From Gammaproteobacteria bacterium (GTDB lineage Bacteria > Pseudomonadota > Gammaproteobacteria > Eutrophobiales > Eutrophobiaceae), in assembly GCA_004297165.1 (NCBI GenBank), contig SCUJ01000011.1:254095-318094 (forward strand): a DNA stretch of 64,000 nt, written 5' to 3'. Below the pieces are notes generated by a model. That model was not told the origin of the DNA and did no database searches. It was given only the letters and a program-made list of their open reading frames with translations. Shown piece after piece: positions 1 through 64,000 of the stretch. The translations under genes were made by a program, and so were the position numbers. Each line of letters opens with the position of its first letter. Position 1 is the stretch's first letter.

Positions 1-1
1 C

Positions 2-559
2 AACCCCCTCCCCCATGTGATCCTGGTAACGCCCGAGGATGACCTGGTAGCCTCGGACCGGAGCGAGGAACTGCTGGCGACCCTCCAGGGACTGCCCGAG
101 GTCGACAGCGCCCAGTTTGATCGGCAATGGGCCCTGCGGCTCTTCAGCATCATCGACATCTTCCGGCGCGGGGTATACATCCTGGCCACCCTGCTGGCCT
201 TCGCCGTGTTGCTCATCATCGGCAATACCATCCGGCTCGCCATCTACAACCGGCGGGACGAGATCGAGATAAACCAGTTATTCGGCGCGACCGACGCCTT
301 CATTCAGCGGCCTTTTCTCTACAGCGGGTTGATCCACGGCCTGGCTGGCAGTCTGATGGCCTGGTTGCTCCTGGGACTCGCCGCCCTGCTGCTCGAAAAT
401 CCTGTTGTGCGGTTATCCAGTCTCTATAACAGCGATTTCCGGCTGATCCATTTGCAGCCAATGGAGACGCTGCTGCTGATCATCATCGGCAGTGTGCTCG
501 GTCTGGTTGGGTCCTGGGTCGCCGTGAAACGTCATATCCGGTCCATTGGCCTCTCCTAA
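2..559 (+). CDS. ftsX: Cell division protein FtsX, C-terminal part (5' end outside window)
   Basis: FtsX is the membrane subunit of the FtsEX complex, which activates peptidoglycan hydrolases at the division septum. The frame is open from base 2 and begins NPLPHVILVTPE, close to the conserved NPLP..VTP stretch of the FtsX periplasmic domain, so the start lies upstream of the window. Three hydrophobic segments follow (RGVYILATLLAFAVLLIIG, FLYSGLIHGLAGSLMAWLLL, METLLLIIIGSVLGLVGSW), matching the last three membrane helices of the permease domain. The next gene on the same strand is rpoH, giving the conserved ftsE-ftsX-rpoH order of gammaproteobacteria. Confidence 0.93.
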   Translation, partial: NPLPHVILVTPEDDLVASDRSEELLATLQGLPEVDSAQFDRQWALRLFSIIDIFRRGVYILATLLAFAVLLIIGNTIRLAIYNRRDEIEINQLFGATDAFIQRPFLYSGLIHGLAGSLMAWLLLGLAALLLENPVVRLSSLYNSDFRLIHLQPMETLLLIIIGSVLGLVGSWVAVKRHIRSIGLS

Positions 560-611
560 CTTCATATATCTAAATCTGTTTTCTACCCCTCACCGGGAAC
601 CTAGCACTTCA

Positions 612-638
612 TTAGCACTCTATGCGCAAGAGTGCTAA
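612..638. promoter_or_regulatory. CIRCE operator (predicted HrcA binding site) upstream of rpoH
   Basis: TTAGCACTC at 612-620, a 9-bp spacer, and GAGTGCTAA at 630-638 form a perfect copy of the canonical CIRCE inverted repeat. It ends 26 bp before the rpoH start codon, so it would lie in the leader or promoter region. HrcA bound to CIRCE represses heat-shock genes. A partial half-site (CTAGCACTTC, 601-610) sits directly upstream. Confidence 0.93.
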
Positions 639-664
639 AATTCATATTAAATGATGGAGTGGGT

Positions 665-1534
665 ATGACCATGAACAATATATTAAGCCTGCAACCCGGC
701 TTGCTCTCGGGTTCACTTGATAGTTACATCCTGTCGGTAAATCAGATCCCGATCCTGAGCAAGGAAGAGGAACAACGGCTCGCCCGGCAGTTCCGGGAAA
801 GCGGGGATTTGACGGCTGCGCGTCAATTGGTGCTTTCGCACCTGCGCTTCGTCGTCCGCATCGCCAGGGGTTACAAGGGTTATGGCCTGCCGCTCGCCGA
901 TCTCGTTCAGGAAGGAAATGTCGGACTGATGAAGGCGGTCAAGAAGTTCGATCCCGAGGTCGGGGTCCGTCTGGTGTCCTTCGCCATCCACTGGATCAAG
1001 GCCGAGATCCATGAATATATCCTCCGCAACTGGCGCATCGTCAAGGTCGCCACGACCAAGGCGCAGCGCAAGCTGTTTTTCAATCTGCGCTCGGCAAAAA
1101 AACGCCTGGGCTGGATGAACGACGAGGAGATCGACGGGATCGCGAGCGACCTCGGCGTGCCCAGATACGAGGTCGTCGAGATGGAAAAGCGTCTCCATGC
1201 CCGTGACCCTTCGTTCGACACATCCTCCTCCGAAGACCCGGAGGAGGATGCGGCGCCGATCCCTGTCTCCTATCTCGAGGATCATTCCTTCGGCCCCGAA
1301 GAACACTTCGAGACAGCGGAGTCTGACCATCACGCCAAACAACAGTTAGAGGATGCCCTGGAATCGCTGGATGATCGCAATCGCCGGATCATAAAAAGCC
1401 GCTGGCTGGCGGAAAAGAAATCGACCCTGACCGATCTGGCGGATGAGTTCGGCGTCTCCGCGGAACGCGTGCGGCAACTGGAACAGAACGCCCTGAAAAA
1501 ATTACGCATGGCGATGCTGCCCGCGCAGGTTTGA
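665..1534 (+). CDS. rpoH: RNA polymerase heat-shock sigma factor RpoH (sigma-32)
   Basis: RpoH directs RNA polymerase to heat-shock promoters. The 289-residue product has region 2 (about 55-125, with [22 protein letters not shown] and [20 protein letters not shown]), the RpoH box [10 protein letters not shown] (about 133-142) that distinguishes sigma-32 from other sigma-70 factors, and a C-terminal region 4 helix-turn-helix ([20 protein letters not shown]). The start at 665 is chosen because GGAG lies just upstream. A longer in-frame reading from GTG at 632 would begin inside the CIRCE element and is unlikely. An alternative ATG is at 671. The CIRCE operator implies HrcA repression in addition to usual sigma-32 controls, which is an inference. 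Confidence 0.97.
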
Positions 1535-1541
1535 CAACCGC

Positions 1542-3155
1542 TTACTCGGGTTCCAATACCTCAAGAATGCCGTAACCCCGGTGTTTGCCGCCGTATTCAT
1601 CCACGGCATCGACCATGATGACATGCGCTCCCGGCTGCAAATTCCTGGGTAAAGACGCAGCCCATAGATGGGTTGAAGGCGTTTCCACCCCGGCGTTGAA
1701 GACCTTGCGATTCACATAACTCGCGAAGGCGAATGGGTCGCTTCGCAGTTCCTGATGCATCTCCTGTGGTTCGCCATCATCCATGCGAAATACAAGCCTG
1801 GAATTGTTGCCGCCATCGAAGAGGTTCACCAGCAACCTGGCCTGCTGGAGTTGAGTCGTCTTGACTGCCGAAATGAGCCCGCCATCGGGTTGTAACTCGA
1901 TCATCAGCCGCATCTGATATTCATAGGACTTTCCCGCCGCCCGGTAGCCGACGCGATAATCCGTACCGTTGACTTGCATAAGGTGATACCCGTTGGGCGT
2001 GCCGTCCGCCTGAATCGTATAGGGTATGCCGCGATCGTCCTTATCGCCGCTCCACCAGTTCCCGGCGATGGTCGCCAGGATGTGTTGGTGTAAAGGCGTT
2101 TCCCCGGGATAACCGTCCTCCCGGCCGATGTAGACATGCTGCGTGCGATGTAAATGTCCGGCGACAGCGAACACATGTTCGAATCCTTCCAACAGGGCGA
2201 AGACCTCCGCCCGGTTCTGAATGCTGAAGTTCGGGTCATTCTGCCCCTGTATCTTGAAAGGGATATGCGTCACCAGAACCACCAAACGATCCTTGGGGAC
2301 ATGTTGCAGGTCCGCGCGCAACCATTCGAGTTGCCGCGCATCGATCCTGCCTTCATAGGGGCGCGTCCCGTTGGATCCTGAAGGATCAGCTCCTTTGAAA
2401 TAGATGCAGTCGAGAATGACAAAATGCGTCTTGCCCCAGTTGAACGAGTAATATGCCGGCCCGAGGTAGCGGCGATAGGTCTGCAGCGAAGCAGCATCGT
2501 TTTCCGCCTTGAAATTCATGTCGTGATTGCCGGGCACATTGAACCAGGGGATGCCGACGCGGCCGAACAGCGCCCGGTAGCGCGGCATCAGCGAGAGGTC
2601 ATCGAACATGATGTCGCCGGTGGTCAGACCGAAGGCTGCGTCCGTCCCCATGAGCTCGACCAGGACGTCATCGCGGACGAAGGTGAGTTCCTCGCCATTG
2701 CGCGGCTGTGGGTCGGAGGTCCACAGCACGGTAAAGGGTTTGCTCTCATCCTGCGGATGCAAGGGAAAATCCAGTTTCCCTCCCGCGGGTATCCCCTGCG
2801 GTTCGAGTTCAGGGTAACCCAGGTCCTGTCGGGGAGGACTCGTTTTCAAGGTGAAATGAAAACGGGGCAGATTGAACGCATCGAGCGCCGGCAGATAACC
2901 TTCCGGCTTTGTGATGAACAGGGTCTCGCCGTCTGCGACCTCGATCGCGTAGCGGCCTTCGTCATCGGTGAGCACTACGGCGAGCCCGTTACTGACGGCG
3001 ACGCCCGCAATCCCTGTCTCGTCCGGGTCCAGTCTGCCGTTGCGATCGCGGTCAGCAAAAACCTGGCCGCTCAATTCGACGGCCTGGACCGTCATGGTTG
3101 CCAGTAAACAAAAGGCAGCGAGTACTCGCAAATTCCAGCAACGCCCTTTATCCAT
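1542..3155 (-). CDS. Exported calcineurin-like metallophosphoesterase
   Basis: This is a 537-residue protein with an N-terminal signal peptide (hydrophobic LRVLAAFCLLATMTVQA). A beta-rich domain follows (about 28-110, resembling MetallophosN, with DRDRNGRLDPDE), then a metallophosphoesterase domain with the family metal-ligand motifs in order: TSDPQ, GDIMFDD, PGNHDMN, THIPF and GHLH. The C-terminal 150 residues resemble MetallophosC. The substrate is unknown; relatives are predicted phosphodiesterases or phosphatases acting in the periplasm. The ATG at 3155 is preceded by a strong GGGGGAGG, better than the upstream in-frame TTG at 3170. It is the last gene of a minus-strand group with a DUF4159 and a TPR protein (52-bp gap upstream). 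Confidence 0.88.
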   Translation of the reverse strand: MDKGRCWNLRVLAAFCLLATMTVQAVELSGQVFADRDRNGRLDPDETGIAGVAVSNGLAVVLTDDEGRYAIEVADGETLFITKPEGYLPALDAFNLPRFHFTLKTSPPRQDLGYPELEPQGIPAGGKLDFPLHPQDESKPFTVLWTSDPQPRNGEELTFVRDDVLVELMGTDAAFGLTTGDIMFDDLSLMPRYRALFGRVGIPWFNVPGNHDMNFKAENDAASLQTYRRYLGPAYYSFNWGKTHFVILDCIYFKGADPSGSNGTRPYEGRIDARQLEWLRADLQHVPKDRLVVLVTHIPFKIQGQNDPNFSIQNRAEVFALLEGFEHVFAVAGHLHRTQHVYIGREDGYPGETPLHQHILATIAGNWWSGDKDDRGIPYTIQADGTPNGYHLMQVNGTDYRVGYRAAGKSYEYQMRLMIELQPDGGLISAVKTTQLQQARLLVNLFDGGNNSRLVFRMDDGEPQEMHQELRSDPFAFASYVNRKVFNAGVETPSTHLWAASLPRNLQPGAHVIMVDAVDEYGGKHRGYGILEVLEPE

Positions 3156-3206
3156 CACCCTCCCCCTCAAATATCACCCCGGCAGTATAACCGGAGTGGA
3201 ATTCGG

Positions 3207-4019
3207 TTAGTGTGTCATCGCGTAGATCACATAATTCACGCCGAAACGATATGCCAGCGCCGTCATGGGTTCGGGGTAAAACGGATCATCCGCATGTTCC
3301 CAGGCATCGCCCATGTCCATGTTGTAGTTGATGGCGACCAGCAACCGGCCTTTTTCGTCATAAATCCCCCGCCAATGAGGAGGTCCTTCCATCTGCGCCA
3401 GGACCTGCCCGCCGGGACCCACATACAGATGCCGCTCGCCGGGGATCTGGGTGCGCTCATCAAGGTCATAATGGATATGCAGGAGCGCATCGGATTCCGA
3501 TATTTCGACGATGGGATAACCCGGTAAAGCCCGCTGGATGGCCTCGGTGAACACACCCCATTCATAGACGCCATGAAAATCGTCCGCCACCAGAAAACCG
3601 CCGCGCAGCAGATATTCACGCAGATGGGCGGTTTCCTCATCGGAAAGCTGCCAACGGCCAACCTGCTGCGCGAACAACCAGGGAAAGTCGAAGATACGCT
3701 CGTCGATTGCATGGACATGAATACTGTCATCGGCCACATTCAACCGGGTCAGACGGCGCAGACCACGGGTCAAATGAAATTCGGCGGAGGGATAATCGAT
3801 GGCCCACCAACCTCTCCGTCCCCAGCCGCTGCCCCAGAAGACCCCGCGCCCTCCCCTGCCGCCGGATTCGTAGATCAACCGGGCCATGTGAAACTCGGCC
3901 TCGGGAGCAACCACACTGCTGTTGTCTTCTGCCTGAGATTCCATATCTGGAAAGATGGATTCCTGTCCCGTTGCAGGCACTGCCGCGGCGAACAGGAAAA
4001 CAATAATGTAGAACGTCAC
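3207..4019 (-). CDS. DUF4159 domain-containing exported protein
   Basis: This 270-residue protein begins with a signal peptide (MTFYIIVFLFAAAVPATGQ). The rest reads as a DUF4159 domain: FHMARLIYES, a Gly-rich segment, WWAIDYPSAEFHLTRGLRRLT, then a glutamine-amidotransferase-like fold with LREYLLRGGFLVADDFHG and LLVAINYNMDMGDAWEHAD near the C-terminus. The DUF4159 family is uncharacterised. Homologues occur in operons with von Willebrand-type or TPR proteins, suggesting an envelope role. Here it lies 29 bp after a TPR gene and 51 bp before a phosphoesterase on the same strand, so the three are probably cotranscribed. Confidence 0.85.
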   Translation of the reverse strand: MTFYIIVFLFAAAVPATGQESIFPDMESQAEDNSSVVAPEAEFHMARLIYESGGRGGRGVFWGSGWGRRGWWAIDYPSAEFHLTRGLRRLTRLNVADDSIHVHAIDERIFDFPWLFAQQVGRWQLSDEETAHLREYLLRGGFLVADDFHGVYEWGVFTEAIQRALPGYPIVEISESDALLHIHYDLDERTQIPGERHLYVGPGGQVLAQMEGPPHWRGIYDEKGRLLVAINYNMDMGDAWEHADDPFYPEPMTALAYRFGVNYVIYAMTH

Positions 4020-4048
4020 TCGCCAGACGTGGATTTGCCTGCCGGCGA

Positions 4049-5236
4049 TCAGAGGTCCTGCTCCTTGTTTTGATCAATCTCTTTTTCCGCCCCGTCTTTC
4101 TTCTCGGGGTCGGTCTTGCCAAACATGACATCGAGTTGCGCCTTTTTCAGGCCCAACCTTTCAAGCACCAGACGCCCGCCTTTATTTTTCTCCTGTCGTT
4201 TGAAAGCTATGTCATTCGGCAGGCGCCAGTCAGCAGCGTTAACGAGGTTCCGGATATGCTTTTCGTCTATCTGGCTTTGACTGTTGTCTGCGATCTTGAA
4301 GATTTGCTCCAATGAGCGAGTAACCTGAGATCCATAATTACGCATGAGATTGTCTTTCTGCTGCTGCGCATCCAACGCGCTGTTGATTTGCCTCTGATAA
4401 GTCACCCTGGGCACCATATCGCAGATTAAGGCGCCGGTCGTTGTGCGATAGCAAATCCGTTCGTATACAACCTCAGGCATGGAGTTGTTAGCTAACATTT
4501 TCGTATCGAATTCAGATAGGGGTCGGTTCGCCGCATCCAGCAACAGTTCAAAATTAATCATGGCATTGAGATAATGCAGTTCCACCAGCCGGGGATCGAG
4601 CTTGCCATGCTGCTTCTCTATATGCCGAATTATCCTTGAGTAAAGGGCCTGTGCTTCTTGCAGCGCGCTGAATGAACCCTTGCCCAGTCTGGCATTCCTG
4701 AAGGCGTCCACCTTCCAGCGCCCATGCCGCACCAGATTCCTGATATATTCCGGGGCATCCGGATCGAAGTTGCGGCGATGGAGCCAGAGCATCTGTTGGT
4801 AGTTATGATCCAGCTCCTCCCAGTCGCCGATGGCGGCATTGCTCGTCATGATGTTTTCCAGCACGGCAAGCTGGTTAAGGTTTTGCAAACCCTCGTTGAC
4901 CCGGTGGATCTGCATGGCGCGGTTGAGGGCTTCTACTGCCTCTTTGTGTTTCCCTTGTTGTTGATAGACGATACCCAGACCAAGGAGGTTCTCGCCAAGC
5001 TTGTTGTCGTATACCCCGCCGCTTTTTTCCAAACGCTCGATCTCATTCCGGTAATTCTCAGAATCCTGTTGCAGTTTGGGGTCGGCCGCGGGGGCTGTAA
5101 CGTCGAGCAGAACGGCTGGTATTTCTTCGGCTGGGACGGGTTCTTCTGCCTGCGTCTGTTGCCAGTAACCTGACAGCAGGACGCACAATGCTAATACCCG
5201 GATCAGACTGGCGTAACCTGAAAAGATGATTTTCAT
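4049..5236 (-). CDS. Exported tetratricopeptide-repeat protein of unknown function
   Basis: This 395-residue protein has an N-terminal hydrophobic signal (LIRVLALCVLLSGYWQQTQA) without a clear lipobox. Residues about 75-110 hold recognisable TPR helices (LGLGIVYQQQGKHKEAVEALNRAMQIH), and weaker helical repeats continue to about 250. The C-terminus is highly charged (KTDPEKKDGAEKEIDQNKEQDL). I do not recognise a named family. It is the first gene of the TPR-DUF4159-phosphoesterase group and has a candidate promoter with a perfect TATAAT at 5269-5274 (minus strand). Confidence 0.75.
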   Translation of the reverse strand: MKIIFSGYASLIRVLALCVLLSGYWQQTQAEEPVPAEEIPAVLLDVTAPAADPKLQQDSENYRNEIERLEKSGGVYDNKLGENLLGLGIVYQQQGKHKEAVEALNRAMQIHRVNEGLQNLNQLAVLENIMTSNAAIGDWEELDHNYQQMLWLHRRNFDPDAPEYIRNLVRHGRWKVDAFRNARLGKGSFSALQEAQALYSRIIRHIEKQHGKLDPRLVELHYLNAMINFELLLDAANRPLSEFDTKMLANNSMPEVVYERICYRTTTGALICDMVPRVTYQRQINSALDAQQQKDNLMRNYGSQVTRSLEQIFKIADNSQSQIDEKHIRNLVNAADWRLPNDIAFKRQEKNKGGRLVLERLGLKKAQLDVMFGKTDPEKKDGAEKEIDQNKEQDL

Positions 5237-5268
5237 ATTAGTAGGATCCGTTATATGACCAGAGTCAC

Positions 5269-5274
5269 ATTATA
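5269..5274 (-). promoter_or_regulatory. Candidate -10 element for the TPR-DUF4159-phosphoesterase group
   Basis: The minus strand reads TATAAT here, 32 bp before the TPR gene start. No strong -35 box stands at the right spacing, so the assignment rests on the perfect -10 hexamer and its position. Confidence 0.4.
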
Positions 5275-5322
5275 GACAGGGGCGATAACCTAACATTCCC
5301 CAGTCTTGTTTTCAGGATACTG

Positions 5323-6219
5323 CTAAATCATATAGTGAAGATAGTGATCGGCCAGTAGGCCGGAGAATAATGCCATGAGATAAAATATCGAATATGCAAA
5401 GGTTCGTACGGCCCTCCCATCGCTCGGATTTAGCAACAATCCCAGGGCATGGTAGAGGAACCCACCCCCCAGGAGGAGCGCGCCAATCAGATACAAAACG
5501 CCATTCATCCCGATAGCATAAGGCAGCAGGCTTATCAGGATCAGGACAACGGTGTACAGGACGATGTATCGGCAGGTAAAGCGTACGCCATGAGTCACAG
5601 GCAGCATGGGAATGCCGGCAGCCGCATATTCTTCCCGCCTGTGGACCGCCAGGGCCCAGAAATGGGGAGGCGTCCAGGCGAAAATGATCAAGAATAGGAG
5701 CAACGCGCCTGGATCCACCGTTCCGGTTACCGCGGTCCAGCCGAGCAATGGCGGTGCCGCACCCGCCACGCCGCCGATGACGATATTCTGCGGCGTGGCG
5801 CGCTTGAGGTACATGGAATAGATAAATCCATAACCGATGAGCGAAAACAGGGTTAGCACTGCGGTCAGGGTGTTCACGAAGACAGTCAGTATGATCATAG
5901 AGGAGGCGCTCAGCACTAAGGCGAATCCGAGTGCATATTCTTTACGGACCACGCCGCGGGGGAGAGGCCGCTTCCGTGTCCTCGCCATAACCGCATCCGC
6001 CTTCTCATCCACAATATGATTGATAACTGCAGCGGAGGCGGCGGCCAACCAGATGCCTGCGCTCCCCCAGAACAAAGTCGACATTGGCACAAGGTCTGGG
6101 CTCGCAAGTAGCATGCCGATAATGGCTGTGAATACCAGCATCGCGACGATGCGAGGTTTACATAGTTCCACATAAGCCGGTAAAGTCCGGGCCCAGGTCG
6201 ATACCGGTAATTCGCTCAT
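5323..6219 (-). CDS. cyoE: Protoheme IX farnesyltransferase (haem O synthase)
   Basis: This enzyme transfers a farnesyl group to haem B to make haem O for haem-copper oxidases. The 298-residue product is an integral membrane UbiA-family prenyltransferase with about nine hydrophobic helices. It carries the family signature NHIVDEKADAVMARTRKRPL (about 66-85; Asp-rich substrate site), and the second loop includes YSMYLKRATPQNIVIGGVAGA. It stands apart from any cytochrome oxidase operon in this window. A candidate promoter (TATAAA at 6272-6277, minus strand, with TTGTGT 16 bp upstream) lies between it and bioD. Confidence 0.95.
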   Translation of the reverse strand: MSELPVSTWARTLPAYVELCKPRIVAMLVFTAIIGMLLASPDLVPMSTLFWGSAGIWLAAASAAVINHIVDEKADAVMARTRKRPLPRGVVRKEYALGFALVLSASSMIILTVFVNTLTAVLTLFSLIGYGFIYSMYLKRATPQNIVIGGVAGAAPPLLGWTAVTGTVDPGALLLFLIIFAWTPPHFWALAVHRREEYAAAGIPMLPVTHGVRFTCRYIVLYTVVLILISLLPYAIGMNGVLYLIGALLLGGGFLYHALGLLLNPSDGRAVRTFAYSIFYLMALFSGLLADHYLHYMI

Positions 6220-6271
6220 AATCTGCTCAAATCAAATGAATTTTATGCACTGAGAATTAGATGATGGACCA

Positions 6272-6299
6272 TTTATACTACATCCAAAACAGGACACAA
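6272..6299 (-). promoter_or_regulatory. Candidate sigma-70 promoter for cyoE
   Basis: On the minus strand TTGTGT (6294-6299) and TATAAA (6272-6277) are separated by 16 bp, and the start codon follows about 52 bp downstream. The -35 is only a partial match. Confidence 0.35.
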
Positions 6300-6358
6300 T
6301 ATGCACCATTAAGGCTTTCCGGCGCAAGCAAAGGACTCCTTTCGCGAGCGCGGCAGGT

Positions 6359-7045
6359 TTATAAGATATTAGAGATGCCTTCCCAGTATATTTCGGAAGC
6401 CAGCGTAGGGCATGCGTAGGGCATGCGGGCCAGCAAAGGGGCGGAGATGGTGCGCTGCAAGAACCGGATACTCTCTTCTTGATCGGTAAATTCCGAATCT
6501 ACGGAATTAGCGACCCATCCGCACAAGGTCAACCCGTCTCTGTGAATACATTCAACGGTCAACAGGGCATGGTTGAGACAGCCAAGGCGCAGCCCGACAA
6601 CCAGTATCACCGGCAACTGAAGGCGTGCAACCAAATCGGAAAGCATAATCTCTTCATCAAGATGTATCTTCCATCCCCCAATACCCTCGATAACAATCAA
6701 CTCGGTAGTAGACCGCAATCTGTCATAAGCCTGGATGATTGTCTCCATGGAGATGGAACGGTTCTCTCTAATAGCGGCAATCAATGGCGCTACCGGATCG
6801 AGGTAGGCATAAGGATTGACATCCTCGTACCTCTGTGGCCGCGAACACTCTGCCTGGATCGCCAAAGCATCCTCGTTGCGATAGCCTTGATCCGTTTTTA
6901 CGGAACCGCAGGCGACGGGCTTCATTCCGGCGACGTTCAGTCCTAGCTGCTTGCCATAACGCATCAACTCCAGTGCGAAACGGGTCTTCCCGATTCCGGT
7001 ATCGGTGCCGGTGATGAAACAAGATTTCGGCGCGGGGTTACTCAA
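6359..7045 (-). CDS. bioD: Dethiobiotin synthetase
   Basis: BioD is an ATP-dependent carboxylase that closes the ureido ring of 7,8-diaminopelargonic acid to give dethiobiotin. The 228-residue protein has the P-loop GTDTGIGKT (about 13-21), the KPVACG segment (about 42-47) and EGIGGWKIHL (about 119-128), as expected for the family. It is the last gene of bioB-bioF-bioC-bioD, with only 2 bp after the bioC stop, so translation is probably coupled. Confidence 0.96.
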   Translation of the reverse strand: MSNPAPKSCFITGTDTGIGKTRFALELMRYGKQLGLNVAGMKPVACGSVKTDQGYRNEDALAIQAECSRPQRYEDVNPYAYLDPVAPLIAAIRENRSISMETIIQAYDRLRSTTELIVIEGIGGWKIHLDEEIMLSDLVARLQLPVILVVGLRLGCLNHALLTVECIHRDGLTLCGWVANSVDSEFTDQEESIRFLQRTISAPLLARMPYACPTLASEIYWEGISNIL

Positions 7046-7047
7046 GA

Positions 7048-7920
7048 CTATTTGCGTATGGCGCGCACCGGCACTGGGAAAGGTTTTGATCCATGTGGGA
7101 AGCCCTTATCTTCCGCTGGTTTCCAGGCATGACCGAAGATAACTTCGTATGTGGCAGGCAGCCTGCCGGCGGTCCGCCACCGTTCATATACCTGCGCCAA
7201 CTGCCGCATCCTTCCCTTCCCCGTAAGGCTTTGACGCCGACCCATATTAATGTTCACAGCGCCCAATCGCTGCAAGTCGCGCATTAGCGCAAAGACATCG
7301 ACGTAATTCAAGGTGAAAAAATCCATTTCCATCACCGGGTCTTCGAATCCGCATCGTACCAGGAGGTCACCAACATCATGCATATCGATGAACTCATTGA
7401 CATGCGAGAGTGTATCCACGGCCTTCCAGCAATCACGCAATTCCTTGAGAGTATCCGGCCCCAGAGTCGCAAACACAAATAGCGATCGTGGTTTCAGGAC
7501 CCGCCAGATTTCGCGAAAGACAGCTTCAGGATTGCTACTCCATTGCAACATCAGGCTGGAATAGGCCAGATCGAAGCATGCTTCACGCAACGGCAAGGCA
7601 TCGGCGTCAGCGCAAAGATAGCGCTGTGGAGAAAAAAAACTTGAATTCGCTTGTCGAGCGATCTTCAGCATGTTCATGGCCAGATCTGTCTGGATGATAG
7701 TGCAGCGTCTATATCGTTTCTCCAACAAACGCGCGCCAAAACCAGTGCCAGAGCCAAGGTCGAGCGCCATGCGAGGTTTGATCTTCATCAAAGTAAGCCT
7801 CTCGGCCAACTGTTCGGCCACCTCTCGCTGCAACACGGCGCAGGATTCATATTCCTGCGCGGATAGATTGAAGTTGCGAGATAACAATTTTTTGTAGGTC
7901 GTGTGCTGCTTGTCGTTCAT
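7048..7920 (-). CDS. bioC: Malonyl-[acyl-carrier protein] O-methyltransferase BioC
   Basis: BioC methylates malonyl-ACP with S-adenosylmethionine so that it can prime pimelate synthesis on the fatty-acid machinery. The 290-residue product has the class I methyltransferase SAM motif LDLGSGTG (about 54-61) followed by the acidic-loop segment TIIQTDLAMNML and the BioC-typical LMLQWSSNPEAVFREIWRVL. It lies 12 bp after bioF and just before bioD. A dedicated esterase (BioH or equivalent) to remove the methyl group is not encoded nearby. Confidence 0.93.
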   Translation of the reverse strand: MNDKQHTTYKKLLSRNFNLSAQEYESCAVLQREVAEQLAERLTLMKIKPRMALDLGSGTGFGARLLEKRYRRCTIIQTDLAMNMLKIARQANSSFFSPQRYLCADADALPLREACFDLAYSSLMLQWSSNPEAVFREIWRVLKPRSLFVFATLGPDTLKELRDCWKAVDTLSHVNEFIDMHDVGDLLVRCGFEDPVMEMDFFTLNYVDVFALMRDLQRLGAVNINMGRRQSLTGKGRMRQLAQVYERWRTAGRLPATYEVIFGHAWKPAEDKGFPHGSKPFPVPVRAIRK

Positions 7921-7932
7921 ACGAAAATCCCG

Positions 7933-9123
7933 CTATCTTTGCCAGAATTTCCGCTGCCGCAGCAGGGCTGCGATCAAACGATCGATGTGCTCCCGGCTAT
8001 GAGACGACGACAAGGTTATACGTAGACGCGAAGTTCCCAGGGGCACGGTAGGCGGTCGGATCGCCGCAACGAATATGCCATCACTATATAGACCTTCGCT
8101 TAGTGCGCAGGCATTCGCGGCCGAGCCTACAATCAATGGTTGAATGGGGGTTCTGGAATCCCCTAGAGGTAAACAAACATCCCGTGCGCAGGTACGCAGA
8201 TAATTTATCCGATCGAACAATTGTTCCCTGCGCCAGGCTTCTTCTCGCAACAGACCAAGTGCGGCTTCCACTGCGGCGCATATGGTCGCCGGCAAGGCTG
8301 TCGTATAAATGAACGGCCGCGCCTTCTGAACCAAAAATTCGATTATGGGATCAGTTCCGGCGGCAAAGGCGCCGAAACAACCCAGGGCCTTGCCGAAGGT
8401 TCCCACCATGACCGGGACATCGGTTTGGCTCAATTTGAATTCCTCCAACGCCCCACGCCCGCCCTCGCCAAGGACTCCAAGGGCATGGGCATCATCCACG
8501 CAGAATAATGCCGCATGCCTGGCTGAGATGGCCGCAATCTCTTTGAGCGGGGCTATATCTCCATCCATACTGAATACAGTATCAGTAAGCACTAACATTT
8601 GTTTATGCTTTGACTGACTCAGCATCTCTTCAAGTGATGAAACATCCTTGTGTCTGTAGCGGCGTAACCTGCTTCCAGAAAGTTTAGCCCCATCAATTAG
8701 TGAGGCGTGATTCAGTCTGTCCTCAACTATCTCCCCATTCCGCCCCAGACTCAGGACGGTCGCTATCGACAGGTTCGCCTGATAGCCAGTAGAAAAAAGT
8801 ATGGCCCTATCACGTCCCGTAAATTCGCAAAGTTTTTCTTCTAGCGAGACATGCGCGCCGCTTCTCCCGCTGACGAGTTGCGAGGCGCCGCTACCGAGTC
8901 CATAGCGATCCATAGCGTCGATGGCAGCCGATCGTAATCTTGGATGGTTGGCAAGCCCCAGATAATCGTTACTGCAAAAATTGATCTTGTCACCATCATG
9001 AGTCTTTACGATTGGCCCCTGCGGCGAATCGATGACCCTCAGGGTGCGATGGTGGCCTGACTCTCGAACTCGGGCTAGTTCGGACTCGATCCTGCTCTGA
9101 TACGACGTCAATGGTGGGCGCAT
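7933..9123 (-). CDS. bioF: 8-amino-7-oxononanoate synthase
   Basis: BioF is a pyridoxal-phosphate enzyme condensing pimeloyl-ACP with alanine. The 396-residue sequence shows the alpha-oxoamine synthase features: [13 protein letters not shown] near the N-terminus, [18 protein letters not shown], and the PLP-lysine segment [15 protein letters not shown] (Lys about 242). The ATG at 9123 gives a 16-bp overlap with the bioB 3' end, and no better start is seen. It is the second gene of the biotin operon. Confidence 0.96.
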
Positions 9124-10127
9124 GCCGCCGGGTGTTCTGATTTGATTTCTCGCTGTTCCCGTAATCCGAGCTTGCGAAACAAGGCCTGATCTTTCAGATG
9201 GGAGGGATTTTCCGCCGTCAGCAACATGTCACCATAAAAAATGGAATTGGCGCCAGCATGAAAACACAGTGCGTGTAACTCATCCGATATTTCAGACCGA
9301 CCCGCGGACAAACGCACCCAGGAAGCGGGCATGAGTATGCGGGCAACCGCTATGATCCTGACGAGATCGAAGGGGTCAGAATCCGCTGCTGAATCCATGG
9401 GCGTACCCTGGACTCGAATCAACATATTTATCGGCACACTCTCAGGATGTCGAGGCAAGTTCACCAAAGTCTGAAGTAGTCCCGCGCGATCCATCAGCGT
9501 TTCACCCATTCCGATTATTCCTCCACAACACAGATTGATGCCGGCATCGCGAACGTAAGCCAATGTGTCGAGGCGATCCTGATAAGTGCGGGTTGTGATG
9601 ATCTGCGGATAAAATTCAGGCGATGTATCGAGGTTATGGTTGTAATAATCGAGGCCGGCGTTTTTTAAAGCCCCTGCTTGCTCCGCTGACAACATGCCCA
9701 AGGTGGCGCAGGTCTCCATCCCGATGGCCTTGACTGATCCAATGGCCGTCAATAGTTTCTTGAAATCCCTCGAATTCGGACTGCGCCAGGCTGCGCCCAT
9801 GCAAAAACGGCTTGCCCCGAGTTCTTTCGCCGCTTTGGCCGAACTGAGGATCTGCTCAAGCGGCATCATAGGTTTGGCTTTGACTTCAGTCTCGTTCGCG
9901 AGACTCTGGGAACAATAAGAACAATCTTCCGGGCAACCCCCTTCCTTGATATTCACCAGAGTGCTGAGTTGAATCTCGTTGGGATCGAAGTATTGCCGAT
10001 GAATGGTTTGTGCTTTGAACAACAAGTCATTGAAAGGGAGTGCAAACAACTCAAGTATCTCGGACTTTTCCCAGTTATTTCTTAACAATGACGCAAGGGA
10101 TGTATGTTTTGGCTTATTAATGAACAT
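9108..10127 (-). CDS. bioB: Biotin synthase
   Basis: BioB is a radical-SAM enzyme that inserts sulfur into dethiobiotin. The 339-residue product has the radical-SAM cluster motif [11 protein letters not shown] (about 64-74), the auxiliary-cluster region with CMGAAWRSP and [10 protein letters not shown], and SAGRSEIS. It leads the bioBFCD operon and is divergent from comF. The short shared spacer (10128-10189) must hold both promoters. On the minus strand it contains TTGACA (10179-10184), but no well-spaced -10 or convincing BirA operator. Confidence 0.97.
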
Positions 10128-10189
10128 TGTGTTTAACTACCAAAGTCGGTTTAGGGTGCCATGATAAAATTTTAACCGCTTGTCAACAA

Positions 10190-10912
10190 ATGGAATTTGG
10201 TTTGGTGAACAACTGGGGCTTTTACAGACAGTTCTCGGAGTATATCGCTCCCGGCATTTGTCTATTGTGCGAATCCCTAATCTCACACATTCAGGGGAGT
10301 CTGTTATGTCAAGACTGCAAGGAAGATGGTCCAAATCCACTCCCCATGTGTCAACGCTGCGGGTGTTTACTACCCGCGAGCGGGACTTTTTGTGTCTGTC
10401 TTGAAGGGTCACATAGTTTGGACCGGATCGTTGCCGTTCGGCACTATCATTACCCTGTTAACAGACTTGTCCAGGAAATGAAATATCACGGACGCTTAGG
10501 CCTCTGTCGTGAGTTTGGCCTGGCGATATCAAAACTCGTGCATTCAACGAATTCCACCCTGCCCAACTGTCTGATCCCTGTGCCGATGCATCGGTCACGG
10601 TTACGGGAAAGAGGTTATAATCAGGCACTGGAGATTGCGAATGTAGTATCTGAAAGGCTCGGTATGCCACTGGAGACCAATCTGATAACGAGATCCCGGC
10701 CCACCGTTCCGCAGATCGATCTAAATCCTGAGGCCCGGACTCGTAACGTTCGGGGTGCATTCGTAGTTCATAAACAAATTAATTACGACCATGTAGCTAT
10801 CATCGACGACGTATTTACAACAGGTGCAACCGCGTTTGAATTGGCTAAATTATTAAGGTCGTCCGGTGTTAGGAAAGTAGAATTATGGAGCTATGCCATA
10901 GCATCGAGGTGA
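10190..10912 (+). CDS. comF: ComF family phosphoribosyltransferase-like protein
   Basis: This 240-residue protein starts with two CxxC pairs (GICLLCES, LLCQDC, MCQRCGCLLP) typical of the ComF zinc-binding region. It ends in a type I phosphoribosyltransferase domain with RGYNQALEIA and the PRPP loop VAIIDDVFTTGAT. ComF proteins support natural DNA uptake, and this position next to bioB is conserved in other gammaproteobacteria. The ATG at 10190 is preferred; an upstream TTG at 10127 would overlap the bioB start codon. It converges with gyrB (27-bp gap). Confidence 0.9.
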   Translation: MEFGLVNNWGFYRQFSEYIAPGICLLCESLISHIQGSLLCQDCKEDGPNPLPMCQRCGCLLPASGTFCVCLEGSHSLDRIVAVRHYHYPVNRLVQEMKYHGRLGLCREFGLAISKLVHSTNSTLPNCLIPVPMHRSRLRERGYNQALEIANVVSERLGMPLETNLITRSRPTVPQIDLNPEARTRNVRGAFVVHKQINYDHVAIIDDVFTTGATAFELAKLLRSSGVRKVELWSYAIASR

Positions 10913-10939
10913 TGATATATCCTGGCATACATGGCTAGT

Positions 10940-13381
<2,442 letters not shown>

Positions 13382-13404
13382 TTAATATTTTCCAAAGCTT
13401 CCCA

Positions 13405-13420
13405 TGTTCCACATGGAACA
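13405..13420. other. parS-like 16-mer, copy 1
   Basis: TGTTCCACATGGAACA differs by one central base from TGTTCCACGTGGAACA, a parS form recognised by ParB in Pseudomonas. It is also the complement of codons for FHVEH in the recF remnant, so it may be a coding relic. It lies within about 2 kb of the candidate oriC. Confidence 0.45.
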
Positions 13421-13601
13421 CGGTTACGATGTTATTTTGCAACTCGCTGGTTTTTCGTTTGTTGTCATCGCAACACCTGCCTAAACTTAGCTATAAATCT
13501 TACCTAATAGTATCTTGTTGTTTTACCAAAATCCTTTTTGGAATAGCTCGTATCTTTACCTTTTCTCTCAGTTGGAAGCTCACTATATGATTTGTCATGA
13601 A

Positions 13602-13617
13602 TGTTCCACATGGAACT
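13602..13617. other. parS-like 16-mer, copy 2
   Basis: TGTTCCACATGGAACT repeats the first 15 bases of the site at 13405 in the same orientation, 197 bp away. It also encodes FHVEH on the minus strand, corresponding to the internal RecF motif. Confidence 0.4.
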
Positions 13618-14012
13618 TTACCAAATTCATCCCGTATCTTTTGTGCCTGAGTTCAGTTCTAATTTTCGTAGAGACCTGAAAAAACGGTATTTGTATTGCC
13701 TCGTCGGGGATCTTTACGACTGGGTTCTTGTAGATTTCATTAGTTTGTATTACTGGAGGTTGTATCTATCACTTTGACACTCGCCCAGTAAAATCTCAGC
13801 ATCCTGCTGTGTTTGCTGTTAACACTGTGCTTCCTATTGAGGTTACCACTTGAATTCTTGGGTTTCGGAATGATTTGCCTTGGTGATTAGATGTGCTGTT
13901 TCTATAAGAGACGTCTTTGCCATTAAACAAGATTATCCCTTTGCCTATATCTATTATTTCATCGAGGATGCATGTGGTTTTGATGTGAGCTGTCTCGATT
14001 CGGATAGATTAC

Positions 14013-15113
14013 TTAGAGTCGCATCGGCATGACTACCAATTTACAATCTGACTCGCCTTGAGCAAGTATCAAACAACTGCTATTAGGGTCAGATATAGTT
14101 AGCAAAACCTCTTCTGTCTTGAGGATGTTTAACGCATCCAAAAGATAGGAGACATTAAAACCTATTTCCATTTCTGATCCTTGATACTTGACTTCGATCT
14201 CTTCCTCTGCCTCTTCCTGCTCAGGGTTATGTGCGAGCGCCTTCATCTTGTCATGCTCAAGAATTATCCTTACTCCTCGGTATTTCTCGTTTGAAAGTAT
14301 GGAGGCCCTCGTCAGCGCTTGCCTCAGTGTTTCCTTATCCGCTGTTATTGGGGTCTCGTTTTGTTTTGGGATAACCCTTTTATAGTCTGGGAATTTTCCC
14401 TCTATTAATTTACTAGTAAATTTAAGGTCTCCTAGATCGATGCGTATATGGTTATTACTAACCTCTAATTTCGCTTCTTTTTGTTCATCGTCCAAGATTC
14501 TCATCAACTCAGTAACTGCTTTCCTGGGAATGATAATCTGCTTACTACCATGTACGTCATGAGCGTTTTCAGCCTGACAAAGGGCTAATCTATGGCCATC
14601 CGTGGCTACTGCTCGAAGGATGCCTTGTTCTATCTCTAATAACAGTCCGTTCAGGTAATAACGAACATCCTGTTGCGCCATTGCGAATGATGTACGATCA
14701 AAAAGTCCTTTTAAAACCTTGCAGGGTATCTTTATTTCTGCAGTTTTAACCATTCCTTCAACCAGTGGGAATTCCTTAGCGGGAAGGGTTGAAAGAATAA
14801 AACGTGATTTTCCTGACGTGACCAGAACCCTGTCACCTTTTGATTCAATCAGTATTCTTGAGTTTTCCGGAAGAGTCCTGCAGATATCCAGGAACTTCCT
14901 CGCCGGTAGCGTCAATTCACCTGTTATATCCACATCATTTTCAATGGTTACAACGAGCTCTACTTCCATATCTGTTGCCGTGATAATCAGGTTTTTCTTG
15001 TCCGCCACAAGCAAAAGATTAGAGAGAATTGGTAATGTCTGCCTCCTTTCGACAACACCATTGAGCATCTGTAACAACGGCAACAGATGTTCTCGAAGAA
15101 TGCTAAATTTCAT
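14013..15113 (-). CDS. dnaN: DNA polymerase III beta subunit (sliding clamp)
   Basis: DnaN is the ring-shaped clamp that holds polymerase on DNA. The 366-residue product starts MKFSILREHLLPLLQMLNGVVERRQTLPILSN and ends in the conserved CKLVVMPMRL clamp C-terminus. The three repeated clamp domains fit the usual length of about 367. It is downstream of dnaA on the same strand, separated by an AT-rich spacer with DnaA boxes. Confidence 0.98.
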   Translation of the reverse strand: MKFSILREHLLPLLQMLNGVVERRQTLPILSNLLLVADKKNLIITATDMEVELVVTIENDVDITGELTLPARKFLDICRTLPENSRILIESKGDRVLVTSGKSRFILSTLPAKEFPLVEGMVKTAEIKIPCKVLKGLFDRTSFAMAQQDVRYYLNGLLLEIEQGILRAVATDGHRLALCQAENAHDVHGSKQIIIPRKAVTELMRILDDEQKEAKLEVSNNHIRIDLGDLKFTSKLIEGKFPDYKRVIPKQNETPITADKETLRQALTRASILSNEKYRGVRIILEHDKMKALAHNPEQEEAEEEIEVKYQGSEMEIGFNVSYLLDALNILKTEEVLLTISDPNSSCLILAQGESDCKLVVMPMRL

Positions 15114-15324
15114 ATATTTACCTTACCTTGAATTAATTTAATTATTATTCCATGTCCTATGTGCATAACTATAATTTAATAATAAATTCATTTAGTTATA
15201 TTTGTTATGCCTCTGTCTGTGCTTGTATATTAAGTGTTTAGGAGATTGGGATAACTTTCACCTTGTCACTTATGCACGCGCTTTTCTTGTATTTATACAC
15301 AAGATTGGAAATCTATGTTGATAA
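15114..15324. other. oriC: Candidate replication origin (oriC) between dnaN and dnaA
   Basis: The 199-bp spacer plus the dnaA 3' end is strongly AT-rich (runs such as AATTAATTTAATTATTATT at 15131-15149 and ATAATTTAATAATAAATTCA at 15171-15190, suited to unwinding). It holds several 9-mers matching the DnaA box TTATNCACA: TGTGCATAA (15160-15168, complement TTATGCACA), TTATGCACG (15270-15278, one mismatch), TTATACACA (15293-15301) and TGTTGATAA (15316-15324, one mismatch in complement). This is the pattern of a DnaA-oriC. A further perfect box lies on the other side of dnaA. Confidence 0.6.
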
Positions 15325-16659
15325 CAGATTTGATAAATTTTTATAATCTTCTTCTATTCTCTGATCTGTATTACGCAACTCACTGATTTTTCTACAGGCA
15401 TGCAGGACGGTTGTATGATCCCGCCCGCCGAAAGCATCCCCAATCTCAGGAAGGCTGTGACTGGTGAGATCCTTGGCTAATGCCATTGCCACTTGGCGAG
15501 GTCTTGCGACAGATCGGCTCCGACGTTTGGACAAAAGGTCGGCGACGCGGATCTTGAAATATTCAGCCGCAGTCTTCTGTATGTTTTCAATGGAGATCTG
15601 TTTGTCCTGCAATATTAATAGGTCTTTCAATGCGGTCTTGGCAAACTCAAGTGAGATAATATTCCCTGTCAGGTTGGCGTTGGCTACAACACGATTCAAT
15701 GCCCCTTCTAACTCTCGGACGTTGGAACGGAAACGCTTTGCAATGAAGAAGGCGACCTCCTCGGGTAGTGGTGCCTTAAATTGTTCCGCCTTCTTATTGA
15801 TGATTGCCACCCTGGTTTCAAGTTCGGGGGGTTCAATAGCGATAGTTAAACCCCACCCAAAGCGAGATTTTAATCGTTCTTCCAATCCTTGAACCTCTTT
15901 AGGGTGATGATCGCAGGTGAGAACGATCTGATTTTGGCCTTCGAGCAGGGCGTTAAAGGTATGAAAAAATTCCTCTTGAGAACGTTCCTTCCGGGCGAAA
16001 AACTGTATGTCGTCTATAAGCAGGGCATCAAGTGATCGGTATCTTCGCTTGAAGTCGTTTATGGCATTCTGCTGTAACGCCCTGACCATATCCTGAACAA
16101 AACGTTCTGAATGAAGGTAAACGACATTTGCACTCGGGTTGTTTTTTAATATTCCGTTGCCAATGGCATGCATCAGATGAGTTTTACCAAGACCAACGCC
16201 GCCATAGATGAAAAGTGGATTATAAGCTCCACCAGGTTTCTCCGCGGTCTGTAAAGACGCCGCCTTGGCGAGTTGATTCGACTTACCCTCGACAAAATTA
16301 TCAAATAAAAAACTGTTATTTAAGTTGTTGGAATAACGTTTGGGAGGCTTAACTTCCTCCGAAGCCCCCACAAAAGATTCACTGCTGCGTTGTGTCTTGA
16401 GGATTATGGGGGGGTGACTGCCGATGTCGAGCTTGAGCGTCCAGTCTCTACCGTTTAACAGCGGGTCAAGTTGATCACGGATCAATCCCAGGTACTTCTC
16501 GTTTATCCAGTCCAGCACGAAACGGTTTGGTGCGAGCAATAGGATGGAATTATGATCTTCTACGACCTGGAGGGGTCTAATCCAGGTGTTGAACTGCTGG
16601 GGGGATAACTCACCTTCGAGTTTTTCCAGACACATTTTCCATAAGGAAAGACTCACCAA
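15313..16659 (-). CDS. dnaA: Chromosomal replication initiator protein DnaA
   Basis: DnaA binds DnaA boxes and melts oriC. The 448-residue product has the N-terminal DnaB-interaction domain ([24 protein letters not shown]), a short linker, the AAA+ domain with Walker A GGVGLGKT (153-160), Walker [10 protein letters not shown], and the C-terminal DNA-binding signature [20 protein letters not shown] perfect -10 hexamer (TATAAT, minus strand 16761-16766) and a perfect DnaA box (16728-16736) lie upstream, suggesting autoregulation. Confidence 0.98.
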
Positions 16660-16727
16660 AAATTATCCCCTGTTGAGTAAACGAACTGATCGGAAAGAGC
16701 CTTGAATTCTATACCTGTTCAGACGGG

Positions 16728-16736
16728 TTATCCACA
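16728..16736 (+). promoter_or_regulatory. DnaA box upstream of dnaA
   Basis: TTATCCACA is a perfect high-affinity DnaA box. It lies between the candidate dnaA -10 (16761-16766) and the dnaA start, so DnaA could repress its own transcription. It could also be part of a two-part origin. A weaker TTATCCCCT is at 16663-16671. Confidence 0.7.
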
Positions 16737-16760
16737 TGAGTGGAACTCCAGAAACGTCCG

Positions 16761-16766
16761 ATTATA
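16761..16766 (-). promoter_or_regulatory. Candidate -10 of the dnaA promoter
   Basis: TATAAT on the minus strand, about 100 bp upstream of dnaA. The possible -35 (TTGTCA) is only 14 bp away, so the -35 is uncertain. Confidence 0.4.
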
Positions 16767-16779
16767 GTCTCAGCTTAAA

Positions 16780-16809
16780 TTGACAAGACCAAGCGTATAA
16801 AAGTAGACT
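16780..16809 (+). promoter_or_regulatory. Candidate sigma-70 promoter for rpmH-rnpA
   Basis: A perfect -35 TTGACA (16780-16785) is followed after 18 bp by TAGACT (16804-16809), about 52 bp before rpmH. It overlaps the divergent dnaA promoter region. Confidence 0.5.
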
Positions 16810-16861
16810 ACGCGGCTCCTTTCGAGCCAACAACTAGTCGTTCAATCAACTATTAAAGAAA

Positions 16862-16996
16862 ATGAAGCGCACATATCAACCAAGTAAATTAATACGTAAA
16901 CGGCGTCATGGATTCCGTCTGCGTATGCGAACAAAATCAGGGCGACTGGTTCTCAAGGCGCGCCGTGCCAAGGGTAGAAAGAGGCTTTCCGCGTAA
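16862..16996 (+). CDS. rpmH: 50S ribosomal protein L34
   Basis: A 44-residue, highly basic protein begins [19 protein letters not shown] and ends AKGRKRLSA, the near-invariant L34 sequence (usual length 44-46). It heads the rpmH-rnpA-yidD-yidC-mnmE series and is divergent from dnaA, the classic gammaproteobacterial origin arrangement. Confidence 0.98.
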
Positions 16997-17006
16997 CGCT
17001 ATACCG

Positions 17007-17372
17007 GTGTCTGCCAGGCCCTACCGATTCCTGCGTTCGCATAGAATTACGAAGCCTGCCGAATATCGGGAAATCTTCAAATCATCGCGCAGATTTACGG
17101 AATCCAACTTGATCCTCCTTTCCAGGCGTAATCGTTCTGACACGGCACGATTAGGGCTGGCCCTATCCAATCGTTGGATTCAAGGTTCGGTATCAAGGAA
17201 CAGGATAAAACGTTTGATCAGGGAATATTTCCGGCGTGAAAAAAACAGGCTGAAGGGACTTGACATCGTCGTGCTGGCGCGAGGAGATCTGCATGGGCTG
17301 GACAACAAGCAACTGACGCGTTTACTGGATAGACTCTGGAGCAAATTGGAACAATGCAGAGAATCGCCATAA
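17007..17372 (+). CDS. rnpA: Ribonuclease P protein component
   Basis: RnpA is the protein subunit of RNase P, which matures tRNA 5' ends. The 121-residue product has FLRSHRITKPAEYREIF near the N-terminus and the RNA-binding signature SRNRIKRLIREYFR. The start is taken as GTG at 17007, 10 bp after rpmH. The frame is open further upstream but would overlap rpmH, which is unlikely. Its 3' end overlaps yidD by 19 bp. Confidence 0.93.
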   Translation: MSARPYRFLRSHRITKPAEYREIFKSSRRFTESNLILLSRRNRSDTARLGLALSNRWIQGSVSRNRIKRLIREYFRREKNRLKGLDIVVLARGDLHGLDNKQLTRLLDRLWSKLEQCRESP

Positions 17373-17563
17373 CGTGTTTATTATTTTACCGCCGCTGGAT
17401 CAGTCCCCTTTTTGGCAACTGTTGCAGGTTCTCGCCGAGCTGCTCGGCTTATGCGATGGAAGCGGTGAATAAGTATGGGACTGTGCGCGGCCTGATGCTG
17501 GGGCTTGCGAGGATTTGCCGTTGTCATCCCTATCATGCAGGCGGTTGTGACCCTGTCCCATGA
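17354..17563 (+). CDS. yidD: Membrane protein insertion efficiency factor YidD
   Basis: This 69-residue protein matches the YidD family: FYRRWISPLFGNCCRFSPSCSAYAMEA followed by CRCHPYHAGGCDPVP. YidD is a small membrane-associated helper of YidC-dependent insertion. It overlaps rnpA by 19 bp and lies 9 bp before yidC. Confidence 0.96.
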   Translation: MQRIAITCLLFYRRWISPLFGNCCRFSPSCSAYAMEAVNKYGTVRGLMLGLARICRCHPYHAGGCDPVP

Positions 17564-17572
17564 CGACATATC

Positions 17573-19273
17573 ATGGATAATACACGCTTTATATTAATTA
17601 CCTCCCTGGTTCTGATTCTGTTCCTTCTGTATCAGGAGTGGCAGAAGGACTACAGCCCCCTTCCGCAAGCGAACACCACTCAAACAACTGAGATCTCAGG
17701 TGGCGCTATTCCCACTGATAGACTCCAGGATATCCCACAAACTCCCGGGACAGAATCGAGCAGTCAGGAACCAATCAACCTTCAGCAACATATGGGGTTA
17801 GTTTCTGTTAAGACGGATACGCTCGATTTAAAAATAGATCTGCAAGGCGCCATCATCGTTCAGGCCGGCCTGAGAAAGTATCCGGTGTCACTCGAAGAAA
17901 AGGAGCGGCCACTGGTGCTTTTGGATCGCACCACAACTCTGATTCACCTTATTCAGGATGGTCTCTTGGGCTCCGCTATTACCCCGACCCATGAAAATCT
18001 TTACACGGCGCCCGCAGCGGACTTCTCTCTTGACGAAAACGAGGAGATCCTCGAAATCCCGTTTCGCTGGGCAGCCCCGGATAATTCTCTTGTAGTAACA
18101 AAGGTCTTTCGCTTCACGAAAAACAGCCATCTCGTGGAGATCAGTTACGAGATTGAGAATCAGGGAACCAGCCCCTGGACAGGCAAGTATTATGGACAGA
18201 TCAAACGAAATGATCCGGGTAAAACCAGCCGCCTGGGGATCTCCACCTACACAGGCGCGGTTTTTTCCAGCCCGGAAAATCGCTATGAAAAAATAGGTTT
18301 CGATGATCTGCTCGAAATGAAGGAGGAGCAACAGGAGCAGAACGCACAACAGTCGGCACAATGGGAGCAGACGACTGCAGGAGGCTGGGTGGCGATGCTT
18401 CAGCATTATTTCCTGACAGCATTAATCCCCGCCAATCCGGATGATGTAGTCAATTATTATGCGAAGGTCCTGAAGGACGGCAATTACGCGGCGGGGATGA
18501 TCTCCCCCGCGCTGACAATAGCCCCAGGACAAAAGGGTAAGTTCGAGAACAGGCTCTATATCGGACCGAAAGATCAGGAGGTATTGAACAATATCGCTGA
18601 AGGACTGAATCTCACCGTCGATTATGGCTGGCTCTGGGTCCTTGCCAAGCCGCTCTTCATCGGACTGCGCTTTCTACATGACCTTACCGGTAATTGGGGG
18701 TGGGCGATTATCCTGGTGACGGTCATCCTGAAGGTGGCGTTCTTCCCCTTGTCCGCCGCCGGCTACCGCTCCATGGCGAAGATGCGCAAGGTTCAGCCAC
18801 GAATCCTGGCGCTGAATGAACGCTACCCGAACAATAGCACCCAAAAACAACAAGCAATGATGCAGATCTACAAGGAAGAGAAACTCAATCCTATGGGAGG
18901 TTGCCTGCCCAACCTCGTTCAAATTCCGGTGTTTCTCGCGCTTTACTGGGTCTTGCTGGAGAGCGTCGAGATGCGGCAGGCGCCATTCATCTTCTGGTTA
19001 ACCGACCTATCCACCAAGGACCCGTATTACATCTTGCCCCTGATCATGGGCGTGACCATGTTTATCCAGCAAAAACTGAATCCGCCGCCGGTGGATCCGG
19101 TGCAAGCCAAGGTCATGAGTTTTCTCCCGGTGATTTTCACGGTCTTTTTCGCGGCCTTTCCCTCCGGACTGGTGCTTTACTGGGTGGCAAATAGCGTTTT
19201 ATCCATTGCCCAGCAGTGGCAGATCACCCGCGCGCTGGAACGCGCCGGCCTCGGTCATACAAAGAAGACTTAA
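17573..19273 (+). CDS. yidC: Membrane protein insertase YidC
   Basis: YidC inserts proteins into the inner membrane alone or with Sec. The 566-residue product has an N-terminal membrane anchor (FILITSLVLILFLLYQEW) and a large periplasmic domain (about 60-340). The conserved insertase core follows, with WGWAIILVTVILKVAFFPLSA, MGGCLPNLVQIPVFLALYWVL and a C-terminal SGLVLYWVANSVLSIAQQW. Length is typical of gammaproteobacteria. It is cotranscribed with yidD and mnmE. Confidence 0.98.
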   Translation: MDNTRFILITSLVLILFLLYQEWQKDYSPLPQANTTQTTEISGGAIPTDRLQDIPQTPGTESSSQEPINLQQHMGLVSVKTDTLDLKIDLQGAIIVQAGLRKYPVSLEEKERPLVLLDRTTTLIHLIQDGLLGSAITPTHENLYTAPAADFSLDENEEILEIPFRWAAPDNSLVVTKVFRFTKNSHLVEISYEIENQGTSPWTGKYYGQIKRNDPGKTSRLGISTYTGAVFSSPENRYEKIGFDDLLEMKEEQQEQNAQQSAQWEQTTAGGWVAMLQHYFLTALIPANPDDVVNYYAKVLKDGNYAAGMISPALTIAPGQKGKFENRLYIGPKDQEVLNNIAEGLNLTVDYGWLWVLAKPLFIGLRFLHDLTGNWGWAIILVTVILKVAFFPLSAAGYRSMAKMRKVQPRILALNERYPNNSTQKQQAMMQIYKEEKLNPMGGCLPNLVQIPVFLALYWVLLESVEMRQAPFIFWLTDLSTKDPYYILPLIMGVTMFIQQKLNPPPVDPVQAKVMSFLPVIFTVFFAAFPSGLVLYWVANSVLSIAQQWQITRALERAGLGHTKKT

Positions 19274-19282
19274 ATCCTACCC

Positions 19283-20626
19283 ATGAATGGCGAGAATGAC
19301 ACCATCGCCGCCATCGCCACCGCCCCCGGGTTGGGCGGCATCAGCATCGTCAGAATTTCAGGCCCACGGTGTCTTGCCATCGCCTCACAACTGACCGGGA
19401 AACAACCCGCACCAAGAATGGCGCAACGTGCGCAATTCAGGGATTCAGAAGGCGCCACTCTCGATGAAGGGTTGGTCTTGTACTTTAAGGCGCCCAACTC
19501 CTATACAGGGGAAGACGTGGTGGAACTGCACGGTCATGGCGGAATGATGGCGCCACACATGTTATTGCAGGCGGCAATTAATCTGGGCGCAAGATTGGCA
19601 CGGCCAGGAGAATTCACGGAGCGGGCCTTCCTCAAGGGCAAATTGGATCTCGCCCAGGCGGAAGCAGTAGCGGATCTGATTGAGAGTCGCACGGCGCGCG
19701 CCGCAAAGATGGCGCTCCGCTCACTCAAGGGATTATTTTCAGCGGAGGTAAACAGTCTCGCCGAGGCATTGCTGGCTATCCGTGTCCAGGTTGAAGGAAG
19801 TTTGGATTTTCCAGATGAAGACCCGAAGCTCGTTGTAAATGAATCAGTCCTGCTGACCCTGCGTGAAACCCAACGACGCCTCAAGATGCTTCTGGATCAG
19901 AGCCGCAAGGGCGAGGCATTGCGATCCGCGGTGCGTGTGGTCATTATCGGCCGGCCCAACGTCGGCAAATCCAGTCTCCTCAACCGGTTGTCCGGCGTCG
20001 ATCGGGCCATCGTGATGGATACTCCCGGCACCACTCGTGATGTCATCGAGCATTCCATGTCCCTGGAGGGCCTTCAGATAGAGGTCGTGGATACCGCCGG
20101 GATCCACGATACCCGAGACCCCGTTGAGAGCGAAGGCGTGAGGCGCGCCTTGCAAGAGATTCACAGCGCGGATATCGTGCTGCTGGTCAGCGATTCCGAG
20201 ACAGGTCTGATCGAGGATCGCGCGTATTTTTCCGCATGGCTCGACGACGACATGAATTTAATCCAGGTCAGAAACAAGATCGATCAGGGCGGCGGCCGCG
20301 CTGATAACGGAGAGGCCGTCTGTGTCCAAATCTCCGCGTTGACCGGCGCGGGGCTGCCGCTCCTTTCGGATGCCATCAGGGAGGCGGCAGGCATCACGGC
20401 TATCGAAGAGAATGCGTTTCTTGCAAGAAGCCGGCATATCGAGGCCCTGCAGGAAGCGGAAGGATATCTGGACGAAGCCTGCGGACGGCTGCAGAGTGAG
20501 GGCGCGACAGATCTGGCGGCGGAGGGACTTGCCTGCGCCCACCGGTCTCTCGGGCGGATCACGGGGGAGGTACACTCCGATGAGTTGTTGGGCGAGATCT
20601 TTTCCAGATTCTGCATCGGTAAATAG
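19283..20626 (+). CDS. mnmE: tRNA modification GTPase MnmE
   Basis: MnmE, with MnmG, installs the carboxymethylaminomethyl group on uridine 34 of certain tRNAs. The 447-residue product has the N-terminal folate-binding domain (IVRISGPRCLAIA, YTGEDVVELHGHGG), the GTPase domain with G1 GRPNVGKSS (about 222-230) and G3 DTAGIHDT, and ends FCIGK, which carries the invariant catalytic Cys. It follows yidC by 9 bp. Confidence 0.97.
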   Translation: MNGENDTIAAIATAPGLGGISIVRISGPRCLAIASQLTGKQPAPRMAQRAQFRDSEGATLDEGLVLYFKAPNSYTGEDVVELHGHGGMMAPHMLLQAAINLGARLARPGEFTERAFLKGKLDLAQAEAVADLIESRTARAAKMALRSLKGLFSAEVNSLAEALLAIRVQVEGSLDFPDEDPKLVVNESVLLTLRETQRRLKMLLDQSRKGEALRSAVRVVIIGRPNVGKSSLLNRLSGVDRAIVMDTPGTTRDVIEHSMSLEGLQIEVVDTAGIHDTRDPVESEGVRRALQEIHSADIVLLVSDSETGLIEDRAYFSAWLDDDMNLIQVRNKIDQGGGRADNGEAVCVQISALTGAGLPLLSDAIREAAGITAIEENAFLARSRHIEALQEAEGYLDEACGRLQSEGATDLAAEGLACAHRSLGRITGEVHSDELLGEIFSRFCIGK

Positions 20627-20628
20627 GC

Positions 20629-21024
20629 ATGGGCATTCAAGCGACGATCTCGGTGGGAGAATTTCTGGACAAGCTCTGCATCCTGCGGATCAAGTCCGAG
20701 CGGATCCAGGATCGCGTCAAGCTCGAGCATGTACGGAAGGAACTATCAGTCTTACAGGAAACCTGGGAGCGGTCGCCCTATGCGGGTCTGGATATGCGGT
20801 CGGATCTCGCGGAGCTCAAGCGCGTGAATGAACGCCTGTGGGAGATTGAAGACCAGATCCGTGAGCACGAAGGAAGGGGAGAATTCGGTCCGGGATTCAT
20901 AGAACTTGCGCGCGCAGTCTATCTCAATAACGACGAGCGCGCGGCCATCAAGCGGCGCATCAACGAACGGAGCGGCTCGCTGTTCGTTGAGGAAAAATCC
21001 TATCACGAGTATCGGCGGCGCTAA
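20629..21024 (+). CDS. DUF6165 family protein
   Basis: This 131-residue, mostly helical and charged protein begins GIQATISVGEFLDKLCILRIKSERI and contains RVNERLWEIEDQIREHE and YLNNDERAAIKRRIN, as in the DUF6165 family, whose function is unknown. It starts 2 bp after mnmE and precedes a family 9 glycosyltransferase. Homologues are often found beside such glycosyltransferase genes, which suggests a role with surface polysaccharides, but this is inference. Confidence 0.82.
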   Translation: MGIQATISVGEFLDKLCILRIKSERIQDRVKLEHVRKELSVLQETWERSPYAGLDMRSDLAELKRVNERLWEIEDQIREHEGRGEFGPGFIELARAVYLNNDERAAIKRRINERSGSLFVEEKSYHEYRRR

Positions 21025-21042
21025 CACGGCGGGACCTGCCTG

Positions 21043-21951
21043 ATGCAAGAGGCGCAAGTCGAGACGATCTTATTTATCTCGCTCAGTTGTCTGGGTGACG
21101 CCATCATGACTACGCCGGTGTTGGAATCACTGCATCGACTCTATCCGGCGGCGCGGATAGACATCGTTAGCGACAGGCGCTCCAGCGCCTGGTATAGCCA
21201 TTGTCCTTATCGGGGGCGGATCTTCATCAAGGATAAAAAGCTCCTCTTGCGGGGCGCACCGGCGCTAATTAACAAATTGCGCAAATATAGTTACGATCTC
21301 ATCGTCGATCTGCGCACGGATGGTCTCGCCTGGTTGCTGCGCGGCAAAAGACGCCTGACCAAGTGGACGGCCCGGCCATACGGCGATCATGCCGTCGAAA
21401 AGCTGATGGGGATCGTCAGAACCCTGCACGGGGATGCGCCCATTCCACCAGCCCGGATGTGGATCACGCAGGCAGATCTGGACTATGCGGACAAACGCCT
21501 GGCTGTTTTGCCGCCGCGACCGTGGCTGGCATTGGCGCCGGCGGTCGGAGGCCGGCCCGAACGCCGCTGGCCGGCGGCCCGGTATGGCGACCTTGCCAAC
21601 CGGCTGCGGGATCGCTTCAATGCCGTGATCCTCGCCGGCGGTCCTGGGGAGGGAGCGATATTGTCCGAAGCCGCCGCGGGGATCGAGCTGCCTGTTGTAG
21701 ATGTATCCGACACCTCCTTGTTACAGATAGCTGCGATCATATCGAGGGCCGATATGTTCGTGGGCAGCGATTCTGGACTCGCGCACGTGGCGGGGGCGGC
21801 CGGAACGGCGAATGTCGTCCTTTTCAGCGTGGATCGGCCGGAAAGGGTGTCGCCGTGGCGCGCGAAAACGGTGGCGATCCTGGGCGCGGATAACGATGCC
21901 CGAAATATCCCGGTCGCTCAAGTGGAAGCGGCGGTCAGAAGACTGCTCTGA
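21043..21951 (+). CDS. Glycosyltransferase family 9 protein (heptosyltransferase-like)
   Basis: This 302-residue protein has the GT9 fold seen in LPS heptosyltransferases: ILFISLSCLGDAIMTTPVLESL at the N-terminus, LALAPAVGGRPERRWPAARYGDLA in the middle and the nucleotide-sugar site FVGSDSGLAHVAGAAGTANVVLFS. The acceptor is unknown. It is cotranscribed with mnmE and DUF6165 and converges with a family 4 glycosyltransferase (18-bp gap). Confidence 0.87.
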   Translation: MQEAQVETILFISLSCLGDAIMTTPVLESLHRLYPAARIDIVSDRRSSAWYSHCPYRGRIFIKDKKLLLRGAPALINKLRKYSYDLIVDLRTDGLAWLLRGKRRLTKWTARPYGDHAVEKLMGIVRTLHGDAPIPPARMWITQADLDYADKRLAVLPPRPWLALAPAVGGRPERRWPAARYGDLANRLRDRFNAVILAGGPGEGAILSEAAAGIELPVVDVSDTSLLQIAAIISRADMFVGSDSGLAHVAGAAGTANVVLFSVDRPERVSPWRAKTVAILGADNDARNIPVAQVEAAVRRLL

Positions 21952-21969
21952 GGAACATGTTCAACGCAG

Positions 21970-23079
21970 TCAACGGCCTTTCCGTGTTGCAGCGGTTTCA
22001 TACAGATTCAAGGTGTCAGCCTGCATGCGCGCCAGCGTGAAGACGCGGTTCTCCCCGATTGGCAGTGGTTTCTTAATTAGTTCTCTGGATTTCACTAGGG
22101 CCTGTTCCAGATTGTCAGGCGCTACCAGTCCTTGTGGAAATAACTCCCGGAGTATCTCGCTGGAACCGCCCCGGTCATAAGCCAGCACCGGCACGCCGAG
22201 GCTTAAGGCCTCGAGTGCTGTGCGGCCGAAGGATTCCGGCTGTTTCGCGAGCGCTAGGACGAGGTTCGAGAGGCGCATAATCTCTCGCAAATCATCCCGG
22301 TCCCCCAGAAAACTGAAGAGTTCCTCACTGCCCTCCGCGTTGATCCTGGTACGCACGGCATTCAGAAAATGCCGGTTTTTACCTTGTGCTCCGCCCACCA
22401 CCAGCCCATGAGCAGGTACGCCGCTACGGTTCAGGCGTTGGATCAGGACGACGAAATCTTCCAAACCCTTGCGCCGGGTGATCCGCCCAGGGAAACAGAG
22501 CAGGGCTTTACCTACGAGCCTTTGTGGGTCCCAGGGGGGCCGCCAGGAGGGAACGGGTTTGAAGTCAGGAGAGTAGATCGCCGGATCCACGCCTCTGGGT
22601 ATGAGCACGATCCGGCCAGGGTCCGTCTCTGGATAATTATCGAGGATATACTGGCGGATGAAGGCGGAGACGGCGATCACATGCTCCCCCCGCGTCATAA
22701 TGCGGCTGTAGCGATTTACGCTGTAAGCCCCGTGAACGCTCGTGATGAAGACGGGCCGTCGGGCAGGATCCATCCCCCGCCAGGCGAGCCAGGCGATCCA
22801 CGCCGGCAGGCGTGAGCGGGCATGCAGGATATCCACGCTCCGTTCCGCAAGAAGTTTGCGCAGGACCGGTACATAGCGCAGGGAAAGCAGGGATTTACGG
22901 CCGACTGGCAGACAAATGTGTTCACTGCCGGTCTTGATCAGTTCCTCCGCCAGTCTGCCGCTCGCGGAGATTACGATCGATCGGTGGCATTTCTGAACAA
23001 GCGCGGAGGCAATCTCCAGAGTGCCGCGTTCCACGCCGCCGTGGTCAAGGGCCGGAAGGGTTTGAACGACTGTCAGCAT
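21970..23079 (-). CDS. Glycosyltransferase family 4 protein
   Basis: This 369-residue GT-B enzyme begins MLTVVQTLPALDHGGVERGTLEIA and contains the GT4 segment QPESFGRTALEALSLGVPVLAYDRGGSSEIL with the catalytic-type E...E pattern. It probably adds a sugar to LPS core or another surface glycan; substrate not predictable. The ATG at 23079 is used because it lies 17 bp after the upstream ELM1-like gene. A longer reading to 23160 would overlap that gene. Confidence 0.85.
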   Translation of the reverse strand: MLTVVQTLPALDHGGVERGTLEIASALVQKCHRSIVISASGRLAEELIKTGSEHICLPVGRKSLLSLRYVPVLRKLLAERSVDILHARSRLPAWIAWLAWRGMDPARRPVFITSVHGAYSVNRYSRIMTRGEHVIAVSAFIRQYILDNYPETDPGRIVLIPRGVDPAIYSPDFKPVPSWRPPWDPQRLVGKALLCFPGRITRRKGLEDFVVLIQRLNRSGVPAHGLVVGGAQGKNRHFLNAVRTRINAEGSEELFSFLGDRDDLREIMRLSNLVLALAKQPESFGRTALEALSLGVPVLAYDRGGSSEILRELFPQGLVAPDNLEQALVKSRELIKKPLPIGENRVFTLARMQADTLNLYETAATRKGR

Positions 23080-23096
23080 GATTACATCGAGGATGT

Positions 23097-24053
23097 TTAA
23101 GCGGAATTTATGGAATTGGTGGCGCCAAGCCCGAAACGCTGGATAATAAGTCGCGCGCAACGCTCGGCCTCATCAAGTGGTTCACCCGCCTTCACGAGCG
23201 ACCGACCCGCGAGCCAGTCATCATACAAGGTGACCAGCCGCTCAGCCGCCAGCTTCCCGATCGCCCGGCTGATCTTGTTTGACCCGCGAGGCTTGAGCCG
23301 GAAGAGTCCTACCGCGGCGCCTGCGGTCAATGCCTCGTGGATCATGGCCATGCTGTCCGGCGTCACCCAGACAGTCCCGCATTCTTGTAATTTCATTCTG
23401 AGCCAGTCCGGTCCGGTCCCGACAGAAGAAACATAGGCGACATTCTCTCGGTTCAGTCGTGAGAGTGAATCGCGGGTCGTTGGCGGCGTCCTGCGAGAAT
23501 CGGTCATGGTCCAGCGTATGTCCGTGGCGCATACCTTCGATATCTGCTCCAAGATCTCCGCGTCGTTCCAGTGGAAATGGCGCGAAGTCCCGCCGATCAG
23601 GATCAACCCCTGATTTGGATCCGCTGCTTGCGCGCGGGAAAGGTCATTCAACGGACCGCACGTGACTATCACATTTTTCAATGACGAAGGCGGATCGTCA
23701 TGGTCCGGGATGAGGCACAGGTCGAACCAGCGGCAGGGGAGGGTTGGCTGCATCAGGAGAATTATCTTGCCTCCACGGGCATGACGCGCGGCGAGCATCG
23801 TCAGGTGCGTGGCATGGCCCGCGCCGACAAGGAGCGAGGGATCGGGCAGGTCGACTCCGGGCGGAAATCTGCGTCGCAGCAGATAACCAAGGGCGTGGGA
23901 CAAGGGCAACGGCGGGATCTCAAAGACCAGGCACGCGATATGGCGCGACAAGGCAGCCAGTAAACCCCGGCTCTGGATCTCATGTCCGGCCTTCCCATCG
24001 GTAAAGCGCCAGATGACCGCGGGGTGACTGGTCATTGTCGCAGGCAAGGCCAT
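23097..24053 (-). CDS. Mitochondrial fission ELM1 family protein
   Basis: This 318-residue protein matches the ELM1/DUF1022 family, with AVIWRFTDGKAGHEIQSRGLL at the N-terminus, LLVGAGHATHLTMLAARHA, and a C-terminal VTPDSMAMIHEALTAGAAVGLF, a glycosyltransferase-like nucleotide-sugar region. In bacteria its role is uncharacterised; it occurs beside LPS glycosyltransferases, as here. The start at 24053 lies 9 bp after a zinc-finger gene; an alternative ATG is at 24035. Confidence 0.82.
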   Translation of the reverse strand: MALPATMTSHPAVIWRFTDGKAGHEIQSRGLLAALSRHIACLVFEIPPLPLSHALGYLLRRRFPPGVDLPDPSLLVGAGHATHLTMLAARHARGGKIILLMQPTLPCRWFDLCLIPDHDDPPSSLKNVIVTCGPLNDLSRAQAADPNQGLILIGGTSRHFHWNDAEILEQISKVCATDIRWTMTDSRRTPPTTRDSLSRLNRENVAYVSSVGTGPDWLRMKLQECGTVWVTPDSMAMIHEALTAGAAVGLFRLKPRGSNKISRAIGKLAAERLVTLYDDWLAGRSLVKAGEPLDEAERCARLIIQRFGLGATNSINSA

Positions 24054-24062
24054 ACGCCGTGA

Positions 24063-24284
24063 TTATGGTTGCAGCGTGAACTCCGTGCCGCAGTAGGGGC
24101 ATCTCGCATGACCCGTTTCCTCGATGGATAGAAATACCCTGGGATGGGCATTCCACAGGCTCATCTCACGGGTGGGGCAATGGAGCGGCAGATCATTCCG
24201 GGTTACCGCCATCTGGCGGGTTACGGAGGTGGGATTCGTCCGGGGCCGGTCGTTTGTCCCCATTTCAATTTGCTGATTATTCAT
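24063..24284 (-). CDS. Small zinc-finger domain protein
   Basis: This 73-residue protein ends in a zinc-finger domain: LPLHCPTREMSLWNAHPRVFL then GHARCPYCGTEF, with Cys, His, Cys and Cys as ligands. The fold is related to the zinc-binding NDUFS6 subunit of complex I, but the bacterial function is unknown. The ATG at 24284 overlaps the ilvE stop by 8 bp, supporting cotranscription with ilvE. Confidence 0.85.
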   Translation of the reverse strand: MNNQQIEMGTNDRPRTNPTSVTRQMAVTRNDLPLHCPTREMSLWNAHPRVFLSIEETGHARCPYCGTEFTLQP

Positions 24285-25209
24285 CGATATATGCCAGCCA
24301 GTCAGGATGTTGCGAGCCACGGCCATGGACCTGGTCGAAGAAAAGGTCCTGGAGCCGGCGCGTTACGGGTCCGCGCCCTCCGTTCCCGATCGTGCGACCG
24401 TCGAGGGCGCGGATCGGCGTGACCTCGGCGGCGGTCCCGGTGAAGAAGGCCTCGTCCGCGATATAAACCTCGTCGCGGGTGATGCGTTTCTCGCGCACCT
24501 CATAACCGGCCTCCCGTGCCAGGATGATCACGGAATCCCGGGTGATGCCATCGAGGGCCGAGGAGAGGTCCGGGGTGTAGATGATGTTGTTGCGGACCAG
24601 GAAGAAGTTTTCCCCGCTGCCTTCTGCGACAAAACCTTGATGATCCAGCAACAGGGCCTCGTCCATTCCGCACTCGACCGCTTCCCGCAGCGCCAGCATG
24701 GAATTGATGTAATGTCCCGTCGCCTTGGCCTTGCACATGGAGGTGTTGACATGATGCCTGGTGTAGGAGGAAGTGCGGATCTGAATCCCCTTTTCCATGC
24801 CGTCCTTGCCGAGATAGGCCCCCCACTCCCAGACCGCGATGGCCACATGGGTCCGCAGATTATCGGCCCGCACGCCCATGCCTTCCGAACCATAGAAACA
24901 GATGGGGCGGATGTAGGCGGAGGCGAGTCCGTTCTTGGCGACGGCCTCGCGGCAGGCCCCGTTGATAACGTCCTGACTGAAATTGATGGGCATGCGCATG
25001 ATGTGCGCCGAGCGAAACAGCCGCTCAGTGTGCTCCTGCAACCGGAACACCGCGGTCCGTCCCTGATCCGTGCGATAGGCGCGGATCCCCTCGAATACCG
25101 CCATGCCGTAGTGCAGGGAATGGGTCAGTACGTGGATCTTGGCGGCGCGCCAGTCGACGAATTCACCATCCAGCCAGATAAAACCATCACGATCGGCAAA
25201 GCTTGTCAT
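24277..25209 (-). CDS. ilvE: Branched-chain amino acid aminotransferase
   Basis: IlvE is a class IV PLP transaminase catalysing the last step of valine, leucine and isoleucine synthesis. The 310-residue product has FIWLDGEFVDWRAAKIHVLTHSLHYGMAVFEGIRAY near the N-terminus, the PLP-lysine region MCKAKATGHYINS, and EGSGENFFLVRN with GITRDSVI. The start at 25209 is chosen for the AGGGG upstream; the frame is open nine codons further. It begins a minus-strand group with the zinc-finger, ELM1-like and glycosyltransferase genes. Confidence 0.96.
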   Translation of the reverse strand: MTSFADRDGFIWLDGEFVDWRAAKIHVLTHSLHYGMAVFEGIRAYRTDQGRTAVFRLQEHTERLFRSAHIMRMPINFSQDVINGACREAVAKNGLASAYIRPICFYGSEGMGVRADNLRTHVAIAVWEWGAYLGKDGMEKGIQIRTSSYTRHHVNTSMCKAKATGHYINSMLALREAVECGMDEALLLDHQGFVAEGSGENFFLVRNNIIYTPDLSSALDGITRDSVIILAREAGYEVREKRITRDEVYIADEAFFTGTAAEVTPIRALDGRTIGNGGRGPVTRRLQDLFFDQVHGRGSQHPDWLAYIDE

Positions 25210-25391
25210 TGCAACCCCTGTAGTCTTGTTCAACACGTAAAAAAGCGCTGTATTGCATCATATTTGATGGCTTGCTTGCAAATATGTCGCCCGCTGCGTC
25301 TCGGGAAAATCCGGGGGCGCGCAGCGCGGTAAAACTTGTGACTCCCGTGGGAAAACCAGCATAATACTTTAATGCATATAGAGGTGAGAGT

Positions 25392-25808
25392 ATGGCTGCG
25401 TTAAAGGAAATCCGGCCGCCAGAGGCCTGGGCGATTCTTCAGGCGGAACCGGCGGCGACTTTGATCGATGTGCGGTCGCGCATGGAATACGACTACGTGG
25501 GGCATGCCCCGATCGCCCAGCATGTGTCATGGGCGGAACCGCCGGACTGGAAGGTGATGCCTGGATTCGTTGACCGCGTCCGGGCCCTGCTTGCGAAGAA
25601 GAGCGCCGGCCGCATGGAGGATCTGCCGATCCTCGCGATCTGTCGCAGCGGGGCGCGATCCCGCGCCGCCGGTCAGGCATTGCTCGCGGCGGGATTCGCA
25701 AATGTTTATAACGTCCTGGAAGGTTTCGAGGGCGATCGCGATCCGAACAAGCACCGGGGCGCCATCAATGGCTGGAGATTTCACGGCCTGCCCTGGGAGC
25801 AGTCCTGA
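25392..25808 (+). CDS. Rhodanese-like sulfurtransferase domain protein
   Basis: This 138-residue single-domain rhodanese has LIDVRSRMEYDYVGH and the active-site loop CRSGARSRAAG with the catalytic Cys (about 79) followed by NVLEGFEGD. Members carry persulfide sulfur; the acceptor is unknown. It lies alone between the divergent ilvE and the convergent tatC. GAGGTGAGAG just before the ATG is a good ribosome site. Confidence 0.92.
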   Translation: MAALKEIRPPEAWAILQAEPAATLIDVRSRMEYDYVGHAPIAQHVSWAEPPDWKVMPGFVDRVRALLAKKSAGRMEDLPILAICRSGARSRAAGQALLAAGFANVYNVLEGFEGDRDPNKHRGAINGWRFHGLPWEQS

Positions 25809-25820
25809 TTCCCAGGCAGA

Positions 25821-26588
25821 TCAAGCCTTTTCTTCGGTCCCCGCCGCGGATTCAGGCATGAAATACCGCGCGAAGTAGAGTCCCGATTCGAACAACAGCC
25901 ACATCGGCACGGCCAGCAGGGTCTGGGAGAACACATCCGGGGGCGTCAGCAGCATACCCAGGGTGAAGGCGCCGACGATGATGTAGGGTCGTTTGCTGGT
26001 CAGACTTTCAACGGAGGTGATCCCCGTTCTGATCAACAGTATCGTGGCGATGGGGATCTCGAAGGCCATCCCGAAGGCAAAAAACAGCTTGAGCACAAAG
26101 TTCAGGTAATGGGTGATGTCGGTCATGACCGCCACCCCTTCGGGCGCCACGTTGTAAAAGAAATTGAAGAGAACGGGAAAGATTATGAAATAGGCGAAGG
26201 CCGTTCCCAGATAAAACAGGAGGATGCTGGAAACCATCAAGGGCAGGACGAAGCGTTGCTCGCGCTTGTAGAGCCCCGGCGCCACGAAGGCCCAGATTTG
26301 ATACAGCACATAGGGCATCGAAAGATACAGGGCGAGGAACAAGGCAAGTTTGAAGGGCACGAGAAAGGTCGATGTCACCTCCGTCGCGATCATCGTGCTG
26401 TTACCATCCATCTCCTCCAGCAAGGGCATGGCGATGGTGCTGTAAATGGCGTCGGAAAAAGGCGCCAGCACAGCGAAGATTACCAACAGACAGATCAGGG
26501 TATGGATCAGACGGGTGCGCAACTCCATCAGGTGAGACAACAAGGTCTGTTCCTGATCCACTCGTTCTTCGTTAACGCGATTGGTCAT
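25821..26588 (-). CDS. tatC: Sec-independent protein translocase subunit TatC
   Basis: TatC recognises twin-arginine signal peptides with TatB. The 255-residue product shows the start LLSHLMELRTRLIHTLICLLVIF, six hydrophobic segments, and QIWAFVAPGLYKREQRFVLP plus the FGMAFEIP segment. It is the last gene of tatA-tatB-tatC on the minus strand. The C-terminal tail ends in a short charged extension. Confidence 0.97.
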   Translation of the reverse strand: MTNRVNEERVDQEQTLLSHLMELRTRLIHTLICLLVIFAVLAPFSDAIYSTIAMPLLEEMDGNSTMIATEVTSTFLVPFKLALFLALYLSMPYVLYQIWAFVAPGLYKREQRFVLPLMVSSILLFYLGTAFAYFIIFPVLFNFFYNVAPEGVAVMTDITHYLNFVLKLFFAFGMAFEIPIATILLIRTGITSVESLTSKRPYIIVGAFTLGMLLTPPDVFSQTLLAVPMWLLFESGLYFARYFMPESAAGTEEKA

Positions 26589-26614
26589 GCCTGAAAAGAC
26601 TGCGGTGGGGCGTA

Positions 26615-26914
26615 TTAAACCTTTTGGCTTTCCTTGATTGGGGGTTCCTGCCGGTCAGGGGCCGCCTGCATCAGCTTGTCCATGCTGGCGAGGGAGTCCT
26701 CGTAATTTCGCGGCAAGGGGTTTTCGATCTTGACGTCCGCTTCCAGCGTGGTCAGTTGGTTTTCGAACTCCCGGCGGGCGGTGGAGATGAAGCGGCGCGC
26801 GGCGGAGGTCCACCGCATTACCTCCCGGATCAATCCGGGCAGGCGTTCCGGCCCGACCACCAGCAGGGCGATCGCGCAAGTGAGGGCGATCTCCCAGAAC
26901 CCGATATCGGACAT
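26615..26914 (-). CDS. tatB: Sec-independent protein translocase subunit TatB
   Basis: This 99-residue protein has the single N-terminal membrane helix and hinge of TatB (MSDIGFWEIALTCAIALLVVGPERLPGLIREVMRW) followed by an amphipathic, charged tail. TatB forms the signal-peptide receptor with TatC. It sits 26 bp before tatC and 47 bp after tatA. Confidence 0.95.
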   Translation of the reverse strand: MSDIGFWEIALTCAIALLVVGPERLPGLIREVMRWTSAARRFISTARREFENQLTTLEADVKIENPLPRNYEDSLASMDKLMQAAPDRQEPPIKESQKV

Positions 26915-26961
26915 GATTCAGCGGCTGCAGCGCGGATTAAGCGGCGTCATTAAAGATTGAA

Positions 26962-27183
26962 TCAGGATTGCCGCGTGCCTTCCTTCGATTCGACCTCGCC
27001 CTCGAGGGTCCGCGGTTTCTCGGATTTTTTGGCGCTGTCGTCTTCTTCGCGCATGGCCGAGCGGAAGCCTTTGATGGCGTTGCCCAGATCGCTGCCCAAG
27101 GTGCTTAATTTCTTGGTTCCGAATACCAGGGCTACAACCAGTAACAGGATTAGTAATTGCCAGATACTGATACCGCTTAACAT
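26962..27183 (-). CDS. tatA: Sec-independent protein translocase subunit TatA
   Basis: This 73-residue protein has the TatA layout: a short membrane helix ([18 protein letters not shown]) then [22 protein letters not shown] and a charged tail. TatA oligomers form the passage for folded proteins. GGAGG lies just upstream. It leads tatABC, downstream of hisE on the same strand. Confidence 0.96.
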
Positions 27184-27308
27184 TTTAAATCCCTCCTTAA
27201 GTTCCAGAGATGCCAGCGATTAACTATCGCATGCCGTCTCCAAACCTGGATCTCATATGAATAATGCTGCCAATTATCTCATAGTAATCCAGTTTGAGGC
27301 GATGGAAA

Positions 27309-27626
27309 TCATTTTTTCCGGGAGGCCTTTTCTGCAAGGCCGGAAACGCCATGGCGCGCTGCGAGTTCCCGCAGGACATCCTCCGGGCCCAGGTCCATGC
27401 TGGCCAGCAGGATCAGGGTGTGGAACCAGAGATCGGCCACCTCGTGAACCACCGCGTCACGATCCGGGTTTTTGGCCGCGATAACAACCTCCGCCGCCTC
27501 TTCGCCGATCTTTTTCAGGATACCGTCGGTCCCCCGCAGCAAGAGCGAGGCGACATAGGATTCCGAAGCCGCGGCTGTCTTGCGTTGTTCGATCACTTGT
27601 GCGAGTTGCGCGAGGATGTCCGCCAT
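27309..27626 (-). CDS. hisE: Phosphoribosyl-ATP pyrophosphatase
   Basis: HisE performs the second step of histidine synthesis, hydrolysing phosphoribosyl-ATP. The 105-residue product has [30 protein letters not shown] and [15 protein letters not shown], the MazG-like metal-binding helices. It is a separate gene following hisI (79-bp gap) and precedes tatABC. Confidence 0.96.
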
Positions 27627-27705
27627 ATCAGGTGTCCGGGCCGGTCTTCAGGTTTGTGGCAGCGGCATTCTAACAGGTGCGGCCGGAAATAAAGATGATT
27701 GCTGC

Positions 27706-28113
27706 TCAGGAATGCTTGTAGATCGTTTTCGGGTCCCGCAACACCGGCTCCACGGCCTCCCATGCCGCGTTCGAAAGCCGCAGGTAAAAACAACTCTGGC
27801 GCCCGGTGTGACAGGCGATCCCGCCTGCCTGTCGCACCGACAACAGCAGGCAATCCATGTCGCAATCGGCGCGGATCTCCACGACCTCCTGGAAGTGTCC
27901 CGATTCCTCGCCCTTGCGCCATAGCCGGTTGCGGCTGCGGGACCAGTATGCCGCCCGTCCGGTGGCGACGGTTTCCGCCAGGGCTGCACGGTTCATCCAG
28001 GCCTGCATCAGGATGCGGCCGCTGCCGGATTCCTGGGTGACGACGGGGATCAGGCCATCCTGATTCCAGTGCAAGAGGTCGATCCAATCACCTGAGGCGG
28101 ATGGCTGCGACAT
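27706..28113 (-). CDS. hisI: Phosphoribosyl-AMP cyclohydrolase
   Basis: HisI opens the purine ring of phosphoribosyl-AMP, the third step of histidine synthesis. The 135-residue product has MQAWMNRAALAETVATGRAAYWSRSRNRLWRKGE, the metal-binding DCDMDCLLL and CHTGRQSCFY. Its ATG overlaps the hisA TGA by one base, so it follows hisA directly; the hisF gene usually found between them is absent. Confidence 0.96.
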   Translation of the reverse strand: MSQPSASGDWIDLLHWNQDGLIPVVTQESGSGRILMQAWMNRAALAETVATGRAAYWSRSRNRLWRKGEESGHFQEVVEIRADCDMDCLLLSVRQAGGIACHTGRQSCFYLRLSNAAWEAVEPVLRDPKTIYKHS

Positions 28114-28850
28114 CAGGCGGAGAGTTCGCAGGCCAGTTTCAGCGCGGTTTTGAAATTCAGGCTTTTTTCGTAGATGGCGCGGCCCGTGATGGCGCCTTCG
28201 ATGCCTTCATGGGCGACGGCGCAGAGCGCCCGGATATCGTCCAGGTTGGTGATGCCGCCCGAGGCGATCACCGGGATGGTGATGTGTCGGCATAGTTCCA
28301 CGGTCGCGTCGATGTTCACGCTGTTCAGCATGCCGTCACGGCTGATGTCGGTGAAGATGATCGAGCTGACGCCATCCTCCTCGAAACGTTTCGCCATGTC
28401 CGCGGCGGTGTGGTGCGACAGCTTGGACCAGCCTTCCGTCGCCAGCTTGCCATTTCTTGCATCCAGGCCGACGATGATGTGTCCGGGAAATTCGAGACAG
28501 ACATCGGCGACAAAGTGCGGAGTGGTGACCGCGCGCGTCCCGATGATCACGTAATTTACGCCGGCATCGAGATAGGCCTGGATCGTGTCCGAATCGCGGA
28601 TGCCCCCGCCAACCTGGATGGTGATGTCCGGGAAGGCGCGGCTGATGTCGTGGATGATCTCCGCATTGGCCGGGATCCCGGTGGTCGCGCCATCCAGGTC
28701 CACGATATGCAAGCGCGTCGCGCCTTCCTTGATCCAGTGATCCGCGATCGCCAGCGGATCCTCGCTGTAGATGGTTTCCTCGTCCATGCGCCCCTGTCGC
28801 AAGCGGACGCATTTACCCCCTTTGAGATCAATAGCAGGAATCAGAAGCAT
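28113..28850 (-). CDS. hisA: 1-(5-phosphoribosyl)-5-[(5-phosphoribosylamino)methylideneamino]imidazole-4-carboxamide isomerase
   Basis: HisA is a TIM-barrel isomerase of histidine synthesis. The 245-residue product starts [20 protein letters not shown] (catalytic Asp 8), contains [15 protein letters not shown] and the second catalytic Asp in [14 protein letters not shown]. The start at 28850 fits the family; upstream in-frame sequence would add a long unrelated tail. It leads hisA-hisI-hisE-tatABC. Confidence 0.96.
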
Positions 28851-29008
28851 GGAATATCCCTTGGATTGAGACAACCGGAAGTGGCGCGGATAGACGGCAG
28901 GATTATGGTGTTGTGAGTCTGGATTGTCGATTTTCAATTAGTATATTCAATCTTAGCACAAGATGCCAAACTGTCTAAGGCAATGGGCGCTCGCGCAACC
29001 TGCGTATC

Positions 29009-29191
29009 TTACAGGCCATCGAGCGGCGATTTCACGCCCCGGGCGCCTCGGTTCAGGACATGGGTGTAGATCATGGTCGTGTTCACATGCGCATGTCCCA
29101 GGAGTTCCTGCACAGTGCGGATGTCATAGCCGTTTTCGAGCAGGTGTGTCGTAAAGGAATGACGGAAGGCAATTGGCTGTCTATACTTCAT
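29009..29191 (-). pseudogene. intI: Integron integrase, C-terminal fragment only
   Basis: The 60-residue reading has [25 protein letters not shown] and [21 protein letters not shown], the C-terminal catalytic part of integron tyrosine recombinases (Arg-His, the LGH His and the nucleophile Tyr are all present). About 80% of the gene is missing. The ATG at 29191 comes from the junction, not the family start. Upstream, after 10 bp, begins a sequence repeated in inverted orientation at 62.7 kb, followed by cassette-type genes on the plus strand, the usual divergent integron layout. Confidence 0.88.
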
Positions 29192-29201
29192 TCTAACCTA
29201 A

Positions 29202-29283
29202 CTCATTGAACAGGGAGGTAAGTCCACATGCCCCACTCCGCCGCCCATATAACATTATCCGACGATGTGTCCTACTATCACTA
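29202..29283 (+). repeat. Integron leader repeat, left copy (possible attI region)
   Basis: CTCATTGAACAGGGAGGTAA (29202-29221), ATAACATTATCCGAC (29249-29263) and TGTCCTACTATCACTA (29268-29283) each recur exactly, in inverted orientation, at 62682-62762 with near-identical spacing. Both copies lie between an integrase fragment and the first cassette gene, so this may be the attI or leader of one integron family. Confidence 0.7.
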
Positions 29284-29286
29284 ATC

Positions 29287-29751
29287 ATGCGTAACCTAGC
29301 TATCGTGTTACTTATTGTAAGCATTGGCGCACTCGCAAATGAGCCTGTTCAAGCGACTTACACCGAGATTTCTCTAACTACTGAACTGCCACTGCCGCAT
29401 GGTATAACACATGTTCATGTAGAGCTTACAGCGAATAGGTCAAGGATCGCGAGATTGAAAATTGCGTCAGAAGCGGCACAGATGACGTACGGCCCAGAGA
29501 ACTTTTTAGAGTTTGAAAAAATTGAACTCAATGATCTATATGTAAGTTATGGCATCACAAGTTTTAAAGAGCCATCCCAGATCCATGGATTCGCGGTCTG
29601 CATCCCGTACGGAGAGTATTATGAAAATGTGGCGTCTAATCCAAGACGGGTACGCCACATCCTCGTAGTGGGTGTCTGGGGGGAAGAGTTCTATGTGAGT
29701 GTGCTCAATGAACCAGGGATGGGGGATAGAAATGGCTGCGGTCATCATTAA
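29287..29751 (+). CDS. Integron cassette gene: exported protein of unknown function
   Basis: This 154-residue protein has an N-terminal signal peptide (MRNLAIVLLIVSIGALANEP). The mature part has no domain I recognise; it looks beta-rich, with GITHVHVELTANRSRIARLK and VRHILVVGVWGEEFYVSV and few Cys. The ATG at 29287 directly follows the shared leader repeat; the frame is open to 29206 upstream. The stop is 7 bp before an attC site. A lone cassette-borne secreted protein of unknown role is typical of chromosomal integrons. Confidence 0.75.
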   Translation: MRNLAIVLLIVSIGALANEPVQATYTEISLTTELPLPHGITHVHVELTANRSRIARLKIASEAAQMTYGPENFLEFEKIELNDLYVSYGITSFKEPSQIHGFAVCIPYGEYYENVASNPRRVRHILVVGVWGEEFYVSVLNEPGMGDRNGCGHH

Positions 29752-29758
29752 TGTTACG

Positions 29759-29815
29759 CATAACCAATCAACCCAGCCGACGCTTAACAGCGCGGCTGGT
29801 TTCCAACGTTATACG
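29759..29815 (+). other. attC recombination site 1 (left array)
   Basis: This 57-bp imperfect palindrome has R'' GCATAAC at 29759-29765 and R' GTTATAC at 29809-29815. Between them lies a stem CAGCCG...CGGCTG with inner CGCT/AGCG around a TAAC loop and a bulged A on one arm, the extrahelical-base pattern of attC sites. The length fits the shortest attC class. Confidence 0.85.
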
Positions 29816-29873
29816 TTGCCCACGATCGATCACATCTGGTGACAAAAGGCACACATAATCGTAGACTTGGCAG

Positions 29874-30167
29874 GTGAAGACGTTTCGCTGGAACCCCGAT
29901 AAGAATGAGTCGCTCAAGGCGACACGAGGTATGTCGTTTGAAAACGTCGTTGTGGCGGTCGAATCGGGTGGTCTACTTGATATCGTGGATCATCCAAACC
30001 AGGCGAGATATCCACGTCAGCAAGTGCTTGTAGTCGCTATCGATAACTACGCCTACTTGGTGCCGTTCGTGGAGGAAGACGATTACTACTTCCTGAAAAC
30101 GGTGATTCCCAGCCGAAAGGCAACCAGGGAGCAAATTAAAACAGGTGAAACAGATAATGAAACTTGA
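29874..30167 (+). CDS. BrnT-type toxin (cassette-borne)
   Basis: This 97-residue protein resembles the BrnT toxin family (RelE-like ribonucleases): FRWNPDKNESLKATRGMSFENVVVAVESGGLLDI, then YPRQQVLVVAIDNYAYLVPFVEED and FLKTVIPSRKAT. It begins with GTG at 29874 and overlaps the partner antitoxin gene by 11 bp. It lies between two attC sites, so the pair forms one integron cassette. Such toxin-antitoxin cassettes are thought to stabilise cassette arrays. Confidence 0.85.
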   Translation: MKTFRWNPDKNESLKATRGMSFENVVVAVESGGLLDIVDHPNQARYPRQQVLVVAIDNYAYLVPFVEEDDYYFLKTVIPSRKATREQIKTGETDNET

Positions 30168-30471
30168 TGCCTACGAACGAAAAGTGTTGGATGCCTATGA
30201 AAAAGGCAAACTCAGGTCTGTCGCTACCAAGAGTGAGCTTGAAAAATTCAAGGCCGCGGCGAGGGCTACCGCTATTAAAGATCGCAGGGTAAACATTCGC
30301 ATGTCGTCTATTGACCTAAGCGATATTCAGGTCAAAGCGCTGCAGGAGGGAATTCCATATCAGACGTTGATAGCCAGCGTGCTTCACAAGTATGTGACTG
30401 GTCGCCTTTCCGAGCCATCGCAACGTATAACAAGTCGCCCAACGCGGACGACCCGTAAGCGGGCAGGTTAG
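30157..30471 (+). CDS. BrnA-type antitoxin with CopG-like region (cassette-borne)
   Basis: This 104-residue protein has YERKVLDAYEKGKLRSV then VNIRMSSIDLSDIQVKALQEGIPYQTLIASVLHKYVTGRL, a ribbon-helix-helix region typical of antitoxins paired with BrnT-type toxins. The ATG at 30157 overlaps the toxin gene end. The last 15 or so codons (SRPTRTTRKRAG) lie inside the attC site, so the tail is attC-encoded and probably not functional. Confidence 0.85.
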   Translation: MKLDAYERKVLDAYEKGKLRSVATKSELEKFKAAARATAIKDRRVNIRMSSIDLSDIQVKALQEGIPYQTLIASVLHKYVTGRLSEPSQRITSRPTRTTRKRAG

Positions 30472-30484
30472 TGCCACGTTACAC
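30425..30484 (+). other. attC recombination site 2 (left array)
   Basis: R'' GTATAAC (30425-30431) and R' GTTACAC (30478-30484) bound 60 bp, with an inner CCCG-TAAG-CGGG hairpin. The outer arms pair 6 of 7. The L boxes pair less well than in attC 1. It overlaps the antitoxin stop codon, as is common in cassettes. Confidence 0.7.
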
Positions 30485-30584
30485 CGACAGCATTGATCGG
30501 CCTCAGCAGTACGCCAGAACGATGCTGCTGGCCAGTGGTACACGCATCTCAAACAGCATAAGCCGAACACGTCGATGGGATGTG

Positions 30585-33287
30585 TCAATGCGCCTCGTCC
30601 CAGTTGGAGCCGAGTCCCGTCTCCACCCGCAACGGCGCCTTGAGCGCGGCGGCGTTTTCCATGTGTTCCCGAATCGCCGCGCGAGCGGCCTCGCACTGAT
30701 CCTCGCGGACCTCGAACACCAGCTCGTCATGCACCTGCATGATCATCTTTATCCCTGAAGCGCTCCGACAGATGGAGTTGTGGATGGCGATCATGGCCTT
30801 CTTGATGATGTCCGCGGCCGTTCCCTGCATGGGCGCGTTGATGGCGGTGCGTTCGGCGTATTGCCGGCGCGCCGGATTCTTCGAATTGATCTCAGGCAGA
30901 TACAGCCGGCGGCGAAACATGGTCTCGACATAGCCCTTGCGTCGCGCGGTCTCCCTGATCTCGTCCATGTAGGCGCGGACCGCGGGAAAACGCGCGAAGT
31001 ATTTTTCGATATAGGCGCCGGCCCGCGTCCGATCCGTGCCCAATTGACGGGCCAGACCGAAGGCCGACATGCCATAGATGAGCCCGAAATTGATCGCCTT
31101 GGCGGCGCGGCGTTGCTCCTGCGTTACGGCGGCGAGGGGGACATCGAAGATCTCGCTCGCGGTGGTGCGGTGGATATCCTCGCCGCTGGCGAAGGCCTGA
31201 AGCATCCCGGCGTCGCCGGAAAGATGCGCCATGATGCGCAGCTCGATCTGGGAATAATCGGCCGCGAGCAGCAGGCAACCTGCGGCGGGGATGAAGGCCT
31301 GGCGGATCCGCCGGCCTTCCTCGGTGCGTACCGGGATGTTTTGCAGGTTGGGATCGGATGAGGACAGACGTCCGGTCGCCGCGACCGCCTGATGGAAGGA
31401 GGCGTGGATCCGTCCCGTCGCGGGGTTGATCTGGGTGGGCAGGCGATCGGCATACGTCGAGCGCAGCTTGCTCATGCCGCGATGAGCGAGTATGACGCGC
31501 GGCAATTCGTATTCCTCGGCCAGATCCTGCAACACGGATTCCGCCGTCGATGGCTGGCCGCCGGGGGTTTTGGATCGCACCGGAAGTTGCATTTCATCGA
31601 ACAGGATCTCCTGAATCTGTTTCGGCGAGCCGATATTGAATTCCCGGCCGGACAGCCGGTAAGCCTGTTGTTCCAGTTCCCGCATCTTATCGCCGAGCTC
31701 ATCGCTTTGGCGGGCCAGCATCTCCGGGTCGATGCGCACGCCGTTACGCTCCATGACATTCAAGACGGGCAGCAACGGCAGTTCGAGGTCGAGGTACAGA
31801 TCCCGCAGGCCGGCGGCCGCGAGCTCCGGCCAGAATTTTTCATGCAGTCGCAGGGTGACATCGGCATCCTCGGCCGAGTAGTGTCCCGCGGTCGCGATCG
31901 GGACCTCGGCGAAGGGGATCTGTTTTACGCCCTTGCCGGCGACCTCCTCGTAGGTTGTCGTCTTCAAGCCGAGATAGCGGTCCGCCAGCGAGTCCATGTC
32001 GTGACGCGTCGCCACGCTGTCCAGGACGTAGGATTCCAGCATGGTGTCGTGCGCGATGCCGTCGAGGGCGATGCCGTGATTGGCGAGGATATGCATGTCG
32101 TACTTGAGATTATGTCCCACCTTTTTAATTTCCGGCGACTCCAGCAAGGGCTTGAGCGTAGTAAGGACCATCTCCAGATCCAATTGTTGCGGGACATCGG
32201 GATACTGGTGCGCTAGCGGGATGTAGGCCGCATGTCCTGGCGTTATGCAGAGGGAGAAACCCACGATCCTGGCCTGCATGTAGTCCAGCGATGTGGTCTC
32301 GGTGTCAATGCTGACGAGGTTCGCCTGCCGCATCCGTTCGCACCAGCCATGGAATTCCTCCTGACTCAGTACCACGCGATAATCGATCGCAATCTCAGGT
32401 GTCGCCGCCGCTGGCGTTGCTGGCGCCGGACCCGCCTGCTGATCCAGACGATTCAACAAGCTGCGCAATCCCCATCTCTGGTAGTGCGCGCGCAAGTCTT
32501 CCGTAGCCGGGGCCTGGCAGATGAGATCGGAAGGTTCAACCGCAAGCGGGACATCCGTCTTCAGGGTGATGAGTTGCCGGGAGAGGGGGAGGAGGGGGAT
32601 GCTGGCGCGGAGATTCTCGCCGACCTTGCCGCCGATGTCGTTCGCATGACGGATGATGGCGTCCAGGTTGCCGTACTGTTCGAGCCATTTCACAGCGGTC
32701 TTCGGTCCCACCTTCGGGACGCCGGGGACATTGTCCGAGGTATCGCCGATGAGCGTCAGATAATCGATGATCAATTCCGGCGGTACGCCGTATTTCTCCT
32801 TTACTCCCACAGGATCGAGCGTCGTCTCGCTCAACGTGTTCACGAGTTTTATGCTGCCGTTGACGATCTGCGCGAGGTCCTTGTCGCCGGTGGAAATGAT
32901 GGTGGCCATCCCGGCGGACTCCGCCCGCCGCGCCAGGGTGGCGATGACATCGTCGGCCTCGACGCCATCGGCGACGATCAGCGGCAGGCCCTGGGCCTTG
33001 AGGATCGCGTGCAGGGGCTCGATCTGGCGGATGAGATCCACTGGCACGGGCGGACGGTGGGCCTTGTACTCAGGGTAGATCGCGGCGCGGAATGTCTTCT
33101 TGCCGGAATCGAAAACCACCGCGAAATAATCGGGTGTATAATCGGCGAGCATTTTGCGCACCATATTGATGACGCCATAGATCGCCCCGGTCGGTTCGCC
33201 CGCGGCGTTGGTGAGATCGCCCATGGCGTGGTAGGCGCGGAAGAGGTAATAGGATCCGTCTACGAGAACCAGTTTTTTTACGGGCAT
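30585..33287 (-). CDS. polA: DNA polymerase I
   Basis: PolA fills gaps and removes RNA primers. The 900-residue product has the 5'-nuclease domain (LVLVDGSYYLFRAYHAM, GDTSDNVPGVPKVG), a 3'-5' exonuclease domain with its first metal motif intact (VSIDTETTSLDYMQ), and the family A polymerase domain with ADYSQIELRIMAHLS (motif A), RRAAKAINFGLIYGMSAFG (motif B) and MQVHDELVFEV (motif C). The start at 33287 (MPVKKLVLVDGSYY) matches the family; a longer in-frame reading would overlap the divergent gene. It ends 100 bp after the last integron attC, convergent with the cassettes. Confidence 0.97.
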   Translation of the reverse strand: MPVKKLVLVDGSYYLFRAYHAMGDLTNAAGEPTGAIYGVINMVRKMLADYTPDYFAVVFDSGKKTFRAAIYPEYKAHRPPVPVDLIRQIEPLHAILKAQGLPLIVADGVEADDVIATLARRAESAGMATIISTGDKDLAQIVNGSIKLVNTLSETTLDPVGVKEKYGVPPELIIDYLTLIGDTSDNVPGVPKVGPKTAVKWLEQYGNLDAIIRHANDIGGKVGENLRASIPLLPLSRQLITLKTDVPLAVEPSDLICQAPATEDLRAHYQRWGLRSLLNRLDQQAGPAPATPAAATPEIAIDYRVVLSQEEFHGWCERMRQANLVSIDTETTSLDYMQARIVGFSLCITPGHAAYIPLAHQYPDVPQQLDLEMVLTTLKPLLESPEIKKVGHNLKYDMHILANHGIALDGIAHDTMLESYVLDSVATRHDMDSLADRYLGLKTTTYEEVAGKGVKQIPFAEVPIATAGHYSAEDADVTLRLHEKFWPELAAAGLRDLYLDLELPLLPVLNVMERNGVRIDPEMLARQSDELGDKMRELEQQAYRLSGREFNIGSPKQIQEILFDEMQLPVRSKTPGGQPSTAESVLQDLAEEYELPRVILAHRGMSKLRSTYADRLPTQINPATGRIHASFHQAVAATGRLSSSDPNLQNIPVRTEEGRRIRQAFIPAAGCLLLAADYSQIELRIMAHLSGDAGMLQAFASGEDIHRTTASEIFDVPLAAVTQEQRRAAKAINFGLIYGMSAFGLARQLGTDRTRAGAYIEKYFARFPAVRAYMDEIRETARRKGYVETMFRRRLYLPEINSKNPARRQYAERTAINAPMQGTAADIIKKAMIAIHNSICRSASGIKMIMQVHDELVFEVREDQCEAARAAIREHMENAAALKAPLRVETGLGSNWDEAH

Positions 33288-33315
33288 GCTGCGTCGCCGG
33301 CGCCAACCAGAGTGA

Positions 33316-34041
33316 ATGCACATTATGAAGGAAAAGAACGGCACTTCCCAATACATGATCGACGATTCCGATCTGAGCCACGAATCCTGGCGCATCTTTC
33401 AGATCATGGCGGAATTCGTGGAAGGATTTCAGAAACTCGCCCATGCCAAACCTTCCGTGAGCATGTTCGGTTCCGCCCGTTTCGGGCAGGATCATCACCT
33501 GTATCAGAAGGGTGAACGGATCGCGCGGCTGCTGTCGGACGCCGGCTTCAATATTGTATCCGGCGGCGGACCGGGGATGATGGAGGCCTTCAACAAGGGC
33601 GCGTACGCCGGCAAGTCCTACAGCATCGGGCTCAACATCCAGTTGCCGCACGAACAGGTCACCAATCATTACCAGGATATTTCGCTTTTTTTCCGCCATT
33701 TTTTTTCGCGCAAGGTCATGTTTGTGAAATACGCCTCCGCCTATGTCGTGATGCCGGGCGGTTTTGGCACACTGGACGAAATGGCGGAGATCCTGACCCT
33801 GATCCAGACCGGCAAATCCCGGCGGATCCCGATCGTGCTCGTCGAGTCCCGCTTCTGGGATGGGCTCGTGAACTGGTTCAAGGAGACCATGGTTCGGGAA
33901 CAGACCATCAATCCCGATGACCTTGATCTGTTTCATGTTGTGGATACGCCGGAGGAGGTCCTGGATGTCATCTTCAAGCATTACAGCAGCACCAGTCTGG
34001 AGCCATCGAGGCAGGAAAGGGAGCGGCAGCTCGATTTATAG
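33316..34041 (+). CDS. LOG family (TIGR00730-like) Rossmann-fold protein
   Basis: This 241-residue protein has the LOG/lysine-decarboxylase-like motifs VSGGGPGMMEAFNKGAY and VVMPGGFGTLDEMAEIL. Family members hydrolyse nucleoside monophosphates such as cytokinin ribotides, but this bacterial subfamily of larger proteins is not well defined. It is divergent from polA (28-bp gap) and followed by DUF2782. Start 33316 or 33325. Confidence 0.85.
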   Translation: MHIMKEKNGTSQYMIDDSDLSHESWRIFQIMAEFVEGFQKLAHAKPSVSMFGSARFGQDHHLYQKGERIARLLSDAGFNIVSGGGPGMMEAFNKGAYAGKSYSIGLNIQLPHEQVTNHYQDISLFFRHFFSRKVMFVKYASAYVVMPGGFGTLDEMAEILTLIQTGKSRRIPIVLVESRFWDGLVNWFKETMVREQTINPDDLDLFHVVDTPEEVLDVIFKHYSSTSLEPSRQERERQLDL

Positions 34042-34104
34042 GCCATTGCAGATATTCAGCGAGGCGGTCACTATAATCTCTATTACAGACCCAGGAATGC
34101 CAAC

Positions 34105-34443
34105 ATGAAACGTCGAATGACCCTAGCGTTGCTCAGTCTCTTCATTATCTTCGCCGCCACCGCGCAGGAAGAGGAATTCGCGGACGCGCCGGAGCCGCCC
34201 GACTTGCCGGATCCGGTGGTGAGCGGGCAGCCCATCGAACCGGAGATCACCATCATTCGCAAGGAAAAGGAAACGATTCAGGAGTACCGGTTGAACGGCC
34301 GGTTGTACATGGTCAAGATTACGCCGGTCGTGGGCAAGCCTTACTATCTCATGGACCGGAATGGCGATGGCACGATGGAATACCGGATCATGGAGGATTA
34401 CGAGCGGGAGAGGGTCCCGCAATGGGTCCTGTTCAGTTGGTAG
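34105..34443 (+). CDS. DUF2782 domain-containing exported protein
   Basis: This 112-residue protein has a signal peptide (MKRRMTLALLSLFIIFAATAQ), a proline-rich acidic linker, and the DUF2782 domain with PEITIIRKEKETIQEYRLNGRLYMVKITPVVGKPYYLMDRNGDG. Function unknown. Homologues commonly lie next to polA, as here. Confidence 0.88.
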   Translation: MKRRMTLALLSLFIIFAATAQEEEFADAPEPPDLPDPVVSGQPIEPEITIIRKEKETIQEYRLNGRLYMVKITPVVGKPYYLMDRNGDGTMEYRIMEDYERERVPQWVLFSW

Positions 34444-34466
34444 TCGGATTTAACCGATAACAAAAC

Positions 34467-34736
34467 TTATTCGGCCTCCCCGAAACGGTTCAGGATGAGC
34501 CGTTCGATCTCCTCCATGGCGGCCAGTTCATCCTTGCCCGCGGCGCTGATTTGGACGACGGAATCCTTTGCGGCGGCGAGCATCATCACCCCCATGATGC
34601 TTTTCCCGTTCACGGTCCTGCCGTTCTTGCTGATGTGGATGTCGCAATTGTAACGGGAGGCGGTCTGCACAAAACGCGCCGCAGCCCTGGCATGCATGCC
34701 GAGCTTGTTGATGATGGTGATGGTTCTGGACTGCAT
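34467..34736 (-). CDS. Phosphocarrier protein HPr (Npr-like)
   Basis: This 89-residue HPr has the phosphorylated-His region KLGMHARAAARFVQ (His 15) and the regulatory-Ser region NGKSIMGVMMLAAAK. With HPr kinase upstream, Ser phosphorylation is expected. It is the last gene of rpoN-hpf-hprK-rapZ-hpr, 4 bp after rapZ. No enzyme I or EIIA gene lies here, so its partners must be elsewhere. Confidence 0.93.
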   Translation of the reverse strand: MQSRTITIINKLGMHARAAARFVQTASRYNCDIHISKNGRTVNGKSIMGVMMLAAAKDSVVQISAAGKDELAAMEEIERLILNRFGEAE

Positions 34737-34740
34737 CTGC

Positions 34741-35619
34741 TTATAGATCCCGGTGTCTGATGACGACCTGCTTTCCCGCCCTGGAGAAGTGCGCCGCCAA
34801 TTGTTCGCTGATATAAACCGAGCGATGATGGCCACCGGTGCATCCGACCGCCACGCAGAGATAACTGCGGTTCTCCGCCTCGAACAGCGGCAGCCATCTG
34901 CCCAGGTAAGCCAGGATATCCCCCAGCATCTGCAGGACGGCCGGCTGGCGTTCCAGAAATTCGATGACGCAGCGGTCCTTGCCCGTAAAGGGTCGGAGTT
35001 GTTTTTCCCAGTGTGGATTGGGCAGGCAGCGCACATCGAAGACGTAATCGGCGTCCGTGGGGATGCCGTGTTTGTAGCCGAAGGACAGGAACTGCAGGGA
35101 CAGGCTGCCGGCCGGCCGGTTGGTCACGCGGACCCGGACGATGTCGCGCAGTTCATGCACCGTGGTGTTGCTGGTGTCCAGACGCAGGTCGGCCAATTCC
35201 GAGAGCGGCTCAAGCAACTCGCGTTCCCGATCCAGGGCGTCGGTGAGTGAAACGGTCGCGGAACTCAAGGGATGTTTGCGCCGGGTCTCGCTGAAACGCG
35301 AGGTCAGGATGTTCTTGTCGGCCTGGAGAAAGATCAGTTCCGCCGGCAGGCCCTGTGACTTCAATTTTCCGATCAACGCGGGCAGTTCGCGCAAATCGCT
35401 GTCAGGATTGCGCGCATCGATGCCGATTCCCACCTTGTTCGGAAACTTGCCCGCTTCTTGGGCGAGCAGTCCGCTCAGATTTTCCAGGAGCGCCACGGGG
35501 AGATTGTCGATGCAATAAAAGCCCTGGTCCTCGAGCGTGTTCAGCACCAGCGATTTGCCGGCGCCCGAGAGCCCGCTCACGATGACCAGCTTCCGGTTTT
35601 CCGCCGCCTCAGCCGCCAC
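34741..35619 (-). CDS. rapZ: RNase adapter protein RapZ
   Basis: RapZ (YvcJ family) binds nucleotides and in E. coli controls GlmS through small RNA turnover. The 292-residue product has Walker A SGLSGAGKS (about 17-25), FYCIDNLPVALL, and the C-terminal domain FSYG-like LSFGYKHGIPTDADYVFDVRCLPNPHW and VGCTGGHHRSVYI. The GTG at 35619 overlaps the hprK stop by 11 bp; a longer reading would run deep into hprK. Confidence 0.94.
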   Translation of the reverse strand: MAAEAAENRKLVIVSGLSGAGKSLVLNTLEDQGFYCIDNLPVALLENLSGLLAQEAGKFPNKVGIGIDARNPDSDLRELPALIGKLKSQGLPAELIFLQADKNILTSRFSETRRKHPLSSATVSLTDALDRERELLEPLSELADLRLDTSNTTVHELRDIVRVRVTNRPAGSLSLQFLSFGYKHGIPTDADYVFDVRCLPNPHWEKQLRPFTGKDRCVIEFLERQPAVLQMLGDILAYLGRWLPLFEAENRSYLCVAVGCTGGHHRSVYISEQLAAHFSRAGKQVVIRHRDL

Positions 35620-36640
35620 CGCTCTGCTCGATTTGTTGTTGCTGGCCCTTGATGAATTCTTCCGCCGCGTTATAGCCTTCCAGCCGGAGGGCGTGATTCC
35701 GCGCCGCGCATTCCGTGAGGATGGCGAGGTTGCGCCCCGGCGCGACCGGGATGGTGATCTCCGGGATCTCCACATCGAGTATCTTCACGGGGCGATAGCT
35801 GCCTTCCAGTCGGTCGATGGTGATGATCTTCTGGCGATCGAGCGGCGCCAGACGCACGATCAGGCGGAGATATTTGTTGCCCTTGATCGCGGCGCCGCCG
35901 TACAAACGCCGGATGTTGATGACCCCGAGCCCCCGCACTTCAAGAAAATCCCGCAGTGAATCGGGGCAGGACCCGTTCAGGATATCCGGGGCGATCCGCG
36001 AGAATTGCGGGGCATCGTCCGCTATGAGCCGGTGGCCCCGGGAGATCAACTCCAGGGCCAGTTCGCTCTTGCCGATCCCGGACGGGCCGGTGATCAGCAC
36101 GCCAATGGCCATGACCTCCATGTAGACGCCGTGCAGGGTGATGACGTCGGCAAACAGGGTGCTGAGGTAATAATGCAACGACTCCGAGAGCTTGCCGCTC
36201 GAGAGCGGCGAGGCGAACAGGGGGACATTTTCTTCATTGCATTTGCGCCGCAGGTAGGTGGGGGCGAGCCGGTCGTCAGCGACGATCAAACAGGCCGGAT
36301 TGTGCTTGAAGACCTGTTTGATCGTGTCGTGCCGGGTGATGTCGCGCAACCCCTCCAGATAATCCATCTCCATCCGGCCGAGGATCTCGACCTGGTTCGG
36401 GTGGACCAGATTCAGATAACCGACCAGGGACTTGCCGGTCGGGGTTCCTTCATCTCCAGCCGGCCCCTGCTTGCCAGCCTTGGCATTTTCGTCGACAGTC
36501 GCGTTGGCGGCCTGCGGCTTGAGTTCCGGGTAGATGAGATTACCCCCGCCCTCCACGCCGGCGGCCCAGGACAGACCGAGCCGGTTCCCGTGTTTCTTGA
36601 ACAGATCGGCGACGGAGATCTGGCTCTGATATTCGGTCAT
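35609..36640 (-). CDS. hprK: HPr kinase/phosphorylase
   Basis: HprK phosphorylates and dephosphorylates HPr on a Ser. The 343-residue protein has Walker A GPSGIGKS (185-192), LIADDAPQFSRIAPD, and the signature EVRGLGVINIRRLYG. An unusual segment rich in Gly, Ala and Thr (about 43-70, ANATVDENAKAGKQGPAGDE) lengthens the N-terminal domain. It lies between hpf and rapZ. The EIIA-Ntr gene ptsN, commonly found between hpf and hprK, is missing. Confidence 0.95.
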   Translation of the reverse strand: MTEYQSQISVADLFKKHGNRLGLSWAAGVEGGGNLIYPELKPQAANATVDENAKAGKQGPAGDEGTPTGKSLVGYLNLVHPNQVEILGRMEMDYLEGLRDITRHDTIKQVFKHNPACLIVADDRLAPTYLRRKCNEENVPLFASPLSSGKLSESLHYYLSTLFADVITLHGVYMEVMAIGVLITGPSGIGKSELALELISRGHRLIADDAPQFSRIAPDILNGSCPDSLRDFLEVRGLGVINIRRLYGGAAIKGNKYLRLIVRLAPLDRQKIITIDRLEGSYRPVKILDVEIPEITIPVAPGRNLAILTECAARNHALRLEGYNAAEEFIKGQQQQIEQSGGG

Positions 36641-36696
36641 GCCTGCGGGCTTCTCGAACGCATTCCCTGACGGGGTTGTGCCGTATGCGCGGGCGA

Positions 36697-37023
36697 TTAT
36701 TCCGGTTTCCGGTCGGCTTGCTTGGGTTCGTTGCGGTGATGATCCTTAAGTTTCTCCTTGTGCTTGATGATCTGCCTATCCAGTTTGTCAATCAAGGTGT
36801 CGATCGCGGCATACATATCCTCGTGCTGCGAATCGGCAAAGAGGGTGCCACGGTTTACATCCACACGGGCCTCCGCCTTCTGGCGCTCCTTTTCCACGGA
36901 CAGGATCACCTGGATGTTGGTCATGTGATCGAAATGGCGCTCCAGACGGCTGAATTTGCCTTCCACATAACTGCGGATTGCCGGGGTGATGTCCAGGTGA
37001 TGTCCGGTGAGGTTGATTTGCAT
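36697..37023 (-). CDS. hpf: Ribosome hibernation-promoting factor (HPF/YfiA family)
   Basis: HPF dimerises or silences ribosomes in stationary phase. The 108-residue short form starts MQINLTGHHLDITPAIRSYVEGKFSRLERHF and has ADSQHEDMYAAIDTLIDKLDRQIIKHKEK, the typical S30AE domain. It is 45 bp after rpoN, and downstream on the same strand is hprK. Confidence 0.96.
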   Translation of the reverse strand: MQINLTGHHLDITPAIRSYVEGKFSRLERHFDHMTNIQVILSVEKERQKAEARVDVNRGTLFADSQHEDMYAAIDTLIDKLDRQIIKHKEKLKDHHRNEPKQADRKPE

Positions 37024-37068
37024 GTGTTATCTCCGATGGGGGGGTATTTACTGACAGTGATTGGTTGT

Positions 37069-38550
37069 TCAGGAAAGTCTCTTGCGCTCGTTGGATGGGG
37101 CGATCTGCATCCCTTCGCGATATTTGGCGACGGTGCGCCGTGCGACGCGAATCCCCTGATCCACGAGCAGCTCGGCGATCTTGCTGTCGCTGAGGGGTTT
37201 CTGCGGTTTTTCCGCCTCGATAAGTTTCTTGATCAGCGCCCGTATCGCGGTCGAGGAACAGGCCCCGCCCTGATCCGTGTCGACATGGCTGGAAAAGAAA
37301 TATTTCAGCTCGAATATTCCGCGGGGCGTGTGCATGTATTTACGGGTAGTCACCCTGGAGATGGTCGATTCATGCATGTCCAGTTCCGTGGCGACATCGT
37401 GCAGGATCATGGGCTTCATCGCCTCCGCGCCATAATCGAGGAAGGCCCGCTGCTTGTCGACGATCACCATGGCCACGCGCAACAGGGTCTCGCTCCGGCT
37501 TTGCAGGCTCTTGATGAACCACCGGGCTTCCTGGAGGTGCGTTTTCAATGAAGTATTCGCCTCGCTGTTGTCCGCCCTCCGGATCATGCCGGCGTAGGCA
37601 TTGTTGATCCGCAGTTGCGGGACCGCCTCGCCGTTTAGTTCGATCCTCCAGACATTGTTCACCTTGCGCACGTAGACATCGGGAATGATGTACTGGGTCT
37701 CGTGGTCCTGCACGCCGTTGGCGGGACGGGGATTCAGTTTTTGCACCTGCGCGATGACCTCCGCGAGCTGATCGCGATCGAGACGCATCCGGCGCATAAG
37801 CTGGGCGTAATCGTGCGCGGCGAGCAAGGCGAAATGTTCGCGCACGAGTTCCTGCGCCTCTGCCAGCCAGGGGGTTTCCGGCGGCAGTTGGCAGAGTTGC
37901 AGCAGGAGACATTCCTGCAGGTCCCGGGCCGCGACGCCCGCGGGCTCCATCGCCTGCACTAGGCGGATGATGGCCTGGACCTCGTCAACCTCGACCGGCT
38001 CGTCCCCGTCCGCTTCCTGGTTCAGCACTTCGGCCAGTTCCGCAGGGGAGGTTTTCAGGTAGCCATCGTCATCGAGCGCGTCGATCACGGCGACGGCTAT
38101 CGCCCGGTCCTTTTCCGTGGCGGGGATCATGTTCAACTGCCAGAGCAGGTGACCGGCCAGCGACTGGCCGGCCGAATGATAGGAGTCCACGCTCGCGTGT
38201 TCGTGCGGTTCGCCGGAGTAGGCCGTGCCGGGGTCGTAGATGTCATCCCAGTTGCTGTCGATGGGGAGATCCTCGGGGATATCCGAGGTCCCGCCATCGG
38301 CCTCGATGGCATCGAGGCCCTCCTCTTCTTTTTCGACCGCCGCCTCGCCCTGGGGCGGATTCTCGTTCGACTGAACCGGCGGCTGATTCTGGGAATCGTC
38401 CTCGAGCTCCAGCATCATGTTGGATTCCAGCGCGTCCTGGATCTCGGAGTTCAGTTCCATGGTCGACAATTGCAGCAGACGGATCGCCTGCTGCAATTGC
38501 GGGGTCATGGTCAGGCTCTGGCTCAGTTTCAGTTGGAGCGAATGCTTCAT
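37069..38550 (-). CDS. rpoN: RNA polymerase sigma-54 factor
   Basis: RpoN directs transcription of nitrogen, motility and other activator-dependent genes. The 493-residue product has the N-terminal Gln-rich region I (LSQSLTMTPQLQQAIRLLQLS), an acidic region II (about 50-110), and a C-terminal DNA-binding domain ending with the RpoN box ARRTVAKYRE (about 470-479). It follows lptB on the minus strand with a 129-bp gap. Confidence 0.97.
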   Translation of the reverse strand: MKHSLQLKLSQSLTMTPQLQQAIRLLQLSTMELNSEIQDALESNMMLELEDDSQNQPPVQSNENPPQGEAAVEKEEEGLDAIEADGGTSDIPEDLPIDSNWDDIYDPGTAYSGEPHEHASVDSYHSAGQSLAGHLLWQLNMIPATEKDRAIAVAVIDALDDDGYLKTSPAELAEVLNQEADGDEPVEVDEVQAIIRLVQAMEPAGVAARDLQECLLLQLCQLPPETPWLAEAQELVREHFALLAAHDYAQLMRRMRLDRDQLAEVIAQVQKLNPRPANGVQDHETQYIIPDVYVRKVNNVWRIELNGEAVPQLRINNAYAGMIRRADNSEANTSLKTHLQEARWFIKSLQSRSETLLRVAMVIVDKQRAFLDYGAEAMKPMILHDVATELDMHESTISRVTTRKYMHTPRGIFELKYFFSSHVDTDQGGACSSTAIRALIKKLIEAEKPQKPLSDSKIAELLVDQGIRVARRTVAKYREGMQIAPSNERKRLS

Positions 38551-38679
38551 GCCGGATATTCTATCGTAAAATCGGATGCGGGAACCGCGAGTCGCTGCCA
38601 GGGTCCTGCTGTAACGGGGGGTGCTGCCGAACCGGTCTGTCTGTAGCGCCGGATGAATTACCTCCTCTCACAGATCAGA

Positions 38680-39405
38680 TTATAGTTTAAAGCGCTCGCC
38701 GAGATATACGCTGCGCACCTCATCGTGGCTCAAGATGTCTTCCTGACTGCCTTCCGCGATGATCTGTCCCTCGTTCACTATGTAAGATCGGTGACAAGCG
38801 CCCAATGTCTCCCGTACGTTGTGATCCGTAACCAGCACCCCAAGGCCACGGTTGGCAAGGTATCGAATAGTCTGCTGCAGGTCATGAATGGAAATCGGGT
38901 CGATCCCCGCGAAGGGCTCGTCCAGCAGCAGGAATTTCGGGTCGGTGGCAAGTGCGCGGGCGATCTCCACCCGCCGGCGTTCCCCGCCGGACAGGCTCAT
39001 GCCGGGTTGCGTCCGGATATGTTCGATGTTGAATTCGCGGAGCAGATTCTCCAGCCGCTCCAGGACTTCGGCTTCGCTTAATTCCGGCCGGGTTTGCAGG
39101 ATCGCGAGGATATTCTCCGCCACCGTTAACCGCCGGAAAATCGACGCCTCCTGCGGCAGATAGCCCAGCCCCAGCCGGGCCCGCCGATCGATGGGCAGGT
39201 TGCTGATCACCCCGTCATCGAGGAGGATCGTCCCCTGATCGGAAGGGATGAGCCCGATGATCATGTAGAAGCTCGTGGTCTTGCCGGCGCCATTGGGCCC
39301 GAGCAGCCCTATGACCTCGCCGCTCCCGACCTCGAGGCTGACATCCCTGACCACCTTCCGGCCGCGGAAACTCTTGGACAGATTCCGGACTTGCAGCGTA
39401 CTCAT
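38680..39405 (-). CDS. lptB: LPS export ABC transporter ATP-binding protein LptB
   Basis: LptB powers LPS extraction by LptFG. The 241-residue ATPase has Walker [10 protein letters not shown] (about 36-44), the ABC signature [15 protein letters not shown], and Walker [14 protein letters not shown]. It belongs to kdsD-kdsC-lptC-lptA-lptB and starts 6 bp after lptA. Confidence 0.98.
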
Positions 39406-39411
39406 GGGGGA

Positions 39412-39966
39412 TTAATCTTCAGTTTTTTGCCGGCGGGGCTTGATGACGATCTTCACCCGGCCATCGGCGCCAGTTTGATCCGCCGCGGAGGCCGGTGCGC
39501 TGGTGGCGCGGATCCGGCTCAATTTGGTGTCGTATTCGATCCGATCCCCGCTGAAACTCGAACGCTCCTGGACGACCTCGGCCTTTTCGATGAGGATGAC
39601 GAGATTGTCAAACTCGTGAAATTCCATGCGTTGCGCCCGGCCTTCGTCATAAACCTTGCCGCCGTCCGGTAACTGCCGGTAGGTGGCGGGGTTGCCTTCG
39701 ACGATCAAGGTATCCAGTTCCTCGTTATCGGTATAGTGAACGGTCATCCGATCCCCGGTCATGCGGATGCTGCCTCTCGTCACCACGACATTCCCTTCAT
39801 AGACGGTCTGGTTTTTACGATCGTCGAGCTCCCATTTCCGCGCATCGATTTCGATGTCCTGTTCCTGATCCGTGCCGAGGGCGAAGGCGGCGGGCGCGGT
39901 CATGCCGAGCGACAAACCAAGGAGGCAATACGAGAAGCTAGTCTTTACTGATGCTGGTATGTACAT
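39412..39966 (-). CDS. lptA: LPS transport periplasmic protein LptA
   Basis: LptA forms the periplasmic bridge for LPS. The 184-residue product has a signal peptide (FSYCLLGLSLGMTAPAAFA) and the OstA-type beta-jellyroll (VYEGNVVVTRGSIRMTGDRMTVHY). The start overlaps lptC by 29 bp, which favours coupled translation; a later start is possible. Confidence 0.93.
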   Translation of the reverse strand: MYIPASVKTSFSYCLLGLSLGMTAPAAFALGTDQEQDIEIDARKWELDDRKNQTVYEGNVVVTRGSIRMTGDRMTVHYTDNEELDTLIVEGNPATYRQLPDGGKVYDEGRAQRMEFHEFDNLVILIEKAEVVQERSSFSGDRIEYDTKLSRIRATSAPASAADQTGADGRVKIVIKPRRQKTED

Positions 39967-40513
39967 CGTTCAACACCTCGAAACGGTCTTCATGCAGGTG
40001 GGCGCGCATGCCGGTCCCCGTCAACCGCAGCCTGGCGGAATCGATTTCAGCGTACTGATCCGTCTCGGCATAACCGCTGTCGGGAAGGATCCTGACCTTT
40101 TCCGTACGGATCCGCAACCGCATCTCGCCGGCGGCGTTCAGTTCCAGGATCTCGACCTTGCCTTCGAGCAGGATGACCTCATCGCCGTCCGTGACCCAGC
40201 CCTTGTCGGCGGATAACCGCACCGGGTTGGCCGTATCCAGCAGTTCCAGCGTGGGCGTGGTGAGGAGGGTGAAGTCATTCCCCGGATAATGCTCGATATA
40301 CAGGGCGCGCAGCCGCCGCGCCGGCAGGCCATCCGCGCCCATGACGATGGTGGAAAAATCCTCCATGTAATAGTCCGGCAATTCGGGGACCTGGGAGACG
40401 TCCCTGTCCCCCGAGGTCGCGAGGCGCCGGAGCAGCCAGAAACTGAGGCCGGCCAACACCAGCAGGCCGAATATTATAATGACGCGCCCCGGCTGGCGGA
40501 TGGTCAATGCCAT
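39938..40513 (-). CDS. lptC: LPS export system protein LptC
   Basis: LptC links LptBFG to LptA. The 191-residue product has a single N-terminal membrane helix (RVIIIFGLLVLAGLSFWLL) and a periplasmic LptC domain (DYYMEDFSTIVMGADGLPARRLRA). Its order kdsC-lptC-lptA is conserved. Confidence 0.93.
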   Translation of the reverse strand: MALTIRQPGRVIIIFGLLVLAGLSFWLLRRLATSGDRDVSQVPELPDYYMEDFSTIVMGADGLPARRLRALYIEHYPGNDFTLLTTPTLELLDTANPVRLSADKGWVTDGDEVILLEGKVEILELNAAGEMRLRIRTEKVRILPDSGYAETDQYAEIDSARLRLTGTGMRAHLHEDRFEVLNDVHTSISKD

Positions 40514-40567
40514 GGCGCTTCATCCGCACGGGGAGAGGGCTGCGCCACGCGACCGGGGGTGGGCCGA

Positions 40568-41110
40568 TCATTCACCGCGCAGATAGCGATTGATGTGATC
40601 CTCGAGCAGTCCTTTGGACCGCAAGAGCAGTTCGCAGACCTCCCGCACCGCGCCTTCGCCGCCCCGATTGACGGTCGTCCAATCGGCGTGTTCCCGCACC
40701 GCCGGCACGGCGTTGGCCACCGCAATCGCGAGGCCCACGTGCCCGAATGCCGGGAGATCGATGAGGTCATCGCCAACGAAAGCGGCCTCCTCCGGCGCCA
40801 CCCCGGCGCTTTCCAGCAGTTCCCGCAAGGCCTGAAGTTTGTCGTGCCGTCCCTGGATGACATGTGCGACGCCGAGCGATTCCATGCGGCGGGAGACCGC
40901 GTCGGACTGCCGGGAGGAGATGATCCCCACCTCGATGCCGGAGCGCTGCAACAACGTCATGCCGAGACCGTCATGGGCATGGAAGCGTTTGAACTCCTCG
41001 CCATACGGACCGATGAAGATCTCGCCGCCGGTGAGGACGCCGTCCACGTCGAAGATCGCGAGGCGAATCCCCGCGGCCTTGTGCAGCACTTCCTGTTCAG
41101 GCTGGTTCAT
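40568..41110 (-). CDS. kdsC: 3-deoxy-D-manno-octulosonate 8-phosphate phosphatase
   Basis: KdsC makes Kdo for LPS. The 180-residue HAD phosphatase has the nucleophile motif IFDVDGVLTGG (about 18-28; the family usually has an Asp where the first Gly stands), the SSRQS motif II and FVGDDLIDLPAFGHVGLAIAVANA. It overlaps kdsD by 4 bp. Confidence 0.95.
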   Translation of the reverse strand: MNQPEQEVLHKAAGIRLAIFDVDGVLTGGEIFIGPYGEEFKRFHAHDGLGMTLLQRSGIEVGIISSRQSDAVSRRMESLGVAHVIQGRHDKLQALRELLESAGVAPEEAAFVGDDLIDLPAFGHVGLAIAVANAVPAVREHADWTTVNRGGEGAVREVCELLLRSKGLLEDHINRYLRGE

Positions 41111-42108
41111 ACGACCCGGGCCCGCAACAGATCGTGCATGTTGAGCATGCCGAGCAGGACCCCGTTCCCGTCAGCGACCGGCAACGCATTTATCTTGCAG
41201 GTCTCCATCATGCCGAGGGCCTCCGAGGCCAGGTTGTCCGGCCCGATGGTCTTGCAGTTGCGGGTCATCACCTCGCCCACCAGCACGCGATGGACGTCCA
41301 CCCCGGCATCGAGCGAGCGCCTGAGGTCGCCGTCCGTGTAGATCCCGATGATGCGATTGCGCTTGTCCACCACTGCCGTCGAGCCCAGGCCCTTGCGGGT
41401 CATTTCGAGCAGGGCGTCCCGCAGCGGAGTATCTTCCCTCACCTTGGGGGTGCTCTTGCCGGTGTGCATGATGTCGTTCACGCGCAGGAGCAGGCGCCGC
41501 CCCAATACGCCGCCGGGGTGGGACCGCGCAAAATCCTCGGGCCCGAATCCGCGCGCCTCCAGCAGGGCGATCGCAAGCGCGTCGCCCATGACCAGGGTCG
41601 CGGTGGTGCTGGAGGTGGGGGCGAGCCCCAGCGGGCAGGCCTCCTTGGCGACGCTCACATCGATATGGATCGTGGCGGATCGCGCGAGCGTGGAACGGGG
41701 ATTCCCGGTCAGGGTGATGAGCGGCGCCCCGAGGCGCTTGATCGCGGGCAGCAGCAGGGTGATCTCGTCGCTCTCGCCGGAGTTCGACAGGGCGATCACC
41801 ACATCCTCCCGGGTGATCATCCCGAGGTCGCCATGACTCGCCTCCGCCGGATGGACGAAGAAGGCGGGCGATCCGGTGCTGGCCAGCGTGGCCGCAATCT
41901 TGCCGCCGATGTGCCCCGATTTGCCCATGCCGATCACGACGATGCGTCCCGCGCAGGCGAGCAGCAACTGGCAGGCGGCGATGAAATTGTGGTCGATTCG
42001 GTTTACGAGTTGCCGGACCGCGTCGGTCTCGGTCCGGATCACCGCCCGGCCGAGACTCATGAGTCTGCGCGTCTCCGCGGTGTTGGCTGACTTTCGCTTG
42101 GTTTTCAT
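41107..42108 (-). CDS. kdsD: Arabinose-5-phosphate isomerase
   Basis: KdsD converts ribulose 5-phosphate to arabinose 5-phosphate for Kdo. The 333-residue product has a SIS domain (GRIVVIGMGKSGHIGGKIAATLASTGSPAFFVHPAEASHGDLG) and two C-terminal CBS domains. It heads the minus-strand kdsD-kdsC-lptC-lptA-lptB-rpoN run and is divergent from amgK (119-bp spacer). Confidence 0.96.
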   Translation of the reverse strand: MKTKRKSANTAETRRLMSLGRAVIRTETDAVRQLVNRIDHNFIAACQLLLACAGRIVVIGMGKSGHIGGKIAATLASTGSPAFFVHPAEASHGDLGMITREDVVIALSNSGESDEITLLLPAIKRLGAPLITLTGNPRSTLARSATIHIDVSVAKEACPLGLAPTSSTTATLVMGDALAIALLEARGFGPEDFARSHPGGVLGRRLLLRVNDIMHTGKSTPKVREDTPLRDALLEMTRKGLGSTAVVDKRNRIIGIYTDGDLRRSLDAGVDVHRVLVGEVMTRNCKTIGPDNLASEALGMMETCKINALPVADGNGVLLGMLNMHDLLRARVV

Positions 42109-42227
42109 TATTCTGGGTTGGCGGATTTGTAGCGGTTATCATAGCCGGAAACGCCCGCTACGGCACGGGCCGCGCCGCGGAAAACAGATTGAATCCCCTC
42201 CGGCATCGATCGGATACTACCTGACCT

Positions 42228-43235
42228 ATGCACAATCCGCACATGACAACCGGGAGACTCGAACAAATCCATGCGTGGCTGAGAAATAGCCCGGGGATGA
42301 ACTCCTATACCCTGGCCCCGGCCTCGGAGGACGCGAGTTTCCGCAGGTATTTCCGGATCGATGCCGGCGCCGGCACGCGGATCCTCATGGACGCCCCGCC
42401 GGGAAAAGAGGATTGCCGGCCGTTTCTGGACATCAACCGGCGGCTCGCCGCCGCGGGTGTGAATGTCCCCGCGATCCACGCGAGCGATGTGGATCTCGGC
42501 TTCATCCTCATGGACGATTTCGGCAGCGCCCTGTATCTCGACCGGCTCACGGAAGAAAACGCGGATAGTCTCTATACGGACGCCATCGACGCGCTCACGC
42601 GGATGCAGCGGGCGACGGACATCCGTGGCCTGCCCTGGTATGACGAACGACTGCTGCTTGCCGAAATGCGCCTGTTTCGCGAGTGGCTGGTGGAGAAGCA
42701 CTTGCGGATCAGCCTGAACCGGGATGAAGAGACGCTGTTGAACCGGACCTTCGAAGCGCTGATCGCCAATGCCCTGGAACAGCCGCGAACCTTCGTCCAC
42801 CGGGATTATCACTCCCGCAACCTCATGCTGACCCCGTGCGGCAATCCGGGGATGCTCGATTACCAGGATGCCGTCTACGGCCCAATAAGCTATGACCTCG
42901 TCTCCCTCCTCAAGGATTGCTATATCCGCTGGCCGGGGGAACGGATCCGTGCCTGGGTCTCGGACTATTGCCGGAAGATCGAACCCGCCGTCGACGTCGA
43001 GGAGGAACGCTTTCCCCGCTGGTTCGATCTGATGGGGGCGCAGCGGCATCTGAAGGCCAGCGGCATCTTCGCGCGCCTCTGGCATCGGGACGGCAAGGCC
43101 GGGTTTTTACGCGATATCCCGCGGACCCTGTCCTATATCGTGGATCTGCGCGACCAGTACCCGGAGCTTGCGGGACTCGCCGATTTTATCGACGCGCGCG
43201 TCCTGCCCGCCCTCGCGACGCCGCCCGGTCGATGA
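42228..43235 (+). CDS. amgK: N-acetylmuramate/N-acetylglucosamine kinase AmgK (aminoglycoside phosphotransferase family)
   Basis: AmgK phosphorylates MurNAc and GlcNAc at C1 in the peptidoglycan recycling shortcut. The 335-residue kinase has FVHRDYHSRNLMLT (catalytic loop, about 195-208) and MLDYQDAVYGPISYDLVSLL. It overlaps murU by 4 bp (ATGA), so translation is coupled. This AmgK-MurU route bypasses UDP-MurNAc de novo synthesis and can lower fosfomycin sensitivity in Pseudomonas. An alternative start is at 42243. Confidence 0.92.
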   Translation: MHNPHMTTGRLEQIHAWLRNSPGMNSYTLAPASEDASFRRYFRIDAGAGTRILMDAPPGKEDCRPFLDINRRLAAAGVNVPAIHASDVDLGFILMDDFGSALYLDRLTEENADSLYTDAIDALTRMQRATDIRGLPWYDERLLLAEMRLFREWLVEKHLRISLNRDEETLLNRTFEALIANALEQPRTFVHRDYHSRNLMLTPCGNPGMLDYQDAVYGPISYDLVSLLKDCYIRWPGERIRAWVSDYCRKIEPAVDVEEERFPRWFDLMGAQRHLKASGIFARLWHRDGKAGFLRDIPRTLSYIVDLRDQYPELAGLADFIDARVLPALATPPGR

Positions 43236-43882
43236 AGGCGATGCTGCTCGCGGCGGGTCTCGGCACGCGGATGCGACCGTTGACCGACCGCCTCCCCAAA
43301 CCCCTCATTGAGGTGCAGGGCAAACCGCTGCTGCACCATCACCTGGAAAACCTCGCGCGCGCGGGATTCACGGAGGTCGTTATCAATCATTCCCGTCTCG
43401 GCGGGATGATCGAGGATTACTGCGGCGACGGCGCGCAGTATGGACTGCGCATCCGTTATTCCCGCGAGGGCGATGAACCCCTGGACATCGGAGGCGGGAT
43501 CCTCAACGCCCTCAATCTGCTCGGCTCTGGACCCTTTCTCGTCGTCAGCGCCGACCTCTACACGGATTTCGATTTCGCCCGCCTGCGCGGGCGGGATGTT
43601 GACCTCGCGCACTTTGTCCTGGTGGACAATCCCGCGTTTCATCCGGTCGGCGATTTTCACCTGGACGGGTCGCGGGTCAGCCTGACCGCGGGTCTGCGCC
43701 TGACCTACGGCGGTATCGGGGTTTTTAGCCCCGCGTTCTTCGAAGGCTGCCGCGAGCGCGTCTTTCCGATCCTCCCCCTGCTATGCCAGGCCGTGGCGAA
43801 AGGTCAGGTCACCGGCGAACATTTCACCGGGACCTGGGTGAACGTGGGGACGCCCGAGCAACTGGCGGAATTGAATCGGTGA
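43232..43882 (+). CDS. murU: N-acetylmuramate-1-phosphate uridylyltransferase MurU
   Basis: MurU turns MurNAc-1-phosphate into UDP-MurNAc. The 216-residue nucleotidyltransferase has MKAMLLAAGLGTRMRPLTDRLPKPL at the N-terminus and GNVGTPEQL-type NVGTPEQLAEL at the end. The ATG at 43232 overlaps the amgK stop. It converges with a UPF0016 gene. Confidence 0.93.
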   Translation: MKAMLLAAGLGTRMRPLTDRLPKPLIEVQGKPLLHHHLENLARAGFTEVVINHSRLGGMIEDYCGDGAQYGLRIRYSREGDEPLDIGGGILNALNLLGSGPFLVVSADLYTDFDFARLRGRDVDLAHFVLVDNPAFHPVGDFHLDGSRVSLTAGLRLTYGGIGVFSPAFFEGCRERVFPILPLLCQAVAKGQVTGEHFTGTWVNVGTPEQLAELNR

Positions 43883-43892
43883 TCTGAAGCAA

Positions 43893-44174
43893 TCAGGCAT
43901 GATTATTCACCAGCATCCACGCGCCGATGCCGATGAATCCAATCGCGGCGATATAGTGCAGGGTCCTGCCGCTTAAATATTGGGAGAGCAGCGCACCGGC
44001 GAAGACCCCTATAGCCGAGGTCGCGATGAGCGCCAACGAGGCGCCGAGAAACACCGTGAGCTTGCTGACATCTTTCTCGGCGGCGAACAGCAGGGTCGCG
44101 AGTTGCGTCTTGTCCCCGAGCTCGGCGAGGAAGACGGTGGTGAAGACGGTGAACAAGATTTTGAGATCCATCAT
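43893..44174 (-). CDS. UPF0016/TMEM165-GDT1 family small membrane protein
   Basis: This 93-residue protein has the UPF0016 motif AELGDKTQLATLLFAA (about 17-32) and three predicted helices. Family members export Mn2+ or Ca2+/H+. Here only one half-domain is present, against about 190 residues with two motifs in the full-length form, so it must work as a dimer. No manganese riboswitch is visible upstream. Confidence 0.85.
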   Translation of the reverse strand: MMDLKILFTVFTTVFLAELGDKTQLATLLFAAEKDVSKLTVFLGASLALIATSAIGVFAGALLSQYLSGRTLHYIAAIGFIGIGAWMLVNNHA

Positions 44175-44270
44175 TTATCCTTCAGGTTTTAACTGGACAG
44201 TTAAGGGTTGAATGCCTCGCCCTTCGGGAGTGGAGCAAAGAGAGAGGGTCAATCTAAAATCTGAAATTTT

Positions 44271-44798
44271 TTACATTGCACTAATCTCGTCCGCGAAACT
44301 GTCCACGCTGGCCCAGTCGGTGTATTCGATCACGGTATCGCGCGCCGTGGGGCCGCCAGTGATGAGCATGATGAAACGGATCATGGTCCGGTCGATGAAG
44401 TCATAGCGGGGATATTCCAACCGCCCGGCGAACACCGCGAGTTTGCCGGGCCGCCAGCGCAGTTGTTTCAGGAATTTTTTCAGGTACGGGTTGGTCTCCG
44501 GCCGGTTCTTGGCCGGTTTTCTGGCGACGATATTGACGGTGAAGAAGGCGGTGCGCTTGCGCTCCAGCAGCGGCCGCTCCCGCCGGATGAACTCGGCAAC
44601 GACCGGCTGGTGTTTGCCGTAACGGATACTCGCGCCGATGACGATCTTCTCATAGCCTTCCGTTGGTCCCGGATCGCCGTCCGCGAAATCGTGCAGGGTC
44701 GCCTTATGCCCCTGACCCTGCAAACGTTCCCGCAACCTCCGGCAGATCTTGCCGGTATGGCCGTCCGTGGTGGAATAGAGAATCAGTATCTGCGCCAT
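44271..44798 (-). CDS. hemG: Menaquinone-type protoporphyrinogen oxidase HemG (flavodoxin fold)
   Basis: HemG oxidises protoporphyrinogen IX. The 175-residue product starts MAQILILYSTTDGHTGKI (flavodoxin FMN loop), has YEKIVIGASIRYGKHQP and the FIDRTMIRFIMLITGG C-terminus of HemG proteins. The start at 44798 follows hemY's stop by 17 bp. It is the last gene of hemC-hemD-hemX-hemY-hemG. Confidence 0.95.
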   Translation of the reverse strand: MAQILILYSTTDGHTGKICRRLRERLQGQGHKATLHDFADGDPGPTEGYEKIVIGASIRYGKHQPVVAEFIRRERPLLERKRTAFFTVNIVARKPAKNRPETNPYLKKFLKQLRWRPGKLAVFAGRLEYPRYDFIDRTMIRFIMLITGGPTARDTVIEYTDWASVDSFADEISAM

Positions 44799-44815
44799 AA
44801 CCCGATACGGCGGGG

Positions 44816-46039
44816 CTAATTCACTATGACCGGCAATCCCTGCCGCGCGGGCGCAGGCGCGGACTGCGCCTTGGTGGCTGCCTCCAGTCCTGCCCGGTAG
44901 CACTCGGCGGCGGCGCGCGCGTCGCCCTCTGTCTCGTGCAGGCGGGCCAGTTCGCGGTAGATCTCCGGTTCCGGCCTGCGCGCCACGCATTCCTGGAGAT
45001 AGCTCCGGGCCTTCCCCCAGAGCTTGTTCTGCAGACAGAGACGGCCGAGGGCAAGGAGCAGCTCCGGGTCGTCCGCGCGATCCTTGAGGAGGCCTTCGGC
45101 GAAGGCAAGCTGCCGGGCGATATGCGGACCCTGCGTCAGGCCGTAGAGCCGGATCAGGTTGCCGTCGTAATGTTTTTTCAGGGTCTGTCGCAGCAGTGAC
45201 TCGCTCCCGGCATGATCGTCATGGCGCAATGCCTCCTGGCACCACGCGCCAATGAGGCGCGTTTCCCGCCGCAGTTTTTTCGGGATCTCCTTCCAGAGAT
45301 TATCGAGTTCGCCCCGGTCATTGGTCCTGGCGAGCAGCCCGGTGTACGCCTGGATGCGGTAGTCGGCAACCTGCTCCTGGGTCAACGCCCTGGCGCGGGC
45401 GAGATCGTCGAGCAGGTCGATCGCCTGGCGCCAATCCCCGATCCGCAGGCTGGTTTCGAGCAGCATCAACTTGACCTTGCCGGTTTTTTTCGATTGCCCG
45501 TGCAGGACACGCAGGAGCGCATGGGCCTGTTCGTGCTGATCGCGCTGCAATTGCAACTCCGCCTGGGTCAGGCCCAGGGCGAGCGGGTGGCCTTCGCCGT
45601 GTTCGCGCGCGAGATCCAGGTATTTGTCCCGGCGCGTCAGGGCTTGCTGGTGTTGCGCGGCGCGGGCGGCGAAGAGGTAATTCAACAGGGGCAGGCGACT
45701 GCCCGCCGCGCCCTTGCTGAAATTCCGCTCCGCGCCGATCCAATTGCCTTCGAGGAGATCCAGGCAGCCCTGGTGGAGCAACTTTTCGGCGCGCAGGTGT
45801 TGTTTGTGATTCCGCCAGCGCCGGTAGTCCCGCGGCATCTTCCACAACTTCCGCGCGAGCGCGAGCGCCAGATAAAACAAGACGCAGAATACGATCAGGG
45901 CGACGACGAACAACGCGAGGCTGATCTGTACCGAGATCCCCCCATGGCTGAAGAGGACACGGCCCGGATAGCGTTCCAGAAAGATCCCGATCCCGAAGGC
46001 GATCGCCAGACTTCCAAGCAGCAGCAGCAGAAGGCGCAT
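44816..46039 (-). CDS. hemY: HemY protein (TPR membrane protein of the haem operon)
   Basis: This 407-residue protein has two N-terminal membrane helices (LLLLLGSLAIAFGIGIFL, ISLALFVVALIVFCVLFYLALALA) and TPR helices after them. It is the enterobacterial-type HemY, distinct from protoporphyrinogen oxidases. Its role is not settled. It lies 3 bp after hemX. Confidence 0.93.
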   Translation of the reverse strand: MRLLLLLLGSLAIAFGIGIFLERYPGRVLFSHGGISVQISLALFVVALIVFCVLFYLALALARKLWKMPRDYRRWRNHKQHLRAEKLLHQGCLDLLEGNWIGAERNFSKGAAGSRLPLLNYLFAARAAQHQQALTRRDKYLDLAREHGEGHPLALGLTQAELQLQRDQHEQAHALLRVLHGQSKKTGKVKLMLLETSLRIGDWRQAIDLLDDLARARALTQEQVADYRIQAYTGLLARTNDRGELDNLWKEIPKKLRRETRLIGAWCQEALRHDDHAGSESLLRQTLKKHYDGNLIRLYGLTQGPHIARQLAFAEGLLKDRADDPELLLALGRLCLQNKLWGKARSYLQECVARRPEPEIYRELARLHETEGDARAAAECYRAGLEAATKAQSAPAPARQGLPVIVN

Positions 46040-46042
46040 GGA

Positions 46043-47152
46043 TCAATTACCGGGCGCGGGCTCGGCGTTCGGGGCGCGCAACTCCTCGCGCAGCGTTCGG
46101 GCGGCCGTGAGCGTTGCGCCGAGGTCCGGCAGATCGGGCCTGAGTTCGATCCCGTGCATGAGTTCAAGGGATTCGAGGATGGCGGCGACCCCGGCATCGC
46201 CGGCGGAGAAATAACGCTTGATCCAGTTATCCGCAAGCGTGACCGCGCTCTGGAAATTTTCGGTATCCCCGAGCAACAGGCTGAGACGGGCGGTCTCCAG
46301 TTGCAGACGCAGATTGAGGGTGAGGAAATAGCGCTGTTCCGGCGGCAGAAAATCGGCGGGATTGGTCTCTTCCGTGGAGATTACGAGCAGGCTGCGTAAT
46401 TCGCCCCAGATGGCGTCCAGCAGCCGCCGCCATGCCGGTCGCGTATCTTCGGCGGCAGGTTCGGCATCATCGTTGGTGGGGGTGGTTGACGCCTGACTTT
46501 GCTTCAGCGGGAGTTGGTCCACGCGCGTGACGAGGTCGGCGAGATAGACCGACATCCCCGGGATATCGGGGCGATTCACCGAGCGTATCGCATTCATTTC
46601 GGCGGCGAGCGAGCCGCGCAACTCCGCCAGGCGCGGGTCCTCGGCGAGGGCCAGGCGCCGATCCGCCAGGCCCAGGGCCGTGAGGGCGGTCTCCGCATCG
46701 CGGTCGAGACTCAGATGGTGGCTGGCGAGGATTAATAATTGTTCGACCTCGGCGAGGATCAGCTCGGGATCGGCCGCGGCATCCCGCTGCCGCAAGGCCA
46801 TGACAGTCTGGCCAAGTATCTTCAGTTCTTCCTGCGTTGTCTCGGCGGCGGCCGACTGTTCCGAGGATTGTTCTTTAATCCCGGAGATCGCTGTGTCGAT
46901 ACCGTCGAGGCGCCGGGCGAATTCATCGAGCCGCAGTTGCTGTTCTGTAACCGAGGTTTGCAAACCGTCCATCCCGCGAAGGCGCTGGACGGACAATGCG
47001 GCCACGGCCAGGGCCGCGACGGCGAGTATGAGGGCCAGCAGTCCGAGTCCGCGGCCTTTCCGTCTGGTCGAGTCGGCGGCGGCGGGTTCTTGCAAGCTGG
47101 AGTTGTCGGCGCCGGGGTCAGTTTGTCCGGCGGCGTTGTCCTCAATGTTCAT
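46043..47152 (-). CDS. hemX: HemX family protein (uroporphyrinogen-III C-methyltransferase-like)
   Basis: This 369-residue protein has a basic start, one membrane helix (LGLLALILAVAALAVAAL), a coiled-coil region (about 60-125) and a periplasmic domain with LILASHHLSLDRDAETALTAL. HemX proteins lie in haem operons but lack the methyltransferase catalytic domain; function unclear. It overlaps hemD by 4 bp. Confidence 0.92.
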   Translation of the reverse strand: MNIEDNAAGQTDPGADNSSLQEPAAADSTRRKGRGLGLLALILAVAALAVAALSVQRLRGMDGLQTSVTEQQLRLDEFARRLDGIDTAISGIKEQSSEQSAAAETTQEELKILGQTVMALRQRDAAADPELILAEVEQLLILASHHLSLDRDAETALTALGLADRRLALAEDPRLAELRGSLAAEMNAIRSVNRPDIPGMSVYLADLVTRVDQLPLKQSQASTTPTNDDAEPAAEDTRPAWRRLLDAIWGELRSLLVISTEETNPADFLPPEQRYFLTLNLRLQLETARLSLLLGDTENFQSAVTLADNWIKRYFSAGDAGVAAILESLELMHGIELRPDLPDLGATLTAARTLREELRAPNAEPAPGN

Positions 47153-47934
47153 TGCCGTTCCTCGAATAATTGTTTGATCGCGGCGAACAGACCTTCATCG
47201 CTGGCTTCGCTCGCGACCCTGGGCGTCAGCCGGAAACCCCGGGCAAGGGCATGGGTGGATACCCTCTCGCTGATCGCCACAAGCTGGGTGTCGAAGAGTG
47301 TGGCCCTGTCTTCGGGCGGGGTCATGTCGATCAGATTTTGCAAGCCTTCCGCGCTGGATATTACTATGGCATCAGGGCTGTTCCGACTCCAGATTTTTTT
47401 CATTCGATCATTATCTATCTCGGGCCTGCGGCGGCGATAGACTTCGAGATATGCGACCCGCGCCCCGCGAACGGCAAGGCGTTCGCGCAGGAGATCCCTG
47501 CCGCCCTCGCCCCGGATAATGACGATGGCGCGGCCCGCAATCTCGTCCGCTTGCAGACCTGGCAGGTCCAGCAGGGCTTCGCTGCCAATGCCCATCGCCT
47601 GGTGTACCTGCCGGAAGCCGTGCTCTTGCAGGATCCGGCAGGTGGCGCCGCCGACGGCATAGATGGAGCGATCCGCGCAGAGTGCGAAGGCATCCGGAAT
47701 CAATCCGATCAGGCAACGCACCGCATTAACGCTGATGAAGACGAGGACCTCCGCTTCCGCGAGCAGAGCACGGGCCGTGCGCTCCCGCTCAGCGCCCGCC
47801 AGCGCCTCGATCCCGATCACCGGCAGGGATAATACCCTGCCGCCGCCGGCCTCGATCATGTGGATTAGTTTTTCGGCCTGCCCAGCGGGCCGGGTGATCA
47901 GGATGGTTCTATTGCTAAGGGCCGCTTGTCGCAT
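47149..47934 (-). CDS. hemD: Uroporphyrinogen-III synthase
   Basis: HemD cyclises hydroxymethylbilane to uroporphyrinogen III. The 261-residue product has ILITRPAGQAEKLIHMIEAGG, VNAVRCL, and SPDAIVISSAEGLQNLID, which fit this poorly conserved family, and the place directly after hemC (5-bp gap) makes it firm. Confidence 0.92.
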   Translation of the reverse strand: MRQAALSNRTILITRPAGQAEKLIHMIEAGGGRVLSLPVIGIEALAGAERERTARALLAEAEVLVFISVNAVRCLIGLIPDAFALCADRSIYAVGGATCRILQEHGFRQVHQAMGIGSEALLDLPGLQADEIAGRAIVIIRGEGGRDLLRERLAVRGARVAYLEVYRRRRPEIDNDRMKKIWSRNSPDAIVISSAEGLQNLIDMTPPEDRATLFDTQLVAISERVSTHALARGFRLTPRVASEASDEGLFAAIKQLFEERQ

Positions 47935-47939
47935 TCAAT

Positions 47940-48866
47940 TCAACGCGGCACTGCCGAGAGGATTCGATCCGCGCCCTTCCCGATCAGATCGGTCCCGACC
48001 GTTTCTCCGATCGCCACGGCCCGTTCCCGCGGACCGCTGGCCGAGGCGCGCAGGATCTCCCTGCCGTCCAGACTGCCGACGAGGGCGCGGAGCGATAACT
48101 CGTTTCCAGCGCAGGTCGCAAGCGCGGCCACCGGCGCATGGCAGCCTCCGTTCAGGCGGCGGCTCAAGGCGCGTTCCGCGAGCACGCAGGTATGGGTTTG
48201 CGGGTGATCGAGCGGACGGATGAGATCCAGAACGGCGTCATCGTCGGTGCGGATCTCAAGTCCCAGCGCGCCTTGACCGATGGCCGGGAGCAGCGTAGCT
48301 ACCGGCAGATAGCCGCGGATCCGGTCGGCGAGCCCGAGCCGCAGCAGTCCGGCCGCGGCCAGGATCAGGGCGTCGAATTGCCCGTCATCGAGCTTGCGCA
48401 AACGGGTGCCGACGTTGCCGCGGATATCCCGGATCTCGAGATCCGGCCGCAACTGCGCGAGCTGGCAGCGGCGGCGCAGGCTGGAGGTGCCGATCCGCGC
48501 GCCTTGCGGCAGATCGGCCAACGATCGATGATGCGGGGATACGATGGCATCGCGGCAGTCCTCCCGCTCCATGATGACAGGGAGCCGCAGACCTTCCGGC
48601 AGATCGATGGTGACATCCTTCATGGAATGGACCGCGAGATCGGCGCGATCTTCCAGCAGGGCCTGCTCCAGTTCCTTCACGAAGGCGCCCTTGCCGCCGA
48701 GCTGATCGAGCGATCGGTCCAGGAACCGATCCGCCTCGGTGGAGACGCCGAGGATCTCGACGGCAAGTCCCGGATGGATTGCGAGGAGGCGCTCACGCAC
48801 ATGGTTGGCCTGCCACATGGCGAGCGGGCTTTCCCTGGATATGATCCGCAACTTATCTGCTATCAT
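47940..48866 (-). CDS. hemC: Porphobilinogen deaminase (hydroxymethylbilane synthase)
   Basis: HemC joins four porphobilinogens into hydroxymethylbilane. The 308-residue product has RESPLAMWQANHVRERL, FVKELEQALLEDRADLAVHSMKDV and the cofactor-Cys motif NGGCHAPVAA. It is the first gene of the hem operon and is divergent from gshB across only 47 bp. Confidence 0.97.
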   Translation of the reverse strand: MIADKLRIISRESPLAMWQANHVRERLLAIHPGLAVEILGVSTEADRFLDRSLDQLGGKGAFVKELEQALLEDRADLAVHSMKDVTIDLPEGLRLPVIMEREDCRDAIVSPHHRSLADLPQGARIGTSSLRRRCQLAQLRPDLEIRDIRGNVGTRLRKLDDGQFDALILAAAGLLRLGLADRIRGYLPVATLLPAIGQGALGLEIRTDDDAVLDLIRPLDHPQTHTCVLAERALSRRLNGGCHAPVAALATCAGNELSLRALVGSLDGREILRASASGPRERAVAIGETVGTDLIGKGADRILSAVPR

Positions 48867-48913
48867 GAAATGCCCTCTCGGGACGATCTGGGTTTGGTCA
48901 CAGAGTAATTAAT

Positions 48914-49852
48914 ATGAAGCTGGGTGTCATCATGGATCCCATTTCCGGGATCAAGGTCAAGAAGGATAGTACGCTGGCGCTGCTCCTCGCGGCCCGGCGC
49001 CGGGGCTGGGAGGTCCGCTACATGGAGGTGGGGGATCTCTATCTGGCCAGGGCGGAGGTCCGCGCGCGCATGCGCGGCCTGGAGGTCAGGAATGATCCCG
49101 CTGACTGGTATGCCTACGGGGAAACGACGGACACGCGTCTCGCGGACCTCGATGTCGTGTTGATGCGCAAAGACCCACCGTTCGACATGGAATATATCTA
49201 TGCCACGTATCTCCTTGAACTCGCCGAACAGGATGGCCTCCTGGTGGTGAACCGGCCCGCGAGTCTGCGGGATTGCAACGAGAAACTTTCTATCGCCCGC
49301 TTTCCCTCGCTCGCCCCGCCAACGCTGGTCGCCCGTGAGGCCAGGCTCATCAGGGGTTTCCTGGAAGTCCACCAGGATATGGTCATCAAGCCGCTGGACG
49401 GCATGGGCGGACAATCCGTCTTTCGAATCAGGCGCGGGGATCCCAATATCGGCGTAATCATCGAGACGCTGACCGCCCACGGCGCGCGCTTCGCCATGGT
49501 CCAGCGCTACATCCCGGAGATCGTCCACGGGGACAAGCGGATCCTGATGATCGACGGCGAGCCCGTTGAATACGCGCTCGCGAGGATCCCCGCGGAAGGG
49601 GAGACACGCGGCAATCTCGCCGCCGGAGGCACGGGGAAGGGCGTCAGCCTCTCGGAACAGGATCGCCGGATCTGCGCGGCCGTCGGTCCCTTCTTGCGCG
49701 AGAAGGGCCTGTTGTTCACGGGACTCGATGTCATCGGCGATTACCTGACGGAGATTAATGTAACCAGCCCCACCTGCATCCGGGAACTCGAAGGGATTTA
49801 CAAGATCGATATCGCCGGAAGGATACTGGATGCCATAGAGCGGAATCTGTGA
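48914..49852 (+). CDS. gshB: Glutathione synthetase
   Basis: GshB makes glutathione from gamma-glutamylcysteine and glycine. The 312-residue ATP-grasp enzyme has MKLGVIMDPISGIKVKKDSTLALLLAA at the N-terminus, MVIKPLDGMGGQSVFRI and LFTGLDVIGDYLTEINVTSPT. Its order gshB-tonB-yqgE-ruvX-pyrR-pyrB-pyrC' matches Pseudomonas. Confidence 0.97.
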   Translation: MKLGVIMDPISGIKVKKDSTLALLLAARRRGWEVRYMEVGDLYLARAEVRARMRGLEVRNDPADWYAYGETTDTRLADLDVVLMRKDPPFDMEYIYATYLLELAEQDGLLVVNRPASLRDCNEKLSIARFPSLAPPTLVAREARLIRGFLEVHQDMVIKPLDGMGGQSVFRIRRGDPNIGVIIETLTAHGARFAMVQRYIPEIVHGDKRILMIDGEPVEYALARIPAEGETRGNLAAGGTGKGVSLSEQDRRICAAVGPFLREKGLLFTGLDVIGDYLTEINVTSPTCIRELEGIYKIDIAGRILDAIERNL

Positions 49853-50751
49853 ACGCCATGGCGGCAAGCCCGGTCATTACCCCCGTCGATCGGCTCAGCC
49901 TGACCTTGTGCCTGGCGATCATCACGCATGCCACGCTGATCCTCGGCGTCGGCTTCAGCGGCGAGGCGCCGGATACTTCTCACGCCGATAGCATGGAGAT
50001 CATCCTGGTGTCGCAGCAGGACCCGATGCCGGTCGAAGACCCCGATATGCTGGCCCAGGCGAACCTCGCGGGCGGCGGCGAAACGCCGGAACAAGTCCCC
50101 TCAACCCCCTTGCCGCCGCCATTCCCGGACCAGCAGGCGGAACTCGCGACGCCGCCGACGCCGGAAAGTCAACCCGCGCCCGAACAGACGGCGGCACAGG
50201 AAGAAACCGCCAAGGCCGAACCGAAGCTCGCCAAGGTCACGGAGAACGCCAGGGAGGCAACTGTGAAAGAAGTGGATGAGGAACCCGAAACGGAAAAAGG
50301 CGCCAAGACAATAACCGCCGCCGAACTGTTGCGGAACAGTCTCAAGATCGCCTCCCTCAGCGCCCAGGTTCGGGATAAGCTCGAAAAAAGCGCGTCCCGG
50401 CCACGGCGCACATTTATATCCGCCAACACCAGGGAGTATAAATACGCCGCCTATATGGAGGCCTGGCGCGCGAAGGTGGAGCGGGTGGGGAACCTCAACT
50501 ATCCCGAGGAGGCCCGGAGATTGAAACTCTCCGGCAGTCTCATCCTCGACGTCGCGCTGAAGGATGACGGGTCAATCGATCAAATCACCATCCGCCGATC
50601 CTCCGGCAAAAAGGTCCTGGACGATGCCGCCGTGCGCATTGTGGAACTGGCCTCTCCCTACGCCCCGCTCCCGGACAACATCCGCGCGGGCACCGATATC
50701 CTCCATATCACCCGGACCTGGCAGTTCATAGATAACTCGGGCTTCCGTTGA
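49849..50751 (+). CDS. Energy transducer TonB-like protein
   Basis: This 300-residue protein has an N-terminal membrane helix (LTLCLAIITHATLILGVGFSG), a long Pro/Glu/Lys-rich linker (about 70-155) and a C-terminal TonB domain with YMEAWRAKVERVGNLNYPEEARRLKLSGSLILDVALKDDGS. It transmits proton-motive force to outer-membrane receptors. The GTG at 49849 overlaps the gshB stop by 4 bp; an ATG is at 49858. Confidence 0.9.
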   Translation: MNAMAASPVITPVDRLSLTLCLAIITHATLILGVGFSGEAPDTSHADSMEIILVSQQDPMPVEDPDMLAQANLAGGGETPEQVPSTPLPPPFPDQQAELATPPTPESQPAPEQTAAQEETAKAEPKLAKVTENAREATVKEVDEEPETEKGAKTITAAELLRNSLKIASLSAQVRDKLEKSASRPRRTFISANTREYKYAAYMEAWRAKVERVGNLNYPEEARRLKLSGSLILDVALKDDGSIDQITIRRSSGKKVLDDAAVRIVELASPYAPLPDNIRAGTDILHITRTWQFIDNSGFR

Positions 50752-50880
50752 CAGGTTATTGAAAAACCACTGTGCCAGGCATGACTGGTTGTGAGCGGTC
50801 TCGAAATCTTCATTTTTTATTCAGGCGTAAAATTCCAGGTGCTTTCACGTAGTGCCTGAGGCTGTACTTTTTCGCCGGAG
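50748..50880 (-). repeat. Diverged copy of the 149-bp inverted-repeat element
   Basis: From the tonB stop codon the plus strand resembles the reverse complement of the element at 63586-63734 over about 75 bp (TTGACAGGTTATTGAAAAAC, then GAGCGGTCTCGAAATCTTCAT). After that only short blocks recur (TACTTTTTCGCCGG), with about 30 bp inserted. The far terminal repeat is not found. Confidence 0.6.
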
Positions 50881-50899
50881 ATACCGATAATATCGGCTG

Positions 50900-51469
50900 A
50901 TGCGATCTACCAACCTTACCAATCACCTCCTGATCGCGATGCCGGGATTGCAGGATCCCAACTTCTCCCGGACCGTCACCTATATTTTTGCCCACAGCGA
51001 CGAGGAAGGCGCGATGGGGCTTGTCATCAACCGGCCGCTGACCATCGCCCTCAGCGAGATCCTGGCGCAGATGGAGATCCAACCCGGCAGCGCTGAGATC
51101 GGCAATACCACCGTTTATCAGGGTGGTCCCGTGCATGTCGATCGCGGTTTCGTGCTCCATCGGCATCGGCCAGAGCGCACCTGGGACTCGTCCATTGTCG
51201 TCGAGGAGCAGATCAGCATCACAACCTCCCGCGATATCCTGCAGGCCATCGCCTCGGGAGAAGGCCCGGACAAGGCGCTGGTTGCACTCGGTTACGCGGG
51301 GTGGGCGGCCGGGCAACTGGAACAGGAGATCCTGGACAACGCCTGGTTGAATGTCCCCGCGGATCAGGGACTCATCTTCGATACTCCTATAGAGACGCGC
51401 TGGGAGATGTCGGCGGCGAAACTGGGCATCGAATTCGGAAAACTGTCCCAGTTCGTCGGGCACGCATGA
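50900..51469 (+). CDS. yqgE: YqgE/AlgH family protein
   Basis: This 189-residue DUF179 protein has LTNHLLIAMPGLQDPNFSRTVTYIFAH, GAMGLVINRPL and YQGGPVHVDRGFVLH. In Pseudomonas AlgH affects alginate production; the biochemical role is unknown. It overlaps ruvX by 4 bp. Confidence 0.95.
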   Translation: MRSTNLTNHLLIAMPGLQDPNFSRTVTYIFAHSDEEGAMGLVINRPLTIALSEILAQMEIQPGSAEIGNTTVYQGGPVHVDRGFVLHRHRPERTWDSSIVVEEQISITTSRDILQAIASGEGPDKALVALGYAGWAAGQLEQEILDNAWLNVPADQGLIFDTPIETRWEMSAAKLGIEFGKLSQFVGHA

Positions 51470-51909
51470 CGCACCGGACCTACCTCTGCTTCGATTACGG
51501 TGAAAAGAGAATTGGCTTGGCAGTTGGCCAGGCCGTGACGGGCACGGCTACTCCGCTGACCATTATAAAGGTTCGCAACCGCACTCCTGACTGGGAAGGT
51601 ATCGCGGCCATGATCGATCGATGGCGGCCCGATGCCCTGGTCGTAGGTCACCCCTTGAACATGGACGGGACGCGGCAGGAACTCACGGATCGCGCCGAAA
51701 AATTCGGCCGGGCGCTGGCCGGACGCTCTCGGCTTCCGGTGTACCTCGCCGAAGAGCGCCTGACCACCATCGAGGCCAGGTCACGAAGCGGGTTGCGGGA
51801 GGCGGTGGATGCCGTCGCCGCCCAGATCATCCTCGAGGCGTGGCTCGCGGACGGTGCGCGCCAGGAGACGATAATTCCCGATCGTCAGGTGGAGATGGAA
51901 CACGGATGA
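51466..51909 (+). CDS. ruvX: Holliday junction resolvase-like protein RuvX (YqgF)
   Basis: This 147-residue RNase H-fold protein has CFDYGEKRIGLAVGQAVTGTATPL (first catalytic Asp), VVGHPLNMDGTRQ, and YLAEERLTTIEA (later Glu). YqgF proteins process rRNA 5' ends and may act on DNA junctions. The ATG overlaps the yqgE stop (ATGA). Confidence 0.95.
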   Translation: MTHRTYLCFDYGEKRIGLAVGQAVTGTATPLTIIKVRNRTPDWEGIAAMIDRWRPDALVVGHPLNMDGTRQELTDRAEKFGRALAGRSRLPVYLAEERLTTIEARSRSGLREAVDAVAAQIILEAWLADGARQETIIPDRQVEMEHG

Positions 51910-52415
51910 AGAGCATGGATTTTACGGTCGAGGCGATCATCGCGGAGATGGCCGCGCGCCTCGGGAAATTCCTCGCGGACCGCGACCGGCGGGACCCGCT
52001 CATCCTTGGCATCCAGACCGGCGGCGTGTGGGTCGCCGAGCGCCTGCGGACACAGTTGGGGATCGACCATCCCCTCGGCCGCCTCAACATCGCCTTTTAC
52101 CGCGACGACTTCAGCCGGATCGGGATGCACCCGCATGTCACCCCGTCCCTGCTGCCCTTCTCGGTCGAGGACCGGCATGTCATCCTGGTCGACGATGTGT
52201 TGCATACCGGGCGCACCGTGCGCGCCGCCATGAACGAGATCTTCGATTATGGCCGGCCGGCGAGCATTGCGCTTGCCGTGCTGATCGATCGGGGTGCCCA
52301 TGAGCTGCCGGTGCAGGCCGATATAACGGGCAAGGCCATCGAACTCGGAGTCGGCGAGCACGTCAAGCTGCTGGGACCCGAGCCGCTCCAACTGGAATTC
52401 AGAAGGTCATGCTGA
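51906..52415 (+). CDS. pyrR: PyrR-type bifunctional pyr operon regulator / uracil phosphoribosyltransferase
   Basis: The 169-residue product has a type I phosphoribosyltransferase fold with [54 protein letters not shown] and [15 protein letters not shown]. In Bacillus PyrR binds RNA; in Pseudomonas it sits in the pyrRBC' operon, as here, and its regulation is less clear. It overlaps ruvX by 4 bp and pyrB by 7 bp. Confidence 0.94.
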
Positions 52416-53383
52416 ACCCTGGAGGGAACATCCAGCTCGACGGGGAAGGACGCCTGCGGCATTTTCTCACCACGGACGGGCTGGACCGCCGCATCCTGAT
52501 CGAAATCCTCGACCATGCCGAATCCTTCGCCGTGGTCGGCGACCGGCCGGTAAAGAAAGTCCCCCTGCTGCGCGGCAAGACCATCGTGAACCTGTTCTTC
52601 GAGGCCAGCACGCGCACCCGCACCACCTTCGAGATCGCAGCCAAACGCCTGTCCGCGGATGTGCAGAGCCTCAGCGTCAATTTGTCCTCCACCACCAAGG
52701 GCGAGAGCCTGCGCGACACCCTGCAAACCATGGAGGCCATGCACTGCGACATGTTCGTCATCCGGCATTCCGGCAGCGGCGCGGCGCACTTCATCGCCCG
52801 CCTGGTCGCCCCGCATGTCAGCATCATCAACGGCGGAGACGGCCGCAACGCCCATCCCACGCAGGCCCTGCTCGACATGTTCACCATCCGCCAGCACAAG
52901 CCCGATTTCGCGGCGCTCCGCGTGGCGATCGTCGGCGATATCACCCACTCGCGCGTGGCCCGTTCGGACATCTACGCGCTGAATACGCTGGGCGTCAGAG
53001 AGATCCGCGTGGTCGGACCCAAGACCCTGATCCCGGCGGGAATCGAGTCCCTCGGGGTGAAGGTCTACACCGAGATGGAGTCGGGTTTGCGGGGCGTGGA
53101 TGTCATCATCATGCTGCGCTTGCAGCGGGAACGCATGCGCAGCGCGCTCCTGCCCAGCGAACAGGAATACTTCCGCTGTTATGGGCTCACCGAGGAACGG
53201 CTGCGCCTGGCCCGCGAGGATGTCATGGTGATGCATCCGGGTCCGATCAACCGGGGGATCGAGATCGATTCCCGCGTGGCCGACGGCGAGCGATCCGTCA
53301 TTCTTCAGCAGGTCAGCAACGGCATCGCGATCCGGATGGCGGTGATGGCCCTAATCGCAGGCGCCGGCCGGGGCAGGGCCTGA
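52409..53383 (+). CDS. pyrB: Aspartate carbamoyltransferase catalytic subunit
   Basis: PyrB joins carbamoyl phosphate and aspartate. The 324-residue product has the carbamoyl-phosphate loop [19 protein letters not shown] (about 58-76), [17 protein letters not shown] and MHPGPINRG. It is a class A type enzyme expected to assemble with the inactive dihydroorotase encoded next. Confidence 0.97.
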
Positions 53384-53387
53384 ACCC

Positions 53388-54665
53388 ATGCGCATCCATA
53401 TCGCCAAGGGACGCCTCCTGGACCCGGCCTCGGGACTCGATGCCACCGGGGATCTGTGGATCGCCGAGGGCAGAATCCTCGCGGTGCGCACGCCGCCTCC
53501 AGGATTCACTCCCGACCTCGTGATCGATGCCTCTGAGCGACTGGTGTGCCCCGGCTTCATCGACCTCTGCGCCCGCTTCCGCGAACCCGGATTCAGGCAC
53601 AAGGCCACCATCGCGAGCGAGTCCGGCGCGGCGGCCGGTGCCGGCATCACCACGGTCTGCTGTCCACCCGATACCAACCCTGTCATCGATTCACCCGCAG
53701 TGGTGGAGCTCATCCATCAGCGCGCCGAGCAGAGCCGCAAGGTTCGCCTGCTGCCGATCGGCGCCCTGACGCATGGACTCGCAGGGGAGCGGCTTGCCGA
53801 GATGTACAGTCTGGTTCAGTCGGGTTGCGTTGGGGTCAGCAACGGCAGCCGGCCGATCCGTAATACAGAAGTTTTACGCCGGGCCTTCGAATACGCCGAG
53901 AGCCACGGCATCAGGGTGTTTTTCTGTCCCGAGAACGCCGATCTGCGCAATGACGGCGTCATGCACGAGGGCGCGGTCAGCACCCGGCTCGGTCTGCCGG
54001 CCATCCCCGAGGCGGCGGAGACGGTGGCGCTTGCCGAGGCCATTCTCCTGATCGAACTGACCGGGGCGCGGGTGCATTTCGGCCGCATCTCCTCGGCGCG
54101 AAGCCTCGCGCTGATTGCCGAGGCAAAGCGCTCCGGATTGCCGGTTACCGCGGACACCGGGATTTGTCATCTCCATCTCACGGATGCGGACGTCAACGAT
54201 TACAACGCCAACTGCCATCTGATCCCGCCGCTCCGCGATGCGCGCGACCGCGAGGCCCTGCGGCGGGCGGTGGCGGAAGGTGTGCTTGACGCCGTGTGCT
54301 CCGATCATCAACCGCATGACGCGGATGCCAAGATGGCCCCCTTCGGCGAGACCGAATCCGGCGCCTCGACGCTGGAGACGTTATTTCCCCTGCTGCTGGA
54401 TCTGGTGGATCAGGGCGCGCTCGATCTGCGTACGGCAATCGCGCGCCTGACCATCCGCCCGGCGGAGATCCTGGGACTGCCGGCGGGACGGCTCGCCGCG
54501 GGTGCGCCCGCGGATGTCGCGATAATCGATTTGCGCCGCGAGTGGACCCTTACCGAGGTGACGATCAGGAGCGCCGGAAAAAACTCCCCATTCCTTGGCA
54601 GGCGCCTCAAGGGTTGGATCGATCACACCCTGCTTGAGGGACGCACCGTCCACACCCTCGTCTGA
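53388..54665 (+). CDS. pyrX: Non-catalytic dihydroorotase (PyrC')
   Basis: This 425-residue amidohydrolase-fold protein resembles type I dihydroorotases but has lost the metal site: the usual DxHxHxREPG reads DLCARFREPG (about 57-66), with Cys and Arg in place of both His. It still has GITTVCCPPDTNPVID and a C-terminal DHQPH. Such pseudo-dihydroorotases are structural partners of PyrB in a dodecamer. It follows pyrB by 4 bp. An active PyrC must be elsewhere. Confidence 0.9.
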   Translation: MRIHIAKGRLLDPASGLDATGDLWIAEGRILAVRTPPPGFTPDLVIDASERLVCPGFIDLCARFREPGFRHKATIASESGAAAGAGITTVCCPPDTNPVIDSPAVVELIHQRAEQSRKVRLLPIGALTHGLAGERLAEMYSLVQSGCVGVSNGSRPIRNTEVLRRAFEYAESHGIRVFFCPENADLRNDGVMHEGAVSTRLGLPAIPEAAETVALAEAILLIELTGARVHFGRISSARSLALIAEAKRSGLPVTADTGICHLHLTDADVNDYNANCHLIPPLRDARDREALRRAVAEGVLDAVCSDHQPHDADAKMAPFGETESGASTLETLFPLLLDLVDQGALDLRTAIARLTIRPAEILGLPAGRLAAGAPADVAIIDLRREWTLTEVTIRSAGKNSPFLGRRLKGWIDHTLLEGRTVHTLV

Positions 54666-54678
54666 AACGAGCCCCGAA

Positions 54679-55599
54679 ATGACCGAGACAGAATCGAAAA
54701 CCGGCGAGGCCGGCCGTCCCCCCGCGAGCCGGGGAACCATTCATCAGGAAGACGCCGTCATTATCGAACGCCAGGACTTCGCCGGGGATCAATACTGGCT
54801 GCGCCTGCAAGCCCCGGCGACGGCCGCCGCGGCGCGTCCGGGGAATTTCGTGCATCTGGTCTGTGACCCTGAATTGCCGTTGCGCCGGCCCATGTCCATC
54901 ATGCGCGCGGGCGCCGAGGCCGGCTGGATCGAGATCCTCTTCAAGGCCCACGGGCGCGGAACGCGGCTGCTCGCCGCGCGCCAGGTGGGCGAGCAATTGA
55001 ATCTGCTGGGCCCCATTGGCGCGCCGTTCCGTCCTGAAGAGAAACGCCGGCGGCCTCTGCTGATCGGCGGCGGGGTAGGGATCCCGCCGATGTTGTTTCT
55101 TGCCGATTGGCTGCGGCAGAGCGCCGGGGGCGCGCGGCCGTTCGTATTGATGGGATCCGAGGTCCCGTTCCCCTTCACTGTCAAGCCCTCCCGGATCCTC
55201 GTGCCGGGGATTCCGGAAGGGGTCATCGCCGCCATGCCGCTGCTGGACGACTGGGGCATCCCGAGCCGGCTGGCCAGCGGCCGGGGTTTCCCAGGCTGTT
55301 ATCAGGGACTGGTGACGGATCTCACCCGTCACTGGCTGCAGGGACTGGATGCGGAGACCTTGCAAGAGATAGAGGTGTTCGCCTGCGGTCCGGAACCCAT
55401 GCTGAGAGCCGTAGCCACGCTGGCCCGGGAGTTTGGCCTGCCGTGCCAGATCTCGCTTGAGGAATATATGGCCTGCGGGGTGGGCGGCTGCGCCGGATGT
55501 ACCGTGCCGGTGCGGACTGCACAGGGTCCGACCATGCTGCGCGTGTGCGTCGATGGCCCGGTCTTCGATGCCGCGGAAGTTTATCCGGTCAGTGTTTAA
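54679..55599 (+). CDS. Dihydroorotate dehydrogenase electron-transfer subunit-like protein (PyrK family)
   Basis: This 306-residue protein has a flavin-binding region (LRRPMSIMRAG, LLIGGGVGIPPMLFLADWL) and a [2Fe-2S] cluster site (CGVGGCAGCTVPVR...CVDGPVF, about 265-290), as in PyrK and related ferredoxin-reductase-like subunits. It lies 13 bp after the pseudo-dihydroorotase. A catalytic PyrD partner is not in the window, so its substrate is open. The ATG at 54679 is preferred to a start inside the previous gene. Confidence 0.85.
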   Translation: MTETESKTGEAGRPPASRGTIHQEDAVIIERQDFAGDQYWLRLQAPATAAAARPGNFVHLVCDPELPLRRPMSIMRAGAEAGWIEILFKAHGRGTRLLAARQVGEQLNLLGPIGAPFRPEEKRRRPLLIGGGVGIPPMLFLADWLRQSAGGARPFVLMGSEVPFPFTVKPSRILVPGIPEGVIAAMPLLDDWGIPSRLASGRGFPGCYQGLVTDLTRHWLQGLDAETLQEIEVFACGPEPMLRAVATLAREFGLPCQISLEEYMACGVGGCAGCTVPVRTAQGPTMLRVCVDGPVFDAAEVYPVSV

Positions 55600-56654
55600 C
55601 CGAAGTTGATCTTGGCTTCCAGGTTGGTGCGGGAGTCGGCGTTGTTCAGCGCCTCCTCCAGCTCGATGCGGCCTTCGTGATAGAGATCGTAGAGGGCCAT
55701 GTCGAAGGTCTGCATGCCGCGCTGGCCGCTTTCCTGCATGGCCACCTTGATCTCGTCAATGTCCCCTTTCAGGATCAATTCGCCGATGTGCGGGGTGTTG
55801 ATCAAGATCTCGATCGCGGCGCAGCGTTTGCCGTCAACGCCGGTAACCAGGCGTTGGGAAATCACCGAACGGAGGTTGAGGGAGAGATCCATGAAAAGCT
55901 GTTTGTGCATGTCCTGCGGGAACAGGTTAATGACCCGCTCCATCGCCTGGTTGGAGTTATTCGCGTGCAGTGTGGAGACCGCGAGATGGCCGGTGTTGGA
56001 GAGCTCGAGCGCCGCCTCCATGGTTTCCCGATCCCTTATCTCGCCGATCAGGATCACGTCCGGGGCCTCGCGCAACGATGACTTCAGGGCGTTCCTGTAG
56101 GAGAGTGTGTCCACGCCCACCTCCCGCTGGTTGACGATCGATTTCTTGTTCGGATGACTGAATTCGACCGGGTCTTCGATGGTGAGGATGTGGCCGGCCA
56201 TGGTCTCGTTGCGGTGATTGAGCATCGCCGCCAACGTGGTGGATTTTCCGGAACCCGTGGCCCCGACCATGAGGATCAGGCCGCGCTTGTGATTGATAAG
56301 CTCGGACAGGATCGGCGGCAGACCAAGTTGCTCCAGCGTGGGGATGATGCTGGGGATCAAACGCAGCACCATGCCGACCTCGCCGCGCTGTCGGAAGACA
56401 TTGACGCGGAAGCGCGCCGCCCCGTCGGGCAGGCTGATGGCGAAATCGCATTCCAGATTTTCCTCGAAGCGCTTTTTCTGGAAATCGTTCATCACCCCAT
56501 AGGCCGCAGCCTTGCAGAGCTCGCTGGTAAGCACGGTCTTGCCCACCGGCGCGGCCTTGCCTTCAAGCTTGATCTTGACCGGAGTGCCGACCGTGAAAAA
56601 TAGATCCGAGGCCTTCTTCTCGACCATCAGTTTGAGATAAGGAAAAATATCCAT
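55596..56654 (-). CDS. PilT/PilU family type IV pilus ATPase (third paralogue, PilU-like)
   Basis: This 352-residue ATPase has Walker A GATGSGKST (about 131-139), the Asp box (LTIEDPVEF), Walker B-type EIRDRET and the His box STLHANNSNQ. It begins MDIFPYLKLMVEKKASDLFFTVG like PilU. It lies 57 bp after the longer pilU gene on the same strand. Residues needed for ATPase activity are all present. Its role beside PilT and PilU is unknown. Confidence 0.88.
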   Translation of the reverse strand: MDIFPYLKLMVEKKASDLFFTVGTPVKIKLEGKAAPVGKTVLTSELCKAAAYGVMNDFQKKRFEENLECDFAISLPDGAARFRVNVFRQRGEVGMVLRLIPSIIPTLEQLGLPPILSELINHKRGLILMVGATGSGKSTTLAAMLNHRNETMAGHILTIEDPVEFSHPNKKSIVNQREVGVDTLSYRNALKSSLREAPDVILIGEIRDRETMEAALELSNTGHLAVSTLHANNSNQAMERVINLFPQDMHKQLFMDLSLNLRSVISQRLVTGVDGKRCAAIEILINTPHIGELILKGDIDEIKVAMQESGQRGMQTFDMALYDLYHEGRIELEEALNNADSRTNLEAKINFG

Positions 56655-56711
56655 GCGCTATGGGTTCCTGACAGTGAATGACGGGTTGGAGAGTACTGTA
56701 CCGGCCGGGGA

Positions 56712-57884
56712 TCAGCGCATCATCATGCCCTTGTTCTTTTCTTCGTCCTCGTGCAGGCTGAGGTGATCCAGTCCTTCGAGCTTGTCGGAGGCCTTGGCGG
56801 CCTTGCCCTCCAGCTTGATCCGCAACCGCAGCTCGTTCACCGAGTCGGCGTTGCGCAGGGCGTCCTCGTAGGTGATGAGATCCGCCTCGTAGAGATCGAA
56901 CAGGGCTTGATCGAAGGTCTTCATGCCGAGTTCGTTCGATTTCTTCATCAGGGACTTGATTTCATGGATCTCGCCTTTGAGGATGAGATCCGACATCAAG
57001 GGGGTGTTGAGCAGGATCTCAATCGCCGCCACGCGCCCTTTGCCGTCCGTTTTTTTCAACAGGCGCTGCGAGATGACCGCCTTGAGGTTGAGCGAAAGGT
57101 CCATGAGGAGTTGGGCCCGGCGCTCTTCGGGGAAAAAGTTGATGATGCGGTCCATGGCCTGGTTGGAGCTGTTCGCATGGAGCGTCGCCATCGCGAGGTG
57201 TCCGGTCTCGGCGAAGGCGATGCCGAATTCCATGGTCTCGCGGGTACGGATCTCCCCCAACAGGATCACGTCCGGGGCCTGGCGCAGGGTGTTTTTCAGC
57301 GCAATGTCCCAGTCGTCGGTATCCACGCCTACTTCCCGTTGCATGATGATGCAGTTCTTGTGCGGGTGTACGTATTCGATGGGGTCTTCAATGGTGATGA
57401 TATGGCCGTGGGAATTCTCGTTGCGATAATTGATCATCGCCGCGAGCGAGGTGGATTTCCCCGAACCGGTGCCGCCCACCATGATGACCAGCCCGTTCTT
57501 GGTCATCACCACTTCCTTCAGGATCTCCGGCAGCCCCAGTTTGTCGATGGTGGGGACGTCGGTCTCGATGGTGCGGCAGACCAGGCCGCAGTTGCCCTGC
57601 TGGATGAAGGCGTTGGCGCGGAAGCGGCCGATCCCCTTCGGTGCTATGGCGAAGTTGCATTCCTTGGTGGCCTCATACTCCTTCAATTGCTTGTCGTTCA
57701 TGACCGCGTAGACCATCGCCTTGGTGTTGTCCGGAGTGAGGGCGGTCTTGGAGACCGGTGTGACCTTGCCGTCGACCTTGATGGCGGGCGGGAAACCGAC
57801 GGTTACAAATAGATCCGAGCCCTTCTTCTCGATCATCATCTTGAGAAGGTCGCGCATGAGTTTTATGCCCTGTTCTCGTTCCAC
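56712..57884 (-). CDS. pilU: Twitching motility ATPase PilU
   Basis: PilU assists PilT in pilus retraction. The 390-residue product has MRDLLKMMIEKKGSDLFVTVGFPP, Walker A GGTGSGKST, IIMQREVGVDTDDWDIALKNTLRQAPDVILLGEIRTRETM and the PilU-typical C-terminal tail (DKLEGLDHLSLHEDEEKNKGMMMR). The GTG at 57884 is backed by GGAGG 7 bp upstream. It follows pilT by 30 bp. Confidence 0.95.
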   Translation of the reverse strand: MEREQGIKLMRDLLKMMIEKKGSDLFVTVGFPPAIKVDGKVTPVSKTALTPDNTKAMVYAVMNDKQLKEYEATKECNFAIAPKGIGRFRANAFIQQGNCGLVCRTIETDVPTIDKLGLPEILKEVVMTKNGLVIMVGGTGSGKSTSLAAMINYRNENSHGHIITIEDPIEYVHPHKNCIIMQREVGVDTDDWDIALKNTLRQAPDVILLGEIRTRETMEFGIAFAETGHLAMATLHANSSNQAMDRIINFFPEERRAQLLMDLSLNLKAVISQRLLKKTDGKGRVAAIEILLNTPLMSDLILKGEIHEIKSLMKKSNELGMKTFDQALFDLYEADLITYEDALRNADSVNELRLRIKLEGKAAKASDKLEGLDHLSLHEDEEKNKGMMMR

Positions 57885-57914
57885 GATACGCCTCCGCTAT
57901 GATCTGTGAGTCAA

Positions 57915-58949
57915 TCAGAAACTGTCTTTGTTGGCCGCCTTGCTGCGGGCCTGGTCCTTGTCGACAATGCCCTTGTTCACCAGCTCGTGCAGATTCTGAT
58001 CCAGGGTCTGCATGCCGTATTGCTGGCCGGTCTGGATCGCGGAATACATCTGCGCAATCTTGTTCTCCCGGATCAGGTTGCGGATGGCCGGCGTGCCGAT
58101 CATGATCTCATGGGCCGCCGCCCGCCCGCCGCCCTTTTTCTTGAGCAGGGTTTGCGAGATGACCGCGCGCAGCGATTCGGACAGCATGGCGCGGATCATG
58201 TCCTTCTCCGCCGCCGGAAATACGTCGACGATGCGGTCGATGGTCTTGGCGGCGGAACTGGTGTGCAGGGTGCCGAATACCAGGTGACCTGTTTCCGCGG
58301 CGGAGAGCGCAAGGCGGATGGTCTCCAGGTCGCGCATTTCGCCGACCAGGATAACGTCCGGGTCCTCGCGCAACGCGGAACGCAAGGCCTCGTTGAATCC
58401 GAGGGTGTCGCGGTGAACCTCGCGCTGGTTGATCAGGCATTTTTTGCTTTCATGCACGAACTCGATGGGGTCCTCCACCGTCAGGATATGACCGTATTCC
58501 GTTTCATTTTTATGGTTGACCATGGCGGCCAGCGTCGTGGATTTGCCGGAACCGGTCGGGCCGGTGACCAGCACCACGCCGCGTGGATAGTCCGAGATCT
58601 GTTCGAAGATCTTGGGGGCCTTGAGTTGTTCGAGCGACAGGATCGTGGAGGGAATGGTCCTGAAGACGGCAAACGCCCCGCGGTTCTGGTTGGCGGCATT
58701 GACCCGAAAGCGCGCCAGATTCGGCACGGGAAAGGAAAAGTCGCACTCGAGGAATTCCTCGTAGTCCTTGCGCTGCTTGTCGTTCATGATGTCATACACC
58801 ATGTCGTGGACTTCCTTGTGGTCCAGCGGTGGCACGTTGATGCGGCGGACATCGCCGTCGACCCGGATCATCGGCGGCAGGCCGGCCGACAAATGCAGAT
58901 CCGATGCGCCGTTCTTGACGCTGAAAGCCAGTAATTCACCGATATCCAT
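57915..58949 (-). CDS. pilT: Type IV pilus retraction ATPase PilT
   Basis: PilT depolymerises pili. The 344-residue product has IGELLAFSVKNGASDLHLSAGLPP, Walker A GPTGSGKST, the Asp box LTVEDPIEFVHE, GEMRDLETI and HTSSAAKTIDRIVDVF. GGAGG stands 7 bp before the ATG at 58949. It is divergent from yggS, as in Pseudomonas. Confidence 0.97.
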   Translation of the reverse strand: MDIGELLAFSVKNGASDLHLSAGLPPMIRVDGDVRRINVPPLDHKEVHDMVYDIMNDKQRKDYEEFLECDFSFPVPNLARFRVNAANQNRGAFAVFRTIPSTILSLEQLKAPKIFEQISDYPRGVVLVTGPTGSGKSTTLAAMVNHKNETEYGHILTVEDPIEFVHESKKCLINQREVHRDTLGFNEALRSALREDPDVILVGEMRDLETIRLALSAAETGHLVFGTLHTSSAAKTIDRIVDVFPAAEKDMIRAMLSESLRAVISQTLLKKKGGGRAAAHEIMIGTPAIRNLIRENKIAQMYSAIQTGQQYGMQTLDQNLHELVNKGIVDKDQARSKAANKDSF

Positions 58950-59120
58950 CAATAACCTCCCGAATCGATAGTCATGGCGATGCGCGATTAATAGTATAAC
59001 GTATCCACGCCGCATAGATTCAGGCTAGGAGGCGCGGAAGCTAATCCTCTTTATTTACCGAGGATATACACTTACGGCACAATGTTACTGACTTTTTGAA
59101 GTATAGACCACTGCCAGTTC

Positions 59121-59819
59121 ATGAAGACCATCGCGCTGCGCCTCAAGTCCCTGCGGGATAGGATCCTTGACGCCGAAAGACTCCACGGGCGGCCGCCGGG
59201 GTCGGTGGCCTTGCTGGCGGTCAGCAAGACCCGGAGCGCGGAGGAGATCAGGGCGGCGCGCGCTGCGGGACAACTCCGTTTCGGGGAAAATTACCTGCAA
59301 GAGGCCATGGTCAAGATGGATACCCTGGCGGATCTCGATTTGGAATGGCATTTCATCGGCCCGATCCAGTCCAACAAGACCCGCGAGATCGCGGCCCGGT
59401 TTGCCTGGGTGCATTCCGTAGACCGGCTGAAGATCGCACAGCGCCTCTCCGCTACCCGTCCGCCCGAACTCCCGCCCTTGAATGTCTGCATCCAGGTGAA
59501 TATCGGTGATGAGTCGAGCAAATCGGGCATAAACCTGGCGCAGCTTCCGGAACTTGCCCAGGAGATCGGCAGGTTGCCCCGTCTCAAGCTCCGCGGGCTG
59601 ATGACCATGCCCAGATTGACCGAGGATCAGGCTGAACAACGCCGGCAGTTCCGAGATCTGCGCGAGGGATACGATCGCCTGAAGGCGGTGGGGAATTCCC
59701 TGGATACACTCTCCATGGGCACCAGCGCGGACCTGGAAGCGGCGATCGCCGAAGGCGCTACTATCGTGCGCGTCGGGACCGATGTCTTTGGCGAGCGAGG
59801 CGCTGACCGGCTCGCCTGA
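59121..59819 (+). CDS. yggS: YggS family pyridoxal-phosphate homeostasis protein
   Basis: The 232-residue PLP-binding protein has VALLAVSKTRSAEEIR (PLP Lys), RFGENYLQEAMVKM, WHFIGPIQSNK and LSMGTSADLEAAIAEGATIVRVG. It buffers PLP and influences amino-acid pools. It begins yggS-proC-yggT-yggU. Confidence 0.96.
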   Translation: MKTIALRLKSLRDRILDAERLHGRPPGSVALLAVSKTRSAEEIRAARAAGQLRFGENYLQEAMVKMDTLADLDLEWHFIGPIQSNKTREIAARFAWVHSVDRLKIAQRLSATRPPELPPLNVCIQVNIGDESSKSGINLAQLPELAQEIGRLPRLKLRGLMTMPRLTEDQAEQRRQFRDLREGYDRLKAVGNSLDTLSMGTSADLEAAIAEGATIVRVGTDVFGERGADRLA

Positions 59820-59882
59820 TCTTGAGATAGGTTCTACAATAGCCCCACAATCAAACGGGCGACGCGAGAGAGAAAGATCGGA

Positions 59883-60716
59883 ATGAAAGACCTGAACCTC
59901 TGTTTCATCGGATGCGGCAACATGGGGCGGAGCCTGATCGGCGGCCTGCTCGCCGACGGCTATCGCGCGGACCGCCTGTGCGGGATCGACCCTAACCCCC
60001 AGCAGCGGGAGATCACCCAGGGCAGATTCGGCATCGAGGTCTATGAGGACAACCCTGGAATCGTCAATCAGGCGGATATCCTGGTGCTGGCTGTCAAACC
60101 GCAACAGATGCGGGCGATGCTGACAAGTCTGGCGACCGCGATGAATCGCGCCCGCGCCCCGCTGGTGATCTCGGTGGCCGCGGGGATCCGGATCGCGACG
60201 ATCGAGCGGTGGCTCGGACACGATCTGGCGGTGGTCAGGGCGATGCCCAACACCCCGGCCATCATCCGCACCGGGATCACGGGCCTCTACGCCAACCAGC
60301 GCGCCACTCCCGAACATCGCCAGCAGGCCGAGTCGCTCCTGCGATCCGTTGGGGCGGTGGTCTGGGTCGGGATGGAGGAACATCTCGATATCGTCACCGC
60401 CTTGTCCGGCAGCGGGCCGGCCTACTTTTTTCTGCTGATGGAGCTGCTTGAACGCGCCGCGGTGGAACAGGGCCTGCCGGCGGAGCAGGCCCGGTTGTTG
60501 ACTGTGGAAACGGCGCTCGGTGCGGCCAGGATGGTAATGGAATCCAGCCACACCGCCGCCACGCTCCGGCAACAGGTGACCTCGCCCGGCGGCACGACCG
60601 AGGCGGCAATCCAGGTGTTGACCCAGGGCGGGATCGAACAACTGGTCCGCCAGGCCCTCGTCGCAGCCAGGAATCGATCCGTCGAACTGGCGGACCGGTT
60701 CGGTAGCGACGCGTGA
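59883..60716 (+). CDS. proC: Pyrroline-5-carboxylate reductase
   Basis: ProC makes proline. The 277-residue product has the NAD(P) site LCFIGCGNMGRSLIGGLL, VVRAMPNTPAIIRTGITGLYAN, LSGSGPAYFFLLMELL and TSPGGTTEAAIQVL. It overlaps yggT by 4 bp. Confidence 0.97.
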   Translation: MKDLNLCFIGCGNMGRSLIGGLLADGYRADRLCGIDPNPQQREITQGRFGIEVYEDNPGIVNQADILVLAVKPQQMRAMLTSLATAMNRARAPLVISVAAGIRIATIERWLGHDLAVVRAMPNTPAIIRTGITGLYANQRATPEHRQQAESLLRSVGAVVWVGMEEHLDIVTALSGSGPAYFFLLMELLERAAVEQGLPAEQARLLTVETALGAARMVMESSHTAATLRQQVTSPGGTTEAAIQVLTQGGIEQLVRQALVAARNRSVELADRFGSDA

Positions 60717-61300
60717 GCGGGGGTTATCTCTCCGAGGCCGGGATGTTTCTGGTCAGCACGGTATTCGACCTCTACATCCTGGTCGTCGCCCTGCGTTTCC
60801 TGTTGCAGCTCGTCAGGGCGGACTTTTATAACCCCATCTCCCAGTTCATCGTCACCCTGACGAATCCGCCGTTGCGCTACCTGCGGCGCTGGATCCCCGG
60901 CTACGCCGGGGTCGATTGGGCCTGCCTCCTCCTCCTGTTTGGCGTGCAGATCCTGGAATTGACGCTGATCAGTCTCATCGGCGGGCAGATGCCCTCCATC
61001 TTGGGGCTCCTCGTGCTCAGCCTCGCGAGTCTGGTGCGTCTGGGCATCTACATCATGATGTTCGCGATCATCGTCCAGGTTATCATCTCCTGGGTCGCGC
61101 CCGGGGCCTACAACCCATTGACGGTGCTGCTCTACCGGCTGACCGATTTCATCCTGCGGCCGGCGCGGCGGCTCCTGCCGCCGGTGAGTGGCGTGGATTT
61201 CTCCCCATGGCTGGTGTTGGTCGCGCTGCAACTGGGGATCATCCTCATCGTGAAACCGCTGTTGCGTTTGGGTTATATCCTCTCCGGGTATGTCATCTAA
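60713..61300 (+). CDS. yggT: YggT family membrane protein
   Basis: This 195-residue protein has two YGGT repeats, each with two membrane segments: FDLYILVVALRFLLQLVRADFYNPISQFIVTLTNPPLRYLRR and IMMFAIIVQVIISWVAPGAYNPLTVLLYRLTDFILRPARRLLPPVSGVDFSP. YggT proteins are linked to cation or osmotic stress. Start overlaps proC by 4 bp. Confidence 0.93.
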   Translation: MSGGYLSEAGMFLVSTVFDLYILVVALRFLLQLVRADFYNPISQFIVTLTNPPLRYLRRWIPGYAGVDWACLLLLFGVQILELTLISLIGGQMPSILGLLVLSLASLVRLGIYIMMFAIIVQVIISWVAPGAYNPLTVLLYRLTDFILRPARRLLPPVSGVDFSPWLVLVALQLGIILIVKPLLRLGYILSGYVI

Positions 61301-61601
61301 CGAGGATTTGAACAACAAAGGGTGGTTCCGGAGCGAGCGTGACACCCTGTACCTCTCGATTCAAATACAGACCCGGGCCGGCAAGGACGAAATCGCGGGG
61401 ATCCGCAACGGCCGGCTGCTGATCCGAATCAAGACCCCGCCCGTGGATAGCAAGGCCAATCTGCGGCTGCTGGAATTTCTCGCGGAGCGGCTCCATGTGC
61501 CACGCTCGCGCCTCAAGATCGTCCAGGGCGAACACAACCGTTACAAGGTCGTGGCGGTGAGTGAATGCGGAATCATCGATCCCGGAGTTGTCCTGCTTTA
61601 G
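61290..61601 (+). CDS. yggU: DUF167 family protein YggU
   Basis: This 103-residue protein contains LSIQIQTRAGKDEIAGIRNGRLLIRIKTPPVDSKANLRLLEFLAERL and ends RYKVVAVSE, the DUF167 family, whose function is unknown. It overlaps yggT by 11 bp. In related genomes metX and metW usually follow; here an integron remnant does. Confidence 0.93.
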   Translation: MSSNEDLNNKGWFRSERDTLYLSIQIQTRAGKDEIAGIRNGRLLIRIKTPPVDSKANLRLLEFLAERLHVPRSRLKIVQGEHNRYKVVAVSECGIIDPGVVLL

Positions 61602-61763
61602 GCGTTAAGGTGAGTCATATCGGACTGACTTTTTCCGTACTTGCCTCATTCTTAGGATCTGATCCAGGCGAAGATCAGTAGTTCCGGACTTTTTCTTCAG
61701 GCTTAGCGTTTGATGTGTTCGGCGCGAGCAGCGAAGCTTCGAAGCGTCCCGACGAGCGGCTGG

Positions 61764-61976
61764 TTATGCGGCAATTTCAATGTAGGAAGAGCGACTGGTA
61801 GGGTTCGGGATTTCATACCCCTCTTCTTTCAACCCGTCCAGATGGAAGGAAATAGCCTCACGCATACTCTGCTCGGTTTCTTCGATGGTATTTCCAGTGG
61901 ATACACAGCCAGGCAAATCCGGGGAATAGGCAGAGTAGCCGGTTTTGGATTTTTCAATAACGATAAGGTATTTCAT
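61764..61976 (-). CDS. hicB: HicB family antitoxin (cassette-borne)
   Basis: This 70-residue protein has MKYLIVIEKSKTGYSAYSPDLPGCVSTGNTIEETEQSMREAISFHLDGL, the partially degraded RNase H fold of HicB antitoxins. It lacks a separate C-terminal DNA-binding domain, as in short HicB forms. It overlaps hicA by one base. Its stop lies in GCATAAC, an attC R''-like box (61763-61769, minus strand); a matching R' box is not clear. Confidence 0.93.
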   Translation of the reverse strand: MKYLIVIEKSKTGYSAYSPDLPGCVSTGNTIEETEQSMREAISFHLDGLKEEGYEIPNPTSRSSYIEIAA

Positions 61977-62161
61977 TATTTGAGCCCTGCCTGTTTCAGG
62001 ATACTGTTCATTGTAGCCGGTGCTAGGTCATCTTTCATCTTCCCAGGGATGGTCACCAGACCCCTTTTGACAGGATGCTTGTATTGCCGGTGACTACCTC
62101 TGGTTCGGGCCAGGAACCAACCGTCATTTTCTACCAGCTTAATGGCGTCCCTGACGTTCAA
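61976..62161 (-). CDS. hicA: HicA family toxin (cassette-borne)
   Basis: This 61-residue protein has the HicA double-stranded-RNA-binding-like fold with GWFLARTRGSHRQYKHP (catalytic His 24) and LVTIPGKMKDDLAPATMNSILKQAG. HicA cleaves mRNA until bound by HicB. It begins 33 bp after attC 62194-62254. Confidence 0.93.
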   Translation of the reverse strand: MNVRDAIKLVENDGWFLARTRGSHRQYKHPVKRGLVTIPGKMKDDLAPATMNSILKQAGLK

Positions 62162-62193
62162 TGGTAATTCCTTAGAGGTTCATTTTATTTGCC

Positions 62194-62254
62194 GCATAAC
62201 GCCAGCTTCACGCGCGGCGGCTTTTTGCTGTCGCCGTGAAAGCAGATGTTATGT
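62194..62254 (-). other. attC recombination site (right array)
   Basis: On the minus strand R'' ACATAAC (62248-62254) and R' GTTATGC (62194-62200) bound 61 bp. The arms GCTTTCACG and CGTGAAGC pair with one unpaired T, the extrahelical base expected of attC. The preceding cassette gene's stop codon lies inside R''. Confidence 0.8.
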
Positions 62255-62638
62255 TTCCTTTGGTAGTCTAAGTTGTTTTCTGATAGCACCCTCTACCTTA
62301 TGCGCTTGCTCGTATTCAGTGGTATTGGAAAATCCAATAAGATGCTTAGCTGCTTCTTCTGGGTGATACCCTTTGAACTTTTTCAAATAGGCCAAATACC
62401 ATATTGGCAAGTCCTGTATTGCAGCCGTAAGTTGAGAAGATGTTCGTCTGTTTGCAAGACTACGTTCACGATGCAGTGACTTCATTTCGTCATTTAACTT
62501 TTCTGAATTTATAACTTGAGCATAATAAATAAAATCAATCAGTACTTGATTCCGAAGATCTCGAAATCTCAGGATCGGTTGCATATTAAAGGTCGTGAAC
62601 CAGTAACTAAAGGCACCAGCTACAAGGCCAATTAACAA
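62249..62638 (-). CDS. Integron cassette gene: small membrane-anchored protein of unknown function
   Basis: The 129-residue reading starts with TTG and has one N-terminal membrane helix (MLIGLVAGAFSYWFT) and a charged helical domain (DEMKSLHRERSLANRRTSSQ, EEAAKHLIGFSNTTEYEQAHK). The frame stays open upstream to about 62675 without an ATG. An ATG at 62678, directly after the shared leader, is in another frame, so a one-base frameshift may have broken the gene. No known family recognised. It ends within attC. Confidence 0.65.
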   Translation of the reverse strand: MLIGLVAGAFSYWFTTFNMQPILRFRDLRNQVLIDFIYYAQVINSEKLNDEMKSLHRERSLANRRTSSQLTAAIQDLPIWYLAYLKKFKGYHPEEAAKHLIGFSNTTEYEQAHKVEGAIRKQLRLPKET

Positions 62639-62681
62639 TGATAAAAGCCCAATGTCCGTTATTTTCCTCCAGAAACATAAC

Positions 62682-62762
62682 TAGTGATAGTAGGACAGTT
62701 TGTCGGATAATGTTATTGAGCGTCTGAACGGGACATCATTAATTACCTCCCTGTTCAATGAG
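62682..62762 (-). repeat. Integron leader repeat, right copy (possible attI region)
   Basis: This is the inverted counterpart of 29202-29283, with three exact blocks of 20, 15 and 16 bp in the same order and near-equal spacing. It sits between the integrase N-terminal fragment and the first minus-strand cassette. Confidence 0.7.
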
Positions 62763-62848
62763 ATAGGATTAAAAAGGATTATAGTCAGCCGTTATCAGGG
62801 GTGTCTATATTCCTGTTTTTAATATCCTTAGATAGAGGATGCGCCTAT

Positions 62849-63000
62849 ATTGATAACCACCGCAACCCTCGTCTTCTCGATCAAGTCCGTACACGCATCC
62901 GTTATCTGCATTATTCGCAGAAAACCGAGAAATCCTATGTTTAAATACAATCGTATTTTTTTGTACAAGGAAGTGCTGCATCAGGACTTGAGAGAATTCC
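62849..63000 (+). pseudogene. intI: Integron integrase, N-terminal fragment only
   Basis: In the frame from 62849 the plus strand reads IDNHRNPRLLDQVRTRIRYLHYSQKTEKSYV, closely matching integron integrase N-termini (IRxxHYSxRTExaYV). The usual start ATG appears changed to ATT, and a stop follows at 62942. In the next frame YNRIFLYKEVLHQDL (62946-62990) matches the later FLY..VL..DL segment of the same protein, so an internal part is deleted. The orientation, divergent from the minus-strand cassettes, is that of an integron. Confidence 0.8.
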
Positions 63001-63142
63001 CGGTTATGGCCTGTGAAACAAGTTTCGGTCCGGAGGGTTGCCTATTGCAGTATCCGCGTGGGCACGGAAGACGTGCGCCACCCTACGGCGATTATTCGCT
63101 GCTATAGTTAGAATGAGAGAAACGCCAACTGGAGCCGCCGTC

Positions 63143-63589
63143 ATGTTCAACCGTTTGAGGATTGCCTGTTTAATCTTCGCCACCTTGCTGACCAGCGCAG
63201 CAGGCGCGGAGCAATTCGAAACCTTCGGCGATTACACCGTCCATTACAGCGCCTTCACCACGGATTTCCTCTCCGTAGACATCGCGAAATCCTATGGCAT
63301 AACCCGGAGCAAGAACCGCGCCTTATTGAACATCTCCATCCTGAAAAAGGTGCTGGGCACGACGGGGACGCCGGTGCATGCCAGGGTGAATGTCACGGCA
63401 ACCAACCTGCATGCGCAGGTGCGTGAGTTGAATGTGAGAGAACTCGCGGAACCTGGCGCGGTGTATTATCTTGCCGAGCTGCCCGTGAGTCACGGCGAGA
63501 CCCTCACGTTCAATGTGGAGGTCACCCCCGGCGACGACAAAACGCCCTACAACTTTTCCTTTCAGCAGCAGTTCGTCACGAAGTATTAA
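63143..63589 (+). CDS. DUF4426 domain-containing exported protein
   Basis: This 148-residue protein has a signal peptide (MFNRLRIACLIFATLLTSAAGA) and a DUF4426 domain (FGDYTVHYSAFTTDFLSVDIAKSYGITRSKNRALLNISIL). Function unknown. In related genomes it follows metX-metW and precedes rdgB; here it follows an integron remnant and is convergent with xthA. The start at 63143 follows GGAG; an upstream in-frame start would lack the signal peptide at its N-terminus. Confidence 0.9.
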   Translation: MFNRLRIACLIFATLLTSAAGAEQFETFGDYTVHYSAFTTDFLSVDIAKSYGITRSKNRALLNISILKKVLGTTGTPVHARVNVTATNLHAQVRELNVRELAEPGAVYYLAELPVSHGETLTFNVEVTPGDDKTPYNFSFQQQFVTKY

Positions 63590-63734
63590 CAGGCTTTTGA
63601 AAAACGTCACGAGCGACGGCAGAACCAGGCGCACGCTGGCGAAAAACCGCAGTTTACACAGTAGTAAATGAGGATTTTGAGACCGCGCGCAACGCCGTTA
63701 TACCTAGCGCAGTAGTTATTCAACAGCCTGTTAA
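63586..63734. repeat. 149-bp element with terminal inverted repeats between convergent genes
   Basis: TTAACAGGCTTTTGAAAAAC (63586-63605) and GTTATTCAACAGCCTGTTAA (63715-63734) are inverted repeats matching at 18 of 20 positions. The interior has no gene. The stop codons of DUF4426 (63587-63589) and xthA (63731-63733) both lie in the repeats. It looks like a small non-autonomous mobile or palindromic repeat; a diverged copy is at 50748-50880. Confidence 0.75.
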
Positions 63735-64000
63735 AGAGTCAGATCGTATTCCATGATCAGGGGGGCATGGTCGGAAAAACGCTGCGCCGTGTAGATCTCT
63801 GCGCCACGCACCCGGTCCCGGAGGCGCGGTGAGATGATCTGGTAATCGATCCGCCAACCGACGTTTTTCGCCCGGGCCTGACCGCGGTTTGACCACCAGG
63901 TGTACTGATCCGCCTCCTGGTTGACCACGCGGAAGGCGTCCACCAGACCGACCTCGTCAAAGACCTTGTCCAGCCAGGCCCGCTCCTCCGGCAGGAAACC
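63731..64000 (-). CDS. xthA: Exodeoxyribonuclease III, C-terminal part (5' end outside window)
   Basis: XthA is an apurinic/apyrimidinic endonuclease and 3' exonuclease of base excision repair. The 89-residue fragment has TWWSNRGQARAKNVGWRIDYQIIS and ends FSDHAPLIMEYDLTL, with the conserved Asp of RIDYQ and the SDHAP catalytic His. The gene continues beyond base 64000. Confidence 0.93.
   Translation of the reverse strand, partial: GFLPEERAWLDKVFDEVGLVDAFRVVNQEADQYTWWSNRGQARAKNVGWRIDYQIISPRLRDRVRGAEIYTAQRFSDHAPLIMEYDLTL

Follow-up and report, generated by a model that had tools for sequence, protein, structure and literature searches.

What has placed two integron remnants, in inverted orientation, on either side of a 33-kb segment of the 64,000-nucleotide stretch of DNA analysed here (the window)? 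Comparison of the window sequence locates one remnant at 29.0 kb (A) and the other at 62.8 kb (D), each consisting of a leader with integrase fragments to one side and attC-bearing cassettes to the other. In what follows, B and C are further copies, G000 is the source genome, and G001 and so on are its relatives. A first-pass annotation had considered that an integron was duplicated and rearranged around a core segment that could invert, with reciprocal loss of the integrase. The reading preferred here, at a probability of roughly 80%, is that A and D belong to a set of about 30 fossil copies, dispersed over G000, of a single family-specific integron platform that multiplied, lost its integrase and left its captured genes frozen.

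Insertion A lies between hisA and polA, with approximate limits of 28978..30584 from the G001 gap aligned without the insert. As first annotated, the integrase C-terminus stands alone here, on the minus strand (the match runs over 29009-29191 and the remnant is placed at 29009..29176; about codons 261-315; TIGR02249 positions 261-315, E 2.7e-27), and it matches the IntI of relative G012 at 92% over 50 aa. The leader is fused directly to integrase codon ~261. Platform A (29175..29289, plus strand; C5:283266-283379 as a match to the leader model R1) comprises attI and leader, has lost the part of its promoter that holds the -35 box, and matches copy C at 95.5% over 112 bp. It includes a Shine-Dalgarno sequence and an 18-codon leader ORF (29212..29284, plus strand), MPHSAAHITLSDDVSYYH, whose stop codon falls at a mutated attI core at 29281. 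The attC sites were found by a covariance model, R2, built from 14 sequences including the three window sites; it replaced two earlier scanners, the first too strict and the second underscoring some known sites, and gave 0 matches across 360 kb of core-gene control loci. The first A cassette has an ORF of 154 aa with no family (29287..29751, plus strand) and an attC at 29759..29811 (plus strand; 47.8 bits, E 5.6e-9). The second (29874..30471, plus strand) encodes a BrnT-like toxin and a CopG/BrnA-like antitoxin (Pfam PF04365 2.6e-7 and PF12441 2.1e-4, both under the gathering score), with an attC at 30426..30481 (plus strand; 43.7 bits, E 6.2e-8).

At D, the N-terminal remnant of the integrase covers about 30 codons (about 62849-62944, plus strand; PRK15417 E 2.5e-6, TIGR02249 only E 0.034) and matches the intact IntI of G029 at 82.6% over 23 aa (E 8e-7). 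The N-terminus had been thought to be all that survives near 62.85 kb, but the stop codon of the integrase gene and its 3' flank also persist at D (63009..63089, plus strand), identical to copy B at 70 of 81 bp. The last 34 bp of this flank (63056-63089) are a dispersed repeat half-palindrome, a motif with 60 matches genome-wide. The interpretation of the two integrase pieces as opposite ends only was rejected, since the 3' end is present at D. Platform D (62676..62819, minus strand; R1 match C5:316772-316913, 90.3 bits, with D itself part of the model) consists of a Pc-like promoter (-35 TAGACA, spacer 18 nt, -10 TATAAT), a Shine-Dalgarno sequence, a leader ORF broken by a stop after 8 codons, and the attI core CTAG^TTATG. 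Its first cassette has an ORF of 129 aa with no family (62249..62638, minus strand) and an attC at 62197..62253 (minus strand; 39.3 bits, E 8.6e-7). It is followed by a HicA toxin and HicB-like antitoxin cassette (61764..62161, minus strand; PF07927 3.8e-21, PF15919 6.4e-14), behind which R2 gave no attC match. At both loci the cassettes point away from the integrase pieces, as had been noted. No Rfam family reached its gathering score within the window.

The leaders of A and D are inverted relative to one another and share 79.3% identity over 116 bp, longer than the 80 bp first reported; with E about 1e-21, chance is excluded. As claimed, the two remnants share homology, and no working integrase is encoded at either. 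The leader also occurs at C5:220.8 kb and C2:533.8 kb, and R1 finds 35 places in G000 at E<=1 and 32 at E<=0.01. Of these 35 matches, 28 were inspected, leaving out C6:699, C13:1001733, C12:53999, C11:217672, C12:75407, C13:116028 and C12:74629. The pair is therefore not unique, and the 33-kb segment looks bracketed only by virtue of two copies, out of many, that lie face to face.

The repeated unit is a platform of ~145 bp that joins a putative cassette promoter (TGGACA-18-TATACT) to a strong Shine-Dalgarno sequence, a leader ORF of ~18 codons and attI, the stop codon of the ORF overlapping the attI core CTAG^TT. Among the 28 inspected copies, near-consensus sigma-70 boxes are found in 24 at -35 (lost at A) and 26 at -10, and the attI core is kept in 13, although some core placements, including that of A, are due to chance and the better retention of the promoter relative to attI may partly stem from the way the model finds copies. 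A short ORF of this kind, with a Shine-Dalgarno sequence and a stop at the core, is present in A, B, C and others; eight of 28 copies pass a strict test on these features, and D fails. Homology among copies ends at, or a few bases from, the G^TT crossover. On the other side there is a sharp left edge at -35 (27 of 28 inspected copies compared), beyond which the sequence is unrelated for most G000 copies, four having a longer upstream stretch in common. From their predicted promoters, many platforms may still switch on a gene that was once captured.

That the leader is attI and not a shared cassette, the first-pass reading, is supported by sequence context in the relatives, where it adjoins intact IntI in G019, G029 and, more weakly, G012 (E 6e-6); a shared cassette is ruled out on the same ground. 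It is very improbable that the leader is instead some generic promoter or a MITE repeat whose place beside integrons is fortuitous. Such a sequence would suit most G000 copies, which have neither an attC match nor intI, and also G012, where the leader's CTAG and the cassette junction do not directly meet. However, in intact integrons the leader stands where attI is expected, and in G019 and G029 its core coincides with the cassette junction; same-strand attC sites follow ectopic copies in relatives, and the leader is nearly confined to one family. The platform was detected in 25 of 49 family genomes (G000 counted) and in one of 28 genomes outside. A scan of named genomes with the 60-aa integrase C-terminus kept 80 loci from many phyla; among 100 integrase loci checked (those of G019 and G029 excluded), the platform is present at one, that of G012. 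In 400 kb of other loci, the platform scan gave one copy only, already known.

Integrase sequence is scarce beside these platforms. No integron integrase above the TIGR02249 cut-off was detected in the whole G000 genome, which has fragments at A and D. In a search of 2.5 kb of upstream DNA per copy (1.2 kb for D), remnants of intI were seen at three of 28 G000 copies and at none of the other 25. In the relatives, 36 of the 66 listed R1 matches were examined, three of them with less than 110 nt of downstream DNA and five of them incomplete matches; at 31 of the 36, intI is absent from the upstream DNA seen (198 to 2600 nt). The fused leader at A and the stop codon retained at D identify both as internal deletions of intI. 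The middle of the gene is missing from A, B and D, with break points that differ among all three, so the proposed reciprocal loss does not hold.

Detection of attC is similarly uneven. A downstream match was obtained at five of 28 G000 copies, strong at A and D and weak at three (E 0.004-0.19), with none detected at the remaining 23; the cassette status of the genes behind most copies thus rests on the platform. In the relatives, a same-strand attC follows the platform at 11 of the 28 intI-less copies searched, three of the 31 (L198, L211 and L213) being omitted. All of the relatives' attC matches, 36 rows that reduce to 33 distinct sites (11 of which served to build R2), are on the platform strand.

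The gene order of relatives bears directly on the proposed rearrangement. All 11 relatives compared (from 45 genomes with a polA match, G000 included) have polA and hisA side by side, among them the same-genus G001, which lacks the A insert; its gap of about 110 bp aligns to the window up to 28977 and again from about 30585. The pilT-yggS-proC/DUF4426 neighbourhood is kept, and collinear, in six of eight relatives fetched (from 29 genomes with a DUF4426 match, again including G000). The comparison with sister genomes thus goes against rearrangement, and A and D are, as judged from these alignments, separate insertions into conserved gaps. In favour of a single integron whose duplication or rearrangement left inverted copies on either side of a 33-kb segment able to invert, the homologous inverted leaders can be cited, as can the position of three of the four closest leader copies inside 96 kb of one contig. 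Both junctions are nevertheless ordered as in relatives, A is missing from G001, 26 more copies were inspected, and the longest identical run between the A and D leaders, 20 bp, is judged a poor substrate for inversion, which leaves this explanation highly improbable.

Insertion can also be followed in G019, where one intact integrase is accompanied by a platform 37 kb away that carries captured cassettes and, on another contig, by a platform with no detectable cassette. The ectopic platform and its cassettes are absent from G039, where the flanks are 74 bp apart, and G079, G048 and G078 show a matching gap of about 0.14-0.4 kb; the G019 congeners G043, G035, G004, G080 and G077 have 0.9-3.9 kb there, occupied by other content. 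At the G019 locus C1:323327, where the copy retains a 5' piece of intI, a clean empty site was sought and none was found.

Two further explanations concern how the copies spread. Each locus could have been a complete integron of one clade, acquired independently by horizontal transfer, with later decay of the integrase and no copying within the genome. The intI deletions at A, B and D, which differ and so indicate that the gene was probably full length on arrival, would be expected under this explanation, as would the intI 5' piece left at the G019 C1 copy and the occurrence of the A-D platform type in another genus (G014). Against this, no piece of intI accompanies most copies in G000 or in the relatives, and platforms are similar to others in the same genome: among copies of at least 110 nt (19 of 28 from G000, 31 of 36 from relatives), the nearest neighbour comes from the same genome in 31 of 50, compared with a shuffle mean of 8.1 and maximum of 18. 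This similarity among genome-mates implies spread within genomes, and independent acquisition remains a tentative alternative. It is rather unlikely that the platforms move as a small MITE-like unit borne by flanking dispersed repeats and not by integrase chemistry. The intI-side ends of D and B lie inside the repeat described above, and the G019 insertion is flanked by dispersed repeats, both of which recur at G019 C9 with about 1 kb between them; the sharp boundary at -35 would also be compatible with a discrete mobile unit in place of deletion. On the other hand, most G000 copies have unrelated upstream sequence, no target duplication was identified, and differing repeats border differing copies.

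For a platform multiplied within the lineage, copy number, the adjacency of platform and intact integrase in relatives, cassette and attC structure (at A, D and some copies in relatives), integrase loss, within-genome similarity and insert-free sites are all observed at the sequence level. The history that would connect them probably began with a resident integron integrase that would have inserted promoterless cassettes at G^TT. The platform promoter would have driven transcription of the captured gene, and ribosomes finishing the leader ORF may have re-initiated on it, as reported for the attI1 ORF-11. Platform copies would have multiplied within the lineage, and the integrase genes would have decayed later through separate deletions. 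This decay could have freed the upstream DNA for loss up to the -35 box, and would have fixed each platform to its captured gene. A more speculative version is a distributed integron, in which one integrase in this family serves or served, in trans, many platforms copied around the chromosome, each capturing and expressing a cassette of its own, and, after its loss, dozens persist as domesticated promoters of captured genes; G019 would be a live example.

The usual description of an integron gives each platform a single integrase, a single attI and a single array. In the present case attI occurs in many copies, most of them integrase-less, with its own predicted promoter and leader ORF, and surveys seeking IntI and clustered attC would overlook such platforms. 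If this is general, single integron-captured genes may be hidden across chromosomes, defence genes included, with the platform sequence as a handle to find them; the platforms also offer a testable system for attI copying.

Several known systems are comparable. In Xanthomonas, degenerate sedentary chromosomal integrons have progressively lost the integrase, with frozen cassettes, and integrase-less cassette clusters occur elsewhere in ~50% of genomes, with seven such loci in well-sampled species (PMC12444791). Chromosomal location, integrase loss and frozen cassettes are common to both, but those ectopic loci are described as attC clusters, whereas here an attI-promoter-leader platform repeats in about 30 copies in one genome. 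CALINs, as defined in IntegronFinder 2.0, are attC clusters without an integrase (default 2 attC), and attI outside class 1 is poorly described and not detected by that program (PMC9024848). A, with two attC sites, would qualify as a CALIN, while D has one; most G000 loci combine attI with none or one detected attC and would therefore escape a CALIN search. The ORF-11 of attI1 in class 1 integrons is a short ORF with its own Shine-Dalgarno sequence and a stop at the core, and is reported to boost translation of the first cassette (PMC8876359). The platform leader likewise has a Shine-Dalgarno sequence within attI and a stop codon at the core, but differs in sequence, in its ~18 codons and in a stop derived mainly from attI (CTAG|TT) and not from the cassette. 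Delta-attI-type cassettes carry attI fragments, mostly of 14-18 nt, downstream of the cassette in mobile arrays (PMC12901181), and attG insertions place cassettes at non-standard chromosomal sites (cited in PMC12901181 and PMC12444791). The first resemble the present loci in having attI pieces copied beside cassettes and the second in their placement of cassettes; unlike the Delta-attI type, a whole promoter-attI platform lies upstream of the gene here, at dispersed chromosomal loci. In the portions of the open-licence PMC literature available, no report of dispersed integrase-less attI platforms was found.

The genes behind the platforms include some with defence and toxin-antitoxin functions, and the cargo extends to a 998-aa type I restriction subunit, which is large for a cassette.

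Remnants A and D, the integron relics at about 29.0 kb (in the hisA-polA gap) and 62.8 kb of the window, are judged to be just two among the many relics of an attI platform that is family-specific and multi-copy, and this wider pattern is of more interest than the pair itself. The inverted, integrase-bearing pair proposed by the first-pass annotation is real. At A, a 60-aa ORF at 29009-29191 (minus strand) matches positions 261-315 of the integron integrase model TIGR02249 (E 2.7e-27), and at D an N-terminal match of about 30 codons at 62849-62941 (plus strand) was recovered by comparison with the family model and intact IntI. The two leaders are inverted and share 79% identity over 116 bp, with the cassettes at each site oriented away from the adjoining integrase piece. 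The attC covariance model R2 places two sites at A (29759-29811 and 30426-30481, plus strand) and one at D (62197-62253, minus strand). The cassette genes at D include those for HicA/HicB toxin-antitoxin proteins (Pfam), and those at A a BrnT-like and CopG-like toxin-antitoxin pair scoring under the Pfam cut-offs.

The description of these pieces as opposite ends of an integrase is accurate for the C-terminus at A and the N-terminus at D, but D also keeps the integrase stop codon together with its 3' flank (63009-63089, where 70 of 81 bp match copy B, a leader copy outside the window), so the loss from its gene is internal and spares the 3' end. At A the leader is fused directly to integrase codon ~261, and copy B (C5:220.6-221.0 kb) retains codons 267-315 as well as part of the N-terminus; A, B and D therefore each carry a different internal deletion. 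Copy B probably marks the former home site, because its integrase-side flank resembles that of a partly deleted integron in G001, of the same genus. A dispersed half-palindrome, CGTAGGGTGGGCACG, lies at 63056-63089 and also adjoins copy B and a further outside copy, C; it has 60 matches genome-wide at up to two mismatches (26 forward, 34 reverse; 4 and 6 in the backward control). Another N-terminal integrase remnant, at C5:231143-231262 (minus strand, outside the window; TIGR02249 1-40, E 1e-4), lies 1.9 kb from the platform at C5:229134 without the attI arrangement relative to it, and probably represents a second integrase lineage.

The proposed rearrangement of the segment between A and D is not borne out. 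An inversion was rejected since both junctions are ordered as in relatives: hisA directly follows polA in all 11 polA regions compared, and DUF4426 is neighboured by pilT/yggS/proC genes in six of eight (exceptions G016 and G007). The G001 polA-hisA gap, of ~110 bp and without an insert, aligns to both sides of insertion A. The longest leader identity between A and D is 20 bp. The two are separate insertions, each into a gap that is conserved.

Aligned in cassette orientation, the leaders share a predicted promoter (TGGACA, 18 nt, TATACT), a Shine-Dalgarno sequence (AAGGAGG), an ATG and a short ORF, whose product is MPHSAAHITLSDDVSYYH at A and MSSYTSKYFSRTKCPLIPS at another copy. In better preserved copies the ORF stops on CTAG|TT; the copies cease to be alike at that point or only a few bases away, and the genes beyond differ. 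In G019 and G029 the same leader separates an intact IntI from the first cassette, a placement that identifies it as the attI region of this integron clade and tells against a common cassette, the refuting case named in the first-pass annotation. In G012 the leader is weaker yet recognisable (E 6e-6 with the leader model R1), with CTAG a few bases away from the junction with the cassette. In lying within attI and stopping at the core, the leader ORF is similar to ORF-11 of attI1 (PMC8876359).

R1, a sequence-only model from 13 leaders (five from the source genome, G000), matches 35 places in G000 at E<=1 and 32 at E<=0.01. It matches 25 of 49 family genomes, G000 counted, and one of 28 others; 400 kb of other loci yielded one place, an already listed copy, and among 100 integrase loci, a set leaving out those of G019 and G029, only that of G012 matched. 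Zero integrases exceed the family cut-off in the whole of G000, and its platforms are inactive because an integrase is lacking. The same cut-off yields none in 18 of 26 platform-bearing genomes, several of these assemblies being incomplete. Two clusters, L219 (C13:1007639-1009288) and L220 (C2:448281-450160), each contain three successive platform matches ~0.6-0.9 kb apart with small ORFs in between.

R2, built from 14 sites, gave no matches in 360 kb of core-gene control loci. Across 36 sources from relatives it returned 36 rows for 33 distinct sites, all on the platform strand; its training set had included 11 of these sites. Among 28 integrase-less copies searched in relatives, 11 have a downstream attC at E<=0.0011 (copies with a downstream site include those of G007, G008, G026, G039, G031, G023 and G019) and four more at E 0.13-0.36. 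Sites at L247, L257, L199 and L203 (E 3e-7 to 1e-3), and weak ones at L249, L244, L256 and L201, are outside the training set. The platform at L243 (G007:C3:404000-410522) is followed by ten attC rows, of which six reach E<0.001 and the others are weaker, in a genome where no integron integrase passes the cut-off; further platform-linked sites occur on G007 contigs C7 and C16. In G000, attC matches lie downstream of five of 28 copies: A (two), D (one) and, weakly, L222, L221 and L236 (E 0.004-0.19).

Among the 28 G000 copies inspected, only A, B and D have an integrase remnant nearby, the search reaching 2.5 kb (1.2 kb at D). Of 36 distinct copies in relatives, some with little upstream DNA, three lie by an intact integrase and two by a partial one, with none detected at 31. 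The -35 element is intact (<=1 mismatch) in 24 of 28 G000 copies, the -10 in 26 and the Shine-Dalgarno sequence in 20; the attI palindrome (<=2 mismatches) is found in 13. The attI core is likewise placed in 13 copies, of which A, at the least, has it by chance. Conservation starts ~10 nt upstream of the -35. Our reading is that selection retains expression of captured genes while attI and integrase decay; a discrete mobile unit would leave a similar picture. A family scan of 18 platform-adjacent ORFs gave matches that include Shedu, a type I restriction subunit and a C5 methylase (all three backed by PADLOC), a Schlafen/AlbA_2 protein, an SDH-type protease, a cyclase-like YHS protein, a glyoxalase and an addiction-module antitoxin; seven of the 18 had no family.

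By sequence, the closest platform is a genome-mate for 31 of 50 copies (shuffled mean 8.1, maximum 18), comprising 16 of 19 in G000 and 15 of 31 in relatives, and both ectopic G019 platforms compared are closest to the home attI. One of these, bordered by dispersed repeats, carries a second ORF besides a cassette with a terminal attC; the flanks of this platform and its cassettes are 74 bp apart in the congener G039, ~0.14-0.4 kb apart in G079, G048 and G078, and, by size only, 0.9-3.9 kb apart in G043, G035, G004, G080 and G077. The other has a short intI 5' piece and no attC match with R2. Platforms were thus gained at gaps that were already there, and they are similar to others of the same lineage. 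Candidate copying steps are integrase action at non-standard sites, repeat-borne movement and repeated gain of whole integrons.

Elsewhere in the window, G+C falls to ~42% at 13000-16000, against roughly 46-60% around it, possibly marking an acquired segment. Three diverged direct copies (64-73%) of a 157-nt stretch at 55918-58372 fall inside neighbouring minus-strand ORFs, which we take to be putative pilT/pilU-type genes.
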